Shown here one piece after another: positions 1 to 64,000 of a DNA stretch of 64,000 nucleotides. The notes beneath the pieces are model-generated. The model made no database searches, had not been told where the DNA came from, and saw nothing but the letters and a program-made list of their open reading frames with translations. The stretch is from contig NZ_AP018694.1 in NCBI RefSeq assembly GCF_009689585.1, positions 4,083,501-4,147,500 on the forward strand, given 5' to 3'. Source of the DNA: Aquipluma nitroreducens (GTDB lineage: Bacteria > Bacteroidota > Bacteroidia > Bacteroidales > Prolixibacteraceae). Positions within the stretch are counted from its first letter, which is position 1. Each line of letters opens with the position of its first letter. The position numbers and the translations under genes were made by a program.

Positions 1-72
1 GAGAGGGAGCGAAAAACGCTTCGATTATCTGTAATTCAAGTAATTAAGTAACAATATTATTCAACGCATTTC

Positions 73-112
73 TTAAGTCCCCTCTTTCGGAGGGGATTTA
101 GGGGAGGCTGAA
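73..112. repeat. CCCC/GGGG palindromic repeat, intergenic copy
   Basis: A GTCCCCTC-TTTC-GGAGGGGA hairpin is followed by TTTAGGGGAGGC. Closely related elements occur at 24832-24870 and 25555-25593, both inside a coding sequence. The outer ends (TTAAGTC and GGCTGAA) are imperfect inverted arms. It lies just upstream of the isochorismatase-like gene. The rest of 1-123 shows no coding signal. Confidence 0.75.
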
Positions 113-123
113 ACTTTTTATTT

Positions 124-666
124 ATGCGGATTTTAAGAGAAAACACCATTGGATTGGTGATTGATATTCAGGAACGATTGGTTCCGGTGATGGAAGAAAG
201 CGAACAGTTAGTTGAAAATTGCAGCAAACTAATACAAGGGTTACAAATTCTGGGTTTGCCGCTATTGGTAACTCAACAATATACCAAAGGATTGGGCGAA
301 ACCATTGACGAAATTAAATCGCTGTTTACAGACTTTCAGTACATTGAAAAGAAAGATTTTAGTTGTTTGGATGAACCTGTTTTTGCTGAAAAACTTGCCC
401 TTTCAGGAGCAAAAAATGTAATCATCTGCGGAATCGAATCGCATGTTTGTGTGTTGCAAACGGCTCTCGATTTGAAAGCTTCTGGATATCATCCAGTGGT
501 GGTTTTCGATTGCGTTTCGTCGCGCTCGTTTGATAATGTTGATTTGGCTGCCGAACGTTTTCGTTACGAAGGAATCATGATGACTTCTATGGAATCGATT
601 CTTTTTGAATTAACACGTAGCGCCGGAGCTCCCGGATTTAAAGAGATTTCGAAATTGGTGAAATAA
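124..666 (+). CDS. Isochorismatase-family cysteine hydrolase
   Basis: A 180-residue single-domain protein of the isochorismatase-like (cysteine hydrolase) fold. The triad expected for the family is visible: Asp14 in the LVIDIQ strand, a Lys at 76 or 77 in EKKDFS, and nucleophile Cys109 in ESHVC. Family members hydrolyse amides or vinyl ethers (nicotinamidase, isochorismatase, YcaC-like). The short length and lack of a signal peptide suggest a cytoplasmic YcaC-type hydrolase. The substrate cannot be told from sequence. It is alone on the plus strand and convergent with the esterase at 718-3294, with a perfect palindrome at 682-709 between them. Confidence 0.85.
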   Translation: MRILRENTIGLVIDIQERLVPVMEESEQLVENCSKLIQGLQILGLPLLVTQQYTKGLGETIDEIKSLFTDFQYIEKKDFSCLDEPVFAEKLALSGAKNVIICGIESHVCVLQTALDLKASGYHPVVVFDCVSSRSFDNVDLAAERFRYEGIMMTSMESILFELTRSAGAPGFKEISKLVK

Positions 667-681
667 ATATTTAGGTTGGTG

Positions 682-709
682 GTAGAGACGTTGCATGCAA
701 CGTCTCTAC
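682..709. repeat. 28-bp perfect palindrome, GTAGAGACG family
   Basis: A perfect 28-bp dyad begins GTAGAGACGTTGCA and continues with its exact reverse complement. It lies between two convergent stop codons (666 and 718), so it could work as a bidirectional terminator. A second 28-bp member with the same 9-bp ends sits at 61732-61759. Confidence 0.85.
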
Positions 710-717
710 GATACCAT

Positions 718-3294
718 TTATTTGTTCACATAAAAATACCTGATCCTGCAAGCTGTTCCTTTGCTTTGAATGTTCTTTTCAGGCAAAACGCTGATTTCCA
801 GCCGATGACTTCCCTCCTTTAATCCATATCCCATGGTGTAAAACCAGGGCAGGTGTAATTGCGAACTCCATTGGGTATATAAATCCTGTTTTTTCCAGTC
901 GCCTTTATCAATACGGAATTCAACCATACCAGCATCCAATCCTGAGGCCACGGCAATACCAACTGCATTTCCTTCAAAATCAAATTTTAATGTTTCACCC
1001 GGAGTTTCAGCAACCAACATCGAGACGTTGGTAAAATCGTCGCGTGTGCCGGTTTTGTCGGTGGGTGTCCAGTTGTGTATGGCTTGCCAACCTTTTACCA
1101 GTTTCGCATTTACTGCCGGAATCAAAATACCTTTGGTGTAACTTGCTTCGTTTAATTTCGCCGGAAGGGGATAGGCTGTTAGTTTATCATCATCGGCCAC
1201 AAAACCACTCCAGCATGTTTCCAGAAACGTTTTCATCGACTGGTAATAAATGTGTTGCCCGAAGGGAGATGGATGTAAATTTTTAAAATCGTTCTCCCAC
1301 GTAAATTCGCCGTTGTCGATGCGTTCTGTCACTTCTTTGGCCAGATTGATGGTTGAGATGCCATAATGTGCAGCAACTTTTTCATGGTTCTGAATTTCAG
1401 GAGGGGTGATTCCTTTGCGGTATTCGGCCATTTTATCCGGATCAACAAAGTGCATGATCACAATGTCCATTGCCGGGTTCGATTCGCGGGCATGGCGGAC
1501 AATGCCTTCCATTCCCAGAATCTGCGTTTCAGGCCCAAACCCATTTACACGGTCGTTCACCGCAGCTTCTTCAAACAATAAATCAACTTTTCCGTTTTTC
1601 AGCACATCGCGTTCAAAACGAAACGCCCCCGGCGTACTTCCGAAGGATGGAATTCCGGCTGCAATAAAGTCGAATTTGGTGTCGGGAAAGTGTTTTTGCA
1701 GATAGACACAAATGCTATCGCGCCAACCATTCATGGCAGTAATTGAGCCACCAAGAAATGCAACCCGCCCTTTCTTTTCGCGCTCGAATATCATTTGTGC
1801 ATTGTGTAATTTGCTGCGCATCGTGTGGTAATTTCGGCTGTCGAGTTTGGGGTTTATTTCCGGATAACTGTTCCGAATAAAATCGGCGCTACATTTCACA
1901 TCGTCAATCGGGAAATGGTGCCACTGAAGGGATTGTTTGCCCAGTGTATTGGGATAAATCATGGCCGGGCCGCCTAAACGGATGTATTTATTAGCCAGAA
2001 TATAAGTATTTTCATCAGGAGGAACAATGCTGTCGTGCAATCCAATTTGAAAGAGCAACGGAACTTTGGCTGCTGCTAGGTTTTCGAGGTTTTCGATGGG
2101 GTTGTCTTTATAATTGAGCGCTTCCTGTTCGGTTTTGAAATTGTAGGCTTTTATTAACAATTTCCAGGATTCAGCATCGCCTTTGCCAGCACCTTTTCCG
2201 CCCGGCCAGCTTTTAAAATCGCAAACCGGCGCTTCAGCATAAATACAGGCAATTCTTTCAGGATATTTCTTCGCAAAATTGAAAACATACAATCCGCCCC
2301 GGCTCACACCTTCCAAGGCTACTTTTTTATTCAGACCGTATTGAGTTATCAGGTAATTATAGAAATTGTTCCAGATTTCAACACAACCTGGCGATCCCAG
2401 AAGTTCGTCGGTATCAATATAAACCACATGGAACCCTTTACGAATGAGGATGCTGTCCATTTGGTAGTGCCAGTCGGGGAAGCGGGCGCGCCAAACCCAT
2501 GGTTTTCCTGTAGCAGCTTTGTCCGGAATCACGATGCGGGCATTCCTCCGGTCGATCTGGAAATCGTATTTTGTGAATCCATGCCAATCGATAGGTTTAC
2601 CGGGATATTGCGCCTGAACCAGAATTCCCTCATTTCCGGTTAATGCCTTATAAATTGTTTTGGCCATCAATCCGGCACCTTCAGCATTTGGATGAATCTG
2701 ATCGGGAAATAAATCTGATTTGGTGGAAAGAGCTGAATACAAGTCGATGACTGTGAGTTTTTCTTTTTTAGCAATTTTCTCGATAACCGGGATTACTTCA
2801 TGAACAATAATAGAATCGTTAATTCCCCAACGATTTCCATAGGCCGGAACTGGCTTGCACAGGTAAATGCGTGGATGTGATGGGAGATTTTTGAGTTCGG
2901 TAACCATGGCCAGATAATCGGTGTAAAATTCTGACGAGAATTTCCAGTTTTGAGGTTTCGAATCGTTTGTGCCCATTTTTATGACTACCACGTCGGGAAG
3001 AAAAGCTTTTGCCTGACTATAAGCTTCCTCTTTCCAATAGGGGTTGTCTCCTTTCTTTAATAAAGTACGGCCACCTACACCAAAATTGCGGACTTCCCAC
3101 TTTTCGCCTAACATCCGAGCCAGTTGCGATGGATACGAATCGCGCGGCCGGTCGGAAATTCCGGAGCCGTATGTGATGCTGTTGCCAATGCAGGCTACTT
3201 TAATTGGGGAAGCGTATTTACTTGGATCGACAGGTTGTGCAAAACCTATCGATATTAGAAACAGAAACATCAGGAATAACGAGGTTTGCTTCAT
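718..3294 (-). CDS. Secreted three-domain esterase: SGNH, alpha/beta hydrolase, SGNH
   Basis: An 858-residue protein with an N-terminal signal peptide (about 1-19). The first SGNH hydrolase domain (about 30-220) has GNSI with Ser39, GTND at 108-111 and DQIH with Asp198/His201. An alpha/beta-hydrolase domain (about 225-475) has the nucleophile elbow GVSRGG with Ser331 and late His residues near 459-460. A second SGNH domain (about 505-690) has GGSI with Ser517, an Asn in AAVND near 580 and LHPS with His674. The C-terminal 150 residues look like a beta-rich accessory domain. All three catalytic sites look intact. It is probably a periplasmic or secreted carbohydrate deacylase. It lies downstream of the susCD terminator and so probably has its own promoter. 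Confidence 0.85.
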   Translation of the reverse strand: MKQTSLFLMFLFLISIGFAQPVDPSKYASPIKVACIGNSITYGSGISDRPRDSYPSQLARMLGEKWEVRNFGVGGRTLLKKGDNPYWKEEAYSQAKAFLPDVVVIKMGTNDSKPQNWKFSSEFYTDYLAMVTELKNLPSHPRIYLCKPVPAYGNRWGINDSIIVHEVIPVIEKIAKKEKLTVIDLYSALSTKSDLFPDQIHPNAEGAGLMAKTIYKALTGNEGILVQAQYPGKPIDWHGFTKYDFQIDRRNARIVIPDKAATGKPWVWRARFPDWHYQMDSILIRKGFHVVYIDTDELLGSPGCVEIWNNFYNYLITQYGLNKKVALEGVSRGGLYVFNFAKKYPERIACIYAEAPVCDFKSWPGGKGAGKGDAESWKLLIKAYNFKTEQEALNYKDNPIENLENLAAAKVPLLFQIGLHDSIVPPDENTYILANKYIRLGGPAMIYPNTLGKQSLQWHHFPIDDVKCSADFIRNSYPEINPKLDSRNYHTMRSKLHNAQMIFEREKKGRVAFLGGSITAMNGWRDSICVYLQKHFPDTKFDFIAAGIPSFGSTPGAFRFERDVLKNGKVDLLFEEAAVNDRVNGFGPETQILGMEGIVRHARESNPAMDIVIMHFVDPDKMAEYRKGITPPEIQNHEKVAAHYGISTINLAKEVTERIDNGEFTWENDFKNLHPSPFGQHIYYQSMKTFLETCWSGFVADDDKLTAYPLPAKLNEASYTKGILIPAVNAKLVKGWQAIHNWTPTDKTGTRDDFTNVSMLVAETPGETLKFDFEGNAVGIAVASGLDAGMVEFRIDKGDWKKQDLYTQWSSQLHLPWFYTMGYGLKEGSHRLEISVLPEKNIQSKGTACRIRYFYVNK

Positions 3295-3398
3295 AGGGTA
3301 TTGGAATTAGTGGTTTGAAATTGATTGTAGCAAATGTAATAAAAATTGATTGCTGTGCTGAATTGTGCTGGTTGTGTTTTTAAGGCATTATTACAAAA

Positions 3399-3433
3399 AA
3401 GCCTATAGTTACCTGCTTGATAACTATAGGCTT
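3399..3433 (-). terminator. Terminator of the susCD transcript
   Basis: A 13-bp perfect stem (AAGCCTATAGTTA and its complement) with a 9-nt loop. Read on the minus strand it is followed by a run of six T residues, a classical intrinsic terminator. It is 79 bases after the SusD stop and separates the SusCD unit from the esterase gene. A possible 63-codon ORF across 3291-3482 overlaps it and is not believed. Confidence 0.85.
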
Positions 3434-3511
3434 CCAACAAAATAATTTTCATGATGAAAACAACCTTGAGGTAGTTTTGCATTATAGGTTGTTTCCTATA
3501 TTCATTATTTA

Positions 3512-5257
3512 TTAATACCCCGGGTTTTGCTCAATCAACTGGTTACTTGCCATTGCCTGTTCGGGTATTGGGAAACGGTTTTGAAATGCTTTGCTTTCTC
3601 CATCGGCAGGGTGATCCCACCACGATTGAGTGGTGTATTTATTCCAGCGAACTAAATCGGTGCGACGGCGACCTTCTCCAATAAATTCAATCATCCATTC
3701 GTCCAGCATTCGCCATTCGTCGAGGTTGGCTGCTGTTACCGGATCAGGATCCGCGCTTGTAAAGTAACGTTTGCGTACATCGTTAATAAGTTTAGCAGCG
3801 CCAGCTTTGTCGTTTGCTCGAAGTTTGCATTCGGCAAGCATGTAGTATGCTTCGGCAATACGGAAAACAGGGATGTCAGGGTTTCCCCTTAAAGTTTGAT
3901 TGCTGGCCCATGGCGTAGGCGAAAACTTGGCCAGACGAACGCCTGAATTTTCTTCGCCCCAGCGTGCACCTTCTTTACCATGATCGGCTTCTGAACCTGG
4001 CATTGGAATTATACGGGCTATCTGGTCAACGATCAACAATGTATCGGTTGGCTTAAACTGACGGTTACCACCATGACAAACTTTTCCGTTAACCGGATTT
4101 ACCATTTTACCGAAATAGAACATCCCACGGAACTTGCCATTGCCCTCGTATGCAGCTAATTGCTTGCGCACATCCTGATCATTGAATTTGGCAAAGGGGC
4201 TACCCAAACGATAGGTTTGTCCTTCGCGGGCATTTGCGCTGCCGGTCAAGTATGATTTGCCATTTTTATCAAGCGAAGGAACAAGGCAGTAACCATTGTT
4301 GCGGCTGCCTATGGTTCCGTTGTCCCAGTATTCACCCATGCCGTAGTGATTTGAATTTGGTCCTACACTGCGTTCGCTGACAGCATACTGGCTTGGAACC
4401 GACCAAATGATTTCAGAAGATCGGTCGTTGTTGAAACCAAAAATATTTGTCCAGTCGGCATCAAGTTTATAAGTGCCATATTTTCCGTCGATAATGTCCT
4501 GACAGATAGCGGCACATTCACTGTACATATCTTTCTTGATGTACGACTGCGCGTTAAAGTAAAGCCGTGCCTGTAACATGGCGGCGGCAGCCTGGTTGAT
4601 GGATCCGGTTTCCTGTGCTCCAAGGGTTGTTTTCTTTGGTAGCTTCGGTATTGCCTCGGTAAGCAACTTGTCAATAAAGTTGAATGTTTCAACATCAGTA
4701 GCGCGTGGTTGAATTTCACCCTGAGTGGATGTATAAAGCGGTACGCCACCGAACATATCAAGTCCAAACCAGTAAAAGAAGGCCGATAATGTTTGAAGCT
4801 GCATCAATACAGCATCGCGGCTGCCTTCGGGGAAGCCCAGTTTGTTGAAATCGACATACTGGTCGATGTCATCCTTTGCGCTCCATGCCTGTGCTACGCC
4901 CATCGAAAAGGCGCGCCATGCGTCGTAAACGCCGGGAGTTGTAGGCGTGAAATCGTGATTGTAGCCCCGCAGATAAGCGCCGCCATCGTACCAGTCGTTG
5001 TAACGCGAGGGAACCAGCATCTCATCGGTTGTGAATTCCTGAAGGCGAATAAAGTTAGAATGAGCCTGAGCATCGGCCATACACCAAGCCCAATGAGTAA
5101 AGGCGCGGCCTTCACGCTGATATACTTTCTGTTGAGTGTCGAAAAATAGTTCGGGTACCGATTGTGAGTAGTACTCCGGTTCAACCGAACACGACTGGAA
5201 AGATACGGATAACGTGATAACAGTTACAGTGGCTGTTATAAACTTATATATTTTCAT
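3512..5257 (-). CDS. SusD/RagB-family outer-membrane glycan-binding lipoprotein
   Basis: A 581-residue lipoprotein. The signal peptide ends in the lipobox FQSC, so Cys23 would be lipidated after export. The body has SusD-type features: TPR-like helical segments at the N-terminal half (AQAWSAKDDIDQY and following), a C-terminal RagB/SusD block with the FRIAEAYYMLAECKLR motif, and the typical ending RFPIPEQAMASNQLIEQNPGY. In SusCD complexes this protein caps the SusC barrel and binds oligosaccharide at the cell surface. It follows susC by 26 bases in the same direction, so the two are surely cotranscribed. The glycan is unknown. The esterase gene next door suggests an acylated polysaccharide. 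Confidence 0.95.
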   Translation of the reverse strand: MKIYKFITATVTVITLSVSFQSCSVEPEYYSQSVPELFFDTQQKVYQREGRAFTHWAWCMADAQAHSNFIRLQEFTTDEMLVPSRYNDWYDGGAYLRGYNHDFTPTTPGVYDAWRAFSMGVAQAWSAKDDIDQYVDFNKLGFPEGSRDAVLMQLQTLSAFFYWFGLDMFGGVPLYTSTQGEIQPRATDVETFNFIDKLLTEAIPKLPKKTTLGAQETGSINQAAAAMLQARLYFNAQSYIKKDMYSECAAICQDIIDGKYGTYKLDADWTNIFGFNNDRSSEIIWSVPSQYAVSERSVGPNSNHYGMGEYWDNGTIGSRNNGYCLVPSLDKNGKSYLTGSANAREGQTYRLGSPFAKFNDQDVRKQLAAYEGNGKFRGMFYFGKMVNPVNGKVCHGGNRQFKPTDTLLIVDQIARIIPMPGSEADHGKEGARWGEENSGVRLAKFSPTPWASNQTLRGNPDIPVFRIAEAYYMLAECKLRANDKAGAAKLINDVRKRYFTSADPDPVTAANLDEWRMLDEWMIEFIGEGRRRTDLVRWNKYTTQSWWDHPADGESKAFQNRFPIPEQAMASNQLIEQNPGY

Positions 5258-5283
5258 ATTCGTACTTTTTAATTGATTTAGGA

Positions 5284-8200
5284 TTAGAAATTAAACTGAG
5301 CACCGAACGTAAAAGTACGGGTCTGAGGATATATATCGCCTTTTTTCTCGATACCAGCATCCCAGCCAGTAATGTCTATTTCAGGGTTCAGCCCCGGATA
5401 CTTGGTGAAAGTATAGAGGTTGTTACCGGTAAAATAAAACCTGATATTTTCCATGAGGTTTGTATATTTCTTCATTGGCAACGTATATCCCAGCGAGAGG
5501 TTCTGAATTTTGAGGAAAGTGGCATCGTAAAGGAAATAGTCGCTGGGTGAAGGGCGTCCGGTGATATGTCCGTTTTTGTTAATGGCATCGTAGAGCATGT
5601 TGCCCTGAACCACGTTTCTCAATCCATATTCCAGTTCAATGGCATTATAAATGTCGTAATCAATCCAACTGGTGAGAGTCATGTTGAAATCCCATTTTTT
5701 ATAACTGAGGTTGTGCGACCAGCCTGCAATAAGTGTAGGAATATAACTTTTCTGATAAACGCGGTCATCTACCGATCCTTCATCCGAGAAAATCACATTG
5801 TTGTCTTTATTGTATATCTGGAATCTTCCTTCGCTTACACCGGCATAGCGGTACATAAAGTAGCTTCCTACTTCCACATTTTCCTGAATACGGTGGGCAT
5901 ATTCAACCCAGTTGTTTACAGAGGCGCCGTTGATATAGGTTTGGTCACCCCAAAGCGAACCGATGAAGGTTTTATTGTGGCTCAGGTTCAACGATGTGCT
6001 GTAGTGCCAGTTCCCTGAACGTACAACGTCGCCGCCAATTTCAAATTCCCATCCCTTGTTTTCCATTGTACCGATGTTTTTGTACATGCTCGATTGGGTG
6101 TTTGGTGGTTGCGGAACTTCCACGCTATAAATCAGCCCTTTGATGGCGCGGCGGTACAAGTCGAACTTACCGTACACACGGTTTTTGAACAGCGAGTAGT
6201 CCAGACCAACGTTCCATTCGTGTTTTTCTTCCCATCCAAGTTCTTTATTGAGGTTTGTGGTGGCACCATAACTCATTGCCCAGGTTCCATCGGGCAGTAA
6301 CCAACGGGTATCCGAGCCATATTTTCTGGCGGCATAGTCGGCCGAGAAACCTTCGTTACCAGTTACACCATAAGCAACACGCAGCTTGAGATCGTTCACC
6401 CAGCTAACGTATTTCAGGAAATTTTCGTTTGAGATGCGCCATCCGGCTGATGCAGCCCAGAAGTTACCCCAACGGTTATTCACTGCAAATTTGCTTGAAC
6501 CTTCGCGTCGAACCGAAGCGGTGGCCATGTAGGTATCTTTATATGAATAGCTGGCGCGGGCAAAATAGGCCATCAGTTTTTGCGTGATTCCTTTGCTTGA
6601 ACTCATACTGGCAAGGCCTTCTGTTAACCGGGTTCCTTCACCAAGGTTCCAGTATTTGACCAGGTCGTTCGTGAAATTACCGTTGGCAGCCGAAAAACCA
6701 TCGCTGTTCTGTTCGAAATAGCTATATCCTGCAACGACATTAAGAGAATGATCACCAAATTCGTTAACGTATGACAAATATCCGTCGGTATTTAGCAGTT
6801 CAGTCTTGCTGAAATCCATTTGTGCCCAACCTTTACGTCCAGCTTTTATTTCTTCGCGTGAGAACATAGAGCGGTAGAAATGACGTTCCCACTGGCGGTT
6901 TTCGTAAGCACCAGATTGACGATACGACAATCCTTTGATCGGCTTGATATTCACTTTAAGTTCGACATCGGGGCGGAACCATTTGTCCATACCTTCATCA
7001 GTAGTGAGCGCTGCTTCAGCAATGTTGTTCATTTCTGTTCCGTCGCCTTGTGTTATCACATTCCAGCCAGTAGTGCTGGTTGGGTCGTAAACTGGCTGAG
7101 TTGGATTGGCGCGCATAACACCTTCGATAGATGGTTTGTTTTGGTTCCGCAATGCCTGGCGGTAGCTAAGGTGGCTGCTAATATCCAACCATCCATCGAG
7201 TACCTTAAAGTCGCCGTTGATACGTCCTGAATAGTCTTTCCGGGTATCGCCGCGCAGCACGCCGCGATTGTCGTCATACATCACGGTAGCATACATACGT
7301 GCAGCTTCAGAGCCGCCCTGCAAAGTGAACACGTGGCGGTTCGATGTGGGGTTGTCGCTCATCGCCTCGTCCCACCAATCGGTATTGTACCCGTCGTTGT
7401 TTTTTGCTGCGCCATAAGTGGCTACATAGTCGGCAGCACTAAGCATATCGGGTTTCCCGAACGATTTCTTGAATAATACTTCGCTGGTCAGGCTCATTTT
7501 CAATGCTCCTGATTTGGCTTGCTTGGTGGTGATAAGAATTACACCGCCAGTAGCTCTGGTACCATAAATTGCGCCTGCCGAGGCATCTTTCAGCACATCG
7601 ATCGACTGAATGTCTTCCTGTACAAGTGTACGGATATCGCCGCCAGGCATTCCGTCGATAACAATCAGAGGAGTGCGCGATGTATTGATTGACGCCATAC
7701 CACGTAACTGGAAAGTATTGCCCGAGTTGGGACTTGCATTTCCTGACATGACCAGACCACCAATTTTACCTTGTAGCGCTGTAGCAATCGATGAACCTCC
7801 AACACCGAGAGGTAAATCTTTGATTGCAAGTGACGAGATAGAACTCGTTACCTGTTTCTTTTCCATGCTGCCATATCCAATAGCCACGACCTCATCAATA
7901 CCAATTGCTTCCTCTACCATTGTTACATTAATCGTATTTTTGTCGGCAACAGCTATTTCCTGAGTTTTCATTCCAACAAAAGAAAAGGTCAAAATACCAT
8001 CAGAAGTTACTTTCGATAATGTAAATTTCCCATCCATATCGGTAATTACACCGCTCGTTGTGCCTTTTATAACCACAGAAACTCCGGGAAGTGGGGCGCC
8101 TGTAGTGTCGGTTACTTTACCTGAAACCGATTTTTGTTGCTGTGCCGATTCTGCGGAATTCTCGGCGTCGGTATATAAAACGTAATTGTTATTGAACGAA

Positions 8201-8532
8201 CGGTACTTTACATCGGTACCTTTGAAAAGCAGGTCCAATACTTCGGTAATACTTTTCGAATTACAATTGACGTCAATTTTACGCTCAACATTGATGTTGT
8301 TCGCATTGTACATGAAGCGAAACTCAGTTTGATCTTCGATCCGTTTTAGGATGTTATTAAGAGTTTCTTTTTCAGCTTTTAAACTGAGGCGCCCATTGTT
8401 TTGAGAAAACACACCAGCCGAAACCTGAAAAAACAGTACAAATAAAAGAAAGGTTGTAAGTTTCATAATTCTACACAATTGTTTTGTGCAGGGTATTCTC
8501 CTGCAACGGAAATTCCATCGTTTTTTTTTCAT
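5284..8532 (-). CDS. SusC/RagA-family TonB-dependent receptor with STN domain
   Basis: A 1082-residue outer-membrane transporter. The long N-terminus (basic start, then a hydrophobic signal MKLTTFLLFVLFF from residue 23) is followed by a secretin/TonB N-terminal (STN) domain at about 45-105, a carboxypeptidase-like beta-sandwich (VSGKVTDTTGAPLPGVSV) at about 137-215, the plug with VAIGYG and the SusC signature around LIVIDGMPGG, and a large barrel ending in aromatic Phe (FGAQFNF). The STN domain is the segment by which such receptors signal to FecR anti-sigma factors, matching the fecR and sigma genes immediately upstream. ATG at 8532 gives the usual long leader seen in this family. Met23 is the alternative start. 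Confidence 0.95.
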   Translation of the reverse strand: MKKKRWNFRCRRIPCTKQLCRIMKLTTFLLFVLFFQVSAGVFSQNNGRLSLKAEKETLNNILKRIEDQTEFRFMYNANNINVERKIDVNCNSKSITEVLDLLFKGTDVKYRSFNNNYVLYTDAENSAESAQQQKSVSGKVTDTTGAPLPGVSVVIKGTTSGVITDMDGKFTLSKVTSDGILTFSFVGMKTQEIAVADKNTINVTMVEEAIGIDEVVAIGYGSMEKKQVTSSISSLAIKDLPLGVGGSSIATALQGKIGGLVMSGNASPNSGNTFQLRGMASINTSRTPLIVIDGMPGGDIRTLVQEDIQSIDVLKDASAGAIYGTRATGGVILITTKQAKSGALKMSLTSEVLFKKSFGKPDMLSAADYVATYGAAKNNDGYNTDWWDEAMSDNPTSNRHVFTLQGGSEAARMYATVMYDDNRGVLRGDTRKDYSGRINGDFKVLDGWLDISSHLSYRQALRNQNKPSIEGVMRANPTQPVYDPTSTTGWNVITQGDGTEMNNIAEAALTTDEGMDKWFRPDVELKVNIKPIKGLSYRQSGAYENRQWERHFYRSMFSREEIKAGRKGWAQMDFSKTELLNTDGYLSYVNEFGDHSLNVVAGYSYFEQNSDGFSAANGNFTNDLVKYWNLGEGTRLTEGLASMSSSKGITQKLMAYFARASYSYKDTYMATASVRREGSSKFAVNNRWGNFWAASAGWRISNENFLKYVSWVNDLKLRVAYGVTGNEGFSADYAARKYGSDTRWLLPDGTWAMSYGATTNLNKELGWEEKHEWNVGLDYSLFKNRVYGKFDLYRRAIKGLIYSVEVPQPPNTQSSMYKNIGTMENKGWEFEIGGDVVRSGNWHYSTSLNLSHNKTFIGSLWGDQTYINGASVNNWVEYAHRIQENVEVGSYFMYRYAGVSEGRFQIYNKDNNVIFSDEGSVDDRVYQKSYIPTLIAGWSHNLSYKKWDFNMTLTSWIDYDIYNAIELEYGLRNVVQGNMLYDAINKNGHITGRPSPSDYFLYDATFLKIQNLSLGYTLPMKKYTNLMENIRFYFTGNNLYTFTKYPGLNPEIDITGWDAGIEKKGDIYPQTRTFTFGAQFNF

Positions 8533-8562
8533 AAATTTGAAGTGTTAATGTTTAAAATTAAT

Positions 8563-8611
8563 ACAGTCACCTTGTGACTGTTAGAAGGAAAGTCTGGTAC
8601 ACTTTCCTTCT
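8563..8611. promoter_or_regulatory. Two adjacent hairpins between fecR and susC
   Basis: An 11-bp stem (AGAAGGAAAGT, 8583-8593 with 8601-8611) and an 8-bp stem (ACAGTCAC, 8563-8570 with 8574-8581) fill the gap between the FecR stop and the susC start. Read on the minus strand the second hairpin is followed by ATTAATTTT, so it may partly terminate or attenuate transcription from fecR, leaving susC under its own sigma-dependent promoter. Confidence 0.5.
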
Positions 8612-8617
8612 TTTATT

Positions 8618-9604
8618 TTAGAAATTTATTTTCACTTGCTCGCCTTTTATCTCGTAGTTAAATTTTGAAGTTAATTGCATCATATTCAGTAGTTCACGAA
8701 GACTCTCTGTTTTAATTGTCATCGTAAACCGGTCATTGTTTTTCTGAGCGGAATCCAACGTGATGGTTACCCCGTACCAGCGTTCAATTCGTGGAACCAA
8801 CTCGGCAAATGAAATGTCGGCAAAACGGAGTTCATTGTTCTTCCAGAGGGAATACAGTTCAGGCGAAACATTCCTTACACTCATGTTATTTTCCCCGATG
8901 TTGTATTGGGCTTGTTGTCCCGGTTCCAGTTGGGCTGTTTGTTTGTTATTGGCTCCTTCAATATGCACTTCTCCCTCTTCCAGAGTTGTTTCAACAATAG
9001 ATTCTCCGGCAAAACTTCGTAAGTTAAATTTGGTGCCGGTAACAATCACTTTCATTCCCGAGGCGGTAATTACTTCAAAAGGGTGGCTGCGGTCTTTTTT
9101 AATTTCAAAGAAAGCCTCTCCGTCAAGGGTTATTTTACGAGGATTCAGAGCGTCGTATTTCAAAACGGTTTGCGAGTTAAGCCAAACATGGCTTCCATCG
9201 GCCAGCACTGCCTGTGATTTTTCTCCTTTCGATGCTTTTAGTTCTACAATAGCCGATTTTTGCAGGTCAGAAAAATAACCGCTTATCCATAAACTGCTAA
9301 TGCCCCCGGCTACAACAAGCAAAACTGATGCTGCTACTTTCCATAAAATATCGAGGTTAATAAGGTTTTTCCTTGTTCTTACTTTGGGTAGAATTGTGTT
9401 TAATTTTTCCCAGGCTTCATCAACATCAATGTCGGCCTTTAAGCTGCGGAGTTTACTTAAATGATGGGCCTGATGTAGCCGCTGGAATTCCGTGCGGTTA
9501 TCTTCAGAATCGGAGACCCACCGTAAAATAACCTCATTTTCTTCTTCTGAAGTCTCTTTGTCCAGAAAGCGAAACAACAAGGTATCGGTTATTGATTTTT
9601 CCAT
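8618..9604 (-). CDS. FecR-family anti-sigma factor
   Basis: A 328-residue inner-membrane protein. Residues 1-80 form the cytoplasmic sigma-binding part (LLFRFLDKETSEEENEVILRW). One membrane span lies at about 87-108. The periplasmic FecR domain is at about 120-215 (LKASKGEKSQAVLADGS). The C-terminal DUF4974-type domain at about 255-325 begins with the FADISFAELVPRIERWYGV block. It should hold the ECF sigma factor encoded 92 bases upstream and release it when the STN domain of SusC reports substrate. The gene order sigma, fecR, susC, susD is the standard cell-surface signalling layout. Confidence 0.95.
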   Translation of the reverse strand: MEKSITDTLLFRFLDKETSEEENEVILRWVSDSEDNRTEFQRLHQAHHLSKLRSLKADIDVDEAWEKLNTILPKVRTRKNLINLDILWKVAASVLLVVAGGISSLWISGYFSDLQKSAIVELKASKGEKSQAVLADGSHVWLNSQTVLKYDALNPRKITLDGEAFFEIKKDRSHPFEVITASGMKVIVTGTKFNLRSFAGESIVETTLEEGEVHIEGANNKQTAQLEPGQQAQYNIGENNMSVRNVSPELYSLWKNNELRFADISFAELVPRIERWYGVTITLDSAQKNNDRFTMTIKTESLRELLNMMQLTSKFNYEIKGEQVKINF

Positions 9605-9696
9605 TGTTTTGGATTTTCGTTAAGCTAATACAGGGAATTGAAGTTTTACCCTTACAAAAGGTTGAAAAAAATAATGTAGTTGGTGAAAATCTAATT

Positions 9697-10260
9697 TCAA
9701 TTATTCAGGAAAAGGCTGACAATAAGTACACAGAGGTAATCCTTTAACTCGGTTTTTAGTTTGGAAAGTGCGCGGCTCATTTGGGTTTCAACCGTTTTTA
9801 CCGACAGGTTTAGCTTATCGGCAATTTCGGCATACTTCAACCCATCTTCACGGCTCATTTTGAATATTTTACGGCATTCTTCGGGTAACGAACCAATGGC
9901 TTCGTCAACTTTTGCCTGAAATTCGGTAAAAAGTACCGACTCGTAGGTGTCGAACTCCTCTTTTTTATTTTTGTAAACAACTTCTATTACTGAATAATAA
10001 TTATCAACCACTTTTTGATGCTCAATAAAATTGAAGCAAATGTTTTGTACCGATTTAAAAAGGTATGGCTTGATTTCGTCGTTGAGTTTCAAACGGTCTC
10101 TTTTTGCCCAGATATTCAGAAAGACCTCCTGAACAATCTCTTCAGCTTCCGGGGTGTTCGCAATGAATTTGTTGGCAAAACCACATAAACGGACGTAGTA
10201 TTTCCGAAAAATTAATTCGAACTCGTGTTCTTCGTTTATTTGTTTGCTACCAGGTCTCAC
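9697..10260 (-). CDS. ECF RNA polymerase sigma-70 factor (FecI-like)
   Basis: A 187-residue extracytoplasmic-function sigma factor. Region 2 lies at about 12-80 (FELIFRKYYVRLCGFANKF, then EAEEIVQEVFLNIW). Region 4 lies at about 120-175 with the helix-turn-helix GLKYAEIADKLNLSVKTVETQMSRALSKL. A hydrophobic tail (YLCVLIVSLFLNN) is common in this Bacteroidota group. It probably drives transcription of the downstream susCD genes once freed from FecR. It is divergent from the PQQ-like gene at 10601 across a 340-base gap. Confidence 0.95.
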   Translation of the reverse strand: MRPGSKQINEEHEFELIFRKYYVRLCGFANKFIANTPEAEEIVQEVFLNIWAKRDRLKLNDEIKPYLFKSVQNICFNFIEHQKVVDNYYSVIEVVYKNKKEEFDTYESVLFTEFQAKVDEAIGSLPEECRKIFKMSREDGLKYAEIADKLNLSVKTVETQMSRALSKLKTELKDYLCVLIVSLFLNN

Positions 10261-10600
10261 TCTGTTGGTTTAGGACGGCAAATATAAAACTTCCTTAACA
10301 GAAAATCCGGTTAAATTGACATAGCCAGTTACTTCAGTAACTGAATTGCTGTTAATGATGTCTTTTTTTGATTGTTTCATGACGATTTAAACACAATCAG
10401 GCATAAAAAAGGTCAGCCAATTCGGTATAAACGTATTCTTTCTGTATGAAAATAGCTGGAAGACATTTGTATCTATTCCTGAAGTCTTTTATTTTACTGT
10501 ATGCCAATATTTTATTATCTATGGCGAATTAAACCACAAGGCTTATTAAGTGTCAAAAAAAATAGAAAAACAAAACCATAACCTTTAAAACCACAGTAAT
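10261..10600. other. 340-base divergent gap between ECF sigma and PQQ-like genes
   Basis: No gene is supported here. One compact hairpin is visible at 10326-10343 (CAGTTAC, 4-base loop, GTAACTG). The sequence is AT-rich and must hold both divergent promoters, but I find no good TAnnTTTG match at the expected distance from either start. Confidence 0.5.
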
Positions 10601-11932
10601 ATGAGACAATCGTCATTCTTCCTATTTATCTGTTTTTGCTTCTTTTTAAATTTAAATGGTGCTCATGCACAACTAAAACCCTCCGATTTTACTTCCAACT
10701 GGCCCGAATGGCGTGGCTTGTACAATTCCGGAGCAGTTAATGGCGGCGCTACTCCGGTTGAATTCAGCGAAACCAAAAATGTGAAGTGGAAAATCGAAAT
10801 TCCGGGGAAAGGCCATGCCACACCGATCGTTTGGGGAAACCAGATTATTATACAGACGGCTGTACCTACCGATAAAAAGGTTGAAAAAACAGATGCAGCG
10901 CCTGCAAATCCAATGTCTCCAACCCAGACTGATCTGATTCATCAGTTTACAGTAATTTCTATTGATAAAGCTTCAGGGAAAATAAACTGGAAGACCGCGG
11001 TTAAGGAAGAACTACCTGCAGAACGTACTCACGAGTTGGGTAGTTGGGCTTCGAACTCACCGGTAACTGATGGTGAAAATATATATGCGTTCTTTGGCTC
11101 GCGCGGGTTGTATTGCCTCGATATGAAAGGAAATGTGAAATGGAGTCGGAATTTTGGACAAATGGAAATTGTGGCCAGTTTTGGCGAAGGCAGCACTCCT
11201 GCAGTTTATAAAGACAAAGTTTTTGTGCAGTGGGATCATCAGCAAAAGTCGTATTTGTACGCGTTGGACAAGAATACCGGCAAGGAAGCCTGGACTGCCG
11301 AGCGCGAAGAAATTACTTCGTGGGCAACTCCACTGGTTGTTGAGGTGAATGGAAAAGCACAGGTAATTACCAGCGCCACCAACAAAGTGCGTAGCTACGA
11401 TGCCGAAACCGGCAAGGTAATTTGGGAATGTACCGGAATGACCCGCAATGTGATTCCGAACCCGATGTATGCTGACGGAATTTTGTACCTGATGAGCGGA
11501 TTCCGCGGCAACGCCGTTAAAGCGATTGATTTAGCCAAAGCGCAGGGCGATATTACCGGAATTCCAGCCATTTTATGGGAGTACAATCAGGACGCTTCAT
11601 ACACGCCAAGCCCGGTTTTAATGGATGGTAAATTGTATTTCCTGAAGGGGAACAACGGAATAATCACTTGCCTGGATGCCAAAACCGGGAAACCGATTTA
11701 CAGCAACCAGAAAATTGATGGTATTACCAATATTTTCTCGTCGCCCACCGGAAATAAAGACAAAATTTATGTGGCTGCAACCAACCAGGTTAGCGTGGTG
11801 AAAGCCGGACCAGAGTTCTCAATCCTGGCTAAAAATACCTTGGATGATACATTTGAAGCTTCGCCAATTGTGGTTGGAAATGATTTGTTTTTGCGGGGAG
11901 CAAAGTATTTGTATTGCATTTCGGAAAAATAG
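10601..11932 (+). CDS. Secreted PQQ-like beta-propeller protein
   Basis: A 443-residue protein with a signal peptide (about 1-23, ending AHA-Q). The mature part starts with NWPEWRG and continues with repeated propeller blades, each with a DxxTGKxxW-like turn (DKASGKINWKT, DKNTGKEAWTA, DAETGKVIWEC, DAKTGKPIYSN). This is the PQQ-like or outer-membrane-assembly BamB-like fold. Bacteroidota members are often secreted with polysaccharide-use genes. No PQQ-dehydrogenase catalytic residues could be assigned, so an enzymatic role is not claimed. It is monocistronic. Its 3' side holds an inverted heptamer array (11938-12020) shared with the convergent DUF72 gene. Confidence 0.85.
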   Translation: MRQSSFFLFICFCFFLNLNGAHAQLKPSDFTSNWPEWRGLYNSGAVNGGATPVEFSETKNVKWKIEIPGKGHATPIVWGNQIIIQTAVPTDKKVEKTDAAPANPMSPTQTDLIHQFTVISIDKASGKINWKTAVKEELPAERTHELGSWASNSPVTDGENIYAFFGSRGLYCLDMKGNVKWSRNFGQMEIVASFGEGSTPAVYKDKVFVQWDHQQKSYLYALDKNTGKEAWTAEREEITSWATPLVVEVNGKAQVITSATNKVRSYDAETGKVIWECTGMTRNVIPNPMYADGILYLMSGFRGNAVKAIDLAKAQGDITGIPAILWEYNQDASYTPSPVLMDGKLYFLKGNNGIITCLDAKTGKPIYSNQKIDGITNIFSSPTGNKDKIYVAATNQVSVVKAGPEFSILAKNTLDDTFEASPIVVGNDLFLRGAKYLYCISEK

Positions 11933-11937
11933 CTTGG

Positions 11938-12020
11938 ATTAACGATTGATGAATAACGATTAACGATTTGAGATTGGGAAACTGTTCCTTCTTAAATCGT
12001 TAATCGTTGTTCGTTAATCT
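11938..12020. repeat. Heptamer-periodic inverted array, locus 1
   Basis: The left arm runs in 7-base steps from 11938 (ATTAACG, ATTGATG, then further variants ending 11979). The right arm at 11994-12020 carries the same words inverted (its complement contains ACGATTA followed by ACGATTT, which also occur side by side in the left arm). A small GGAA-ACTG-TTCC hairpin is at the centre. It lies between the convergent PQQ-like and DUF72 genes and would fold into one long hairpin. Confidence 0.75.
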
Positions 12021-12048
12021 CCTTGACAACAAAGAACAATCATGAAGT

Positions 12049-12957
12049 CTAAAATCCGAGAGTTGGCGCAGTGTCTTCCTTTGGACTGATCAGCTTTGGA
12101 ATTTGAAGATTGGTCCCAAATTGTTTGTTCAGCTTCTCGATGAAATAAGCCGACAGGAAAGGCGATTCCAGTTCGATGTTTTGGTGAACAAAGAAATAAA
12201 TGTCGCGAATGCCCTGATCGACCCAAATTTTCAGGCGGTTAGCCCAATCGTCCAAACGTTCGCGGTCGCTTTGCGGGTTGTTGGCGCCCACGTAACGCAC
12301 AAACACTTTGGGCGTGGTAAGGCGCACGTGCAGCAAATCGCGTCGTCCGGCGGTATCAACCACAATATTCGTTACCTGGTGCTTTTCGAACAACGAGTAA
12401 ACTTCTTCGGAAACGGCCTTATCATTGAACCATTCAGTATTGCGCAGTTCAACGGCCAGCGGAATGGCTCTCGGAAAATTTTCGATAAAACTCACCAGCC
12501 GGTCGTAATTTTTGTACTTGAAATTATCGTGCAACTGGAGGAACACCATTCCGAGCTTCTCCTCAAAATTGCTGATGTTGTCACAATATTCAGTCGTTAA
12601 AGCCTGCACATCGTTCAATCGCCGCATGTGGCTGATGCTTTGTGTGATCTTCGGGAAGAACCGAAAATTATCCGGAGCCTTATCTTTCCAGGTAATTACC
12701 TGATCTCTACCCGGCATACTATAAAAGGTGGCATTCAGCTCAATGGAGTTAAATTGACGGGAATAATAAGTCAACTCATCTTTGGTGCCGCGTGGATAAA
12801 AGTTCTTCAGGTCGGTTTTGTTCCATTTGGCACAACCTACATAGATCGAGAGTGGTTTCGTTGTGTCGTTTTGTTTGAGTATCTCTGTAGTTTGCTGATC
12901 GTCGGCTGGCAGCCGGAAATCAATAAATTCTGGGTTTTCACTTTGTCCGAATTTCAT
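12049..12957 (-). CDS. DUF72 (YecE-like) TIM-barrel protein
   Basis: A 302-residue cytoplasmic protein of the DUF72/YecE family. The family signature is clear: YVGCAKWNKTDLKNFYP near the start, FNSIELNATFYSMP, FRFFPKITQSISHMRR, LGMVFLQLHDNF, LAVELRNTEWF, FVRYVGANN and the terminal YFFVHQNIELESPFLSAYFIEKLN. The fold is a TIM barrel related to endonuclease IV and xylose isomerases, but the biochemical function is not established. Divergent from the KAP NTPase gene. Confidence 0.9.
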   Translation of the reverse strand: MKFGQSENPEFIDFRLPADDQQTTEILKQNDTTKPLSIYVGCAKWNKTDLKNFYPRGTKDELTYYSRQFNSIELNATFYSMPGRDQVITWKDKAPDNFRFFPKITQSISHMRRLNDVQALTTEYCDNISNFEEKLGMVFLQLHDNFKYKNYDRLVSFIENFPRAIPLAVELRNTEWFNDKAVSEEVYSLFEKHQVTNIVVDTAGRRDLLHVRLTTPKVFVRYVGANNPQSDRERLDDWANRLKIWVDQGIRDIYFFVHQNIELESPFLSAYFIEKLNKQFGTNLQIPKLISPKEDTAPTLGF

Positions 12958-13115
12958 TGTAGATTGTTTAAAGTTGGAAGAATGAAGGTATAATCTTTTT
13001 CGGTTATAGAATATGAAATAGATGTCTAGAATTTATTGAATGATTTGAGTGCTTTTGAGAAGAAGTATTGTTAAATTAGCAAAAATCTCTTTACAAAAAC
13101 AAACCTTTGGCTTTA

Positions 13116-15476
13116 ATGAATCAAGATCTAAAACCATTTTATGAAACAGCTCACAAAATTTATCAAGAGCTTTTGTCTGGTGATAACATTCAATTTCAGA
13201 GTGTATTTAATCCAAGTTTACTTCACGAGAACCAATTTCAATCTTTGATAGATATTTTGGTAAAATTAGGATTTATCATTAATAGATTGGATATTGAGTC
13301 AATGACAGTTTCTGGCTTTGACAGAGGAAATGGTTTTACGGAATATCAAAAATGGCTTCCAGAAGACACCTCAACTTTATATCCTAGTAGAAATGAATAT
13401 TATTTGTTGTATTTAGAGTATTATAAGAGAAGTGTAGGATCACTTACTTTTCCACACAAAACTAAATCTAATTCGGATAAAATTTATTTATTGTCACAAG
13501 TGATATCTAATAAAGAGATTTTTAGTATCTCTTTGGGTATTAATAAAGGTGGGAAAGGATTTATTAATATAAGGAATCAAAGTTTTCCCCTCATTGCCCC
13601 AAATCAACTATTAATCTATGATCTCACCAAACTTAATGGCTATTCCACAAAATATACCAGAGAAGGTTTTCAGGATTTATTTAATCAAGCAACTGCAAAG
13701 TATAGCGAAATTGACGTAAATATTTTAGAGAGAACAGGTGAAAATGTCACATCTAAATTAGGTTATAATCTTGAGGATATAAAACTTCCATATTTTGAAA
13801 CTTATTTTAGATTAACTCATTTCTTCCCAAAGTTTGAAGAACTGTTATTACATGAACTTTCTTTTCCACAAACGAGAGAAAGTCAGCCGCAGAGTGAGAT
13901 GTCTATTAATAAAAATTTTAAAAATATAAGAGCGGGCGTAAAGTCTAAAAGTGATGTAAATGGATCATTAGCAGAGAGTGCGTCGGAGGAATTAGGCGAA
14001 CACAGAACCCTCTTTAAATATGGTTTATATTTCCCTACCATAAAGGACGATCAGATAGAACCATGTTTCAACGTAAAAAATGTTGCTTCAGTGTTTGCCG
14101 ATCACATATCCAAATTGCAGGAAGAAACGGGACAAATGGTTGGTATATTTGGCAAATGGGGGCGAGGGAAAACTTATTTTAAGAAAGAAGTAGAGGGGAT
14201 ATTTAAAAAAGAAAATTCAAAGTATGATTTTACGATAATAGATTTTCATGCATGGAAATATCAGGATACGCCTGCGATTTGGGCTTATTTGTATGAATGT
14301 CTTTCTGATGAATATTTTGGATCACAGTGGTTTATTAAAAATTGGAGAAAGTTTAAGCTTAATTTTCAAAGAGAGAAGTCAAATATTATTAAAGATATTC
14401 TGTTTTTAGGTATTGCTTTTTCTTTATTTACAAGTATTCTAAGCCTTTTCAAATCTGGAAATTTAGGTTTATTTGGTAATCTAATTGATACGATCAAGAA
14501 TAATTGGTGGCAGACAATTTCTGGTGGAACTATTATTTCTTCTTTGTTGAAATTCTGGAAAAGAGAAGGAACAAATGCACATGAGCTTTTGAAAAAATAC
14601 TCAAAAGGAATTTCATTTAATCAACACTTGGGAGTTCAGGCTGAAATAGAAAAAGAGCTTGTTATTTTATTGAAAACATGGATTGCTGACAAAAGTAAAG
14701 AACGACTTATTTTCTTTGTTGATGATATTGACCGATGCTCTGAAAAAAAGATCATTGAGATTGTTGATTCGCTTCGGGTTATGCTTGAACATCCAGCGAT
14801 TGTAAAGCGAGTAATAGTATTGGTTGCAATAGACGAAGAAAAACTTGCCATGGCAATTCGTTATAAATACCGAGAATTTTATCCTCCAACAAGTGATAAT
14901 TCAAAAATTCTCGATGATTTGACTAGAGAATATATGGACAAGTTGTTTATTTCAGGAATAAAACTTCAGGCTTTAAATAACGATAACGTCAACGAGTTTA
15001 TTTCAACACTTGTAGAGCAAGACTGGAAAGATATTACGCAAAATCGTTTATTTCCTGAAGAAGAAACACCAAAGGAACAAGTGCATTTAGGTAGAACCGA
15101 ATTGACAATAGCTAATGAGAAAAAAGAAGAGGCATTGAGCGAAAGTGAGGAATCATCACTTACCATGAATGAAAATGCAATGAATGAAACTTATTTGGAA
15201 GAGCTTGAGGCTAGTGATGTAAAAGATATGTTTAGAGAAGAATTTATGGAATTGAAAGAGGAATTAACTCCTCGGCAGATTCGTATTTTATATTATCGTT
15301 TTCAATTAGCAAAAAACCTATACATAAAACTTTTAGATGCAGAGAACGACCAATTAATAACTGATGGATTAAAAGGTTTGTTAAAAGCCATTCATATAAA
15401 AACCGTTTCTAAAAAAGATCATTTTGTAGAAGATCCTATCATTGATCAAATTGCAGAAATGGTTGTAGGGTATTAG
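13116..15476 (+). CDS. KAP-family P-loop NTPase with inserted membrane helices
   Basis: A 786-residue protein starting at ATG 13116 (a TTG nine bases earlier is unlikely). Residues 1-300 match no domain I recognise. The KAP core follows: Walker A GKWGRGKT (Lys352/Thr353), two hydrophobic helices inserted at about 427-447 and 469-485, and Walker B FFVDDIDRC at about 534-541, followed by the IVVL-type strand with VAIDEEKLAMAI. An acidic linker at about 650-700 precedes a C-terminal helical part. The gene is clearly more AT-rich than its neighbours: I count 15 G+C in 13381-13440 against 26 in 12121-12180. KAP NTPases include phage-exclusion proteins such as plasmid F PifA, so defence is possible. 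That is inference. It stands alone as a one-gene unit. Confidence 0.85.
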   Translation: MNQDLKPFYETAHKIYQELLSGDNIQFQSVFNPSLLHENQFQSLIDILVKLGFIINRLDIESMTVSGFDRGNGFTEYQKWLPEDTSTLYPSRNEYYLLYLEYYKRSVGSLTFPHKTKSNSDKIYLLSQVISNKEIFSISLGINKGGKGFINIRNQSFPLIAPNQLLIYDLTKLNGYSTKYTREGFQDLFNQATAKYSEIDVNILERTGENVTSKLGYNLEDIKLPYFETYFRLTHFFPKFEELLLHELSFPQTRESQPQSEMSINKNFKNIRAGVKSKSDVNGSLAESASEELGEHRTLFKYGLYFPTIKDDQIEPCFNVKNVASVFADHISKLQEETGQMVGIFGKWGRGKTYFKKEVEGIFKKENSKYDFTIIDFHAWKYQDTPAIWAYLYECLSDEYFGSQWFIKNWRKFKLNFQREKSNIIKDILFLGIAFSLFTSILSLFKSGNLGLFGNLIDTIKNNWWQTISGGTIISSLLKFWKREGTNAHELLKKYSKGISFNQHLGVQAEIEKELVILLKTWIADKSKERLIFFVDDIDRCSEKKIIEIVDSLRVMLEHPAIVKRVIVLVAIDEEKLAMAIRYKYREFYPPTSDNSKILDDLTREYMDKLFISGIKLQALNNDNVNEFISTLVEQDWKDITQNRLFPEEETPKEQVHLGRTELTIANEKKEEALSESEESSLTMNENAMNETYLEELEASDVKDMFREEFMELKEELTPRQIRILYYRFQLAKNLYIKLLDAENDQLITDGLKGLLKAIHIKTVSKKDHFVEDPIIDQIAEMVVGY

Positions 15477-15511
15477 CTGTAATTAAAGAGTTTTTTATTG
15501 TAAAAATCCTT

Positions 15512-15716
15512 TTAAACTCCTCTCTTCCGATACTCTCCCGGCGACATGCCCATCACTTTTCTGAAAACTCTGGAAAAGTAAAATTGGTCGTCGAAACCCA
15601 TTTCACGGGAGACATCGGCAATCATCCATCCGGAGTTGTCGAGTAACCGGCAGGCACGTTGAATTTTCAACTGAATGAAATAATCAATGGGCGAGTGGCC
15701 GGTGCGGTTGACAAAC
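15512..15716 (-). pseudogene. AraC-family regulator, 3' fragment cut off by IS66
   Basis: This codes for the C-terminal part of an AraC/XylS DNA-binding domain, including GHSPIDYFIQLKIQRACRLLDNSGWMIADVSREMGFDDQFYFSRVFRKVMGMSP (second helix-turn-helix; quoted here only to identify the segment by its key words GHSPIDYF and FDDQFYFSRVFRK). The 5' part is at 18368-19046. Removing the IS and one copy of its target duplication rejoins the reading frame exactly as LFV-NRTGHSP, giving 291 residues. A start within this fragment would yield only 70 residues with half of the DNA-binding domain. Confidence 0.9.
15709..15716. repeat. IS66 target-site duplication, left copy
   Basis: TGACAAAC, directly repeated at 18368-18375 on the other side of the element. 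Eight bases is the duplication length expected for IS66 family insertions. Confidence 0.95.
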
Positions 15717-15794
15717 GTAAGCATTCGCTGAAGTGCGTCAACTAATTTTGCATGTCAGTCTATAAGTTTGCTTTTTACTTCAAAGACAAACGAC

Positions 15795-16160
15795 ATGTAT
15801 AATGAGAAAAAATTCCGGGCCATCTATGACGAGTTTCTGGCATCGGGCCTGACCATTCGGGATTATTGCGCCAATCAACAAATGAATGAGGCTAAGTTCT
15901 ATTATTGGCAACACAAGCTAAAAGGACTATTGCCACCTAAAAGTGGATTTATCCCGGTGGTTTTTGAGAATGGTGGGCAAGCCCAGTCGTCGCGGGTTCC
16001 AGCCCCGGTGCAGGTACAATCGACAACCTTTTCAACATCGGGAGCCAGACCCCAAACCATCTCCTGTGAGATTAGCTATCCGAATGGGGTGTGTTTAAAG
16101 CTGAACGGTTTGCCCGACCCACAGATATTACGGTCGCTGTTGGTTTTAACGCGCCGGTAG
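15795..16160 (+). CDS. tnpA: IS66 accessory protein TnpA
   Basis: A 121-residue small basic protein at the 5' end of the IS66 element. It begins MYNEKKFRAIYDEFLASGLTIRDYCANQQMNEAKFYYWQHKLKG, a helix-turn-helix of the Tn3/IS66 OrfA type (key words GLTIRDYC and FYYWQHK). ATG 15795 is preferred over an upstream start at 15768 because the family begins at this methionine. The C-terminal tail (ISYPNGVCLKLNG) is the usual short beta region. It overlaps functionally with TnpB, whose ATG starts two bases after this stop. Needed with TnpB for transposition in studied members. Confidence 0.9.
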   Translation: MYNEKKFRAIYDEFLASGLTIRDYCANQQMNEAKFYYWQHKLKGLLPPKSGFIPVVFENGGQAQSSRVPAPVQVQSTTFSTSGARPQTISCEISYPNGVCLKLNGLPDPQILRSLLVLTRR

Positions 16161-16161
16161 G

Positions 16162-16521
16162 ATGTTCAGCCTCACTTCGTCAATGCGGTATTACCTGTAT
16201 TCGTACCCAACGGATATGCGCCGGAGTTTTTACACCCTGAGCGGAATGGTGACCAACCAGATGGGGCGCAACGTGCAGGACGGGGATGTTTATATCTTTA
16301 TCAACCGCCCGTGTACCAGCATGAAAATCCTGCACTTGGAATGCGGTGGTTTGGTGATCTATCACATGAAACTGGAATCGGGCAGTTTTAAACTACCGGT
16401 TTTTGATGAAAGTACCAATACGTTTCAAGCCAGCTGGCAGGAGTTGATGCTGATGGTACAGGGTACCTCACCGGATGGAAAAATGAATAAAAAAAGATGG
16501 GAAAAACCTTCGAAACAGTAG
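16162..16521 (+). CDS. tnpB: IS66 accessory protein TnpB
   Basis: A 119-residue IS66 Orf2-like protein. The family motif is present: YLYSYPTDMRRSFYTLSGMV followed by GDVYIFINRPCTSMKILHLECGGLVIYHMKLESG (key words TDMRRSF, IFINRP, MKILH). Length is normal for the family. The start is two bases after tnpA, implying translational coupling. Its exact biochemical role is not known. Confidence 0.93.
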   Translation: MFSLTSSMRYYLYSYPTDMRRSFYTLSGMVTNQMGRNVQDGDVYIFINRPCTSMKILHLECGGLVIYHMKLESGSFKLPVFDESTNTFQASWQELMLMVQGTSPDGKMNKKRWEKPSKQ

Positions 16522-16592
16522 ATTTTACTTGGTTTTTAACTTGTCTATACGGTTGATATTTAGTATCTTCAAGCCATCAAAAGCAAGTAAAA

Positions 16593-18275
16593 ATGACAGT
16601 TGAAGAAGAGGGTTTTTTACAGCAAATTCTGGAAGAACGTGACCGGCTTTTTAGGGAAACTTCCAGGCTTAAAAGTCAACTTTCCAACTTTGAAAACTTC
16701 GATTCAGAAAGATCCACTTACCAAAAACAAATTGTCGGAAAAGACCAGCTGATTACCGAAAAAGATCGGGCAATCAGCCAACTGGATGAAACAATTAACA
16801 AGCTGAAACAACAGATAGAGATGCTCCAGCGAAGGATCTGGGGCAAATCCAGTGAACGGTATATCAATGAGGATCCCCTGCAACGAAAGCTCGATTTTGA
16901 GGGACTTGACCTGCTTCCGGAAGAAAAGGAACTTGCAACCAGTGCCAAAGAGGAGATCGAAAAGTACAAGACCATCCGTGTTATAGAGGTAAAGGAGAAA
17001 AACCATCCGGTACGCAAACCGCTGCCCGAAAGTCTACCGAGAGAAGAAACCCACATTTATCCACAGCACATTGAACTCGAGAATTGGATAGAACTGGCTC
17101 CGGAAATTACAGAAGTTCTGGAACGCGAATCTGCCAGATGGTATGTGCGCCGGATCATCCGCCACAAATATGCGTTGAAAGATAAAAGCCAGGATGTGGA
17201 AAAGCAAATCATTACAGCTCCCATGCCCGTACTTCCCATAGCAAAAAGCTATGCCGGGGCAAGTGTTTTGGCTGATATTATCATCGACAAATATGTGAAC
17301 CATCTTCCTTTCTATCGTCAGATCCAGATGTTCAAACAACAGGGTATATCCATTGCACCTGCAACCATTAACGGCTGGTTTCAGGATGTAGCCGACCTGA
17401 TCAGGCCTACTTATTACCGGTTAAAGGAGCTGGTGCTGGCTTCGGATTATATACAGAGCGATGAAACAACGATCCCGATTATAAATAACGAAAAGCACAC
17501 CACGATAAAAGGATACATCTGGATGATCCGTGCGGTTATGGACAACCTGGTCTTTTTTCATTACGACCACGGTTCCCGGGCACAAAAGGTCGCACTGCAA
17601 TTGTTTAAGGATTTTCAAGGCGTAATCCAGACCGATGGTTATGCCGTTTACGATATTTACGAAAACAAAAAGGGCGTTCTGCCCATTGGGTGCTGGGCTC
17701 ATGCCCGGCGTAAATTTGAAGAGGCTTTGGCAGAGGACAAAGTCAGGGCTTCTTATGCGCTGGAGCAAATAGGACTGCTCTATCAGGTGGAGAGGCAAGC
17801 CGATCAGCAGCAACTCTCTTATGACGAGCGCGCCGATCTTCGTTCCCGCTTGGCTTATCCTATTATGGTAGCCTTCGAAAAATGGCTGCTAAATGAATAC
17901 CCCAAAGTTTTGCCCAAAGGGCGTATCGGAAAGGCTATCCGCTACACCTATAACATTTACCACAAGTTGACCCGATACCATTTGGATGGTCGGTTGAAAA
18001 TTGACAACAATCTCGGAGAAAATGCTATCCGTCCAATTGCCCTAGGCCGGAAGAATTGGTTGTTCTGTGGAAACCACGATGCAGCCGAAAATGCAGCAAT
18101 CATGTATTCCATGCTGGGCTGTTGCAAGGCAAGCGAAGTAAACTTCCGCGAGTGGCTGGTATACTTTCTGAATAACATCCACAATTACGATAACGATTAC
18201 AGCAAGGATCTGGCCGAATTACTTCCACACAACTTCAAACTTCAAAACCAGATTTGTAACAGTTCCATCTCCTAA
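16593..18275 (+). CDS. tnpC: IS66 transposase TnpC (DDE type)
   Basis: A 560-residue transposase. The N-terminal third is a coiled coil (about 1-85), followed by the zinc-binding/linker region and the IS66 DDE core. Family words are visible: SYAGASVLADIIIDKYVNHLPFYRQ, ASDYIQSDETTI (first Asp), GVIQTDGYAVYD (second Asp), GCWAHARRKFEEA, and the C-terminal DGRLKIDNNLGENAIRPIALGRKNWLFCGN with the catalytic Glu. Full length, no frameshift seen, so the element may still move. An IS66 C-terminal extension (MLGCCKASEVNFREWLVYFLNNIH) is also present. Confidence 0.97.
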   Translation: MTVEEEGFLQQILEERDRLFRETSRLKSQLSNFENFDSERSTYQKQIVGKDQLITEKDRAISQLDETINKLKQQIEMLQRRIWGKSSERYINEDPLQRKLDFEGLDLLPEEKELATSAKEEIEKYKTIRVIEVKEKNHPVRKPLPESLPREETHIYPQHIELENWIELAPEITEVLERESARWYVRRIIRHKYALKDKSQDVEKQIITAPMPVLPIAKSYAGASVLADIIIDKYVNHLPFYRQIQMFKQQGISIAPATINGWFQDVADLIRPTYYRLKELVLASDYIQSDETTIPIINNEKHTTIKGYIWMIRAVMDNLVFFHYDHGSRAQKVALQLFKDFQGVIQTDGYAVYDIYENKKGVLPIGCWAHARRKFEEALAEDKVRASYALEQIGLLYQVERQADQQQLSYDERADLRSRLAYPIMVAFEKWLLNEYPKVLPKGRIGKAIRYTYNIYHKLTRYHLDGRLKIDNNLGENAIRPIALGRKNWLFCGNHDAAENAAIMYSMLGCCKASEVNFREWLVYFLNNIHNYDNDYSKDLAELLPHNFKLQNQICNSSIS

Positions 18276-18367
18276 GCCTCTCAAAGTTCTCCGAACATTT
18301 TAGAGAACCTCTGAAAGTGGGTTGCTGGTTTTCTAAGAAAATATAACGGAGTTTACCGAATGCTTAC

Positions 18368-18375
18368 TGACAAAC
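18368..18375. repeat. IS66 target-site duplication, right copy
   Basis: TGACAAAC, identical to 15709-15716. Confidence 0.95.
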
Positions 18376-19046
18376 AGCCGTGAAAAATGTGAGGCCGAAA
18401 GACCGGTTTCTGCAGCGATTTCTTCCAGTTTCAGCTTTTGTGTCAGTTGTTCGAGCATGAAATTGATGCTTTGCGCCACAATATTTTTTTCGCCCGACTC
18501 TAAAATTAGCCGAAATTGATTTAAGTGAGTGAACGAAGCCAGCAAATGGGGCAAACATTGGTTCACATATTCGAGTGTTTCAGTGCTGAAACCACGATCG
18601 AGGTTGCGAAAAATTTCTGAAAAAAGTTCGATCCGGTCGTTGATGCGCGATGTATTGGTACGTTCAATCGATACAATCTGTCCGCCAAACCGAGCATAAG
18701 CTGCAGACTTGCTTCCGGAGAAGTGAATCCAGTAAATCGACCACGGATTTTGCGAGTCCGACCGGTACGAATGTGGCATTCCGGCCGGAATAATAAAAAA
18801 CTGGTCGGAGCCAATCGCTTGCAACGCCTCTTTTGTGTGGATTTCACCCTGTCCGTCAACGCAGTAAATCAGTATAAACTGGTCGCTCCCATTTGGCCTT
18901 TCCCTGAAATGGTGGCGGGCCTGGGGGTAATAGCCAATGTCGGTAATGTGCAAATCAGCAATCAGTGGATTGGTATTGATAAGGGCCAATATGCGTTCGG
19001 GTATTACAAAACTGATTTGCCCCGGGAAACCGTCTTTTTTCTTCAT
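18368..19046 (-). pseudogene. AraC-family regulator, 5' fragment interrupted by IS66
   Basis: The first 226 residues of an AraC regulator: an N-terminal cupin ligand-binding domain (about 25-150, with PQARHHFRERPNGSDQ and WSIYWIHFSG) and the start of the DNA-binding domain (LEEIAAETGLSASHFSRLFV). Reading on into the IS adds a few foreign residues and a stop at 18333. The DNA-binding domain lacks the second helix-turn-helix, so the regulator is almost surely inactive. It is divergent from the sugar transporter gene at 19240 and would have been the local regulator of the galactoside cluster. Confidence 0.92.
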
Positions 19047-19210
19047 GCCTAAAGCTGAATGATTAATGTTCCTAGCTGAAAATTTTTTCCAAAAGTAGTT
19101 TCAATTCTTTATATGTAAGGTTTTTAGATGAAAATATTTTGAGCGTATGATGTGATAAGATAATCCATTAATTCGCAAAATATTTCATTCTTTATGACTG
19201 AATTTAGCTT

Positions 19211-19218
19211 TACATTTG
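19211..19218 (+). promoter_or_regulatory. Probable -7 box of the sugar transporter cluster
   Basis: TACATTTG matches the Bacteroidota -7 consensus TAnnTTTG. It lies 21 bases before the GTG at 19240. It also overlaps a TTG at 19216 that could be read as a start, which argues that the real start is GTG 19240. No clear -33 TTG is found. Confidence 0.5.
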
Positions 19219-19239
19219 GATAAACTAAATTCTAAACTT

Positions 19240-20622
19240 GTGAGCAAATCAAATTTCAACCGACAGTTTATTTTGGGCATAACGCTGGTTTCGGCCATGG
19301 GCGGGCTGCTGTTCGGCTACGATTGGGTGGTAATTGGCGGTGCCAAACCATTTTATGAACGTTTTTTCAATATTACGCAATCGCCTTACCTGCAAGGCTG
19401 GGCTATGAGCAGCGCACTGATTGGCTGTTTGGTCGGAGCCTTGGTTTCTGGCTATCTCTCCGATCGTTTTGGGAGGAAAAAACCATTGATTGCAGCCGCA
19501 GCTTTGTTTACAGTCGCTGCAATTGGGACAGGGGCTGTCAATAATTTTACTTTGTTTATTGTTTTTCGGTTGATTGGCGGTTTGGGCATTGGCCTGGCAT
19601 CGGCGATTTCGCCCATGTATATTGCAGAAATATCGCCGGCTTCCATGCGTGGGCGCTTGGTTTCAGTGAATCAGCTGACCATCGTTTTGGGAATTCTGGC
19701 CGCACAAATTACCAACTACCTGATTGCAGAAGCTGTTCCGACTGGCGCGACCGATGATTTTATCCTGAATTCATGGAACGGTCAGTCGGGTTGGCGCTGT
19801 ATGTTCTGGGCAGGAACAGTTCCGGCATTGTTGTTTTTTGTTTTGTCGTTTTTTATTCCTGAAAGTCCCCGTTTTCTGGCTAAAACCGGAAAATCAGAAG
19901 ATGCTTTTTCTATTCTGAAACGAATCGGAGGGGAAGCCTACGCTCTTCAGGAGCAGAAAGAAATTACGGAAACCTTGCATGGTACCGATTCAAAAATTGA
20001 CTGGAAAGCTTTAGGCTCCAAAAAAGTTCGCCCGGTGCTAATTTTAGGCATTGTGTTGGCTGTTTTCCAGCAATGGTGCGGCATCAACGTGATATTTAAT
20101 TATGCGGATGAGATATTTACCTCGGCAGGGTATTCGGTGGGTGATATGCTTTTCAATATTGTAATTACCGGAACCGTGAACCTTATTTTTACCGTTGCCG
20201 CAATGCGCGTGGTCGACAGTTGGGGACGTCGTAAACTGATGTTGCTTGGCTCAAGCGGACTGGCTGTCATTTACCTGGCACTTGGAGCAAGCTATTTCTT
20301 CGAACTAAAAGGCTTGGCCATTTTGGTTTTGGTAATGGTTGCCATTGCTACCTATGCTATGACTTTAGCACCGATTACCTGGGTGGTTTTATCCGAGATT
20401 TTTCCGAACAGCGTGCGCGGTGCCGCTATGGCCATTGCTACAACCGCGCTGTGGATCGCCTGTTTTGTGCTCACTTACACATTCCCGATATTAAATAAAT
20501 TGCTGAATGCCAGCGGCACATTTTGGCTGTATGCTTTTATCTGCCTGTCGGGCTTTTTATTCATTCTGAAAAAACTTCCGGAGACAAAAGGGAAAAGTCT
20601 GGAAGAAATTGAAAAGATGTAA
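19240..20622 (+). CDS. MFS sugar porter (sugar:proton symporter family)
   Basis: About 460 residues with twelve hydrophobic segments. Sugar-porter signatures are present: GYDWVVIGG in helix 1, GYLSDRFGRKKPL in loop 2-3, RLIGGLGIGLASAISPMYIAEISPASMRGRLVSVNQL, PESPRFL after helix 6, QQWCGINVIFNYADEIF in helix 7, VDSWGRRKLML in loop 8-9 and PETKGKSLEEIE at the C-terminus. It should import a monosaccharide across the inner membrane by proton symport. GTG 19240 is chosen as start because the promoter -7 box overlaps the upstream TTG. First gene of the plus-strand cluster ending with GH35. Confidence 0.95.
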   Translation: MSKSNFNRQFILGITLVSAMGGLLFGYDWVVIGGAKPFYERFFNITQSPYLQGWAMSSALIGCLVGALVSGYLSDRFGRKKPLIAAAALFTVAAIGTGAVNNFTLFIVFRLIGGLGIGLASAISPMYIAEISPASMRGRLVSVNQLTIVLGILAAQITNYLIAEAVPTGATDDFILNSWNGQSGWRCMFWAGTVPALLFFVLSFFIPESPRFLAKTGKSEDAFSILKRIGGEAYALQEQKEITETLHGTDSKIDWKALGSKKVRPVLILGIVLAVFQQWCGINVIFNYADEIFTSAGYSVGDMLFNIVITGTVNLIFTVAAMRVVDSWGRRKLMLLGSSGLAVIYLALGASYFFELKGLAILVLVMVAIATYAMTLAPITWVVLSEIFPNSVRGAAMAIATTALWIACFVLTYTFPILNKLLNASGTFWLYAFICLSGFLFILKKLPETKGKSLEEIEKM

Positions 20623-20633
20623 AATTTAAAAAT

Positions 20634-20681
20634 AACCACATAGAACACATTAGAAAAAATAACTATGTGACCTATGTGGTT
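20634..20681. repeat. Heptamer-periodic inverted array, locus 3
   Basis: The left arm is in 7-base words from AACCACA at 20634. The right arm, read as its complement, begins with the same AACCACA then TAGGTCA, matching the left TAGAACA with two changes. It would form a long imperfect hairpin in the 74-base gap between the MFS and GH2 genes. Confidence 0.75.
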
Positions 20682-20696
20682 CAAAAATAATCAGAT

Positions 20697-23528
20697 ATGA
20701 AACAAATTTTAATCTGTGCCATTTTTTTTGCAACCGTAATTGTTGCTTGTCAAAAGCCCGCCGTTCAACAAAAGATCGATCTTAAAGGAGAGTGGGCATT
20801 TGCCATCGATTCGCTCGATAAAGGAATTTCCGAAAAATGGTTCAATCAGGAATTAGCTGATAAAGTTACTTTGCCAGGGTCGATGACAACTAACGGAAAA
20901 GGGAATGACATCACGCTGAAAACGCCCTGGACCGGACAAATTGTGGATAGTTCCTATTTTAAAAAGCCCGAATATGCCAAATTCCGCCAGCCCGGAAATA
21001 TCAAAATCCCATTTTGGCTGCAACCGGTGAAATATTACAAAGGCGCTGCCTGGTACCAAAAGGAAGTGTCCATTCCTGAAGACTGGAACCGACAATCAAT
21101 CGGCTTGTTTTTGGAGCGCTGCCACTGGGAAAGCCGTTTGTGGGTTGATGACAAAGAAGTGGGGATGCAAAACTCGCTGGGAACTCCACATAAATATGAC
21201 CTGACGAAATTTTTAACTCCCGGGAAACATCGTCTGAGCCTGTGTGTCGATAACCGGGTGAAAGACATTGATCCGGGAATTAATTCGCACAGCATTTCTG
21301 ACCATACCCAAAGCAACTGGAACGGGGTAGTGGGGCAATTGTTCCTCGAGGCCCGTCCGCTCATCTACATTCAGAATGTGCAGGTTTATCCTGAAATACA
21401 GAATAAAAAGATAGCAGTAAAAGTAAAGGTTGAAAACCCTACCGGAAAAGTAGCTTCAGTAAAACTTAGCCTGAAAATAAAAGAAACAGGAACGAGTATT
21501 GACGAAAAATTTGAACTGAAAGAAGGTGAAAATATGTTGGCTATCGACCTCGAAATGGGTTCCGATGTCAAACTTTGGAATGAATTTCATCCCAATTTGT
21601 ATTCGCTGGAAGTTAGTTTGAATGATAAAACTTCAGGAAAAACGGATGTGACAACAACTACTTTCGGGATGCGCGAATTCAAAACTTCTGGTAAACATAT
21701 CCTGATTAATGGACAGCCCACTTTCCTGCGTGGAACACTGGAATGCGCCATCTTTCCGAAAACGGGCTACCCGGCAACCGATTTGAACGAATGGCTGCGC
21801 ATTTTTACTGTTGCCCATGCTCACGGACTGAACCACTTCCGCTTTCACTCGTGGTGTCCGCCGCAAGCGGCTTTCGGTGCTGCCGATCAGCTTGGTTTTT
21901 ACCTGCATGTGGAATGTTCGTCGTGGGCCAATCAATCGACCACCATTGGCGATGGCAAACCGTTCGACAAATACTTGTATGAAGAAAGCCAACGCATGAT
22001 CGACGAGTATGGTAACCATCCTTCGTTTTGTATGATGGTTTATGGCAACGAACCTGCCGGCAAAAATCAGGGTACTTTCCTTACTGATTTCGTAAATTTC
22101 TGGAAAAGTAAAGACAACCGCCGCATTTATACTTCAGGAGCTGGCTGGCCAAACCTTCCGGCAAACGATTACCTGAGCGACTCAGAACCCCGCATTCAGC
22201 ACTGGGGACAGGGTTTGGGCAGCATCATCAATGCTCAGGCGCCAAATACCGAATACGATTGGTCGGCGTACAACAATAAGTTTCCGCAGCCAATGGTCAG
22301 TCACGAAATTGGTCAATGGTGTGTTTATCCGAACTTTAAGGAAATTGCAAAATACGACGGAGTTTTGAAAGCCAAAAACTTCGAGCTGTTTCAGGAGACA
22401 TTAAAAGATCACGGCTTGGCGCAGTTGGCCGACAGTTTTTTACTGGCATCAGGCAAATTACAGGCCTTGTGCTACAAAGCTGACATCGAGGCTGCTTTGC
22501 GAACCAAGGATTTCGGCGGTTTCCAGTTGCTCGATTTACACGATTTTCCTGGTCAGGGATCGGCTCTGGTTGGCGTACTCGATCCGTTCTGGGGTGAAAA
22601 AGGGTACATCAGTCCGGCCGAATACAACCGCTTTTGTAACTCAACAGTGGCGCTGGCCCGCATGAAAAAGCTGGTTTACACCAACGACGAAACCTTTGAA
22701 GCTGCTATTGAAGTAGCACATTATGGCGACCACCCAATTTCTGCCTGCGTTCCTGAATGGAAAATAACTGACAAAACAGGAAAACTGATCCAATCGGGGA
22801 AACTTCCGCAAACCAACATTCCGGTGGGCAACGGCTTCAAGCTTGGGGATGTTTCTTTTCCGCTTGCGGCTATCTCAAATCCTGAAAAACTGATTCTGGA
22901 AGTTTCAGTCAACGGAAAAAGCAATAGCTGGGATTTCTGGGTTTATCCGGCTAAAAAGGAAATCATCTCAGGAGAAGAAAAGATTCGGGTAGTTCAGAAA
23001 CTGGATGCGGCTACGCAAAAATATCTTCAGGATGGCGGAATCGTGCTGCTTAACCTGAAGAAAGGAGCACTTTCGAAGGAACTGGGCGGCGACATTCCGA
23101 TCGGGTTCTCGAGTATTTTCTGGAACACCGCCTGGACCAACGGACAAGCACCGCACACCCTGGGCATACTGGTCAATCCAAATCATCCGGCATTGGCTGA
23201 GTTCCCCACAGAATATCATAGCAATTACCAGTGGTGGGATGCCATGAGCCATTCTGGAGCCATTAACATGACCTCTTTCCCTACTAATTTAAAACCCATT
23301 GTGCGGGTGATTGACGATTGGTTTACCAACCGTCCGCTCGCTTTGATTGTGGAAGGAAAAGTGGGCAAAGGCAAAATCCTGATTTCGGGAATCGACCTTA
23401 CAACCGATCTGGACAAGCGCCCCGAAGCGCAGCAAATGCTTTTCAGCCTGAAGAAATATATGGCTGGAGAAAAATTTCAACCGAAAATTGAATTGGGAAC
23501 TGAACTGCTCGGTAGTTTGACAAAATAA
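20697..23528 (+). CDS. Glycoside hydrolase family 2 lipoprotein
   Basis: A 943-residue lipoprotein. The signal peptide ends in lipobox VIVAC with Cys18. A GH2 sugar-binding jelly roll lies at about 30-225 (WYQKEVSIPEDWNRQSIGLFLERCHWES), an immunoglobulin-like domain at about 225-330, and the TIM barrel from about 335 (GQPTFLRGTLECAIFPKTGYP). Catalytic acid/base is probably Glu452 in VYGNEP and the nucleophile Glu537 in VSHEIGQW. The C-terminal 300 residues are beta-rich. GH2 enzymes are beta-galactosidases, beta-glucuronidases or beta-mannosidases. The exact sugar is not readable. Clustered with GH35 and a sugar porter. Confidence 0.92.
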   Translation: MKQILICAIFFATVIVACQKPAVQQKIDLKGEWAFAIDSLDKGISEKWFNQELADKVTLPGSMTTNGKGNDITLKTPWTGQIVDSSYFKKPEYAKFRQPGNIKIPFWLQPVKYYKGAAWYQKEVSIPEDWNRQSIGLFLERCHWESRLWVDDKEVGMQNSLGTPHKYDLTKFLTPGKHRLSLCVDNRVKDIDPGINSHSISDHTQSNWNGVVGQLFLEARPLIYIQNVQVYPEIQNKKIAVKVKVENPTGKVASVKLSLKIKETGTSIDEKFELKEGENMLAIDLEMGSDVKLWNEFHPNLYSLEVSLNDKTSGKTDVTTTTFGMREFKTSGKHILINGQPTFLRGTLECAIFPKTGYPATDLNEWLRIFTVAHAHGLNHFRFHSWCPPQAAFGAADQLGFYLHVECSSWANQSTTIGDGKPFDKYLYEESQRMIDEYGNHPSFCMMVYGNEPAGKNQGTFLTDFVNFWKSKDNRRIYTSGAGWPNLPANDYLSDSEPRIQHWGQGLGSIINAQAPNTEYDWSAYNNKFPQPMVSHEIGQWCVYPNFKEIAKYDGVLKAKNFELFQETLKDHGLAQLADSFLLASGKLQALCYKADIEAALRTKDFGGFQLLDLHDFPGQGSALVGVLDPFWGEKGYISPAEYNRFCNSTVALARMKKLVYTNDETFEAAIEVAHYGDHPISACVPEWKITDKTGKLIQSGKLPQTNIPVGNGFKLGDVSFPLAAISNPEKLILEVSVNGKSNSWDFWVYPAKKEIISGEEKIRVVQKLDAATQKYLQDGGIVLLNLKKGALSKELGGDIPIGFSSIFWNTAWTNGQAPHTLGILVNPNHPALAEFPTEYHSNYQWWDAMSHSGAINMTSFPTNLKPIVRVIDDWFTNRPLALIVEGKVGKGKILISGIDLTTDLDKRPEAQQMLFSLKKYMAGEKFQPKIELGTELLGSLTK

Positions 23529-23547
23529 ATCTGACTAAAAAACAAAA

Positions 23548-23582
23548 TTGAAACCTGGAATTTGAAACCTGGAACTATGAAT
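23548..23582. repeat. Heptamer-periodic array overlapping a start codon, locus 2
   Basis: Five 7-base words in a row: TTGAAAC and CTGGAAT alternate twice (second as CTGGAAC), then TATGAAT, which contains the ATG start of the next gene. No inverted partner is seen here. The words match, on the opposite strand, those of the array at 52716-52818. Confidence 0.7.
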
Positions 23583-26500
23583 GTTAAAGCCTGGTACGAA
23601 AAAGTTGTGATTCCGACTTATGGAATTGGTAAACCCGAGAAGAACCCGATGTTTCTGGAAAAGAGGGTTTATCAGGGAAGCAGCGGGGTGGTTTATCCAC
23701 ATCCGGTGATTGAGAAAATTCTGGATGAAAAGGTTGATAAAGAATGGAATGCCGTTTTTCTGGAAAACCAATACCTGAAAATTATGATTTTGCCCGAGCT
23801 GGGCGGGCGGGTGCAGATGGCCTACGACAAAATCAAGGAGCGCCATTTTATCTATTACAATCAGGTGATTAAACCGGCCTTGGTTGGACTGACCGGCCCC
23901 TGGATTTCGGGTGGATTGGAGTTTAACTGGCCGCAGCATCACCGTCCATCGACTTTCGAGCCGGTTGATCACTGTATTGAGGAAAATGCCGATGGCAGCG
24001 TAACCGTATGGTGCAGCGAGGTAGAGCGCATGTTTCGTACACGCGGAATGGCTGGTTTTACATTGCATCCTGATAAAGCATACCTCGAAATAAAGGTGAA
24101 GCTGCTGAACCGCACTGATTTTCCGCAGACTTTCCTGTGGTGGGCCAATCCGGCCGTAAAAGTGAACGACCATTACCAGTCGGTTTTTCCGCCGGATGTG
24201 AACGCGGTTTTTGATCATGGCAAACGTGATGTTTCGGAATTTCCGATTGCAAAAGGAACATACTACAAAGTGGACTATTCGCCCGGAACCGACATCTCCC
24301 GTTATAAAAACATTCCGGTTCCCACCTCATACATGGCTGTGAATTCGAAATACAACTTTGTTGGTGGCTACGAAAACGACACGAAAGGCGGATTGCTGCA
24401 TGTAGCCAATCACCATGTTTCGCCCGGAAAAAAGCAGTGGACCTGGGGTCATAGCGATTTTGGTCGGGCCTGGGACCGAAACCTGACTGATGAGGACGGT
24501 CCTTACATCGAACTGATGTGCGGCGTTTATACCGACAATCAACCCGACTTTTCGTGGCTGATGCCCGGTGAGGAGAAAACATTCAGTCAGTATTTTATGC
24601 CCTACCGCGATTTGGGTGTGGTAAAAAATGCGACCAAAGAGGCCATGATTAATCTCGAATTTGAAGACGGTAAGGCCACCATAAAAGCATACACCACCGG
24701 AGTTTATCCCAATTCAAAAGTCATCCTGAAAAGTGGAAAAGAAATAATTTTGGAGGATTCATTCGATTTTTATCCGGCAACATCCTATGAGAAAGCCATT
24801 TTAAATGAGAAATTTTCGGGATACGGAGGCCAAAAGCCCCCTCTTTCGGAGGGGGTTGGGGGAGGCTTTTCTATTGCGATTGTTTCTTCTGAAGGAAAAA
24901 TTCTGGTTGACTGGACACCCGAATCTAATGAAAAAAAGCCAATTCCGGAGGCAGCGAAAGCCGCAAAACTTCCATCAGAAATTGATAGCAACGAACAGTT
25001 GTACCTCACCGGACTGCATTTGGAGCAGTACCGGCATGCCACCTACGATCCGCGCGATTATTACCTCGAAGCACTGCGCCGCGACCCGTGCGACAGTCGT
25101 TGCAACAACGCGATGGGCCTGTGGTTGTTGCGCAGGGGCAAATTTGCTGATGCTGAAAACTATTTCCGGAAAGCTGTTGAAACACTCACTCAACGCAATC
25201 CAAATCCGCTGGATGGAGAACCCTATTTCAACCTTGGGCTTTCGCTAATCTATCAAAGTCGCGATGATGAGGCTTTCGATGCCTTTTATAAATCGGTTTG
25301 GAATGCAGCCTTTATGGATTGCGGCTATTTTCAGTTGGCCCGCCTCGCAGCTAAAAAGCAAAACTGGGACGAAGCGCTTGACTTGATCGACCGCTCGCTG
25401 GTGCGAAACTGGAACAATGCAAAAAGTCGCCACCTGAAAGTCTGCGTTCTTCGGAAATTGAACCGTGTTGCAGAAGCCCAAAAGCTAATCGAAGAATCAT
25501 TTGAACTTGATCGGTTTAATTTTGGCGTTTTGTTCGAAAAATCTTTATTGACTGGCGACTCAAAGTCCCCTTTCGGGGATTTAGGGGTGTCGCAGCCCAA
25601 CATCCACACTTATATCGAATTTGCCCTTGATTACGCTTTTGCCGGATTGTATCAGGAAGCCATTGAGCTGATTTCGTTAGGGATTGAAGAGCAAATCGCT
25701 CAGCCTGTTTACCCCATGGCATGGTATTACAAAGTCTGGTTCGAAATGTTTTCGGGCAATAAATCAGCTTCTGAAAAATCGCTGACAGAAGCATCAGCCG
25801 CTTGCCCTGATTTTTGTTTTCCCAACCAAATTGAGGCTGTTATTGTTTTGGAATGGGCCAAACAACAGAATCCGGCTGATTCGAAAGCACCGTATTATCT
25901 GGGCAATTTCTGGTACAATGCCCGCCAGTACGACGATGCCGTGACCAACTGGGAATTATCGGCTAAATTAAATGATGGTTTTGCAACCGTTCACCGGAAT
26001 CTTTCACTGGCCTATTTCAACAAGCAAAACCAGTCGCAAAAAGCGTTGGCCGAGTTGGAAAAAGCATTTGGTTTGGACGAAACCGATTCGCGTATCCTGA
26101 TGGAGCTCGATCAATTGTACAAACGTCTCGGATATTCACCCGAATTCCGGTTGGAGAAGCTCGAAAAATATCCCGAACAGGTTAACTATCGCGACGATTT
26201 ATACCTTGAAAGAGCTGCATTATACAACCAGTTGGGCCAGTTTGAAAAAGCTTACGGCTTGATTATGGAGCGCAAATTCCATCCGTGGGAAGGAGGCGAA
26301 GGAAAAGTAACCGGTCAATATGTATATAGCTTAACCGAAATGGCAAAAACAGTCCTTCAGGAAAAGGATTTTTCAAAAGCTATCGAATTGCTTGAAAAGG
26401 CTCAGATTTATCCTGAAAACCTGGGAGAAGGAAAACTCTACGGCGCTCAGGAAAATGCCATCTTTTATTGGCTGGGCAATGCATATTCAGGAATGAACGA

Positions 26501-26840
26501 CCGCGAAAAAGCCCGCCAGTACTGGGAAAAAGCTTCCTCCGGAATCAGCGAGCCAGTTCCGGCAATCTTTTACAACGACCAGCAGCCCGATACTATTTTT
26601 TATCAGGGGCTGGCACTTGTTCAGCTTGAGAAAAACGACGAAGCCAAAACCCGCTTCAATAAACTGATTGATTTCGGGAAAGCGCACTTGAACGATGAAT
26701 CCAAACTAGACTATTTCGCAGTTTCGTTACCTGATTTGCAGATTTGGGACGATGATTTGACCAAGCGAAATCACCAAAATTGCCAGAATCTGATTGCATT
26801 GGGAGAGCTTGGCCTATCACAAATTCAGAATGAAAAATAA
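23577..26840 (+). CDS. DUF5107 and TPR-repeat protein
   Basis: A 1087-residue cytoplasmic-looking protein without a signal peptide. Residues 1-380 are the DUF5107 domain, a galactose-mutarotase-like beta-sandwich (LENQYLKIMILPELGGRVQMAYDK, WPQHHRPSTFEPVDH). Residues about 480 to the end form a long array of tetratricopeptide repeats (EPYFNLGLSLIYQSRDDEAF, APYYLGNFWYNARQYDDAV and others). Proteins of this type sit in Bacteroidota sugar-use clusters. The enzymatic role is unknown. Two 39-bp palindromic repeat elements are inserted in frame (24832-24870 and 25555-25593). ATG 23577 is the start; 15 bases upstream a TTG remains possible. Spaced 48 bases after GH2 and 22 before GH35. Confidence 0.9.
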   Translation: MNVKAWYEKVVIPTYGIGKPEKNPMFLEKRVYQGSSGVVYPHPVIEKILDEKVDKEWNAVFLENQYLKIMILPELGGRVQMAYDKIKERHFIYYNQVIKPALVGLTGPWISGGLEFNWPQHHRPSTFEPVDHCIEENADGSVTVWCSEVERMFRTRGMAGFTLHPDKAYLEIKVKLLNRTDFPQTFLWWANPAVKVNDHYQSVFPPDVNAVFDHGKRDVSEFPIAKGTYYKVDYSPGTDISRYKNIPVPTSYMAVNSKYNFVGGYENDTKGGLLHVANHHVSPGKKQWTWGHSDFGRAWDRNLTDEDGPYIELMCGVYTDNQPDFSWLMPGEEKTFSQYFMPYRDLGVVKNATKEAMINLEFEDGKATIKAYTTGVYPNSKVILKSGKEIILEDSFDFYPATSYEKAILNEKFSGYGGQKPPLSEGVGGGFSIAIVSSEGKILVDWTPESNEKKPIPEAAKAAKLPSEIDSNEQLYLTGLHLEQYRHATYDPRDYYLEALRRDPCDSRCNNAMGLWLLRRGKFADAENYFRKAVETLTQRNPNPLDGEPYFNLGLSLIYQSRDDEAFDAFYKSVWNAAFMDCGYFQLARLAAKKQNWDEALDLIDRSLVRNWNNAKSRHLKVCVLRKLNRVAEAQKLIEESFELDRFNFGVLFEKSLLTGDSKSPFGDLGVSQPNIHTYIEFALDYAFAGLYQEAIELISLGIEEQIAQPVYPMAWYYKVWFEMFSGNKSASEKSLTEASAACPDFCFPNQIEAVIVLEWAKQQNPADSKAPYYLGNFWYNARQYDDAVTNWELSAKLNDGFATVHRNLSLAYFNKQNQSQKALAELEKAFGLDETDSRILMELDQLYKRLGYSPEFRLEKLEKYPEQVNYRDDLYLERAALYNQLGQFEKAYGLIMERKFHPWEGGEGKVTGQYVYSLTEMAKTVLQEKDFSKAIELLEKAQIYPENLGEGKLYGAQENAIFYWLGNAYSGMNDREKARQYWEKASSGISEPVPAIFYNDQQPDTIFYQGLALVQLEKNDEAKTRFNKLIDFGKAHLNDESKLDYFAVSLPDLQIWDDDLTKRNHQNCQNLIALGELGLSQIQNEK
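24832..24870. repeat. In-frame 39-bp CCCC/GGGG palindromic element, copy B
   Basis: Bounded by inverted arms AAAAGCC and GGCTTTT. The core is CCCCCTC-TTTC-GGAGGGGG followed by TTGGGGGAGG. It is 13 codons long, starts at codon position 2 and codes for a Gly/Pro-rich patch (KPPLSEGVGGG) without breaking the frame. It resembles the intergenic copy at 73-112. Confidence 0.8.
25555..25593. repeat. In-frame 39-bp CCCC/GGGG palindromic element, copy C
   Basis: Bounded by inverted arms GCGAC and GTCGC. The core is GTCCCC-TTTC-GGGGATTTAGGGG. Also 13 codons long and also starting at codon position 2. It codes for SKSPFGDLGVS between TPR helices. Same family as copies at 73-112 and 24832-24870. Confidence 0.75.
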
Positions 26841-26862
26841 AATCGAAAACTTATTTTAAGAT

Positions 26863-29325
26863 ATGAAAAGTCGGTTTAAATACTTAATAGCCTCAACGCT
26901 TATTATTTCCCTTGCTTTTGGATTTCAGAATACCTTAGGGCAGACGCTGAAAAAATATGAGATCAATGCAGAAGTAGCTCCGGTGAAGATTTATTCTGAT
27001 CATCTGAAAATGGGTGGTTCGAACCCCAAAGGAGAAACAATTTTAGTGAACAACTATTTTCTTTCAAAAAGCGGTAACCCATTCATCCCAATAACCGGCG
27101 AATTCCATTTTAGTCGTTATCCCAACCAATACTGGGAGGAATCGATTCAGAAAATGAAGGCTGGAGGCATAAACATCATTGCCACCTATGTTTTTTGGAA
27201 TATTCACGAGGAACATGAAGGGAAATTCAGATGGGATGGAGATCGCGATTTGAAGAAATTTATTGCATTGTGTGCCAAAAATGATATGTATGTTTTCGTT
27301 CGGGTGGGGCCGTTTTGTCATGGCGAAATTCGAAACGGCGGGCTTCCCGACTGGCTTTTGGGCAGGCCGCTGATGATTCGTTCGAACGATCCGGCTTACT
27401 TGTCGTATGTGGAAAAATTGTACGACGAAATTGGTACGCAATTGAAAGGCACGTATTTCAAAGACGGAGGATCAGTAATTGGCATTCAATTGGAGAACGA
27501 GTACCAGCATTCGGCTGCTCCCTGGGGATTGACCTACGCCGGACAGCCACATGATTGGACTGCTGCGGAAAGCGATTTATCGTTAACCCAAGCTGGCGTT
27601 GGTGTTTCTGAAACGAAAAATCCGTATGCCGATTTGGGTAACGACCACATGAAAATATTGAAATCGCTGGCCCTAAAAGCCGGTATGGATGTGCCCCTAT
27701 ATACGGCTACCGGTTGGGGAAACGCAGCCATAGTAACCAACGAAAGTATTCCGGTTACGGCAGCGTATGCTTATCCGTTCTGGACGGCTCACAAAGATAT
27801 TTCGCCATTTTTTCTTTACAAGGACATGCATTGCGATCCGGATTATGCGCCGGTGCGATATCAACCCGAGGATTATCCGGCATTTCCAGCCGAATTGGGA
27901 ACGGGCATCATGACGGTTTATTCGCGGCGACCCATTGTGGAGCAAAAAAGTTTTGATGCGATGATGAACCGATGTCTGGGAAGTGGCGCAAACGGATTGG
28001 GTTACTACATGTATCACAGTGGTTCCACACCACGGGGCGATCGGTATTATTTTAGTGATGAGGCCTACGGTTTGCCGAAGATTTCGTATGATTTTCAGGC
28101 ACCGATTGGCGAGTTTGGCCAGGTTCGGGAAGGTTTTCAACGCCTGAAACTCATCAACCGATTTGCCCAGGAATTTGGCGATTTGCTGGCTCCAATGACA
28201 ACTGTCCTTCCTGAAAATGCACCAATCCTGAAACCGGAAAATGTAACCGATCTGCGCTATGCCGTCAGGATAAAGGACAATTCAGGCTTTCTTTTCGTGA
28301 ATAATTTTCAGGATGATCTTAAAACAACCGACAAGCCGGATATTCAGATTGCGATTAAAACCGGCGGGGATGTTGTAACTATTCCTGAGGCAAGCGGATT
28401 TACAATGAAGGAAGGCGAAAATGTGATTTTCCCGTTTCATCTGGCAATTAATGGCGCTGATTTGATTTATGCTACGGCGCAGTTATATACAAAAAGCGAT
28501 GATGGTAAAATGCCTTATTATGTGTTTGTTTCGCAGGATGGGAGCAATGCCGAGTTCTCGTTCGCCAAAAGCAACGGACTTTCAATTAAGAAGTCACCGG
28601 GAATTAGTCTCGACCAAAATGAAAAGAGAATACTGGTAAAATGTTCCAAAGGAACTTCAGAATTTACCGCCAACGTAAAAGGTCGTCAAACAAAAATACT
28701 GGTTATTGAAAAATCACTGGCGCTGCAATCCTATTTAGTCACCATTAAAGGTCAAAAATCCCTGATGTTTTCGGATGCCGTTATTTTGCAGGAGAATGAT
28801 ATGATTTCGGCGCTGAGTGCGGGCAGGAACGCGTTTACTATTCATGTTTATCCCAAATTTTTAGGCAAGTTAAATGCCGAAAATGCAGCGGTTTTGGCCT
28901 CTGTCAATAATAGTTTGATGTCAGAATTCAATATTTCGGTGCCTGAATTTAAGTTGGAGCCGACCGTAAGACAAATCGGCGAGAGAAAAACTGTAGTAAC
29001 CTTGCCGCCTTCGTTGAATGGTTTAAACGATCTTTTCCTGAACATTGATTATACTGGCGATACCGGCATGGGTTTTCTGGACGGCGAATTGGTTACCGAC
29101 GAATTCTGGAAAGGTACGCTTTGGCAAATTGGGCTGAAGAAATTTTATCCCAATGCCGCATCCAAAGAAATGGTATTTTATTTTCGGCCAGTAAACGAAG
29201 GTGCATCATATCTCGATGATATTTCTCCTAAAGACAGGCCTGATTTCAGCAAATTAAAACAAGTATTGAATATCAGAAAAATATCGTTTACCCCGGAGTA
29301 CAAAGTAAATCTCCAATTTGAATAA
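26863..29325 (+). CDS. Glycoside hydrolase family 35 beta-galactosidase
   Basis: An 820-residue secreted enzyme with a signal peptide (about 1-27, ending TLGQ). The GH35 barrel (about 50-440) has PITGEFHFSRYPNQYW, ATYVFWNIHEEHEGKF, VRVGPFCHGEIRNGGLPDWL, the acid/base Glu213 in QLENEY and the likely nucleophile Glu344 in PAELGTG. Beta-rich C-terminal domains follow. GH35 enzymes release terminal beta-galactose. It ends the cluster of MFS, GH2 and DUF5107 genes, which together would trim a galactoside outside the inner membrane and import the sugar. Confidence 0.93.
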   Translation: MKSRFKYLIASTLIISLAFGFQNTLGQTLKKYEINAEVAPVKIYSDHLKMGGSNPKGETILVNNYFLSKSGNPFIPITGEFHFSRYPNQYWEESIQKMKAGGINIIATYVFWNIHEEHEGKFRWDGDRDLKKFIALCAKNDMYVFVRVGPFCHGEIRNGGLPDWLLGRPLMIRSNDPAYLSYVEKLYDEIGTQLKGTYFKDGGSVIGIQLENEYQHSAAPWGLTYAGQPHDWTAAESDLSLTQAGVGVSETKNPYADLGNDHMKILKSLALKAGMDVPLYTATGWGNAAIVTNESIPVTAAYAYPFWTAHKDISPFFLYKDMHCDPDYAPVRYQPEDYPAFPAELGTGIMTVYSRRPIVEQKSFDAMMNRCLGSGANGLGYYMYHSGSTPRGDRYYFSDEAYGLPKISYDFQAPIGEFGQVREGFQRLKLINRFAQEFGDLLAPMTTVLPENAPILKPENVTDLRYAVRIKDNSGFLFVNNFQDDLKTTDKPDIQIAIKTGGDVVTIPEASGFTMKEGENVIFPFHLAINGADLIYATAQLYTKSDDGKMPYYVFVSQDGSNAEFSFAKSNGLSIKKSPGISLDQNEKRILVKCSKGTSEFTANVKGRQTKILVIEKSLALQSYLVTIKGQKSLMFSDAVILQENDMISALSAGRNAFTIHVYPKFLGKLNAENAAVLASVNNSLMSEFNISVPEFKLEPTVRQIGERKTVVTLPPSLNGLNDLFLNIDYTGDTGMGFLDGELVTDEFWKGTLWQIGLKKFYPNAASKEMVFYFRPVNEGASYLDDISPKDRPDFSKLKQVLNIRKISFTPEYKVNLQFE

Positions 29326-29387
29326 TCGGTTGTGTAATTGCTTTTGGAGAGTTGTTCTAGTCGAAAATAGAAGTAGATAAAAATTTG

Positions 29388-29422
29388 ACAGCTACAAATC
29401 TAATTCCTAGATTTGTAGCTGT
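29388..29422 (+). terminator. Hairpin downstream of the GH35 cluster
   Basis: A perfect 15-bp stem (ACAGCTACAAATCTA and its complement) with a 5-base loop, 62 bases after the GH35 stop. There is no strong T-run, so it may act as an RNA-end stabiliser or a weak terminator. The gene on the other side (BlaR1) converges on it. The rest of 29326-29552 shows nothing coding. Confidence 0.7.
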
Positions 29423-29552
29423 TGCAGCAATGCAACTCTTTTTGACAATGATTAAAGCTGCCGGCATGGAGACGCACCATGACCGGCTGCTTTTTCACTA
29501 ATTACCACAAACAAATAGCGCTTATTTTATTTCTTCTCAACTATTGACGCAT

Positions 29553-30998
29553 TTAGTTTTTACTATTTATTTCCTTGTATAGAACATTAACAGCTATTCC
29601 TCCCTTTTTTGCTGGATTCCAATCTGGGATTCTAGTTAGGATTTTTTCCATTGCTGCATTTATTTCAGGATACTCAGAGGCTTTGATAATATGGCCATCT
29701 TTGATTTTTCCGTTTTTATCTATAATGAAACTATAGGTGATTTTGTATTTTTTACCTTCATCAATATTTTTCAATTGATTATTCATCCACTCTTCCCATT
29801 TACCCTGAGTAAACTTGGCCATTTCAGTTACATCCCCCGCTGGATAAATGATTTCATCAGAAATTGATGAAGATTGATTTATAAAATAAATGTTAGCCTT
29901 TTCCAAAGTTTCTCTAACTTCATCAATACGGACATAAGGAATTGGGCTATCCACGAGAAGAAGGATTTCTTCATTGGTCTTTTGCCATGCTTTTGCCCTT
30001 TTTACAATTTCCTCTAGCGAACACAATTTATTGTCGATGTAGTTGCCATCTTTTTTGATCTCAATTGATAAATTTGTCTGCTCGTTCTGATTTTGTTTGA
30101 TTCCTGAATCTGCCATAATTTTTATCGGCACGTTTTCTTTTTCAGATACATTCCCACCTGTTTTGCTGAAAGCCATCAACAACAGGGCAAGCAGGGGAAG
30201 AAAGGTCGCCACCTTCCAGCTCCATGCTTTACTGGTTTTTGATTTGTTCATCATGATAATTCTGTTTTTAATTTGACAATGATTAAAACTGTTAGCTAGT
30301 GCGAACCGCTGTGGCCCAACACTTTTTTGAATAATTAGGATTTGATATTGAGTTGCATCGATGCCTTTGTTGAGGGTGCATTCATCGGCCTGAAATTCGT
30401 GAATCTCTTTCATGTCGCGGATCAGCCAGTAAATTACTGGATTAAACCAGTGAAGCATTTTTGTCGTTTCGAGTAATGCCAGATCGAAAAAATGGTTTAG
30501 CTTGATATGTGCCTGCTCGTGAGCAAGAATGGCTTGTCGGTGGGCATCATAATCGCTTTGCGAGATAATCACAAAGCGGCCAAATGAGAATGGCGGAATC
30601 TCATGATCAATAATCAGCAGGCGGAAACCATCCATTTGCCTGAACTGCGCTTTTCGGAAAAGTATCAAAATAGAAACTATGCCGTGAATCAAGATCAGAA
30701 GCAAAATTAGTATTCCTGCCAGATAAATAGTTTGAATTAGTTTTATCCATGGAAATTCTTCTCTGATTACAGTCTTTGTTTGTTCTGTTGGAACAGTAAT
30801 CGTTTGAGTTGATTCTCCCAATGGATATTGAGGAGCCAGCATAATCTCCTGATTTTGTAGCCTTGGTATCCATTCGTTTTGCAGGGCTGGCTGAATGATC
30901 TGTGGCAGGTATAGTAGTGGAATAATTGCTGAGCAAACCACCGCTGATAAAAGCAAGGCTCTGTTCAGCTTAAAAAAAGTCTCTTTTCGCATCAGCAT
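29553..30998 (-). CDS. BlaR1-type M56 metallopeptidase with TonB C-terminal domain
   Basis: A 481-residue membrane protein. Hydrophobic spans occur near 10-33, 88-115 and 255-275. The M56 zinc motif is HEQAH at 160-164 (His160, Glu161, His164), with the downstream EIHEFQADECT segment. The periplasmic part ends in a TonB-type C-terminal domain (about 395-478, KITYSFIIDKNGKIKDGHIIKAS, then IPDWNPAKKGG). In BlaR1 systems the protease cleaves the BlaI repressor on signal. No penicillin-binding sensor or beta-lactamase is seen, so the signal is probably an envelope one. Follows blaI by 61 bases. Confidence 0.9.
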   Translation of the reverse strand: MLMRKETFFKLNRALLLSAVVCSAIIPLLYLPQIIQPALQNEWIPRLQNQEIMLAPQYPLGESTQTITVPTEQTKTVIREEFPWIKLIQTIYLAGILILLLILIHGIVSILILFRKAQFRQMDGFRLLIIDHEIPPFSFGRFVIISQSDYDAHRQAILAHEQAHIKLNHFFDLALLETTKMLHWFNPVIYWLIRDMKEIHEFQADECTLNKGIDATQYQILIIQKSVGPQRFALANSFNHCQIKNRIIMMNKSKTSKAWSWKVATFLPLLALLLMAFSKTGGNVSEKENVPIKIMADSGIKQNQNEQTNLSIEIKKDGNYIDNKLCSLEEIVKRAKAWQKTNEEILLLVDSPIPYVRIDEVRETLEKANIYFINQSSSISDEIIYPAGDVTEMAKFTQGKWEEWMNNQLKNIDEGKKYKITYSFIIDKNGKIKDGHIIKASEYPEINAAMEKILTRIPDWNPAKKGGIAVNVLYKEINSKN

Positions 30999-31059
30999 TC
31001 TGAAAACCAGATAGAGTAAACTGATGCTGATCGTCGATTTTAAAATTTAGATGAGAAAA

Positions 31060-31434
31060 TCATTCATTTTCAGTGTTTTTACGTGATTCAACCTGACGAA
31101 TTAGTTCCTGAATTTCTTCGGTTGTGATTTTCTGTTCTTCGACAAACATCGAAACCACCGAAGCATACGATGTATTGAAATATTTGCTGACCATGTTTTT
31201 GATCGTATTCCGGCTAAATTCTTCGCGCGAAATAATCGCAAAATATCGGTAGGTATTTCCAAACTGCTCGTGCCCAACAAAACCCTTTTCCTCAAGCCCG
31301 CGAACAATGGTCGAAATGGTGTTGTAGTGAGGTTTTGGTTCTTCAAGTTCATCAATAATTTCTTTTACAAACAAGGCTCCTTTCTCCCAGAAAAGTTCCA
31401 TAATTTCTTCTTCGCGATTGGTAAGGTGTTTCAT
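31060..31434 (-). CDS. BlaI/MecI/CopY-family repressor
   Basis: A 124-residue winged-helix repressor. It starts KHLTNREEEIMELFWEKGALFVKEII and has the recognition-helix region YNTISTIVRGLEEKGFVGHEQFGNTYRYFAIISREEF, normal for the family. The C-terminal dimerisation helices contain the peptide where partner proteases cut. It should repress its own operon with the BlaR1-like gene by binding dyads upstream (31498-31536). Confidence 0.95.
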   Translation of the reverse strand: MKHLTNREEEIMELFWEKGALFVKEIIDELEEPKPHYNTISTIVRGLEEKGFVGHEQFGNTYRYFAIISREEFSRNTIKNMVSKYFNTSYASVVSMFVEEQKITTEEIQELIRQVESRKNTENE

Positions 31435-31497
31435 TTTACGATTAATTAATTGATAAACAACAAATCAAATTGTTAGTACTTTGAGAAGTATAAATGT

Positions 31498-31536
31498 AAC
31501 TATAAATTTTAGTTTTAAAACTATATTTTATAGTTT
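31498..31536. promoter_or_regulatory. Probable BlaI operators
   Basis: Overlapping dyads lie 64-102 bases upstream of the blaI start: AACTA-N7-TAGTT at 31498-31514, the perfect palindrome AGTTTTAAAACT at 31511-31522, and AAACTATA-TTT-TATAGTTT at 31518-31536. The ACTA/TAGT half-site recurs in all. BlaI-type repressors bind such ACTA-type dyads in tandem, so autoregulation is likely. Confidence 0.65.
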
Positions 31537-31581
31537 GTTTGTAAAAAGTAGTTTTTAAACATATGAGATTCTCCTATTGAC

Positions 31582-31611
31582 TTGATTTTCGGCTTATTTT
31601 CCGCACCTTTG
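31582..31611 (+). promoter_or_regulatory. rnpB promoter
   Basis: TTG at 31582-31584, a 19-base spacer, then CACCTTTG at 31604-31611, one mismatch from TAnnTTTG. The position is right for transcription starting at the first bases of RNase P RNA. Confidence 0.65.
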
Positions 31612-31615
31612 CAAC

Positions 31616-32005
31616 GCAGACCGCTCTATCGCTGTTCCGTTTATTCGGGAGAGAGGAAAGTCCGGGCAACGCAGGGCACCATGCTTCTTAACAGGAAGGC
31701 GGGCGAAAGCTTGCAGTAAGGTAACAGAAAACGACCACCCCCGAGTTCTCGGGGGAACGGGTGAAAAGGCGGGGTAAAAGCCCACCGGTGGTTGTGGCAA
31801 CACAATCAGCCGTACTTCTGATGGGTTGCAAAGCCAAATATATCACGATTTTCCCCCGAGTCCTCGGGGGGATACAGAACGGCCCGTTTTGGTTCTTCGG
31901 AAGTCGTGAGGGGTAGGCTGCTCGATCGGGTTAGTGATAACCCGGGTAGATAAATGATAGAGACTCGTCGCAAGACGATTACAGAACCCGGCTTACAGGT
32001 CTGCG
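31616..32005 (+). ncRNA. rnpB: RNase P RNA, bacterial class A
   Basis: A 390-base RNA closed by helix P1 (CGCAGACC at the start, GGTCTGCG at the end). Conserved core words are present: GAGAGGAAAGTCCGGGC, the CAGTAAGG..AACAGAAA region, GGTGAAAAGGCGGGGTAAAAGCCCACC, GCCAAATA, GGGTAGGCTGCT, GATAGAGACTCG and TACAGAACCCGGCTTA. It is the catalytic subunit that trims tRNA 5' ends. Two near-identical hairpins, CCCCCGAGTTCTCGGGGG at 31738-31755 and the same with one base changed at 31853-31870, form the tips of P12 and of a helix in the P15-P17 area. Confidence 0.97.
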
Positions 32006-32014
32006 TATTTTAAA

Positions 32015-32050
32015 AATGAGGCGATTGGTAACAGTCGCCTCATTCTTTTT
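32015..32050 (+). terminator. rnpB intrinsic terminator
   Basis: A 10-bp stem AATGAGGCGA / TCGCCTCATT with a 10-base loop followed by CTTTTTAT. It begins 10 bases after the end of RNase P RNA. It also lies just after the stop of the convergent HxlR gene. Confidence 0.85.
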
Positions 32051-32070
32051 ATCCTGATTGATATTGAATT

Positions 32071-32451
32071 TCAATTTCGTGAAATATTTCCAAATAATTC
32101 TCTCGATTCCTTTATTTCACCCATGTTTTCGTTTGCCCAACCAACCAATCCATGCAAGTGTGGAAGTAACGATTTACCTCTTTCGGTTAATTGATATTCA
32201 ACTTTGGGTGGAATTTGCGGATAAACCGTCCGTTTCACCAAACCGTCGGCTTCGAGCGTTTTTAATGTCACGGCCAGCATCTTCTGCGAAATCGTTTGAA
32301 TCGATCCCCAAATTTCGTTGAATCGCAGCACATTTCCTTCCTCCAGAACCATCAAAACCAGCACCGACCATTTGTCGCCAATCCGGTCGATCACATTTCG
32401 CACCGGGCAATGAGCGGCTTCACCATATTTTTTCAAAAAATCTTTCTCCAT
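32071..32451 (-). CDS. HxlR-family winged-helix regulator
   Basis: A 126-residue MarR-like HxlR regulator. It has CPVRNVIDRIGDKWSVLVLMVLEEG, the recognition region FNEIWGSIQTISQKMLAVTLKTLEADGLVKRTVYPQIPPKVEYQLTERGKSL and the conserved Cys at 15. This single N-terminal Cys is typical of thiol-reactive quinone/aldehyde sensors in the family. It is divergent from a QorB-like gene, the same pairing as YtfH/QorB in E. coli, and probably regulates it. Confidence 0.93.
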   Translation of the reverse strand: MEKDFLKKYGEAAHCPVRNVIDRIGDKWSVLVLMVLEEGNVLRFNEIWGSIQTISQKMLAVTLKTLEADGLVKRTVYPQIPPKVEYQLTERGKSLLPHLHGLVGWANENMGEIKESRELFGNISRN

Positions 32452-32469
32452 AACCTTTTGATTAAACCA

Positions 32470-32487
32470 TTACTAACCTTAAAGTAA
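32470..32487. promoter_or_regulatory. Possible HxlR operator
   Basis: TTACT-N8-AGTAA dyad placed between the divergent HxlR and QorB-like genes, 19 bases above the HxlR start and close to the -33 box of the other promoter. Position fits a shared operator. The match is only five bases per arm. Confidence 0.4.
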
Positions 32488-32510
32488 GTATTGAACTATT
32501 TCGTAAGTTC

Positions 32511-32541
32511 TTGTTTATGTGTTGTATGTCTTTTATCTTTG
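32511..32541 (+). promoter_or_regulatory. Promoter of the QorB-like gene
   Basis: TTG at 32511-32513, a 20-base spacer and TATCTTTG at 32534-32541, a full match to the Bacteroidota housekeeping consensus TTG-N19/20-TAnnTTTG. It leaves a leader of about 60 bases before ATG 32610. Confidence 0.8.
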
Positions 32542-32609
32542 ACTTACCAAAAGTAATTAAAAAACAAAAGTATATTAAATATTGAATGTAAATTTATAAT
32601 TTCAGAAAA

Positions 32610-33464
32610 ATGAAAACAGGAGTAACAGGAGCTACCGGTCAACTAGGTCGATTGGTCGTTGAAAAATTAAAAGAAAAAGGATTGTCATCAAGCGTTGTGG
32701 CTTTGGTGCGTAATACAGAAAAAGCTGCCGAATTGGGAGTTGAAGCCCGTGAGTTTGATTACAATAATCCGGTAAAATTGATTGATGCACTTCAGGGAAT
32801 CGAGAAATTAATCCTTATTTCAGGAAACGAATTGGGTAAACGTGCCGAGCAACATGCCAATGTAATTGAGGCTGCTAAAAAGGCCGGTGTTAAATGGGTG
32901 GTTTATACCAGCTTACTTCAGGCTGATACTTCAAGTTTAAGTTTGGCTCCTGAACATTATGCCACAGAAAAAGCATTGCAGGCATCGGGCTTGACTTACA
33001 CCATTTTGCGCAATGGCTGGTACACCGAAAATTATACCGGATCAGTTGGTGGAGCTATTGCAGCGGGTGCTTTTATCGGAACCGCCGGCAATGGTAAAAT
33101 CTCGTCGGCTGCCCGTACCGATTTTGCAGATGCTGCGGTAGCTGTTGTTATTGGTGCAGGACACGAAAATAAAGTTTATGAATTGGCCGGTGACGAATCG
33201 TATACCTTGGCTGATTTGGCGGCCGAGATTTCGAAACAAACCGGAAAAGTAATCCCATATAATAATCTTCCAGAAACCGAATATGCTAAGATTTTAAAAA
33301 GTTTTGGTATTTCTGAAGGGTTTGCTGATGCTATTGCCAGTTGGGATGTATCTGCGTCAAAAGGTGATTTGTTTAATGAATCGCACCAGTTGTCGAAATT
33401 GATTGGCCACCCGACAACCCCTATGGCTGAAACAGTGAAAGCTGCGCTGTCCGCCTCAAAATAA
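32610..33464 (+). CDS. NmrA/QorB-like NAD(P)-binding oxidoreductase
   Basis: A 284-residue atypical short-chain dehydrogenase. The nucleotide-binding loop is TGATGQLG at about 6-13 and the arginine for the phosphate is likely in VRNTEKA. The segments LILISGNELGKRAEQHANVIEAAKKAGVKWVVYTSLLQAD and LRNGWYTENY match NAD(P)H:quinone oxidoreductase 2 (QorB) and NmrA-like sensors. It likely reduces quinones or senses NADPH state in the cytosol. The divergent HxlR gene and a strong promoter suggest induction by electrophiles. Confidence 0.9.
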   Translation: MKTGVTGATGQLGRLVVEKLKEKGLSSSVVALVRNTEKAAELGVEAREFDYNNPVKLIDALQGIEKLILISGNELGKRAEQHANVIEAAKKAGVKWVVYTSLLQADTSSLSLAPEHYATEKALQASGLTYTILRNGWYTENYTGSVGGAIAAGAFIGTAGNGKISSAARTDFADAAVAVVIGAGHENKVYELAGDESYTLADLAAEISKQTGKVIPYNNLPETEYAKILKSFGISEGFADAIASWDVSASKGDLFNESHQLSKLIGHPTTPMAETVKAALSASK

Positions 33465-33481
33465 AACTTTATAAGATTAGT

Positions 33482-33508
33482 CAGGGCTTCACTTTGAGTG
33501 AAACCCTG
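33482..33508. repeat. 27-bp CTTCACTTTG palindromic repeat, copy 1
   Basis: CAGGGCTTCACT, a TTG loop, then AGTGAAACCCTG; one G-T pair breaks perfection. It is followed by ACTGACTTTTTA and lies between convergent stops (33464 and 33521), so it can end both transcripts. A close relative is at 36148-36174 in inverted orientation. Confidence 0.8.
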
Positions 33509-33520
33509 ACTGACTTTTTA

Positions 33521-34288
33521 CTATAAGTCTAGCCATTCCTTAAAGGCAGCAACTTTGTCGCGGCTCACGATGATGCTTTCTTCATCGGTCTTTTTTAATT
33601 TGATTTTAAGGCGGCTGTTCGAGTAAAACACAATGTCGGCAATCGACAGATTACTAAGTATATATTTCCGGTTGATGCGGAAAAACCGGTGCTCATCAAC
33701 CATTTCTGCGATACGGTCGAGCGAATAATCGACAAGGTAGGTTTTGAAATCGGCGGTACACAGGTAGGTTGCCTTTTCGAGGCTGTAAAAGAATAGGATT
33801 TCTTCCACTGGGATCGATTTCAGGTGCTCGCCAACTTTTATCACAAACCTGGTTTTGTATTGTTTTCTGAGCATTTCCTTTACTTTGTTTAGCAATTCGA
33901 TGGTCACAGGCTGCACGTCTTCCACCTTTTTGATCTGATTCCCGAATTTCTGAAAGGCAGCTTCCAGTTCGCTGTACGCAATAGGTTTCAGGAGATAATC
34001 GACACTGTTTACCTTGAACGCTTTTACGGCGTACTCTTCGTAGGCGGTGGTGAAAATCACAGGGCAAGGAACTTTTACCCGTTCAAAAATTTCGAAACTC
34101 AACCCATCGGCCAGTTGGATGTCCATGAATGCCAAATCCGGAGCCGAATGTTGTTCAAACCATTCTGTGGCGCCACTTACTGAATCAATCACGGCTAGCA
34201 CCGAAATCTGCAGGTCAAACTTCAGGATTAACTGTTGTAACCATTCTGCTGCTGGCTTTTCGTCTTCAATGATAAGTATTTTGTACAT
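33521..34288 (-). CDS. LytTR-type response regulator
   Basis: A 255-residue regulator. The receiver domain (1-120) has acidic residues at EDE (8-10), phospho-acceptor Asp56 in LAFMDIQL and Lys in LLKPI. The LytTR DNA-binding domain (about 150-250) has KTRFVIKVGEHLKSIPVEEILFFYSLEKATYLCT and the HRFFRINRKYILSNLSI motif. Partner of the histidine kinase four bases upstream. Such AlgR/LytR pairs often control envelope or transport genes. The target here is unknown. Confidence 0.95.
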   Translation of the reverse strand: MYKILIIEDEKPAAEWLQQLILKFDLQISVLAVIDSVSGATEWFEQHSAPDLAFMDIQLADGLSFEIFERVKVPCPVIFTTAYEEYAVKAFKVNSVDYLLKPIAYSELEAAFQKFGNQIKKVEDVQPVTIELLNKVKEMLRKQYKTRFVIKVGEHLKSIPVEEILFFYSLEKATYLCTADFKTYLVDYSLDRIAEMVDEHRFFRINRKYILSNLSIADIVFYSNSRLKIKLKKTDEESIIVSRDKVAAFKEWLDL

Positions 34289-34292
34289 GGCG

Positions 34293-35330
34293 TCAATCGG
34301 TTAAAAGAGGAATGCTTACCCTGAATGTTTCGGAATTGAAGTTGATGGATACCTTTTGGTCGGAGAAAAAACTGTACTGTGCACCTATGTTTTGAAGACC
34401 AGTGCCGGTGCCTTCTGATCCCGATTTTTTTTGAAGCTGATTTTCAACCACCAGATGCTCTCCGTTGCAGTAAATCCTTATGGTTAAAGGTTTTTTATCT
34501 GAAATCTCGTTGTGCCTGATGGCATTTTCGACCAGCAACTGAATCGAAAGGGGAATTACTTTGAAGTTTTGTGGATTAACATCCATTTGTACTTTGAGAT
34601 TTGTTCCAAACCTGATTTGATGCAGATATATGTAGGATTCTACGAATTTCAGTTCCGTTTCGAGCGCCACCAATTCGTGATTTTTCTGGTCGAGTACATA
34701 CCTGTAAACCTCCGAAAGTTTTTTCACAAAATCGATTGCTTTTTCAGGATTTGAGCTGATAAGCGAGGTTAGTGAATTTAAATTGTTGAATAAAAAATGC
34801 GGACTTACTTGGCTTTTCAGGGTTTCGTACTGCAGTGCCAATTGTTCGCGCTTCAGTTTTTCTTGCTGAACAGCAGACTCTTTCCAGTTTTTAAAGAAAA
34901 GAACCGTATTCGAAAGCAACGATCCTACAAAAACAAACAGGAAGGCAACCTTCGCCATAAATGAGGCCTGATCAAAAAAGAAATTAGATGTAATTTTCTG
35001 ATGAGAAAAATAGCCTGTCGCGAATATGGTGATGACAATGATGCAGAATGAATACCCGATCGTAATTAAGAACTGTGCGATCAATCGTTTCAGTGGATTG
35101 TACAGCCATGGAAGTCTTCGGTCGAGCGCAGTAATCATGACCTTCAGCCCAATCATAAAGGCACCTCCGACCAATACGGAGTTGAGCGAAGCCAAAAGGA
35201 ACATTTCAAAGGTGAATTCGTTTCCTTTTAGGATGATTAACATGATCGTATTGCCGATGACAATCAAAAGCAGAATCCATGCTGGGATTTGCCAGAATAA
35301 TTTGTTAATGCTGTTTTGCTTGTTAGTCAT
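34293..35330 (-). CDS. LytS-like sensor histidine kinase
   Basis: A 345-residue membrane kinase. Four transmembrane helices lie at about 13-34, 42-66, 82-107 and 123-146. The phospho-acceptor His178 is in SQVSPHFLFNNLNSL, the mark of the His_kinase (HPK7/8 type) family. The ATP-binding part has LLVENAIRHNEIS and GTGLQNI. No periplasmic sensor domain is evident, so the signal is probably sensed in the membrane. It is followed directly by the response regulator gene. Confidence 0.95.
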   Translation of the reverse strand: MTNKQNSINKLFWQIPAWILLLIVIGNTIMLIILKGNEFTFEMFLLASLNSVLVGGAFMIGLKVMITALDRRLPWLYNPLKRLIAQFLITIGYSFCIIVITIFATGYFSHQKITSNFFFDQASFMAKVAFLFVFVGSLLSNTVLFFKNWKESAVQQEKLKREQLALQYETLKSQVSPHFLFNNLNSLTSLISSNPEKAIDFVKKLSEVYRYVLDQKNHELVALETELKFVESYIYLHQIRFGTNLKVQMDVNPQNFKVIPLSIQLLVENAIRHNEISDKKPLTIRIYCNGEHLVVENQLQKKSGSEGTGTGLQNIGAQYSFFSDQKVSINFNSETFRVSIPLLTD

Positions 35331-35408
35331 TGGTTGGGTAAGGGTTGAAAGTTTGATCGAAAATACGGATAATTATTCTTTAAAGAGAAAGAGTTCGTTA
35401 AGGAAATG

Positions 35409-35457
35409 TTGCGGGTTACGAGTTTTCCCGCAACTTGTATCTCGCAACCCGAAACGA
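35409..35457. repeat. Heptamer-periodic inverted array, locus 4
   Basis: Seven consecutive 7-base words exactly in register. The left ones start GTTGCGG then GTTACGA. The right ones include CGCAACT and CGCAACC, the reverse complements of GTTGCG-type words. The same word set appears at 51157-51218. It lies in the 129-base gap above the histidine kinase gene. Confidence 0.8.
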
Positions 35458-35459
35458 TT

Positions 35460-36110
35460 CTATTTCGCGATCGATTCCATAATTTTCCCCAGCTCAGCAT
35501 CATTCATTTCTTTCCCCCAATTGGGTGAGAGTTCTGTTTTTGGTTTGAAAGACTGAAATTTTTCGGCAGCCTTTTGATACAATGGCAATGCCTTTGCTGC
35601 ACCTCCGCCAAAAGCTTCGGGCATATTGGCAGTCATGGTGGCACGCAGGTAATAAACCCGCGGATTATCAGGGTTTAGCTCCAGCGATTTATCGAGTGCC
35701 GCATTCATTTTGCCCACCAATGCCATTCCCCGGTTTATTGGGTCGATGTTGATGCGCGACGGGTACAAAAAGCCTTGTAGCATAAATAATTCAGATTCGT
35801 TGGCTTCAATCGCCATAGCCTGATCGAGGTATTTTTGAGCCAGATCGAGATACAGGTCTTTTTTTGTGTTTTCTGCTTCCTGAAAGCTGATCATGATATA
35901 CGCAAATGAAGCGTAATAGAGTGGTAACCATTCTGCTTTCTCAATTTGCGAAATACGTTCAAACTGATTGGCAACTTCAACATATTCAGGAATGGTTTTA
36001 GCCTGAAACAGCTTTTCGATTGACTGGCTCATCGCTTTTTGATAGGCTTCGTTGGCAAAACCAGCACTGGATAATAAAAGTAAGGCAAGGATAAAAATTG
36101 ATTTTTTCAT
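35460..36110 (-). CDS. Secreted TPR-like protein
   Basis: A 216-residue protein from ATG 36110, which gives a proper signal peptide (KKSIFILALLLLSSAGFA). A start 48 bases upstream would add a non-signal leader and overlap a repeat, so it is rejected. The body has helical pairs with TPR-like words (DLAQKYLDQAMAIEANES, AALDKSLELNPDNPRVYYLRATM). No enzyme motif is seen. It follows the TonB-dependent receptor and is probably a periplasmic partner. Confidence 0.8.
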   Translation of the reverse strand: MKKSIFILALLLLSSAGFANEAYQKAMSQSIEKLFQAKTIPEYVEVANQFERISQIEKAEWLPLYYASFAYIMISFQEAENTKKDLYLDLAQKYLDQAMAIEANESELFMLQGFLYPSRINIDPINRGMALVGKMNAALDKSLELNPDNPRVYYLRATMTANMPEAFGGGAAKALPLYQKAAEKFQSFKPKTELSPNWGKEMNDAELGKIMESIAK

Positions 36111-36147
36111 GAGTGTTGATTGTTTGTTGTATTTGTTTGACTTTAGA

Positions 36148-36174
36148 GAGGGTTTCACCCAAAGTGAAGCCCTC
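36148..36174. repeat. 27-bp CTTCACTTTG palindromic repeat, copy 2
   Basis: Read on the minus strand: GAGGGCTTCACTTTGGGTG then AAACCCTC. It differs from copy 1 (33482-33508) at three positions, of which the two end changes are compensatory. It lies between the TonB receptor stop (36185) and the TPR gene start (36110). Confidence 0.8.
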
Positions 36175-36184
36175 TATATAGGTT

Positions 36185-38317
36185 TTAAAGCATAATGTTC
36201 AAAACCAAAATTGCTTGCCGCACAAAAGGTGAACGGATTGGTGTCGATTCATATTTACCGGCAGCATTCGGTGTGTTTGAAAAATTATAGCCATACACAT
36301 TGTCAAATCCGGCAACATTATTGAGCATCAGATGCAGTGCCGATTGTTTTCCGAAGAAATTCAGCATGTAAGTCAGGCTTAAGCTGATGTCGTTGTACTG
36401 TTGTGTTTTTGCATTCATAAAGCCTGAAAGATTCGGATCGTGATACGGACGGCTACTGGCAAACGAATAAGTCAACGAAGCGTACGTATTTAATACTGGA
36501 AGGAAGCGTTTGTAAACTACTGATAAATTGTGTTCTGAAACAAAAGTCGGAACGGCGGCCATTGTGTAGTCTTTGTAGTTGCGCCGGGCATTGATCCACG
36601 AATACGAAATCCAGTAGTCGGTTAGTTTGAAGGTTTCCTTGTCGCGCCAGAAAATGTCGACACCTTCAGCATGACCGGTCCCCAAATTGTTGTAATCTAG
36701 TGGATTGGTCGTCATCTGTTCAGTGAATTTGACCAGATTATTGTATTTTTTCAGGTAGCCTTCTACCCTGAATGTTTTCAATTCAGTCAAATATTGCCAG
36801 GTCATCACGGCGTGGTTTGCTTTTTCGGGCTTTAATTGTGGCGCAAATTTCAGGTAATCATTTTCCGGATTTTGATAGAATTCGCCACAAGCCAGCGAAA
36901 TCTGGCTGTGATCGCCTGTTTTGTATGCTCCTGAAAACCGTGGGACAATTGTTGTTCCGTTCAAAAGAGAACTGTTTTCGGCCCTGAATCCCAGACGTGT
37001 TGCGAATTTCTTCGTGAGTTTATATTCCATTTCTGCGAAACCTGAAAGTTCGTTATTGGTAAATGGCAACCGGAAATTGCCGTCCATCCTGATTTTTTGT
37101 TCGTATGAAAAGTTCACCCAGTCAGCACCAAATTTCAATTCGGTTTGCTCATTCAGGAAACAACTGAACCCGATTTTGGCTTGAACCATTTTTTGATTCG
37201 TTATGATGCGGTCTTTATCCAGATCAATGTTTTGGTGGTCGTAATTGAATGCAAGTCCTGATTTCATCATCCATTTTTCACCCAACTGGCTGTTATAGGT
37301 ATTGTTGAGGTAAATGTTGCTGCTGTTTAATAAAATGTCCTGATTGGTTCCCGTCTGAATGTTGGGATAAATCATGCCGCTCGAACTTGTGTTGAAAGTT
37401 CCGAAGAGTTTGTACAATCCGGTTTCCCCGGCTTTTTGCCTGAACATGATTGTTCCGTCTGCTGTAACGGGGCTTTTGGTCCAATCTACCTGCTGTCTGT
37501 TGATTTTGTTAGACAAAGCTGTGGTTAACAAATCGCCGCTCAATGACAACGACGAATTTTTTCTGCATCGGGTTGTTGAGCCCATCAGCCCGACAGTCAT
37601 CACCGATAGACTCGATTGTTCTTCGGTTTCGATCGAATTGGTTTTCATATCAACAATCGATGACAAAGCTTGTCCGTATTCGGCAGAATAGGCTCCGGTG
37701 CTGAACAAGGTTCCACTGAAAAGGAGAGGGGAGAATCGTCCGCGGGAAGGCATGTCGGGCATTTTCGAGGTATATGGCGAAGCAACCAGCATTCCGTCCA
37801 TAAAGGTTTTGGTTTCGTAACCTTCACCGCCGCGTACAAATACACGACCATCTTCGCCCACTTTCTGAACTCCGGGTAGTGTTCCGAGTGCACCAAAAAT
37901 ATCGCCCTGAGCACTTGGAGTAGTTGCAATATCAAAAACGCGTAAAACGACTGCTTTTTTCTCATCGCTGGCTTCGAAAGATCCGGCATTGATGACCACT
38001 TCGTCAATCTGGTCGTCCGATTCCAGCAAAACGATGTTTAATGTAATGGTTTTGGAGCTATCCAAATCCAGCTTCCGGAGAAATGGTTTGTACCCGATAA
38101 AACTGGCTGAAAGGTTTTGAATTCCTTTCTGACTGGTCTTGAAGCTGAAATTTCCGATGCTATCGGAAGTAGTGCCGTCGTAGCTATTTTGAATAAATAC
38201 ATTGGCTCCCGGAAGCGGATTGTTTTGGGAGTCGGTAACCTTTCCTGATAACAGAGCCTGCGCAAATGAGTTGGCAGATATCAGGATGAAAACTGAAATG
38301 ATTAATATTGATCTCAT
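36185..38317 (-). CDS. TonB-dependent receptor with carboxypeptidase-like domain
   Basis: A 710-residue outer-membrane receptor from ATG 38317 (signal RSILIISVFILISANSFAQ). The N-terminal beta-sandwich (LLSGKVTDSQNNPLPGANVFIQ) is followed by a plug (DIFGALGTLPGVQKVGEDGRVFVRGGEGYETKTFMDGM) and a 22-strand-size barrel. It is shorter than SusC-type receptors and lacks a SusD partner, so a small ligand such as metal chelate, peptide or vitamin is more likely than a glycan. The ligand cannot be stated. Cotranscribed with the TPR gene downstream. Confidence 0.9.
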   Translation of the reverse strand: MRSILIISVFILISANSFAQALLSGKVTDSQNNPLPGANVFIQNSYDGTTSDSIGNFSFKTSQKGIQNLSASFIGYKPFLRKLDLDSSKTITLNIVLLESDDQIDEVVINAGSFEASDEKKAVVLRVFDIATTPSAQGDIFGALGTLPGVQKVGEDGRVFVRGGEGYETKTFMDGMLVASPYTSKMPDMPSRGRFSPLLFSGTLFSTGAYSAEYGQALSSIVDMKTNSIETEEQSSLSVMTVGLMGSTTRCRKNSSLSLSGDLLTTALSNKINRQQVDWTKSPVTADGTIMFRQKAGETGLYKLFGTFNTSSSGMIYPNIQTGTNQDILLNSSNIYLNNTYNSQLGEKWMMKSGLAFNYDHQNIDLDKDRIITNQKMVQAKIGFSCFLNEQTELKFGADWVNFSYEQKIRMDGNFRLPFTNNELSGFAEMEYKLTKKFATRLGFRAENSSLLNGTTIVPRFSGAYKTGDHSQISLACGEFYQNPENDYLKFAPQLKPEKANHAVMTWQYLTELKTFRVEGYLKKYNNLVKFTEQMTTNPLDYNNLGTGHAEGVDIFWRDKETFKLTDYWISYSWINARRNYKDYTMAAVPTFVSEHNLSVVYKRFLPVLNTYASLTYSFASSRPYHDPNLSGFMNAKTQQYNDISLSLTYMLNFFGKQSALHLMLNNVAGFDNVYGYNFSNTPNAAGKYESTPIRSPFVRQAILVLNIML

Positions 38318-38445
38318 GGCTTTGAGTATTTTATAACCCAAAGTTGCTTCAGAGATCGGAGGTGTTAAAATAAAAAAAACCGAGTCGTAGTTTGACCCGG
38401 ATGAATCGTAATATGGAGTGACGAATTATTTTCTTAAAATGAGAT

Positions 38446-38856
38446 TTAAGCTTCTGTTTCTGGAATTTCTTCTTCCTCTTCTTTGGGATGAAGAAACCGA
38501 TCAATAAACTCAGTGATGAAAATACGGATTGTTTCAGCATTTTTTGCAACCAGATTGGTTACGCCAAGCTGAATCAAAACACCAAGTATCTTCTTAAACG
38601 GATTACTCGATGAACTGACCATCAATTTTTTAGATAGATACCCGGTTACAATTGAAACAATGGATTCGAAAAGATTGGTTTTGATCTCGACGGAATCGGT
38701 AAGCTCTTTTAACGAACTCTTGACAAGATTAACGAGCTTCAAACTCTCGTAAGTAATTTTGAACTGATCTTTCAGGATTTGACCTTCTTCGGCTTGCTGA
38801 ATTTCCAACAAACGAATGGATTCTTTGAGTGACTCAACTGCTGTTTGGTTTGCCAT
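38446..38856 (-). CDS. Hypothetical protein of the YtxH/holin-like cluster
   Basis: A 136-residue protein. A helical N-terminal part (VESLKESIRLLEIQQAEEGQILKDQFKITYESL) is followed by one or two weakly hydrophobic stretches (about 65-110) and an acidic tail (HPKEEEEEIPETEA). I do not recognise a named family. Its start is four bases after the upstream gene's stop, so the three genes 39508-38446 form one operon, probably for envelope stress. Confidence 0.75.
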   Translation of the reverse strand: MANQTAVESLKESIRLLEIQQAEEGQILKDQFKITYESLKLVNLVKSSLKELTDSVEIKTNLFESIVSIVTGYLSKKLMVSSSSNPFKKILGVLIQLGVTNLVAKNAETIRIFITEFIDRFLHPKEEEEEIPETEA

Positions 38857-38860
38857 ATGC

Positions 38861-39202
38861 TTATTCGAGTACTTGTTCGATAATTGAATTATTGAGTGGA
38901 TCTTTGATCAGTTGTTTCCTGAAAATGCTGAAAATTAGAGCCAACAGGGCATAAATACCTGAGACAACAAAGAAACCATAGTAGGACTTGCCCAACAATT
39001 CGCCTAACCACAAGGCTACCCCGATATTTAGAATCAGGAAGAACAACACGGCAAAAATTAATACAATCAACCAAGAAACCAGATTTGAAGCCACATCGGC
39101 TGATTTGTCGAGTGTTTTCAGTTTCAATAGTTCCAATGTCGTTTTGCCGTATTGTTCCCCTTTTTCAATGAGAGACTCAATTAAGCCTGATTGTTCGTCC
39201 AT
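38861..39202 (-). CDS. Phage-holin-like / YqjE-type membrane protein
   Basis: A 113-residue protein with two membrane helices (about 42-68 and 73-96) after an amphipathic N-terminus (IESLIEKGEQYGKTTLELLKLKTLDKSADVAS). This matches the putative Actinobacterial/Bacteroidota holin (YqjE, DUF1469-like) family, which is usually chromosomal and not phage-borne. Middle gene of the ytxH-like operon. Confidence 0.75.
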   Translation of the reverse strand: MDEQSGLIESLIEKGEQYGKTTLELLKLKTLDKSADVASNLVSWLIVLIFAVLFFLILNIGVALWLGELLGKSYYGFFVVSGIYALLALIFSIFRKQLIKDPLNNSIIEQVLE

Positions 39203-39241
39203 GATTTAGTCTTTCGTAATGAAATTTGGAATTAATTCAGA

Positions 39242-39508
39242 TTAATTGGTCGAAACTTTGGGTTCTTCTGCTTTTTTCTTGGCGCCTGCAGCCATTTCGT
39301 CTACTTTGGATTTTACTCCATCCATTTTCTTGCCTAAATCATCGATCAGGCCGCCGACTTTTTCTTTGATGTCGTCGACATAATCTTCACCTTTTTCAAC
39401 AATCTTTTTCCGTGTTTCCGACCCTTTGTCAGGGGCAAACAGAATTCCGATCAATGCACCGGCGGCTACGCCTGCCAATACACCCAATAAAATTTTTCCT
39501 GAACTCAT
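39242..39508 (-). CDS. YtxH-domain protein
   Basis: An 88-residue protein. The glycine-rich membrane helix SGKILLGVLAGVAAGALIGILFAPDKGSETRKKI is the YtxH hallmark. A charged helical tail with lysine-rich repeats follows. General-stress proteins in Firmicutes share this domain. First gene of a three-gene operon. Confidence 0.9.
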   Translation of the reverse strand: MSSGKILLGVLAGVAAGALIGILFAPDKGSETRKKIVEKGEDYVDDIKEKVGGLIDDLGKKMDGVKSKVDEMAAGAKKKAEEPKVSTN

Positions 39509-39673
39509 AATGCTAGTTTTTAATTGTTTATGACTATTGAAATAATCTGGAACTTTATTCTCCAGTTTTTATTCTTTCAGTGCAATTTAATGAAAAACTG
39601 CTGGAAAACCTAACAATTTAAGTTAATATTTGTTGAAAAAGATTAACCAAGTAATCCTTGAAATTCGCGATGA

Positions 39674-40792
39674 TCAAGCCGTTTTGTTGCGTTTAAGAAG
39701 CTTTTTAATCAGTCGTTCCTGATCTTGTTTCTGTTGGTTGAAATTGACTTCTTCGCCGAGTAAAAAACCATATGGTTTGAGTGATTCAACATTATCACAA
39801 ACCACTTTGGCCATACCGGTAAGAGGCAAGCAAAGCACCATTCCCGGAATTCCCCAAACAAGTGCGCTGGCAATCAGTACAATTGTGGCGGTTAACGGAT
39901 TGATACTGACACTTGAACCGACTACATAGGGGGTGATGAAATTATTATCGAGGAACTGAACGACAACACATATAGCGCCAGCAGCAATGGCATAACTCAT
40001 CGAGTCTTTGGTGAGCAAGGCCATCAAAATTGGCAATAGGCTTCCTATCAACACTCCTATGTATGGGATTATATTCAATACAGAAGCAAGAACTCCGAAT
40101 AAGATCGCATGCGGCAAACCGAGAATCAGAAATCCGGTTGAATTCAATACGGAAAGAATGATAACATCCAGAAAAATACCCATCACATATTTTTGAGATA
40201 CTACTGAAACTTTTTTTACAACCAACAAAACATGCTCGTTTTTATCATCCTTGGTTACCAGTCGAATGAATTCTTTGAATTTGTCCTGATAAAAAGTCAG
40301 GAAGAAAATATAAATAGGAATGAGCGCAAAGCTGGCCAGGAAAGAGGTAGTTGCCGAAAAGAGACCTAACACCAAAACCCCTCCTGTACTTGCATTCTCT
40401 TTGAGCTTAGTGGTTAACCACGCTTTTTGTTCTATGCTACTGATGTGAAAAGTTTCGCTAATGAATTGCTGAAGGCTTACCCATTTGGCATCCAGCGATT
40501 TTTGGAGTACCGGCCAGTCGTTCACAAAACTGAACACCTGATCGACAAAAAAATACAACACAACAACAACCAGTGTAAAAGCCATGATAATACTTAAAAG
40601 TATGGCCAATGTCCTTGGTAAATGCCAATGTTGCAGCTTTCGCGATACTGGGATTAATAAAAAAGTAAAGAAAACCGCAATGGTAAATGGAATTAGAATG
40701 TTTTGGGCCAAAATCAGGAACGCAATAATTAGGCCTGCAAGTAAAAGTTTTATTGTTGCCTTGATATAAAATGGTTGTTCTGGTGCCGTCAT
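39674..40792 (-). CDS. AI-2E family transporter (TqsA/YdiK-like)
   Basis: A 372-residue membrane protein with about eight helices. Typical family parts: the paired N-terminal helices (LLAGLIIAFLILAQNILIPFTIAVFFTFLLIPV), a large loop at about 85-150, and the C-terminal half with PHAILFGVLASVLNIIPYIGVLIGSLLPILMAL and ALVWGIPGMVLCLPLTGMAKVVCD. Members export autoinducer-2 or exchange sodium and protons. The substrate cannot be told. Divergent from the S41 protease gene. Confidence 0.9.
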   Translation of the reverse strand: MTAPEQPFYIKATIKLLLAGLIIAFLILAQNILIPFTIAVFFTFLLIPVSRKLQHWHLPRTLAILLSIIMAFTLVVVVLYFFVDQVFSFVNDWPVLQKSLDAKWVSLQQFISETFHISSIEQKAWLTTKLKENASTGGVLVLGLFSATTSFLASFALIPIYIFFLTFYQDKFKEFIRLVTKDDKNEHVLLVVKKVSVVSQKYVMGIFLDVIILSVLNSTGFLILGLPHAILFGVLASVLNIIPYIGVLIGSLLPILMALLTKDSMSYAIAAGAICVVVQFLDNNFITPYVVGSSVSINPLTATIVLIASALVWGIPGMVLCLPLTGMAKVVCDNVESLKPYGFLLGEEVNFNQQKQDQERLIKKLLKRNKTA

Positions 40793-40975
40793 ATGTGATG
40801 ATTTTACGATTCAACAATAATAGAGATAAATTTAGATGTTTTATCGGGTACACATCTTGTTTGAGAGGAAATTAATTTTTTGAAATCAAAATTTGTATGG
40901 TTGTTAGTATTTAGCCGTCAGGATATATCTATCTTTGAAATAGGGTATGATAAATAAACATGGAAAACAATTGCA

Positions 40976-43105
40976 ATGGCAGGAAAAACCGTCAAAATTA
41001 TACTGGCATTTCTTCTTCTTACTTCAAGCCTATTTGCTCAGGAAAGTAGTGATAAAATTAAAACTGCCCAATCACTTTTTCAGATGCTTGAAACTTATCA
41101 CTATAACCCACCCAAACGAAACAGCGCGCTTTCAAATCGTATTTTTGAAAGTTTGATGAAAGCGATTGATCCGTATGATCTGTTTTTTACCGATGAAACA
41201 ATTTCAGGTTTTAAACCTTACCGCGATTCATTATGTACCAACAATTCGGTGTTAATTGCTGAGTTTTTGACACTTCTTACCGATAAATACAGGCAACAAC
41301 TCGTATTGGCCGATTCTATTGTTGATCATAGCTTCAGGTCTTCCCTGAAGTTGACAGAGAAAGATTCGCTGATTTTGGAACCTGATCATGTTACGAAACG
41401 TCCCAAAAACAACTCCGAATTGGAAGCGCGTTGGGGAAAATGGGTCAGGCAAGGAATGTTAAAGAGTTTGATGTATTCAGGAAACGACAGCATTTTAGCC
41501 AATAGTTCTATTATTCCGGACAGCCTTTATGCAAACGGATCTTTGTTAGCTAAGAAAAACAGAATCAGGGAGAAACGTTGGATTAATCAATTGATGAATT
41601 GCTCTGGCGGAATTGAAAACTTTGTGATGAATAGTTACTTTAACAGCATTACCTCGTGTTACGACCCGCATTCTAATTATTTTTCCGACAACGATAAGGA
41701 AAAGTTCGAATCTTCGTTATCAAAGGAAAATTATGCATTTGGGTTTGAACTGGGAACTAATCTGAATGATGAAGTTATCATTTCACGCATTTTACCCGGG
41801 AGTCCATTGTGGTTTTCAAAAAAGATTGAAAAAGGAGATGTGATCCTGAAAATAAAAATCCCCGATCAGGAGGAGACTGAACTTACGTATGCCAGTATCG
41901 ATGAGATCGATAACATATTTAGAACCCTGAATGGGGATTGGATTGAGATGACTATTCGAAAAATCAATGGTTCGATATCGAAAGTTGAGCTTTCGAAAGG
42001 AAAATTCGACACCAAAGAGAATCAAACTGTCGGGTTTATCCTGAATGGTGAAAAGCCCGTTGGTTATATCTGGTTTTCTGCTTTTTATACTGAATTTGGT
42101 CGCTATGGAAATACTGGCTGTTCAATCGACTTCCTGAAGGAAATGGTCAAACTAAAAGAAAGTGGTATTGGTGGATTGATCGTTGATTTAAGAAATAACC
42201 CGGGTGGATCTGAAGGTGAGGCGATTGAAATTGCAGCCTATTTTACCGGAAATAGCCCATTTGCAATCCGCCGAAACAAAGATGGTGGACAAATTATTCT
42301 TGGAAAGTCAAATGCCATCAAATGGTACGACGGACCAGTGGCGGTACTTGTAAACGGCTCAAGTGCATCAGCTTCCGAATTATTGGCAGCGAACTTGCAG
42401 GATTATAACCGGGCTGTAATTGTTGGAACAAATACCTTTGGTAAAGCTTCGGAACAGCTTGTTTTTCCGGTGGGGCAAAAAATGCGGACACGGCAAGGTT
42501 TTTCGATTAATCAAACTCATGAAATTACTGATTTTGTAAAAATTACAACTGCCAGACTTTTTCGGGTAACTGGTAAAAGTTATCAAAAAATTGGAGTTGT
42601 GCCTGATATCAAATTACCTGATATTTGGGATAGCTTCATTGTGCGGGAATCGGCCTTGCCCTATGCTTTTGAAAACGATTCGGTCAGGTCATCCGTAAAA
42701 TTTTGCCCAATGACTAAATTGCCAATGGATTCTCTGGCATTACTGAGCCAAAGTCTAATACTGAAAAGCGAGAAATTCAGTCAGGTCAATGCATTTAATC
42801 GCTCGATGAAGGCCTTGATGATCAATAAGAATAAGGTTCCACTCAATCTTACGCAATACAAAGATGACGCGGAAAAACGCAAACAGCTGACATCAGAAAT
42901 TGAAAAGATTAATTCTTCTGATAATAAGCAGTTTACAGTTGAAAATACTTCTTTCAGAATAAAAGAATTGCAGACCGATAGTTTGTCGATGGAACTAAAC
43001 GCCAAGTTTAAAGATTCAATCCAAAAGGATATTTATGTTGGCGAAGCTTATTCTGTAGTACTCGATTTAATCGGAATGAAAAGTGCTGTAAACGGAAACA
43101 AATAA
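40976..43105 (+). CDS. S41-family C-terminal processing protease (Prc/Tsp-like)
   Basis: A 709-residue exported protease. The signal peptide is MAGKTVKIILAFLLLTSSLFAQ. The helical N-terminal domain (about 25-240) is followed by a PDZ domain (about 245-340, IISRILPGSPLWFSKKIEKGDVILKI) and the S41 core with Ser465 in GSSASASE and Lys490 in NTFGKAS, 25 residues apart as in E. coli Tsp. The C-terminal 150 residues are helical, also like Tsp. It likely trims or degrades periplasmic proteins. A TATCTTTG box at 40930-40937 may be its promoter -7 element. Confidence 0.93.
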   Translation: MAGKTVKIILAFLLLTSSLFAQESSDKIKTAQSLFQMLETYHYNPPKRNSALSNRIFESLMKAIDPYDLFFTDETISGFKPYRDSLCTNNSVLIAEFLTLLTDKYRQQLVLADSIVDHSFRSSLKLTEKDSLILEPDHVTKRPKNNSELEARWGKWVRQGMLKSLMYSGNDSILANSSIIPDSLYANGSLLAKKNRIREKRWINQLMNCSGGIENFVMNSYFNSITSCYDPHSNYFSDNDKEKFESSLSKENYAFGFELGTNLNDEVIISRILPGSPLWFSKKIEKGDVILKIKIPDQEETELTYASIDEIDNIFRTLNGDWIEMTIRKINGSISKVELSKGKFDTKENQTVGFILNGEKPVGYIWFSAFYTEFGRYGNTGCSIDFLKEMVKLKESGIGGLIVDLRNNPGGSEGEAIEIAAYFTGNSPFAIRRNKDGGQIILGKSNAIKWYDGPVAVLVNGSSASASELLAANLQDYNRAVIVGTNTFGKASEQLVFPVGQKMRTRQGFSINQTHEITDFVKITTARLFRVTGKSYQKIGVVPDIKLPDIWDSFIVRESALPYAFENDSVRSSVKFCPMTKLPMDSLALLSQSLILKSEKFSQVNAFNRSMKALMINKNKVPLNLTQYKDDAEKRKQLTSEIEKINSSDNKQFTVENTSFRIKELQTDSLSMELNAKFKDSIQKDIYVGEAYSVVLDLIGMKSAVNGNK

Positions 43106-43266
43106 CTATTAATCCCCAAACCTTCCGGAACTCTTTTCGGAATTAGAATTTCCAAATGTGAGCTTTTTCGATTTCAGTTTTTCGGAATTTATGAAATCCA
43201 TGTTAAGTTTTGAATTCTCCTGACTAAATAAATATTCCGGGTAATGATTGTAAAAAGTAATAGTTA

Positions 43267-43274
43267 TATTTTTG
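43267..43274 (+). promoter_or_regulatory. Probable -7 box of the efflux operon
   Basis: TATTTTTG fits TAnnTTTG, 29 bases before the MarR start. A TTG at 43248-43250 is the only -33 candidate but the spacer of 16 is short. Confidence 0.4.
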
Positions 43275-43302
43275 TAACCATTATCAAACGAGAATATTTC
43301 AG

Positions 43303-43749
43303 ATGACTACATTAAAAATTGACCTGATTGCAGATAACCTGATTTCAATTCACCCGCTTTTGTATAAAAGTATTTCGAAACCATTGAAACATCAATCGCC
43401 GATTACTCCGGGCGGAATGTTTGTACTGGGAAGCTTAAAAAGGAATGGAACTCAATCGATGTCGGATATTGGCAAATGTTTGTCGATGCCCAAGCCGCAT
43501 GTTACGGTGATTGTTGATAAACTTATTGAAGAAGATTTAGTTGAACGACAGAGCGACCCAAATGATCGGAGGATTGTTAATATTCTGCTGACCCAAAAGG
43601 GCGTTGATGAGTTTGATAGCATAAAAAAGGATCTCAGTGAGAATTTGAAGATTAAACTTTCGAAACTTAGTGATCAGGAACAGGACATTCTGGCAATTGC
43701 ATCACAACAAATGAAAGAAATTCTGATTTCGATCTTATCAAAAGAGTAA
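43303..43749 (+). CDS. MarR-family regulator of the efflux operon
   Basis: A 148-residue winged-helix protein. It has SMSDIGKCLSMPKPHVTVIVDKLIEEDLVERQSDPNDRRIVNILLTQKGV, the MarR recognition helix and wing with the DxRRR-like DRRIV. It is 30 bases upstream of the EmrA-like gene and probably represses the operon, releasing it when a toxic ligand binds. Confidence 0.93.
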   Translation: MTTLKIDLIADNLISIHPLLYKSISKPLKHQSPITPGGMFVLGSLKRNGTQSMSDIGKCLSMPKPHVTVIVDKLIEEDLVERQSDPNDRRIVNILLTQKGVDEFDSIKKDLSENLKIKLSKLSDQEQDILAIASQQMKEILISILSKE

Positions 43750-43779
43750 AAATTTTAAAACAGATAAAAGGAAAATTTT

Positions 43780-44790
43780 ATGGAAAATAAACAGACGAAA
43801 AAAGAGAAGAGCGGAAAGGTATATATTCCGCTCATTTTGGTTATTGCTTTAGTGCTTGGTGGTGGCGTATATTGGTACATTGATTATACGAAGTACATCA
43901 AAACCGACGATGCAAAAGTTGAGTCAGACAATGTAGCTGTCAGTCCAAAAATGCTGGGGCGAATCAGTCAGTTGTTTGCTGAAGAAGGTACAACGGTAAA
44001 ACAGGGTCAGCTGCTGGCGGTTCTCGACAGTGCCGATATGGTTGCTCAAAAGAACCAGACGATTGCAGCAAAAACACTTGCCGAAGCATCAGTCCTTCAG
44101 GCTCGTGCAAAATACCAATACGATCTGAAAAATAATAAGGTATTGGAAGTTGCGCTTAACAAAGCACAGGAAGATTTTGACCGGGCAAAAGTTCAGTTTA
44201 ACGGAAATGTCATTACGCAGGAACAATTCGACCATGCCAAGAAAACGCTCGAAACAGCGCAGGCTCAGTTGGAAGCTGCCCATTCCATGGCTAATGTCTC
44301 CAATACTCAAATTCAAAGTTCTCAGGCTGCCGTTGAAAGCGCTCAGGCTCAAATCAACCTGATAAGTACACAGTTGAATAATACGAAACTTTATGCACCA
44401 AGCGACGGTGTAATCGGGAAACGTTGGCTGATGCCCGGAGATATTGCACAGCCTGGGCAATCTATTTTTACGATTGTTAACGATAGCAAGCTTTGGATTA
44501 GCATCTTTTTGGAAGAAACAAAACTCGAAAATTTGCATGTCGGGCAAGCTGTACTATTTACGCTCGATACTTATCCGGGCGTAATTTTTACCGGAAAAAT
44601 TCTGACTCTTGGTTCAAATACTGCCGCACAGTTTTCGCTGATTCCGGCCAGTAATGCTTCAGGAAACTTTACCAAGGTAACTCAGCGTGTTCAGTTAAAA
44701 ATCTCGATTGATGGTGTTACTGAAGGGAGAAAATTGGAAGACTACCGCATTTTATCCGGAATGTCGGCTGTAGTTAAAATTATACGATAA
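43780..44790 (+). CDS. EmrA/HlyD-type membrane fusion protein
   Basis: A 336-residue adaptor. One N-terminal membrane helix (about 12-30) is followed by the biotinyl-lipoyl half-motif YIKTDDAKVESDNVAVSPKMLGRI, a coiled-coil hairpin (about 80-195, rich in Gln and Ala), the second lipoyl half (LYAPSDGVIGKRWLMPGDIAQPGQSIFTIV) and a beta-barrel. It joins the MFS pump downstream to the TolC channel. Spaced two bases from the pump gene. Confidence 0.95.
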   Translation: MENKQTKKEKSGKVYIPLILVIALVLGGGVYWYIDYTKYIKTDDAKVESDNVAVSPKMLGRISQLFAEEGTTVKQGQLLAVLDSADMVAQKNQTIAAKTLAEASVLQARAKYQYDLKNNKVLEVALNKAQEDFDRAKVQFNGNVITQEQFDHAKKTLETAQAQLEAAHSMANVSNTQIQSSQAAVESAQAQINLISTQLNNTKLYAPSDGVIGKRWLMPGDIAQPGQSIFTIVNDSKLWISIFLEETKLENLHVGQAVLFTLDTYPGVIFTGKILTLGSNTAAQFSLIPASNASGNFTKVTQRVQLKISIDGVTEGRKLEDYRILSGMSAVVKIIR

Positions 44791-44792
44791 TA

Positions 44793-46406
44793 ATGAGTAG
44801 AAGAATTACACCGTCTCATTTGCTGCGAAAAAAGCTGCGTAACCGAAGTTCGGGGTATCATCCCCAGAACGACCGGTACCGGTGGTTTGTGCTGGCCAAT
44901 ATCATGTTGGGAACTTTCATGGCGGTTCTCGACAGTACCATTGTAAACGTGGGGCTGCCAAAGATTATGGCTTCGTTCGGAGTTGGTATCGATAAAATTG
45001 AATGGGTTATAACTGCATATATGCTTTCGATGGCGGTAATGCTGCCAACTTCGGGGTGGATGGCTGATAAGTTTGGTTATAAGCGAATGTATTTCATGGG
45101 CTTGCTGATGTTTACGCTTGGGTCTATGCTTTGCGGAATGTCAAATGACGAAAATTCACTGATTCTTTCGCGTATTGTTCAAGGACTTGGTGCAGGAACC
45201 ATTCAGCCATTAGGTATGGCAATCATTACCCGCGAATTTCCGCCACAGCAGCGCGGTATGGCATTGGGTTTTTGGGCTATTGCCGCTGCAGCTTCCGTGT
45301 CGTTTGGCCCGTTGATTGGTGGTTATCTGGTCGATAACTTTAGCTGGCAACTTATTTTCGATGTAAATATTCCGTTCGGAATTGCAGCGATGGTTTTCAC
45401 CATTGTTATCCAGAAAGAATATATAAACAAGCTAGTTGGTAAATTCGATCTCATAGGGTTTGTTTCGGTTGTCATATTTCTGCCGGTGCTGCTTTATGCT
45501 TTATCCGAAGGAAGTGCGTCAACCAATACCGAAGGATGGAGCGCTCCTTATATTTTGGTTTGCTTTGCCATTTCAGCGATTGCTTTTGCGGTATTCATCA
45601 CCCGGGAGCTGACAACGGATCATCCGTTGATCAATTTGCGACTTCTTGGTGATTACAACTTCGGAATGGGGAATCTGGTCATGATGATTTTTGTGATCGG
45701 AATGTTTGGCAGTACTTTTTTGTTGCCACTTTACCTTCAGAACACGATGGGTTATACAGCAGTTCAGGCTGGTGCCGTTTTCCTTCCTGTTGGATTTATC
45801 CAAGGAATGATGTCGCCAATTGCAGGAAAGGTTTCTGATAAAATTAATCCGAAAGTGCCTATAATTATTGGCGTAATTACTTTGGGGATTAGTTTTCTTC
45901 TGAATTCGCAACTCACCTACCTTTCGGAACATAGCTTTGTAATGTCCTCGTTGTATTTACGCGGGTTTGCCATGGGCATTATTTTTACACCACTCAGCAA
46001 TTTAATGTTGCTAACCATTTCACGCGACAACATGGCGCAGGCTTCGGGTATTACCAATACGATTCGTCAGTTAGGTGGAAGTTTGGGAGTGGCCATGTTC
46101 ACTACATTGCTGACTACCCGAATTAACTATCATATGCAAACCTTTGGTGAGGCTATTCAGTCCGGATCCCAGGAGTTTAAGAATGTGGCAACCAATTTAA
46201 CTCATTTTGCTCAGCAAAGTGTAGGCAGTAATATGGCAACCGCAGCCCAGCAAGGTAAATACATGATTATACAGCACGTTTCGAAACAAGCCTATATTGC
46301 CGGTATTGACGACGATTTTTGGATTGCCGCCATTATCACTTTTATGAGCCTGATTCCCGTAATTATCATGAAAACAAAAAATAGAAAATCAATTGCAAAA
46401 TCTTAA
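44793..46406 (+). CDS. EmrB/QacA-type MFS drug efflux pump (DHA2, 14 helices)
   Basis: A 537-residue transporter with fourteen hydrophobic helices. DHA2 marks: NIMLGTFMAVLDSTIVNVGLPKIMASFGVGIDKIEWVITAYMLSMAVMLPTSGWMADKFGYKRMY (motifs D1 and A) and LSRIVQGLGAGTIQPLGMAII (motif B). It exports drugs or other amphiphiles by proton antiport with the EmrA-like adaptor and TolC-like channel. Overlap and spacing show a tight operon. Confidence 0.95.
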   Translation: MSRRITPSHLLRKKLRNRSSGYHPQNDRYRWFVLANIMLGTFMAVLDSTIVNVGLPKIMASFGVGIDKIEWVITAYMLSMAVMLPTSGWMADKFGYKRMYFMGLLMFTLGSMLCGMSNDENSLILSRIVQGLGAGTIQPLGMAIITREFPPQQRGMALGFWAIAAAASVSFGPLIGGYLVDNFSWQLIFDVNIPFGIAAMVFTIVIQKEYINKLVGKFDLIGFVSVVIFLPVLLYALSEGSASTNTEGWSAPYILVCFAISAIAFAVFITRELTTDHPLINLRLLGDYNFGMGNLVMMIFVIGMFGSTFLLPLYLQNTMGYTAVQAGAVFLPVGFIQGMMSPIAGKVSDKINPKVPIIIGVITLGISFLLNSQLTYLSEHSFVMSSLYLRGFAMGIIFTPLSNLMLLTISRDNMAQASGITNTIRQLGGSLGVAMFTTLLTTRINYHMQTFGEAIQSGSQEFKNVATNLTHFAQQSVGSNMATAAQQGKYMIIQHVSKQAYIAGIDDDFWIAAIITFMSLIPVIIMKTKNRKSIAKS

Positions 46407-46410
46407 TTCT

Positions 46411-47733
46411 ATGATTCTAAAAATAAACAAATACGTCAGGTTCTTTCTTCCGGTAATTGGAATATTGATCCTTGGATCAGCAAAAGGTCAGTCTTCTCCC
46501 GGTGATTCACTTTCACTAAATACAATAATTCAGGAGGTTACTGTAAATCATCCGGCGGTTAAAAAGGCTATGGAAGACCTCCATGTTTCGGATGCAAAAA
46601 TAGGTTTGGCTGAATCGAATTACCTGCCTAATGTTGATTTTGCTTCTTCCTATTCACGGATTGGGCCAATATCAACCATCACTATTCCTGATATGGGAAG
46701 CTTCAGTTTTGTGCCTCACGATAATTATTCGGCTACGGTCAATGTAAATCAAACGATTTATGACTTTGGAAAAACAGAGAAAAGCGTTTTGTTTGAAAAA
46801 CAAGGCAAGGAATTGACGCTTCAGTCGATAGAACAAGTAAAACAGAAACTTTCGCAAGCTGTAATTGCCAACTTCTATACACTTGTTTACCTTCAGGAGG
46901 CTTTGAAAATTAAGGATGAGCAGCTTAAAACCTTAAATGAACACCTGAATTACATCAAAAAGAAACAGGAAACAGGATCGGCTACGCAATATGAAATTTT
47001 GACCACCGAGGTGCGGATTTCAACCATCGAGAATCAGAAAACCGATTTGGAAACCGCCCGTCAGGTGCAGGTTTGCCAGCTTAATTCGTTACTTGGAAAG
47101 CCTGAATCTACTAAGGAGGTAGTGAAAATAGAAATGAGCGTTTCGCTTCCCGGTATGCAGAATGATGCATTGATTGCTTCCGCTATGGAAAATCGCGACG
47201 AAATGAAGCTGGCTTCTGAAAAAGCTAAACTGGCTCAATTGCGCTACAACCTTACCAGTTATCAGAACAAACCTATTGTAAGCGCTTTTCTTTCAGGCGG
47301 AATAAAAAATGGATATACGCCTTATTTGTATGATCCGAAAGCCAATTTTGTTGCTGGGTTTGGTGTGAAAGTTCCTATTTTTGATGGCAAACGCAAGATG
47401 TACAATCAGGTGCAGGCTCAATCTGCCATTCAGACCAATGACCAGGAAACGGAAATCGCCCGCAGGGGAATTGTGAATGAAGTCGTGGAGGGTGAAGCCA
47501 ACGTGAATGCGTCGAAGAAAAAGGTGGAACAAGGCGAACTGCAACTGAGGCAGGCAAATCAAGCTTATTCGCTGGCCAAAGTTCGTTTCGATTCGGGCGT
47601 GATTACCAATCTTGAATTGCTTGAAGGCTCAACCGCTGTTTCGGAAAGCCAACTTCAACTTTTAAAAGCGAAAATCGATTATACCGTTAGTCTTTATAAA
47701 CTGAAATCGGCAACTGGAGAAAGGTTATACTAA
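46411..47733 (+). CDS. TolC-family outer-membrane efflux channel
   Basis: A 440-residue protein starting at ATG 46411, four bases after the pump stop. An earlier TTG at 46393 would overlap the pump and is rejected. Signal peptide to about residue 28 (AKGQ). Two outer-membrane efflux repeats follow, with the helical words NHPAVKKAMEDLHVSDAKIGLAESNYLPNVDF and, in the second half, ANQAYSLAKVRFDSGVITNLELLEGSTAVSESQLQLLKAKIDY. It completes the MarR-EmrA-EmrB-TolC tripartite pump. Confidence 0.94.
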   Translation: MILKINKYVRFFLPVIGILILGSAKGQSSPGDSLSLNTIIQEVTVNHPAVKKAMEDLHVSDAKIGLAESNYLPNVDFASSYSRIGPISTITIPDMGSFSFVPHDNYSATVNVNQTIYDFGKTEKSVLFEKQGKELTLQSIEQVKQKLSQAVIANFYTLVYLQEALKIKDEQLKTLNEHLNYIKKKQETGSATQYEILTTEVRISTIENQKTDLETARQVQVCQLNSLLGKPESTKEVVKIEMSVSLPGMQNDALIASAMENRDEMKLASEKAKLAQLRYNLTSYQNKPIVSAFLSGGIKNGYTPYLYDPKANFVAGFGVKVPIFDGKRKMYNQVQAQSAIQTNDQETEIARRGIVNEVVEGEANVNASKKKVEQGELQLRQANQAYSLAKVRFDSGVITNLELLEGSTAVSESQLQLLKAKIDYTVSLYKLKSATGERLY

Positions 47734-47929
47734 TATGTGAGTTAAATTATCACTCACTATTGAATCATGTACGAAAGATTAGAAGGAATGTATCTTTTCA
47801 TAAAAAAATGAGGGAGTTGAAATACTAAAACCGAGCTTCTGATAGTTTTATACTACGATTGAATTTCAATAATTCAAAAAAAGCTATCGGTTCTCTGAAA
47901 ATAATCAATCAATTCCCGGTAGTACCTTT

Positions 47930-47962
47930 CCAGGGCAGATTTATCTGCCCTGGTTTATTTTT
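47930..47962 (+). terminator. Terminator of the efflux operon
   Basis: A perfect 11-bp stem (CCAGGGCAGAT and its complement) with a 2-base tip, followed by TTTATTTTT. It is about 200 bases after the TolC stop. It would function on the plus strand. Confidence 0.88.
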
Positions 47963-47970
47963 AGTAAAAG

Positions 47971-48050
47971 GTCATTAGAAAAAAGGGAAAAATGCTCTTT
48001 GTTGTTTCTTTCCTCTTTTCTAATGACCAATGACACTTTCCTCATTCCTT
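47971..48050. repeat. Heptamer-periodic inverted array, locus 5
   Basis: The left arm begins GGTCATTAGAAAAAAGGG at 47971. The right arm, read as its complement, has GTCATTG then GTCATTA, continuing with GAAAAGA-type words. Both arms step in sevens. Located just beyond the terminator of the efflux operon and beside the stop of the SGNH gene. Confidence 0.65.
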
Positions 48051-48051
48051 C

Positions 48052-48825
48052 TTACTTTACCGCATTCAGCCAGGCTTCAGCCATTAACGAACACCCGGCC
48101 ATAGTTGGATGAACTCCATCGGCAGTCCAGTATTTGGCTGGAGCACGAAGAATCGCTTCGTTAAAAATCGCTTGATAAGGAATGAAAACAGCGTTAAATT
48201 CTTCGGCAAGTTTCTTCGCAGCTTCCCGATAGCCATCAAAAGCCGGGAACCATTTTTCTGTTACAGCAGTTGAACCTAAGATTGCAAATGGCTCACCAAT
48301 AACCAGTTTTACTTCAGGAAGCATTTTGCGTGTCAATACCAAAAGTTGTTTGTAGTCTTGTGCGTATTTTTCTACGGTTCCGTCGTATTTTCCGTCCAGG
48401 GTGTGCCAATAGTCGTTAACTCCGACCAGAATACTAATCAATGCCGGATTCAGATCAAAACAGTCTCTCTGCCAGCGTTCTGACAATTGATAAACTTTAT
48501 TTCCACTAATTCCCCGATTGAAAATTGAAAAATCTTTCAAAGGATTCTCATTCAGAATGCGGGAGGCTGCCAAAAAAGAATATCCGGTTCCAAATGATGA
48601 GGATAAGTTTGATTGTTGTTTCATTCGTTCGCGACCGGCATCGGTGATTGAATCACCCTGAAACAGTATCACGTCTCCAGTTTTGAGTGATGGAAGGATT
48701 CCTTTTTGTCGCTTTTTGCCCAATTGCATTGAAGCTGAAAGAATTTCGGGGATTGCAGTCAGCGCAACAGCGCCAATGGTGGCATTTCTTAGAAAATTAC
48801 GTCTGTTAATTTGCATCATTTTCAA
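48052..48825 (-). CDS. Exported SGNH/GDSL hydrolase with Tat-like signal
   Basis: A 257-residue enzyme. The N-terminus has NRRNFLRNATIGAVALTAI, a twin-arginine style signal. SGNH blocks are clear: ILFQGDSITDAG (nucleophile Ser), the Gly block FNRGISGNKV, the Asn block LVGVNDYWH and WTADGVHPT with the Asp-x-x-His pair. It is likely a periplasmic esterase acting on an acylated sugar. Its start overlaps the upstream ATPase gene by 20 bases, with ATGs at 48819 and 48816 as alternatives. Confidence 0.92.
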   Translation of the reverse strand: MKMMQINRRNFLRNATIGAVALTAIPEILSASMQLGKKRQKGILPSLKTGDVILFQGDSITDAGRERMKQQSNLSSSFGTGYSFLAASRILNENPLKDFSIFNRGISGNKVYQLSERWQRDCFDLNPALISILVGVNDYWHTLDGKYDGTVEKYAQDYKQLLVLTRKMLPEVKLVIGEPFAILGSTAVTEKWFPAFDGYREAAKKLAEEFNAVFIPYQAIFNEAILRAPAKYWTADGVHPTMAGCSLMAEAWLNAVK

Positions 48826-49363
48826 AGTTTAATAAGTTTTCAAGTAGGTATTTTGTTCGTAGTTTGAGAGGTAATAAAGGTAGTTCAATTATCTGATAAT
48901 TCAAGCTTATGTAAGTTTCAACGACAATTTCATGAATCCGGCAAGCTTCCTCAAAAGTCTCAGTGCGAATGGAGTCGTTCACAAAAATTTCAGGCCAGGG
49001 TGGTGTTACAAAAACCAGTGGTGCATATCTGTATTTCTGAGAATATTCGCTTAAAATTTCAGGAGTCCCAAATCCTCTGTAGCGGGCAAATGCCAATTGA
49101 TCAGGAATGCCACGGTCAGCGAAAGCAGAAGCGCCAGCGGGTACTGAATCGAAAAAAGCCACCCGTTTTTGTAAAATGTTTTGCTGAAAAAGTTTTGGAT
49201 TTTTCCAGGGAAGAACCTCGCCTCCTGATTCTTGTTCGGATAAAATCAAATCGCGCGCAAACTCTTTGGAACAGTTGTAGCCTAATTGTCTTAGTTCTTC
49301 GACTATGAGGGTTTTCCCAAATCCGGGGCCTCCGGTTATCACATAGATTTGTTTTTCAATCAT
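48806..49363 (-). CDS. AAA_28-type nucleotide-binding kinase-like protein
   Basis: A 185-residue protein with a Walker A loop GGPGFGKT near residue 11-18, ADRGIPDQLAFAR in the middle and a C-terminal REL-type helix. This matches the small AAA_28 ATPases related to nucleotide or NadR-like kinases. The substrate is unknown. It overlaps the SGNH gene, so they are translated together, though the two activities have no obvious link. Confidence 0.85.
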   Translation of the reverse strand: MIEKQIYVITGGPGFGKTLIVEELRQLGYNCSKEFARDLILSEQESGGEVLPWKNPKLFQQNILQKRVAFFDSVPAGASAFADRGIPDQLAFARYRGFGTPEILSEYSQKYRYAPLVFVTPPWPEIFVNDSIRTETFEEACRIHEIVVETYISLNYQIIELPLLPLKLRTKYLLENLLNFENDAN

Positions 49364-49582
49364 GTTTTGTAACGTAAATATTGAACTGATAATTTTTCAG
49401 GTTAACATTTATTTTAATCAACAGTTGGGATTGCAGCTTAAAAATAGAAATTATTACCGCTCAAATTAATGATCTGGATTATATTTATTAAATAATCATT
49501 AATAATAAAACTGCATATTCTGTAAATCAATTAATTAGGTTGTTTTTTAAATCAGTTTATTTTCACGAATAGAATAAAAATA

Positions 49583-49590
49583 TACATTTG
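49583..49590 (+). promoter_or_regulatory. uxaB promoter -7 box
   Basis: TACATTTG fully matches TAnnTTTG. Transcription would start near 49597, at the edge of the first operator. The -33 region is weak, which suits a regulated promoter. Confidence 0.65.
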
Positions 49591-49599
49591 CGGCATAAT

Positions 49600-49615
49600 C
49601 CGTGTTCGTACACGG
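49600..49615. promoter_or_regulatory. Paired dyad operator, site 1 (LacI-like)
   Basis: CCGTGTTCGTACACGG, arms CCGTGT and ACACGG around a TCGT centre. The central CG and GTG/CAC arms fit LacI-family operators. It sits at the probable transcription start of uxaB, a position that should repress. The partner site is 33 bases downstream. Confidence 0.75.
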
Positions 49616-49632
49616 AATTCGGTTATGGCAAT

Positions 49633-49648
49633 TCGTGTTCGCACACGG
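49633..49648. promoter_or_regulatory. Paired dyad operator, site 2 (LacI-like)
   Basis: TCGTGTTCGCACACGG, identical to site 1 at 14 of 16 positions. The 33-base centre-to-centre spacing is about three helical turns, so two dimers would bind the same DNA face. It lies in the leader, 23 bases before ATG 49672. Confidence 0.75.
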
Positions 49649-49671
49649 TGAATTTTAAAATAGATGACAAA

Positions 49672-51150
49672 ATGGAATTAAATCGCAAAAACGCAACTCA
49701 GACAAAAGTTTATCCAACTCGTATTCTCCAGTTTGGTGAAGGAAATTTTTTACGTGCTTTTACCGATTGGATTGTTGATAAAATGAATAAGGAGATTGAT
49801 TTTAATACGGGTATTGATGTGGTTCAACCGCTGCCTGGTGGAATGGCTAATATGTTGAATGCTCAGGATGGTCTTTATCATGTTTATCTGAAGGGAATCA
49901 AAAATGGCCAACCGGTTAAAGAATATTCACTCATTGATTGTATAAACTTGGGAATCAATCCTTACACGGAATACGCCAAATACGAGCAATCATACCTCAA
50001 TCCCGATCTTCGTTTCGTGTTTTCGAATACGACTGAAGCTGGCATTGCTATGGACGAAACGGATACGTTGGATATGCAGCCGCAAAAATCGTTTCCGGGG
50101 AAAGTTGCCGCCTTACTTTATAACCGCTACAAGGCATTTAACGGCGCTGCCGACAAAGGCTTGATCTTTTTTGCTTGCGAACTGATCGACAAAAACGGCG
50201 ATACGTTGAAAAAATATGTGCTTCAACATGCACAAAACTGGAATTTGGGCGATGAATTTGCGCAATGGGTAAATCAGTCGTGCGCATTTTGTAATACATT
50301 GGTCGACCGAATTGTACCTGGTTTTCCGAAGGACGAAATTAACGAAATTCAGAAAGAACTCGGATACGAAGATAAGTTGGTTGTTGTTGGTGAGTATTTT
50401 CATTTTTGGGTGGTTGAAGCTCCTGAATGGGTACAGAAAGAATTTCCGGCTGAGAAAGCTGGATTGGACGTGAAATTTGTAAAAGACATGACACGTTTCC
50501 GTGAGCAGAAAGTTCAGGTTCTGAATGGTTGCCACACAGGAAGTTATGCAGTTTCTTACCTAAGTGGGCTTGAAACAGTTCGCGAAGCATTTGAAAATTT
50601 GGAGGTTGGTCATTTTATGAAAGAGCTGGTTTACGACGAGGTTCTGCCTGTTTTAGACGGCACCGAAAAAGAGCTTCAGTCGTTTGCACATAAAATTCTG
50701 GAACGATTCCGGAATCCATACATTCGTCACCTGTGGCAGAGTATCGCGCTGAATGCCATGTCGAAATGGGAAACCCGCAACTTGCCAACCCTGCTTAATT
50801 ATTACGATGCCCATCAGATGTTGCCACAAAAACTGGTATTTTCACTGGCAGCCATGATCGCTTATTTCAAAGGTGAAGCCGATGGCGAAAGTTACCCGAT
50901 TCAGGACGACCAGTGGATTCTTGATTTTTACAAAGAAGCCTGGGCCGAATGTGATGGACGTCCGATTTCGATCCAGAAGTTGGTTGAGAAAGTACTGAAA
51001 CTCGAAAAAGTTTGGAAACGTGACTTGAACGAAGTTCCCAACCTCACTATTTCTGTAACTTGCTATTTATTCCTGATCGAGCAGGTTGGAATGAAAAAAG
51101 CGGTGAAAGCCGTTCTGAGCAAAAATAATCCGTTGATGAAAATAGGATAA
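49672..51150 (+). CDS. uxaB: Tagaturonate reductase
   Basis: A 492-residue mannitol-dehydrogenase-family enzyme that reduces D-tagaturonate to D-altronate with NADH in galacturonate breakdown. The nucleotide-binding start RILQFGEGNFLRAFTDWIVDKMN, the FVFSNTTEAGIAMDE segment, VDRIVPGFPK and the catalytic-core words LNGCHTGSYAVSYLSGL are present. ATG 49672 is chosen because the earlier in-frame ATG at 49588 lies inside the promoter and operator. It precedes uxaA by 75 bases in the same direction. Confidence 0.95.
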   Translation: MELNRKNATQTKVYPTRILQFGEGNFLRAFTDWIVDKMNKEIDFNTGIDVVQPLPGGMANMLNAQDGLYHVYLKGIKNGQPVKEYSLIDCINLGINPYTEYAKYEQSYLNPDLRFVFSNTTEAGIAMDETDTLDMQPQKSFPGKVAALLYNRYKAFNGAADKGLIFFACELIDKNGDTLKKYVLQHAQNWNLGDEFAQWVNQSCAFCNTLVDRIVPGFPKDEINEIQKELGYEDKLVVVGEYFHFWVVEAPEWVQKEFPAEKAGLDVKFVKDMTRFREQKVQVLNGCHTGSYAVSYLSGLETVREAFENLEVGHFMKELVYDEVLPVLDGTEKELQSFAHKILERFRNPYIRHLWQSIALNAMSKWETRNLPTLLNYYDAHQMLPQKLVFSLAAMIAYFKGEADGESYPIQDDQWILDFYKEAWAECDGRPISIQKLVEKVLKLEKVWKRDLNEVPNLTISVTCYLFLIEQVGMKKAVKAVLSKNNPLMKIG

Positions 51151-51156
51151 ATAATT

Positions 51157-51218
51157 GTTTCGGGTTACGAGTTTCGGGTTACAGGTGTACCCGCAACACG
51201 AATCCCGCAACTCGCAAC
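51157..51218. repeat. Heptamer-periodic inverted array, locus 6
   Basis: Nine 7-base words between uxaB and uxaA. The left arm uses GTTTCGG and GTTACGA. The right arm uses CGCAACA, CGCAACT and CGAATCC, the inverted forms. The 17-base left stretch starting GTTACGAG pairs with the far right. Shares its words with the array at 35409-35457, 16 kb away. It may modulate uxaB-uxaA readthrough or mRNA stability. Confidence 0.8.
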
Positions 51219-51225
51219 AAAAAAA

Positions 51226-52713
51226 ATGGCAAAATTTATAAAACTTAATCCGAACGATAATGTGGCGGTTTGTCTTGAAATTGGACAAGCTGGTGACACA
51301 GTGGTTGTTAATGATCAGCAGTTCGTTCTTTCAAACGATATTCCGGTTGGTCATAAAGTGGCCTTGCAAGCAATTGCAGTCAATGCCGATGTGATCAAAT
51401 ATGGTGCGCCAATTGGTCATGCTATTGCTGAAATTCTGATCGGAAATCATGTTCACACGCACAACCTGAAAACCAATCTTTCCGGAACAATTACCTATTC
51501 ATTCAACCAGAGGCTGAATGAAATCCGCTATGCAAAACGCGATCTGACGTTTAACGGATATCGCCGTAGCAATGGAAATACCGGAATCCGCAATGAAATT
51601 TGGATTGTGCCAACCGTTGGCTGCGTAAACGGTCAGGCGCAACAAATTATCAACCGGTTTCAGAAGGAAGTTAATCCTGAAAACGTGGATGCCATTGAGG
51701 TTTTCAAACACAATTACGGCTGTTCGCAGTTGGGCGACGACCATGTGAATACCCAGAAAGCGTTGGCACAGCTGATCAATCATCCGAATGCTGGTGGTGT
51801 TCTGGTTCTTGGGTTGGGTTGCGAAAATAACCAAATCGCTCACCTGAAAAAGTTTATTGGTGAATATGATGCTAACCGAATCAAATTTCTGGTTTCGCAG
51901 GAAGTGGAAGACGAAGTTGAAGCCGGCGTTGAAATCCTAAAGGAAATTTACGAACACATGAAAAACGATCGCCGCGAAGCAATTCCGCTTTCAGAATTGA
52001 AAGTTGGTTTGAAATGTGGTGGCTCCGACGGTTTCTCTGGAATTACTGCCAATCCATTGGTCGGTGTCTTTTCTGATTTTTTGATTGCACAAGGCGGAAC
52101 AACTGTTTTAACCGAGGTTCCTGAAATGTTTGGGGCAGAAACAATTCTGATGGCGCGGGCAAAAGATCAATTAACTTTTGAGAAAACGGTGAGCCTGATC
52201 AACGATTTCAAGGATTATTACACACAGCATAATTTGCCGGTTTACGAAAATCCATCGCCGGGCAACAAAGACGGAGGTATTTCAACACTTGAAGATAAAT
52301 CGCTGGGTTGCACTCAAAAGGGTGGAACAGCAACGGTTGTCGATGTTTTGAAATATGCAGAGCCAATTTGCGAGAAAGGACTGAATTTATTATCAGCCCC
52401 GGGGAACGATTTGGTTGCCGCATCAGCACTGGGATTCAGCGGTTGTCAGCTGGTGCTTTTCACTACCGGAAGGGGAACTCCGTTTGGAAGTTTTGTGCCA
52501 ACCATGAAAATTTCGACCAACTCAGCATTGTTTACTAAAAAGAAAAACTGGATCGATTTTAACGCCGGACAATTGCTCGAAGGCAAAACAATGGATCAGT
52601 TGCTCGAAGAATTTATTCAGTATATTATTGAAGTTTCAAGCGGCAAGAAGTTAAGGCACGAAGAAAGTGGTTTTAAGGAAATTTCGATTTTTAAAACCGG
52701 AGTGACACTTTAA
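51226..52713 (+). CDS. uxaA: Altronate dehydratase
   Basis: A 495-residue UxaA-family dehydratase that converts D-altronate to 2-keto-3-deoxygluconate. The N-terminal SAF domain (about 1-95) has VPVGHKVALQAI and HAIAEILIGNHVHTHNLKTNL. The catalytic part has GNTGIRNEIWIVPTVGCVN, FKHNYGCSQLGDDH, LVLGLGCENNQ, LKCGGSDGFSGITANPLVG and the late CTTGRGTPFGSFVPT-like block (FTTGRGTPFG). It works right after UxaB. KDG kinase and aldolase are not in this window. Confidence 0.96.
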   Translation: MAKFIKLNPNDNVAVCLEIGQAGDTVVVNDQQFVLSNDIPVGHKVALQAIAVNADVIKYGAPIGHAIAEILIGNHVHTHNLKTNLSGTITYSFNQRLNEIRYAKRDLTFNGYRRSNGNTGIRNEIWIVPTVGCVNGQAQQIINRFQKEVNPENVDAIEVFKHNYGCSQLGDDHVNTQKALAQLINHPNAGGVLVLGLGCENNQIAHLKKFIGEYDANRIKFLVSQEVEDEVEAGVEILKEIYEHMKNDRREAIPLSELKVGLKCGGSDGFSGITANPLVGVFSDFLIAQGGTTVLTEVPEMFGAETILMARAKDQLTFEKTVSLINDFKDYYTQHNLPVYENPSPGNKDGGISTLEDKSLGCTQKGGTATVVDVLKYAEPICEKGLNLLSAPGNDLVAASALGFSGCQLVLFTTGRGTPFGSFVPTMKISTNSALFTKKKNWIDFNAGQLLEGKTMDQLLEEFIQYIIEVSSGKKLRHEESGFKEISIFKTGVTL

Positions 52714-52715
52714 AG

Positions 52716-52818
52716 AGTTTCAAGTTTCAGGTTCCAAGTTTCAAGTTCGCAATTGGTACGGTATCCTTTGCCGTCAGGCTTTAGCCGACGGACATGTGAA
52801 AATTTGGAACCTGAAATT
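52716..52818. repeat. Heptamer-periodic inverted array with nested palindrome, locus 7
   Basis: The left arm has AGTTTCA twice, then GGTTCCA and another AGTTTCA, exactly in 7-base steps from 52716. The right arm at about 52803-52817 is the inverse (TTGGAACCTGAAA). Between them a separate hairpin, CCGTC-A-GGCT-TT-AGCC-GACGG, lies at 52771-52791. It fills the convergent gap between uxaA and the HAD gene. Confidence 0.8.
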
Positions 52819-52819
52819 C

Positions 52820-53464
52820 TTAAAAATGCATTATTCCCAGTTGAGAATAATTCTGAATGACAGCATCGGCTTCTTTCTGCTTTTGAGGATCAGCGTCGGG
52901 ACTATGGTAGGCCACACAAGTCATTCCGGCAGCTTGAGCTGCTTTTATTCCGTTTGATGAATCCTCAACTACCAGACAATTGGCCGGTTTTATTCCCAAT
53001 CTTTCAGCAGTCAATAGAAAAACATCCGGCTCCGGCTTGCTTTTCCCGGCTTGTTCAGCGCTTGCAATTACCTGAAAGTACTTCTTGAGATCGGTTTTAT
53101 TCAAGATCAGATCAATAATTTCAGGAGTGGAAGATGAGGCAACTGCCATTGGATATTTTTTCGCCTGAAGTTTTTCCAGAAGTTCAACCAATCCTGGCAT
53201 GACTAGAATTTCCTCGATTCCGGTAAAATACCTGATGCTTTCAATGTGATTTTGCTCGATCAATTCTTCTACGAGTATTTGTAGGTTATATTGTTCTGCA
53301 ATTTCTTTCCACATGGCATCCGAAGCAACTCCAAGGAATTTCTGATGGTCTTCTTCCGAAATCACAATCTTGTTCAACGCAAACTGACGTCTCTCAATTT
53401 CAGTATTGAACGGCTCGGTATCGACCAGCGTTCCATCCATATCAAAGATGATAGCTTCAATCAT
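52820..53464 (-). CDS. HAD-family hydrolase (beta-phosphoglucomutase-like)
   Basis: A 214-residue HAD subfamily IA protein. Motif I is FDMDGTLVDTEP (Asp8, Asp10), motif II Ser in AVASSSTPE, motif III Lys in AGKSKPEPDVF and motif IV VVEDSSNGIKAAQAAGM. It likely removes or moves phosphate on a sugar phosphate. Its ATG overlaps the stop of the Nif3-like gene by four bases, showing coupled translation. Confidence 0.94.
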   Translation of the reverse strand: MIEAIIFDMDGTLVDTEPFNTEIERRQFALNKIVISEEDHQKFLGVASDAMWKEIAEQYNLQILVEELIEQNHIESIRYFTGIEEILVMPGLVELLEKLQAKKYPMAVASSSTPEIIDLILNKTDLKKYFQVIASAEQAGKSKPEPDVFLLTAERLGIKPANCLVVEDSSNGIKAAQAAGMTCVAYHSPDADPQKQKEADAVIQNYSQLGIMHF

Positions 53465-54348
53465 TTTACGATTGGCTTTTGAACAGACCAGTACGACGAT
53501 CCATTTTCGAAATAAGTGATCGGAATTTCAGGAATAAAGGTTTTCATCCAGGTGGCGCAGTATTCCATTCCGGCTTCTTCCGAAGCAATATGTCCGGTGA
53601 AAATCACCGCTTTTTTCATTCCCATCATCGAGGCATCAAGGACGTATTCGTAGGTTTCCCATTCCGAAGCTTCGCCGGCAACAAGTAGCTCTGTAAAATC
53701 GTTGGTCAATAAATTAATGTGCGACGACGATCCCGGGGCGCCAACTGCCAGTGCAACATTGGTGAAGTGCATTTGCGGATCGCCAATAATGCGCAGTTGG
53801 CTTCCTTTCAACTTTTCCTGAAGCTTTTGAGCAAATTCTTCAACAGTCTGATCATTAAACTTGAAGTACGTCATGGAACTATCAATCTGATTAGCCTTCC
53901 AACCTAGTTTATTAACCATGCCCATGTAAATACCGTCAGGAACCGTGCGGTGCCAGTGATCGTGAAACCTGAAAATGATCAGTTTGTGTTCGTTGATATA
54001 TGCTATTTTCTTGTCATAAACCGGATCAATTTTCAAAACATCGGTTTTGTCGAGGTGATTGTAGAATGTTGGCTCGTGTACGATAATTAGGTTACATTTA
54101 CTGGCAACTGCTTTACGAAGTGTTTTCATATCGGCAAACATACAAACGGCGATTCCGGTGACTGTATCGTCAGGATTGCCGGTTTTAAATGTATCCACAG
54201 TTTCATTATTCCATGGACAAGTCAAGTGGGTTTGCATCTGGCCAATGATTTGACGGGCAGTTTGTGACTGAACTATAGATGGTTGTGCCAAGAGTTTATT
54301 CGAATTGAATGTAACAAGAAGAATAAGGCAAATTCCCAATACTTTCAT
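53461..54348 (-). CDS. Exported Nif3-like dinuclear-metal protein
   Basis: A 295-residue protein from ATG 54348, which gives a signal peptide (MKVLGICLILLVTFNSNKLLAQ). A start 108 bases upstream adds an odd leader and is rejected. The NIF3/DUF34 fold is suggested by DTFKTGNPDDTVTGIAVCMFADMKTLRKAV, IIVHEPTFYNHLD and the late GHIASEEAGMEY with likely metal ligands. NIF3 proteins are normally cytoplasmic, so export is unusual. An IS4-type element sits 59 bases upstream of this start and may change its expression. Confidence 0.82.
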   Translation of the reverse strand: MKVLGICLILLVTFNSNKLLAQPSIVQSQTARQIIGQMQTHLTCPWNNETVDTFKTGNPDDTVTGIAVCMFADMKTLRKAVASKCNLIIVHEPTFYNHLDKTDVLKIDPVYDKKIAYINEHKLIIFRFHDHWHRTVPDGIYMGMVNKLGWKANQIDSSMTYFKFNDQTVEEFAQKLQEKLKGSQLRIIGDPQMHFTNVALAVGAPGSSSHINLLTNDFTELLVAGEASEWETYEYVLDASMMGMKKAVIFTGHIASEEAGMEYCATWMKTFIPEIPITYFENGSSYWSVQKPIVK

Positions 54349-54397
54349 CGTGTTTGTTTTTGTATGATAATTGCTTAACCCAACAGAATGTTTATAT

Positions 54398-54406
54398 CTG
54401 TAAATG
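54398..54406. repeat. IS4-type element target duplication, left copy
   Basis: CTGTAAATG, repeated exactly at 55615-55623. Confidence 0.9.
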
Positions 54407-55614
54407 CTTAGTACATGACAAAAACATAAACAATTGATTATCAACAAAATAAGCATTAAAATATTTGCATAAAACCCTGAATATCATTATCTTACAAGGG
54501 ATTACCACATCACTTAGTAAGAAATATGACACCCAGGGTAGATGCTAAAAGTAGTGAATTAGTTTCCATTTTCCATAAGCAATCAGGTTGGAATCTGGCA
54601 CGAGTAAAGTTCTTTGTTTTCATGATCAGTGCACTATGTAAGGTGCAAACAGTTGGTTTTGAGAAGTTGGCTACAGCTTTTGACAGTAATGCCAGTACCA
54701 GTTCCTCTCTGAGGAGAATACAGCGGTTTATGTCTGAATATCTACTTGATACAGATTTGATCGCCAAATTAATATTCAGACTATTACCTCATGAACCACC
54801 TTTCCGTCTGGCAATGGATAGGACAAATTGGAAGTTTGGACAGCAGAATATCAATGTATTGGTAATTGCAGTTGTTTATCATGGAGTTGCTTTTCCGCTG
54901 TTGTTTAAGTTGTTGCCCAAGTTTGGTAATTCAAACACCAATGAACGCATTGAATTGATTGAACGGTTTATCCGTCTTTTTGGATCTGCTTCGTTGGATT
55001 GTTTGACCGCAGATCGGGAGTTTGTTGGAGAACGATGGATCAAGTATCTGAATGAGAACCGGATTCGTTACTATATCCGCATCCGCGAAAACTTTTGGGT
55101 TTTGCAACCTCACAATGGCAAACGAGTTAAAGCCAGTTGGCTGTTTGCCGATTTGCCGCTAAATGGTTGCCGAGTGAACCACCGTATTATTTATCTGAAC
55201 GATCAACTGTGTTATCTGTCAGCCTCTAAAGTAAAGAACAAAGATGGAAAGCCTGAATTGCAGATTGTTATCTCATTCAACAAGCCAGAAGATGCACTTT
55301 GTATTTACAAAGAACGATGGCAGATTGAAACTGCTTTTAGAGCTTTAAAAACAAGTGGCTTTAATATTGAAGATACACACTTGACTGAAATTGGAAGAAT
55401 TGAAAAACTGTTTGCATTGGTGATAGTAGCTTTTACATGGGCATACCTTGTCGGTGATTATTTGCACAGATACATCAAACCAATCCCGATCAAGAAACAT
55501 GGAAACAAAACTAAAAGTCTATTCAAATATGGTCTAACATATATTGCAACTGTTCTTTTAAACGCTTTCTTTCAAGATGATATCGATATTTTTAAATTTT
55601 TGTCATGTACTTAG
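54407..55614 (+). mobile_element. Complete IS4-family insertion sequence
   Basis: A 1208-bp element with 18-bp terminal inverted repeats (CTTAGTACATGACAAAAA left, CTAAGTACATGACAAAAA as complement of right), 17 of 18 matching. It is flanked by a 9-bp target duplication CTGTAAATG, within the IS4 range. One intact transposase gene. The transposase stop codon TAG is the last three bases of the element. It lies upstream of the Nif3-like gene without breaking a recognised gene. Confidence 0.95.
54526..55614 (+). CDS. IS4-family transposase
   Basis: A 362-residue DDE transposase. The catalytic order is visible: first Asp in LAMDRTNWKFG, second Asp in CLTADREFVGERWI, and the YREK-like signature with the final Glu in YKERWQIETAFRALKTSGFNIEDTHLT. 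Full length, no frameshift, so probably active. The gene ends inside the right inverted repeat. No accessory gene is carried. Confidence 0.95.
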   Translation: MTPRVDAKSSELVSIFHKQSGWNLARVKFFVFMISALCKVQTVGFEKLATAFDSNASTSSSLRRIQRFMSEYLLDTDLIAKLIFRLLPHEPPFRLAMDRTNWKFGQQNINVLVIAVVYHGVAFPLLFKLLPKFGNSNTNERIELIERFIRLFGSASLDCLTADREFVGERWIKYLNENRIRYYIRIRENFWVLQPHNGKRVKASWLFADLPLNGCRVNHRIIYLNDQLCYLSASKVKNKDGKPELQIVISFNKPEDALCIYKERWQIETAFRALKTSGFNIEDTHLTEIGRIEKLFALVIVAFTWAYLVGDYLHRYIKPIPIKKHGNKTKSLFKYGLTYIATVLLNAFFQDDIDIFKFLSCT

Positions 55615-55623
55615 CTGTAAATG
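55615..55623. repeat. IS4-type element target duplication, right copy
   Basis: CTGTAAATG, identical to 54398-54406. Confidence 0.9.
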
Positions 55624-55625
55624 TA

Positions 55626-55743
55626 TTAATTCTACTTTAACAGATTAACATTGGTGTTTGATTTTTCTCCTGTTTTACCCCAACCCTAAAGGAAGTCAGG
55701 GTGAAAACAGACAGATTTTTAGAATGTGTTAAAGTAGAATTAA
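55626..55743. mobile_element. MITE-like 118-bp element with 17-bp perfect inverted ends
   Basis: TTAATTCTACTTTAACA at 55626-55642 is the exact reverse complement of 55727-55743. The interior also folds (CTGTTTT with AAAACAG, ACCCT with AGGGT). It codes for nothing. Alternatives are a large hairpin terminator or a solo repeat. A clear target duplication is not visible; both flanks have only short TA-rich similarity. Confidence 0.6.
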
Positions 55744-55837
55744 ATAGGAATACACAAAATATCTCTTACTATGCAATTCAAGTTTAACGTTAAGATTTTT
55801 ATCTTTGTTAGTATTCTAAAACTAAACCAAACTAATC

Positions 55838-57316
55838 ATGCTGAAATTCAAATCATTTCTTCTTCTCGTTTTTAGTGTACTGATATTTTCTTCATGTAAA
55901 ACTAAAGAGCCGGAATGGACTGAACTCTTTAATGGAAAAGATCTTATCGGCTGGACTGCTAACGAAAATCCTGAATCTTTTAGAGTGGAAAATGGCGTCC
56001 TAGTTGCAGACGGCCCAATCAGTCATTTGTTTTATACCGGCGATTTTCATAAAGGTGTTTTTCGCAACTTCGAATTGAAGGCGATGGTGAAAACAGAACC
56101 CAGCAGCAATTCCGGAATAATGTTCCACACTCAGGAGCAACCTCACGGTCCGCTTTTACGCGGCTACGAAGTTCAGATTAACAACACTTATGAGCGTCCG
56201 GGCGATTTTCATGAGTTGAAGAAGACCGGAAGCTTATATGGTATCCGGAATGTGTATTATCCAACAGTAAAGGATAACGAGTGGTTTGAGCTGTCGTTCA
56301 AGGTGGTTGAAAATCGTTGCGAAGTATTTGTAAATGGTACAAAAGTGGTCGATTATATTCAGCCCGACGATCCATACCGTCCCAAGAACGATAAACTGAA
56401 AGTGTTCAGTGCCGGGCGCATTGCGTTACAATGTCACGACAAAGACAGCAAAGTGTATTTCAAAAGTATTCAGGTGAAACCACTGCCTAAGGCTGAAAAA
56501 TTCGCCATGCTGGTTTCGAAAGAATGGGATGATAAAATCACTAAAATGATGTTCGAAAATTTCCCGGTAATCGATTTCCATGTTCACTTAAAAGGCGGGC
56601 TAACTATTGCGCAGGCCTGTGAAAACTCGTTGAAATTGGGTATTAATTATGGTATTGCACCAAATTGTGGATTGAAATTTCCGGTGACAGATGACGCATC
56701 GTTGAAAGCTTATATGGACACTGTTCAAACCAAGCCAATATTTAGGGGAATGCAAGCCGAAGGCCGCGAGTGGGTGACCCTGTTTTCGCCTGCGGCCGTT
56801 GCCAAATTCGACTATATTTTTACCGATGGAATGACCTGGACAGACCACAAAGGCCGCCGGATGCGACTTTGGATTCCGGAGGAAGCATTTGTTGATGATG
56901 AACAGCAGTTTATGGACGAACTGGTTGGCAAAATTGAGAGTGTAATTTCGCAAGAACCTGTTGATATTCATGTTAACCCGACTTTTCTTCCTGCCGTAAT
57001 TGCAGCCAAATACGACGAACTTTGGACTGATGCCCGAATCGACCGTTTTGTAAACGTGTTGGCCAAAAATGGAGTGGCGTTGGAAATCAATTCGAGGTAT
57101 AAACTCCCGACTGAAAAGATTCTCAGGAAAGCCAAAGAGGCCGGAGTGAAATTCACTTTTGGAACCAACAATACCGGTGCTGATTTAGGTACACTCGATT
57201 ATTCATTTGAGATGAAAGAGAAACTGGGATTGACCTATAAAGATATGTTTATGCCGAAGAAACAAAATGAGAAGCCTGTTTTGGTAAAAGGACTTCCGAA
57301 AAAAATAACAGGTTAA
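55838..57316 (+). CDS. DUF1080 domain fused to PHP-like metal hydrolase, lipoprotein
   Basis: A 492-residue lipoprotein (lipobox FSSC, Cys20). Residues about 25-220 are a DUF1080 (3-keto-disaccharide hydrolase type) jelly roll: WTELFNGKDLIGWTANENPESFRVENGVLVADG, SNSGIMFHTQEQ, GSLYGIRNVYYPTVKDNEWFELSFKV. Residues about 240-470 form a second domain with PVIDFHVHLKGG (Asp246, His248, His250), VDIHVNPTFLPA, an EINSRYKLP strand with Glu416 and FTFGTNN, resembling a PHP or amidohydrolase-type metal site. Fusion of the two is uncommon to my knowledge. The VOC gene follows by 30 bases. Confidence 0.82.
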   Translation: MLKFKSFLLLVFSVLIFSSCKTKEPEWTELFNGKDLIGWTANENPESFRVENGVLVADGPISHLFYTGDFHKGVFRNFELKAMVKTEPSSNSGIMFHTQEQPHGPLLRGYEVQINNTYERPGDFHELKKTGSLYGIRNVYYPTVKDNEWFELSFKVVENRCEVFVNGTKVVDYIQPDDPYRPKNDKLKVFSAGRIALQCHDKDSKVYFKSIQVKPLPKAEKFAMLVSKEWDDKITKMMFENFPVIDFHVHLKGGLTIAQACENSLKLGINYGIAPNCGLKFPVTDDASLKAYMDTVQTKPIFRGMQAEGREWVTLFSPAAVAKFDYIFTDGMTWTDHKGRRMRLWIPEEAFVDDEQQFMDELVGKIESVISQEPVDIHVNPTFLPAVIAAKYDELWTDARIDRFVNVLAKNGVALEINSRYKLPTEKILRKAKEAGVKFTFGTNNTGADLGTLDYSFEMKEKLGLTYKDMFMPKKQNEKPVLVKGLPKKITG

Positions 57317-57346
57317 AAATTCCGAAACCACCAAAAACCAAAAATC

Positions 57347-57871
57347 ATGAAAAATCTTTTGAAAGCCTTTCTATTATTGGCAATGTTGCCAATTGTATTG
57401 CCTGCATTTTCTGTTCAGCCTCCCGGAGATTTTGCCAAATCGGGCATTTCTGTTGGATTAGTAGTTGAAGACCTGAATAAATCGCTCGACTTTTACCAGA
57501 ATGTAATTGGCATGGTAAAAACCAGCACGTTCAGCGTTGAATCTGCCAGGGCCAAAGAACTTGGATTAAGCAATGGCGACCGGTTTGATGTGACCATACT
57601 GAAACTCGAAAACAGCGAACAGGCAGCAGAATGGAAGCTAATGTCGTTTGGTAAAAAAGCCACTCATCCGAAACAAAATTTTGTGCCTGACGACACTGGT
57701 ATGCAATACATAACCCTCTATGTGAAATCGATGAAGCCAATCTTGGAACGTATCAAAAAGTATAATGTGAAAACGCTCGGAATCACACCTACCAAGCTCG
57801 ACGAAGCCCGCGATTTTGTTTTGGTGCGTGATCCAGACGGAACTTTTATTGAAATTATCGGACCAAAATAG
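57347..57871 (+). CDS. Exported VOC (glyoxalase-fold) protein
   Basis: A 174-residue protein with a signal peptide (about 1-22). The VOC domain has KSGISVGLVVEDLNKSLDFYQNVIGM and the second half with TGMQYITLYVKSMKPILERIKKYNVKTLG and VRDPDGTFIEIIGPK (metal-ligand Glu at the end). Exported VOC proteins are unusual. It is cotranscribed with the DUF1080 fusion and may act on the same sugar-derived compound. The reaction is unknown. Confidence 0.87.
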   Translation: MKNLLKAFLLLAMLPIVLPAFSVQPPGDFAKSGISVGLVVEDLNKSLDFYQNVIGMVKTSTFSVESARAKELGLSNGDRFDVTILKLENSEQAAEWKLMSFGKKATHPKQNFVPDDTGMQYITLYVKSMKPILERIKKYNVKTLGITPTKLDEARDFVLVRDPDGTFIEIIGPK

Positions 57872-57910
57872 TCTTCAGAGAACAGTCACAATTGGCAGTT
57901 CGAGACCTAT

Positions 57911-57956
57911 AAAAGCGGCTGAATAAAGGATGAAAATCTGGAGTTCAGCCGCTTTT
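57911..57956 (+). terminator. Terminator after the DUF1080-VOC genes
   Basis: A perfect 13-bp stem AAAAGCGGCTGAA / TTCAGCCGCTTTT with a 20-base loop, ending in GGTTTGTG. It lies 40 bases after the VOC stop. Confidence 0.75.
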
Positions 57957-58016
57957 GGTTTGTGTAATAATTCTTTGTAACTTATAGACTTGAAAGTCTT
58001 ATGATCCTTACTCGGT

Positions 58017-58514
58017 ATGGAACTGCAAATCATTCAAAACAAAATATTCGAGGTTAGAGGTATGCGTGTCATGCTCGATTTCGATTTGGCTGAAATGTAT
58101 GAGACCGAAACAAAACGTTTAAAAGAAGCTGTCAGACGCAATATCAATCGTTTTCCTCCTGATTTTATGTTCGAATTAATTTCGGAAGAATGGCAAATCT
58201 TGAGGACGCAATTTGCGACCTCAAGTTGGGGAGGTGCCAGATATTTGCCATTTGCATTTACTGAGCAAGGTGTGGCTATGCTTGCTAGTATCTTGAACAG
58301 TCCGAAAGCCATCGAAATAAATATTTCAATTGTACGGGCTTTTATCGCGTTGCGGCAGTATGCACTTGGTTATGCCGAACTCAACCAAAAACTTGAAAAT
58401 TTCATGATTGAAACGAACATGCAATTCAGCGACATTTATCAGGCGCTAACCGAGATGGCCGACCAGAAAGGAACAGCAAAATCGCGAAACCCTATTGGAT
58501 ATCTGAAGAAGTGA
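58017..58514 (+). CDS. ORF6N-domain DNA-binding protein
   Basis: A 165-residue protein of the ORF6N (phage antirepressor-like KilA-N) family. Signature: IFEVRGMRVMLDFDLAEMYETETKRLKEAVRRNINRFPPDFMFELISEEWQILRTQFATSSWGGARYLPFAFTEQGVAMLASILNS (key words LAEMYE, NRFPPDF, AFTEQGVAML). Such genes are often left by phages but are also scattered singly in Bacteroidota. No phage gene is next to it. The C-terminal 50 residues are helical. Confidence 0.93.
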   Translation: MELQIIQNKIFEVRGMRVMLDFDLAEMYETETKRLKEAVRRNINRFPPDFMFELISEEWQILRTQFATSSWGGARYLPFAFTEQGVAMLASILNSPKAIEINISIVRAFIALRQYALGYAELNQKLENFMIETNMQFSDIYQALTEMADQKGTAKSRNPIGYLKK

Positions 58515-58531
58515 TTAACCACCAAATCATT

Positions 58532-58539
58532 TATCTTTG
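58532..58539 (+). promoter_or_regulatory. -7 box before the U32 peptidase gene
   Basis: TATCTTTG, a full match to TAnnTTTG, only 6 bases before GTG 58545 and 18 before ATG 58557. Transcription would start near 58546, so the mRNA would be almost leaderless and ATG 58557 would be the likely start. Confidence 0.5.
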
Positions 58540-58544
58540 GCCCC

Positions 58545-60788
58545 GTGAAACGAAAAATGGAGTTACTGGCGCCGGGAGGGGATGTTGATTCGATAAAAGC
58601 CGCAATACTGGCAGGAGCTGACGCTGTTTACTGTGGGCTTGATAAGTTTAATGCCCGAAATCGTGCGGCAAATATCAACTTCGATGATTTACAGGGAATT
58701 TTACGATTGGCACATCAGCACAATTGTCAGGTTTTTCTTACCCTGAATATCATTTTTGTCGACAATGAAATCCCTGCTTTGATTGGATTGTTGAATAAGT
58801 TAGTGAATACCAGTATCGACGGGGTCATTGTTCAGGATTTTGGACTTTTTTATCTTTTATCCCGCTTCTTTAAAGGTTTAAAAATTCATGCATCCACTCA
58901 GTTAACTACGCACAATGAAGGTCAAATCCGATTTTTGAGTAAACTGAATGCCACTCGTGTCAACCTTTCCAGAGAGCTGAATTTAAAAGAGGTAAAAGCC
59001 TTAACTGAAGTTGCCCATCAAAACCAAATGTTAACCGAAGTATTTGTGCATGGTTCGTACTGTGTTTCATTTTCAGGTATTTGTTACCTCAGTTCGGTGC
59101 AAGGAGGAAACTCCGGAAACCGTGGTCGGTGCAGTCAGCCTTGCCGCGACCGGTATGTCACGACTCCGGCGGGTGAAGATTATCCGCTCAATCTGAAAGA
59201 TAATTCAGCTTGGTTTGATTTGCATGAACTTGATGGCGCCGGAGTCGATTCCCTGAAAATCGAGGGTCGAATAAAAAAGTACGATTACGTTTATACGGTT
59301 GTCAGTAACTGGCGAAAACAACTTCAATGTTTATCCATACACGAAGAATTGTTAACCGATAACAGCGCTCTGTACAAGGTTTTTAACCGCGATTTTTCCA
59401 ATGGTTTCCTGACGGGAACTATCAATAAGGATATGTTTATTGACAATCCCCGAGACCATTCCATTCAGCGCCTTTCGGAAGTGAATGATTACACTTCAGA
59501 TCATAAATTGGAGGAAAACCAAACCGGATTGTACAAAGAAAAGGAAGGGATTAAAACCTCGGTTGAAAATAAAATCAAGCAACTCAGCATTGCAAAAATT
59601 CCTTTGGTAATCAATATTTCCGGAGAAAGTGGTTCGCCTCTGGAAGTAGCGGTAAAAACTCCAGGTACTTCGTTTTTGGTGCTTTCGGAGGTTAATCTGG
59701 CAAATACTGGTACCGAAGTTTTAGATTATGCGATGATCTTTAAACGTCTGAAAGCCATCAACGATACGGAATATTTCATCGAGACGCTATGTCTGGACAA
59801 TCTTAAGCCTGATGTTTATATCCCGTTTAAAGAACTTACCGCGATTAAAAAACGATTATTGTTTATCCTGAACGACTCAAGAGAAACTTTGGATCCGATT
59901 CATGTTCCAACCTTCAGGAAACAAAATCGGGAGAAACTAAAATCTTCGCTTTTGGTGCTGATTTCTTCACCAAATGATTTGCATCTCTGTAAGGAAACCA
60001 CCGGCGGACTCTGTTTTCAGCTTCCGGATAGTTTTAAAAATGAATGTGCTGAGTTTACCGATCTTTTCAGGAAGAATGAAAACCTGATTCCGTGGTTCCC
60101 GTCGGTTATCATTGGCGATGATTATATTGCTGCGGTCGAATTTCTGGAACAGGTTCAACCTAAGCTGATTGTTACCAACAATACCGGAATCGCCTACGAA
60201 GCTTTTCAAAGAGGAAGCAACTGGATTGCAGGGCCGTACCTGAATGTGACTAACTCTTTTAGCTTGTTGAGTTTAAAAGAAAATTTCAACTGCTCTGGTG
60301 CGTTCATTTCAAATGAAATTAGTCAGACTCAGATGCGGCAGTTAAATAAGCCTGATAATTTTGAACTTTACTACAGCATTTATCATCCGATTGTGCTGAT
60401 GACAAGCCGGCAATGCTTGTTTCATCAGGTTACCGGATGTGGAAAGGATCAAATTGACGCTACTTGTATTTCGCAATGCGAGAAATCAGCTACAATCATC
60501 AATCTGAAAAATGATACGATTTATCTGGAAAAATCGAAAGGGAATTATCATCGCATCATCAGTGAAACCAATTTTCTGAATACCGAAATTGTTAACGATT
60601 TCTCTGATCTCTTTTCTGGGTTTTTGGTTGATTTGCGCGAGATGAAAAACGGTAATAAAACTGATGTGAATAAATCAGGAATCATAAAGCAGTTCGAAAA
60701 TATGCTGGACGGCGATCTCAATTCAAAAGCTGAACTACTGCAAATGATTCAGCATACTACGAATTCACAATATAAAAGGGGAATCTAA
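58545..60788 (+). CDS. U32-family peptidase-like protein (RlhA-type)
   Basis: A 747-residue protein (743 from ATG 58557, which begins MELLAPGGDVDS, the usual start of the family). The U32 hallmark EVFVHGSYCVSFSGICYLSSVQGGNSGNRGRCSQPCRDRY has the four-cysteine cluster expected for an iron-sulfur site (Cys residues near 169, 176, 192, 196). The second half repeats a related barrel and has two more Cys clusters (MTSRQCLFHQVTGC, CISQCEKSA). Relatives such as RlhA modify 23S rRNA by hydroxylation, and others act in ubiquinone synthesis. The substrate here is not known. Confidence 0.88.
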   Translation: MKRKMELLAPGGDVDSIKAAILAGADAVYCGLDKFNARNRAANINFDDLQGILRLAHQHNCQVFLTLNIIFVDNEIPALIGLLNKLVNTSIDGVIVQDFGLFYLLSRFFKGLKIHASTQLTTHNEGQIRFLSKLNATRVNLSRELNLKEVKALTEVAHQNQMLTEVFVHGSYCVSFSGICYLSSVQGGNSGNRGRCSQPCRDRYVTTPAGEDYPLNLKDNSAWFDLHELDGAGVDSLKIEGRIKKYDYVYTVVSNWRKQLQCLSIHEELLTDNSALYKVFNRDFSNGFLTGTINKDMFIDNPRDHSIQRLSEVNDYTSDHKLEENQTGLYKEKEGIKTSVENKIKQLSIAKIPLVINISGESGSPLEVAVKTPGTSFLVLSEVNLANTGTEVLDYAMIFKRLKAINDTEYFIETLCLDNLKPDVYIPFKELTAIKKRLLFILNDSRETLDPIHVPTFRKQNREKLKSSLLVLISSPNDLHLCKETTGGLCFQLPDSFKNECAEFTDLFRKNENLIPWFPSVIIGDDYIAAVEFLEQVQPKLIVTNNTGIAYEAFQRGSNWIAGPYLNVTNSFSLLSLKENFNCSGAFISNEISQTQMRQLNKPDNFELYYSIYHPIVLMTSRQCLFHQVTGCGKDQIDATCISQCEKSATIINLKNDTIYLEKSKGNYHRIISETNFLNTEIVNDFSDLFSGFLVDLREMKNGNKTDVNKSGIIKQFENMLDGDLNSKAELLQMIQHTTNSQYKRGI

Positions 60789-60805
60789 ATCGGCCAGAAA
60801 ACAAA

Positions 60806-60830
60806 AACGCAAGGCTTTCGACCTTGCGTT
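60806..60830 (-). terminator. Terminator between U32 and DUF2795 genes
   Basis: A 9-bp stem AACGCAAGG / CCTTGCGTT with a 7-base loop. On the minus strand it is followed by TTTGTTTTC, so it best serves the DUF2795 gene. It may also stop the convergent U32 transcript. Confidence 0.75.
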
Positions 60831-60848
60831 ACTGTATGATAACGAGAA

Positions 60849-61070
60849 TTAATATTCGTCTTCGTTAAAAAAGAAATCATCTTTGCTTGGGTAATCCGGC
60901 CAGATGTCTTCAATACTTTCGTAAATTTCTCCTTCATCTTCAATTTCCTGAAGGTTTTCAATAACTTCAAGTGGAGCGCCACTGCGGATGGCAAAATCAA
61001 TCAACTCATCCTTGCTTGCTGGCCATGGGGCATCCTCTAGTTTAGAGGCTAATTCAAGAGTCCAGTACAT
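60849..61070 (-). CDS. DUF2795 protein
   Basis: A 73-residue acidic protein. It matches the Bacteroidota DUF2795 family: YWTLELASKLEDAPWPASKDELIDFAIRSGAPLEVIENLQEIEDEGEIYESIEDIWPDYP (key words LEDAPWPA, ELIDFAIRSGAP, VIENLQEI). The function is unknown. It is a small stand-alone gene with its own terminator. Confidence 0.93.
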   Translation of the reverse strand: MYWTLELASKLEDAPWPASKDELIDFAIRSGAPLEVIENLQEIEDEGEIYESIEDIWPDYPSKDDFFFNEDEY

Positions 61071-61157
61071 ATTATTAAATATTTAGTAGTTTTTAAATCG
61101 GTTTTTTTAACTTTTGCGAATATAACAAAAAAACGCATTCTGCAAACATTAATTTTA

Positions 61158-61715
61158 TTAATCGTTTGCCTCTGGAAGCCATAGTATTTCCGCTGCTTTT
61201 TGGTCTAGATTTACCTTTCTGGAGAGTACGAAAATATAGTCAGACAGGCGATTAACAAACTTGATCAGGTTTGCGTCCACATCTTTATTTTCAGCTAATT
61301 CAACAATGTGGCGTTCTGCTCGGCGGCAAACAGTGCGTGCAACATGGCAAAACGATGAAGCCTGACAACCTCCCGGCAAAATAAAGTTACGGAGTTCGGG
61401 TAAGCTGGCATTCATTTCGTCCATTTCAGCTTCGAGTAACTCAATATCAGCTTTTTTGCATGGTAGTTGTTTTTTTATCAGGTCAATAGATTCTTCGGTG
61501 GCCAGATTGGCTCCAATTACAAATAATTTGTTCTGGATAATTTCAAGCACCTGGTCGGTATGAGTGTCAGATTGCATCGAACGAATCAGTCCAATATAGG
61601 AGTTCAACTCGTCGATTGTTCCATAGGCTTCGAGCCTGATGTTGTGTTTTTTGACCCGCGAACCTCCAATCAACCCAGTTGTTCCATCGTCGCCGGTGCG
61701 TGTGTAAATTTTCAT
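61158..61715 (-). CDS. Cob(I)alamin adenosyltransferase, PduO type
   Basis: A 185-residue enzyme that transfers adenosyl from ATP to cob(I)alamin, completing coenzyme B12. Motifs: TRTGDDGTTGLIGG at the N-terminus, ELNSYIGLIRS, FILPGG and CRRAERHIVELAE, NRLSDYIFVLSR. ATG 61715 is the start because it begins the conserved MKIYTRTGDDG; an earlier in-frame ATG at 61808 would run through a palindromic repeat and overlap the ABC gene. No other B12 gene is nearby. Confidence 0.94.
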   Translation of the reverse strand: MKIYTRTGDDGTTGLIGGSRVKKHNIRLEAYGTIDELNSYIGLIRSMQSDTHTDQVLEIIQNKLFVIGANLATEESIDLIKKQLPCKKADIELLEAEMDEMNASLPELRNFILPGGCQASSFCHVARTVCRRAERHIVELAENKDVDANLIKFVNRLSDYIFVLSRKVNLDQKAAEILWLPEAND

Positions 61716-61731
61716 TCTGATTTTAATGTTG

Positions 61732-61759
61732 GTAGAGACGCGAGGCATCGCGTCTCTAC
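61732..61759. repeat. 28-bp imperfect palindrome, GTAGAGACG family, copy 2
   Basis: GTAGAGACGCGA, GGCA loop, TCGCGTCTCTAC. Shares its 9-bp ends and 28-bp length with 682-709, while the middle differs. It lies 16 bases upstream of the adenosyltransferase start and close to the ABC gene stop. Confidence 0.85.
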
Positions 61760-61770
61760 ATGATTTGTTT

Positions 61771-62469
61771 TTAATAAACCGGATTTGGGTTAACGTAATC
61801 GGCTTCAATTTCGCCGTCTTTCAACCTGATGATGCGGTGCGCATGCATGGCAATGCTTTCTTCGTGCGTTACAACAACCAGGGTATTTCCTTTGCGGTGA
61901 ATCTCGGCAAAAAGCTGCATGATTTCTTCTGAAATTTTCGAATCGAGGTTTCCGGTTGGCTCATCGGCAAGTAAAATACTCGGATTATTTATCAATGCAC
62001 GTGCAACCGCAACACGCTGGCGTTGACCACCAGAAAGCTCATTCGGCTTGTGCTCAATACGATCAGCCAGACCAACTTCTGTCAAAATCTTTTCGGCTTT
62101 TTCGATGCGCTGTTGTTTTTTCACACCGGCGTAAACCAGAGGCAACATCACATTTTCGAGAGCGGTATTTCTGGGCAGTAGATTAAATGTCTGGAAAACA
62201 AAACCAATTTCTTTGTTCCGGATTTCGGCCAGTTCATCGTCCGATAAATGGCTTACATCTTGCTTGTTCAGTTCGTAGAATCCGCTGGTGGGAGTGTCAA
62301 GACACCCGATTACGTTCATCATAGTCGATTTCCCGGAGCCTGAAGCACCCATGATGGCAACGTACTCTCCCCGGTTGATGTTAAGCGATACAGAGCGTAA
62401 TGCTCTCACAATCTGAGTACCTACCTTGTAGTTTTTTACAATTTTTTCAAGCTTGATAACACTTTCCAT
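61771..62469 (-). CDS. ABC transporter ATP-binding protein (LolD/MacB-like)
   Basis: A 232-residue ATPase. Walker [11 protein letters not shown]-loop in [12 protein letters not shown], signature [15 protein letters not shown], Walker [14 protein letters not shown] and H-loop VVTHEES are intact. The sequence matches the MacB/LolD/FtsE group that works with FtsX-like permeases on lipoproteins or macrolides. No permease gene is adjacent, so its partner must be elsewhere. Confidence 0.94.
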
Positions 62470-62655
62470 CTTTTGAATTGATTGGTTTGACTTGATTAGT
62501 TTGATTTAGCTTTTGTTTATTACAAATATCAAACCTAATTTCAGACAAAATACACGAAATAAAAAATAAAACCGCAAAAACCTCGAATTGTTGCACGGAA
62601 GGCCATCATTTAGCCAACCAGAAAAATCATCAGACCACAAAAAGGAGATAATTTT

Positions 62656-62663
62656 TATCTTTG
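62656..62663 (+). promoter_or_regulatory. recG promoter -7 box
   Basis: TATCTTTG, a full match to TAnnTTTG, four bases before ATG 62668. The transcript would be leaderless or nearly so. No TTG at -33 is obvious. Confidence 0.5.
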
Positions 62664-62667
62664 CCTT

Positions 62668-64000
62668 ATGTCAGAATTTCTGGATCAGGATATTAAATTT
62701 TTACCTGGCGTCGGTCCACAGCGTGCCGAAATGCTCAAAAAGGAATTGAAGATTTTCACCTTCAACGATCTTCTGTATTATTTTCCTTACAAATACATCG
62801 ACCGGACTAAGTTTTACCGCATTTCGGAAATCACCGGTAACATGCCCTACATTCAGTTAAAAGGGAGCATTGTCAGGTTTGAAACAACGGGTGAAGGTGC
62901 TCGTCAGCGATTGATCGCCCATTTTCGTGACGAGTCGGGTGTGATGGAACTGCTGTGGTTTCAGGGCGTAAAATGGGTAAAGGAAAATGTCAAGGCCGGA
63001 GTTGAGTACATCGTTTTTGGGAAACCATCCATTTTCAACGGTAAAGTTAATATCGTTCATCCTGAGCTGGAACCGGCTGAAAACAAGCAAGTCTCGGTAG
63101 GAGTTTTTCAGGCGTATTACAATACTTCGGAAAAGATGAAGCAGAAATTTATGACGAGCAAAGCTCTGAATAAATTTCAATTCAATCTTTCGGCACTGAT
63201 AGAGGGCAAAATATTTGAAACACTTCCGCCATCTTTAATTTCCAAATTGAAGTTAATGCCTTTGCCGGTTGCGTTGCGACAGGTTCATTTTCCTGAAAAT
63301 CCAAATCTTCTGAAAAATGCCCTTTTTCGTCTGAAATTTGAAGAATTGTTTTACATCCAGCTACGCATACTTAGCCTGAAGCACAACAGGGAAGGCTCTT
63401 TTAAAGGATTTGTTTTTTCGAAGGTCGGATATAATCTCAATACATTTTTCAGCAATCACCTTCCGTTTGAGCTCACCAATGCGCAAAAGAAAGTGGTCAA
63501 GGAAATCCGCAAAGACATGGGCTCGGGCAAGCAGATGAACCGTTTGCTTCAGGGCGATGTGGGTAGCGGAAAAACGCTTGTTGCATTAATGACAGCTTTG
63601 ATTGCTTTCGACAATGGTTTTCAGGTTAGTTTGATGGCTCCGACTGAGATTCTGGCCAATCAGCACTACAATTCAATCAAAAAGATGACCGATGGGCTCG
63701 GAATCAATATTGCACTGTTAACCGGTTCGACAAAGAAAGCTAAGCGAACCATTATCCACGAACAATTGGAAGATGGCAGTTTGCAACTGCTAATTGGTAC
63801 TCATGCCCTGATTGAAGACAAGGTAAATTTTCAGAAATTGGGATTAGTCATTGTTGACGAGCAGCATCGTTTTGGAGTTGCCCAGCGCGCCAAACTCTGG
63901 AAAAAGAACGAATTTACTCCGCCACATGTATTGGTGATGACGGCTACTCCGATTCCGCGAACGTTGGCTATGACGGTTTATGGCGATCTGGATGTTTCGG
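62668..64000 (+). CDS. recG: ATP-dependent DNA helicase RecG, 5' part
   Basis: The first 444 codons of RecG, cut by the window end. It begins SEFLDQDIKFLPGVGPQRAEMLKKELKIFTFNDLLYYFPYKYIDR, the wedge-domain start. The OB-fold (LKGSIVRFETTGEGARQRLIAHFRDESGVMELLWFQGVKW) follows. The helicase core has Walker A LLQGDVGSGKTLVAL, motif Ia MAPTEILANQHY, motif II VDEQHRFGV and motif III MTATPIPRTLAMTVYGDLD. RecG remodels stalled replication forks. ATG 62668 is preceded by a -7 box. Confidence 0.97.
   Translation, partial: MSEFLDQDIKFLPGVGPQRAEMLKKELKIFTFNDLLYYFPYKYIDRTKFYRISEITGNMPYIQLKGSIVRFETTGEGARQRLIAHFRDESGVMELLWFQGVKWVKENVKAGVEYIVFGKPSIFNGKVNIVHPELEPAENKQVSVGVFQAYYNTSEKMKQKFMTSKALNKFQFNLSALIEGKIFETLPPSLISKLKLMPLPVALRQVHFPENPNLLKNALFRLKFEELFYIQLRILSLKHNREGSFKGFVFSKVGYNLNTFFSNHLPFELTNAQKKVVKEIRKDMGSGKQMNRLLQGDVGSGKTLVALMTALIAFDNGFQVSLMAPTEILANQHYNSIKKMTDGLGINIALLTGSTKKAKRTIIHEQLEDGSLQLLIGTHALIEDKVNFQKLGLVIVDEQHRFGVAQRAKLWKKNEFTPPHVLVMTATPIPRTLAMTVYGDLDVS

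Follow-up and report, generated by a model that had tools for sequence, protein, structure and literature searches.

The window analysed here is a 64,000-nucleotide stretch (G000:C1:4083501-4147500, GC 41.7%) of a genome (G000) that consists of a single contig of 5,712,279 bases, and a first-pass annotation had described seven of its intergenic loci as stepping in sevens, six of them with an inverted right arm that would let the locus fold into a hairpin. Each gap was compared with 300 dinucleotide shuffles, and the resulting p values are given below in the order lag 7, lag 14 and inverted repeat. Both the seven-base step and the inverted arm are clear at four loci. The convergent gap between 10601-11932 (+) and 12049-12957 (–) holds a GATTAACG-type heptamer array with an inverted right arm at 11937..12020 (p 0/0/0 at this locus, 11938), and its RNA fold has a z of –7.9 against shuffles. 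In the convergent gap between 46393-47733 (+) and 48052-48825 (–) lies the GTCATTAG hairpin of the AGTCATT family (47971..48050; p 0/.097/0; fold z –4.8), where the lag-7 stretch falls mostly within a T/C-rich part. A GTTTCGG/GTTACGA array with an inverted arm (51157..51218; p 0/0/0) fills the gap between two tandem genes of the mannitol dehydrogenase and altronate/galactarate dehydratase families, and an AGTTTCA/GGTTCCA array with an inverted arm (52716..52818; p 0/0/0; fold z –5.8) sits in a further convergent gap, the loop of its hairpin holding another repeat at ~52757-52797. Among named records, the best matches of the window's altronate dehydratase-like protein are Bacteroidales (79% Alkalitalea, 76% Draconibacterium).

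The remaining three loci depart from this pattern. An ACATAG-word hairpin at 20634..20681, 12 nt past the stop of 19216-20622, folds well (z –5.7) and is not 7-periodic (p.89/.85/0); related words (≤2 mismatches) occur in 17/23 genomes of the genus, G000 not being one of the 17. The GTTNCGN-type hairpin at 35409..35457, 3 nt past the stop of the minus-strand gene 35460-36158, is borderline and weak taken alone (p.08/.017/.033), yet GTTNCGN words are present. At 23548..23575 there is a TTGAAACCTGGAAT direct repeat of 2 × 14 bases with no inverted arm (p.027/0/.61), which abuts or overlaps the next gene's start (a TTG opens ORF 23562-26840 and an ATG lies at 23577; the tested gap ended at 23595). 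The inverted arm is thus correctly described at six of the seven loci, with 23548 as the exception, and as RNA six of the seven fold better than shuffles (z –2.4 to –7.9), the fold at 23548 being no better than shuffles (z +0.6). A tandem-repeat score of 40 is reached by only four arrays in the window, and an Rfam 15 scan of the window gave no match above gathering score at any of the seven loci, its sole match being RNase P (31613-32011). Integron attC sites carry words of the form GTTRRRY/RYYYAAC; by inspection, words like GTTACGA do not fit these and the arm order is reversed, and attC sites were rejected as an identity for the loci.

To place these loci in their genome we used a sample of positions 1-400000 and 3683501-4547500 (1.264 Mb, ~22% of the 5.71-Mb G000), which our own simple gene caller split into 223.6 kb of gaps and 1.039 Mb of CDS, so that small genes or RNAs may sit hidden within the called gaps. 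Arrays were counted as scored segments; these replaced exact-run lag counts, which were dropped as too strict for such degenerate words. The gaps contain 58 lag-7 arrays and the CDS 6, as compared with a mean of 3.0 and a maximum of 6 in ten dinucleotide shuffles of the gaps, and the other prominent lags in the gaps are 14 (38 arrays) and 21 (26 arrays), each remaining lag from 4 to 20 giving 1-15, with lag 8 at 15. The proposal that a lag-7 excess is restricted to gaps therefore stands in this sample, and 58 arrays in 22% of one genome lead us to estimate a few hundred per genome. The period also emerges from 182 gap hairpins picked by pairing alone, with no period rule: their arms match themselves with a z of +6.8 at lag 7 and +4.3 at lag 14, and of –3.6 to 0 at lags 4-6 and 8-13. 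The lag-7 value of in-gene hairpins is also fairly high (.323; 480 positions in 23 hairpins). Relatives behave likewise: each of eight pieces taken from six congeners has lag 7 in first place, which it shares with lag 14 in two of them. Outside the genus we examined stretches of four genomes, on contigs chosen for holding a word match somewhere, and of these two are rich in arrays (G106, G093) and two have none (G176, G180). Two outcomes had been named beforehand as refuting the first-pass annotation, a lack of lag-7 excess over shuffles and a lack of inverted arms in other copies, and neither occurred.

If the arrays are nothing but neutral heptamer simple-sequence repeats, slippage debris tolerated where promoters are absent, then their hairpins should arise by chance. 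An excess of heptamers in bacteria and slippage over a polymerase footprint are both discussed in excerpts of a published account (PMC4692102), and arrays without a partner are common (44/74). However, this reading was weakened by the finding that for half of the arrays (37/74) an inverted partner lies no more than 90 nt away, as against 10/74 shuffled arrays, and the hairpin-forming arrays show both a polarity and a stop bias, which together make it very improbable. The 24 heptad hairpins of the sample lie in tandem (13) and convergent (11) gaps and never in divergent ones, and 21 of them have a stop codon within 40 nt, compared with 80/158 other hairpins and 9.5% for random placement; 16 further heptad hairpins from congeners repeat this (15 within 40 nt of a stop, none divergent). 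Taken over all arrays, 7/74 fall in divergent gaps, which make up 50 of the 223 kb. A stop lies within 40 nt of 21/30 arrays with an inverted partner versus 17/44 without (Fisher p.0099), a difference that is not significant for tandem gaps alone (p.14), and the partnerless arrays show little stop bias (in tandem gaps 15/33 are nearer the stop).

The polarity concerns which words stand in the left arm. The left arm has more GT than AC in 22/24 heptad hairpins (one tie, one opposite), and AGT occurs 30 times and ACT once in these left arms, while the other hairpins give GT.049 and AC.046. In congeners the GT-left count is 13 vs 3 for heptad hairpins and 57 vs 55 for other hairpins; all of these counts are of loci rather than of independent families. 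GT/AGT words stand on the left and AC/ACT words on the right in most families, the GATTAAC and ATTTAC types being of opposite polarity, and among neighbouring AGTCATT-family sites no more than 130 nt apart, 25/28 pairs read + then – and none – then + (100 of the 123 sites considered). Since AGT shows no general enrichment in arrays (26 observed, 23.6 expected), only the polarity is claimed. A test of whether the word order of one arm mirrors that of the other was discarded as biased because the hairpins had been selected for pairing.

Comparison with other species, made on 190/501 orthologous gaps for G017 and 61 for G003, shows a faster turnover for arrays than for pieces taken at random from the gaps. 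The G017 comparison involves 47 lag-7 arrays, against 4-7 at lags 5, 6, 8, 9 and 10. Of the 47, 16 are kept and 21 have been lost or replaced, as compared with.74 conserved and.15 lost for random gap 30-mers, controls whose length is not matched to the arrays; with G003 the corresponding values are 3/16 conserved and 11/16 lost for arrays and.53 and.32 for 30-mers. The loss figure is conservative, since an array kept in both species may enter the count twice, once from each side. The gain and loss of arrays that the first-pass annotation had named as support, there between strains, was examined here between species. Its suggestion of slippage draws no support from the indels that separate species, as multiples of 7 account for 8/72 of those in arrays and 78/623 elsewhere, in alignments that are poor because many arrays are swapped outright. 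No empty site with a target duplication was found.

Single gaps illustrate the swapping. The convergent gap 4079184-4079255 (71-72 nt) carries GTTNCGN words in G000, CAGTGTT-type words in G017 and AGTTTCA-type words in G003, and a hairpin in each of the three species (p 0 of 200 shuffles). The GTTNCGN hairpin of the 51157 gap is retained in G017 and G018; G008 has related words and a hairpin that is not significant (p.40), other words are found in G032, G011 and G003, the arrays of G003 forming no hairpin (IR 4, p 1.0), and in G005 the site is a 23-nt gap with no array. GTTNCGN words also occupy the 35409 gap in both G017 and G003. The 11938 gap has no hairpin in G017 and a different one in G003, the 47971 gap of G017 contains a AAAAAAGTCATCGGTCATTAG hairpin, and in G003 the hairpin of the 52716 gap recurs but lacks the loop insert.

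Selection for hairpin form is suggested by the gap at 4079184 and by the fact that arrays able to form hairpins are more strongly biased towards stops. In the strongest version of this idea the loci would be mainly functional 3′-end RNA hairpins, acting as bidirectional terminators or exonuclease barriers and selected for form and not for sequence, with a period of 7 because slippage is the easiest route to a long stem. Such a role would fit their stop-proximal and convergent-enriched positions without any divergent case, the hairpin that persists at 4079184 though its words differ in three species, and the A and T tracts that flank some AGTCATT members. It also agrees with excerpts of a report that places hairpin terminators of different phyla no more than 80 bases from stop codons, and according to which poly A/U trails are not necessary (PMC8355165). 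However, TTTT is present at the right end of only 7/24 heptad hairpins (44/158 other hairpins), and AAAA at the left end of 5/24, so that most heptad hairpins are probably not canonical terminators, and the 51157 site is a 23-nt gap without an array in G005 and has arrays without a hairpin in G003. If the stem were selected as sense-strand RNA, mismatches should favour G-U wobble on that strand, and they show no such favour (++ GT 4, AC 10; –– GT 5, AC 2). The lack of wobble bias and of T tracts in most hairpins makes a sense-strand RNA stem a less likely target of selection, the RNA-level selection that had been put forward for these loci finds no support in the wobble test, and we judge it unlikely that the hairpins are mainly of this kind.

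Many families of degenerate words exist side by side in one genome, and their ranges differ. GTTTCGGGTTACGAGTTTCGGG (≤3 mismatches) has 33 matches in G000 and none for the reversed control, and is found in 13/19 genomes of the genus and in 0/12 genomes of other families. AAAAAGTCATTAGTCATT, which represents the AGTCATT family (≤2 mismatches), has 123 sites in G000 with 2 for the reversed control, and 20/24 of those in the sample have a stop no more than 60 nt away; G017 has 77 sites, G003 75 and four other genomes 44, 32, 28 and 20, with 0-6 in the remaining 16/23 genomes (16/22 congeners), so this family has been amplified in part of the genus. AGTTTCAAGTTTCAGGTTTCA is found in 42/247 genomes of the order, and its reversed word is commoner in others (61 in G065), which indicates that words differ by lineage. 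GAAGACCGAAGTCNGAAGNC is found in 54/296 genomes of the phylum; sharing is clear in G541 (73 matches, reversed control 2) and G482 (26, control 0), the reversed control is equally high in G276 and G366, and G000 itself has 39 matches with a control of 9. Nine GAAGACCGAAGTCNGAAGNC loci outside G000 were inspected by eye, and three (L278, L279 and L281) have the same inverted layout.

An amplification confined to part of the genus is also what would be expected of mobile palindromes of the REP or MITE kind whose spread depends on a transposase, for instance a Y1 (RAYT) enzyme, in which case the 7-base structure would be incidental. The AGTCATT halves are consistent with this in being spaced 31-48 nt apart, left to right, in 21/25 + then – pairs (again for 100 of 123 sites), and by eye Y1_Tnp is present in 38/42 AGTTTCA-positive genomes of the order and 135/205 negative ones, a difference that genome size may explain. 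REP elements are described, in excerpts of a published account, as bearing GTAG/CGTC tags, and as short intergenic palindromes in many copies and species-specific families they resemble the loci studied here (PMC3733652). Yet no such tag is found near the ends of the 24 heptad hairpins (10/158 other hairpins have one), whose arms, unlike those of REP elements as so described, are built of heptamers, and transposition leaves unexplained why several unrelated word families should all have a period of 7. Y1_Tnp has 6 matches in G000, at least 2 of them with internal stops, and none in the array-positive genomes G256 (21 array matches), G079, G081 and G162. A Y1 transposase as a required partner was rejected on these 4/42 positive genomes; it was the single candidate tested, and no dedicated enzyme of the kind envisaged by the first-pass annotation was found. 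Mobile palindromes of this kind are accordingly a doubtful explanation, if one with some points in its favour.

A shared process behind the loci, as had been proposed, is backed by the gap-only period of 7, the hairpin form, the gene-end position and the fast turnover. We give about an even chance to the reading that the loci belong to several families of intergenic repeats, short palindromes with arms of degenerate 7-base words, that were formed by 7/14-nt duplication, spread and kept at gene ends; this combination is the likeliest account of the data, though an unproven one. Tandem duplication of 7 and 14 nt, the simplest source of the period, would make and lengthen the arms, probably by replication slippage, and the second arm could come from fold-back copying or inverted duplication. 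Some families would then spread to further gene ends, as the amplification in only part of the genus implies, and remain at them since a hairpin that follows a stop may be harmless or useful, for instance as a terminator-like or 3′-end-protecting structure. Retention at gene ends might be neutral, no promoter lying there, or selected. It is quite improbable, in our estimation, that hairpins at gene ends are actively rewritten in place and as a whole with new 7-base words across Bacteroidota, maybe by a polymerase or nuclease dedicated to this task; if such a process did operate, the words of a genome would be a record of its activity. A genus with several word families, swaps within a gap and one amplified family is a setting in which slippage, spread and selection for form can be separated, and it also warns that such gaps are not to be taken as conserved regulatory sites.

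Heptamers are over-represented in bacterial gaps. Mrazek in 2007, as cited in PMC4692102, reportedly noted a heptamer excess, and the STRR heptamers of Calothrix and Anabaena, which are tandem and lie in gaps, are likened here to our arrays by description and not by sequence. We found no description of multi-word inverted heptamer arrays in Bacteroidota in the open-access literature. The first-pass annotation knew no named family for the loci; heptameric intergenic repeats are nevertheless already in print and share several traits with them (PMC4692102, PMC4679880; both as excerpts). Those of Xanthomonas, Nostoc and Beggiatoaceae come nearest. The arrays are a real, widespread and fast-changing class, which we think is best placed among heptameric intergenic repeats as a variant that is palindromic and uses many words. 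We claim no narrower membership, since they do not share the quadruplex and near-perfect-repeat features of the Xanthomonas/Nostoc repeats, nor the tags of REPs.

The TAACTGA direct repeats of Beggiatoaceae, Cyanobacteria and five Bacteroidetes (MacGregor 2015, PMC4679880) are, like the arrays here, gap heptamers that occur partly in Bacteroidetes and alongside other heptamer repeats, and the same paper gives 7-nt indels between two Cyanothece strains. They differ, in the excerpts of that paper, in being a single word that in BOGUAY stands for the most part immediately before start codons, whereas here many words lie behind stops, and in having one indirect repeat in 169 sets, whereas the arrays here are inverted. 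The heptameric intergenic repeats described by Rehm et al. 2015 (PMC4692102, as excerpted), GGGAATC in Xanthomonas and GGGGA(C/T)T in Nostoc, share with ours the 7-base unit, the intergenic location, the rarity between divergent genes, the inverted pairs (70-75 per genome in Xanthomonas) and a variation of length and sequence between related species. In the same excerpts, however, each genome has one G-rich word in near-perfect tandem copies rather than many degenerate families, the words are quadruplex-capable, whereas a G-quadruplex motif occurs in 1/74 arrays and 0/24 heptad hairpins here, and genomic stability is greater near the repeats (PMC4692102), whereas the turnover of our arrays exceeds that of random gap pieces. 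The published repeats, GGGAATC among them, are further described there as lying no more than 50 bp from a stop when on the sense strand, and no more than 50 bp before a gene when on the antisense strand (PMC4692102), and arrays near starts in our sample obey a GGGAATC-like strand rule (20 vs 6), which is weak near stops (23 vs 18).

Gap arrays that repeat at a 7-base step also occur outside the genus: a genome from a different family of the same order (G106) holds 11 of them in 6.9 kb of gaps within the 40 kb examined (loci L269-L270), with inverted arms and with AGTC and AGTTGCA words. Within the genus, the window's own genome has a hairpin of TGTAGAGACGCGATGCATCGCGTCTCTACA at G000:4080349-4080378 (L183), and the gap in which it lies is occupied by a GTTNCGN hairpin in the congeners G017 and G003. 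After 7 and its multiples 14 and 21, an 8-base step is the most frequent spacing in the sampled gaps (15 arrays), and octamers of the GTGAAGGG type are found in the congener G011 (L193) in the tandem-gene gap that corresponds to window 51157-51218.

A second dispersed repeat, ATCCTTTGCCGTCNGGCTTTAGCCNACGG, sits at window 52757-52797 in the loop of the convergent-gap hairpin at 52716-52818. Its core, ATCCTTTGCCGT, has 13 copies in the 864-kb part of the sample and none in the 400-kb part (both strands searched), and fragments of the repeat were matched in many congeners; in G003 the hairpin is present without it.

The window also contains a class A RNase P RNA (31613-32011) and, outside the seven loci of the first-pass annotation, 2.4 copies of a 14-base repeat, TTTGAATTGATTAG (62472-62504).
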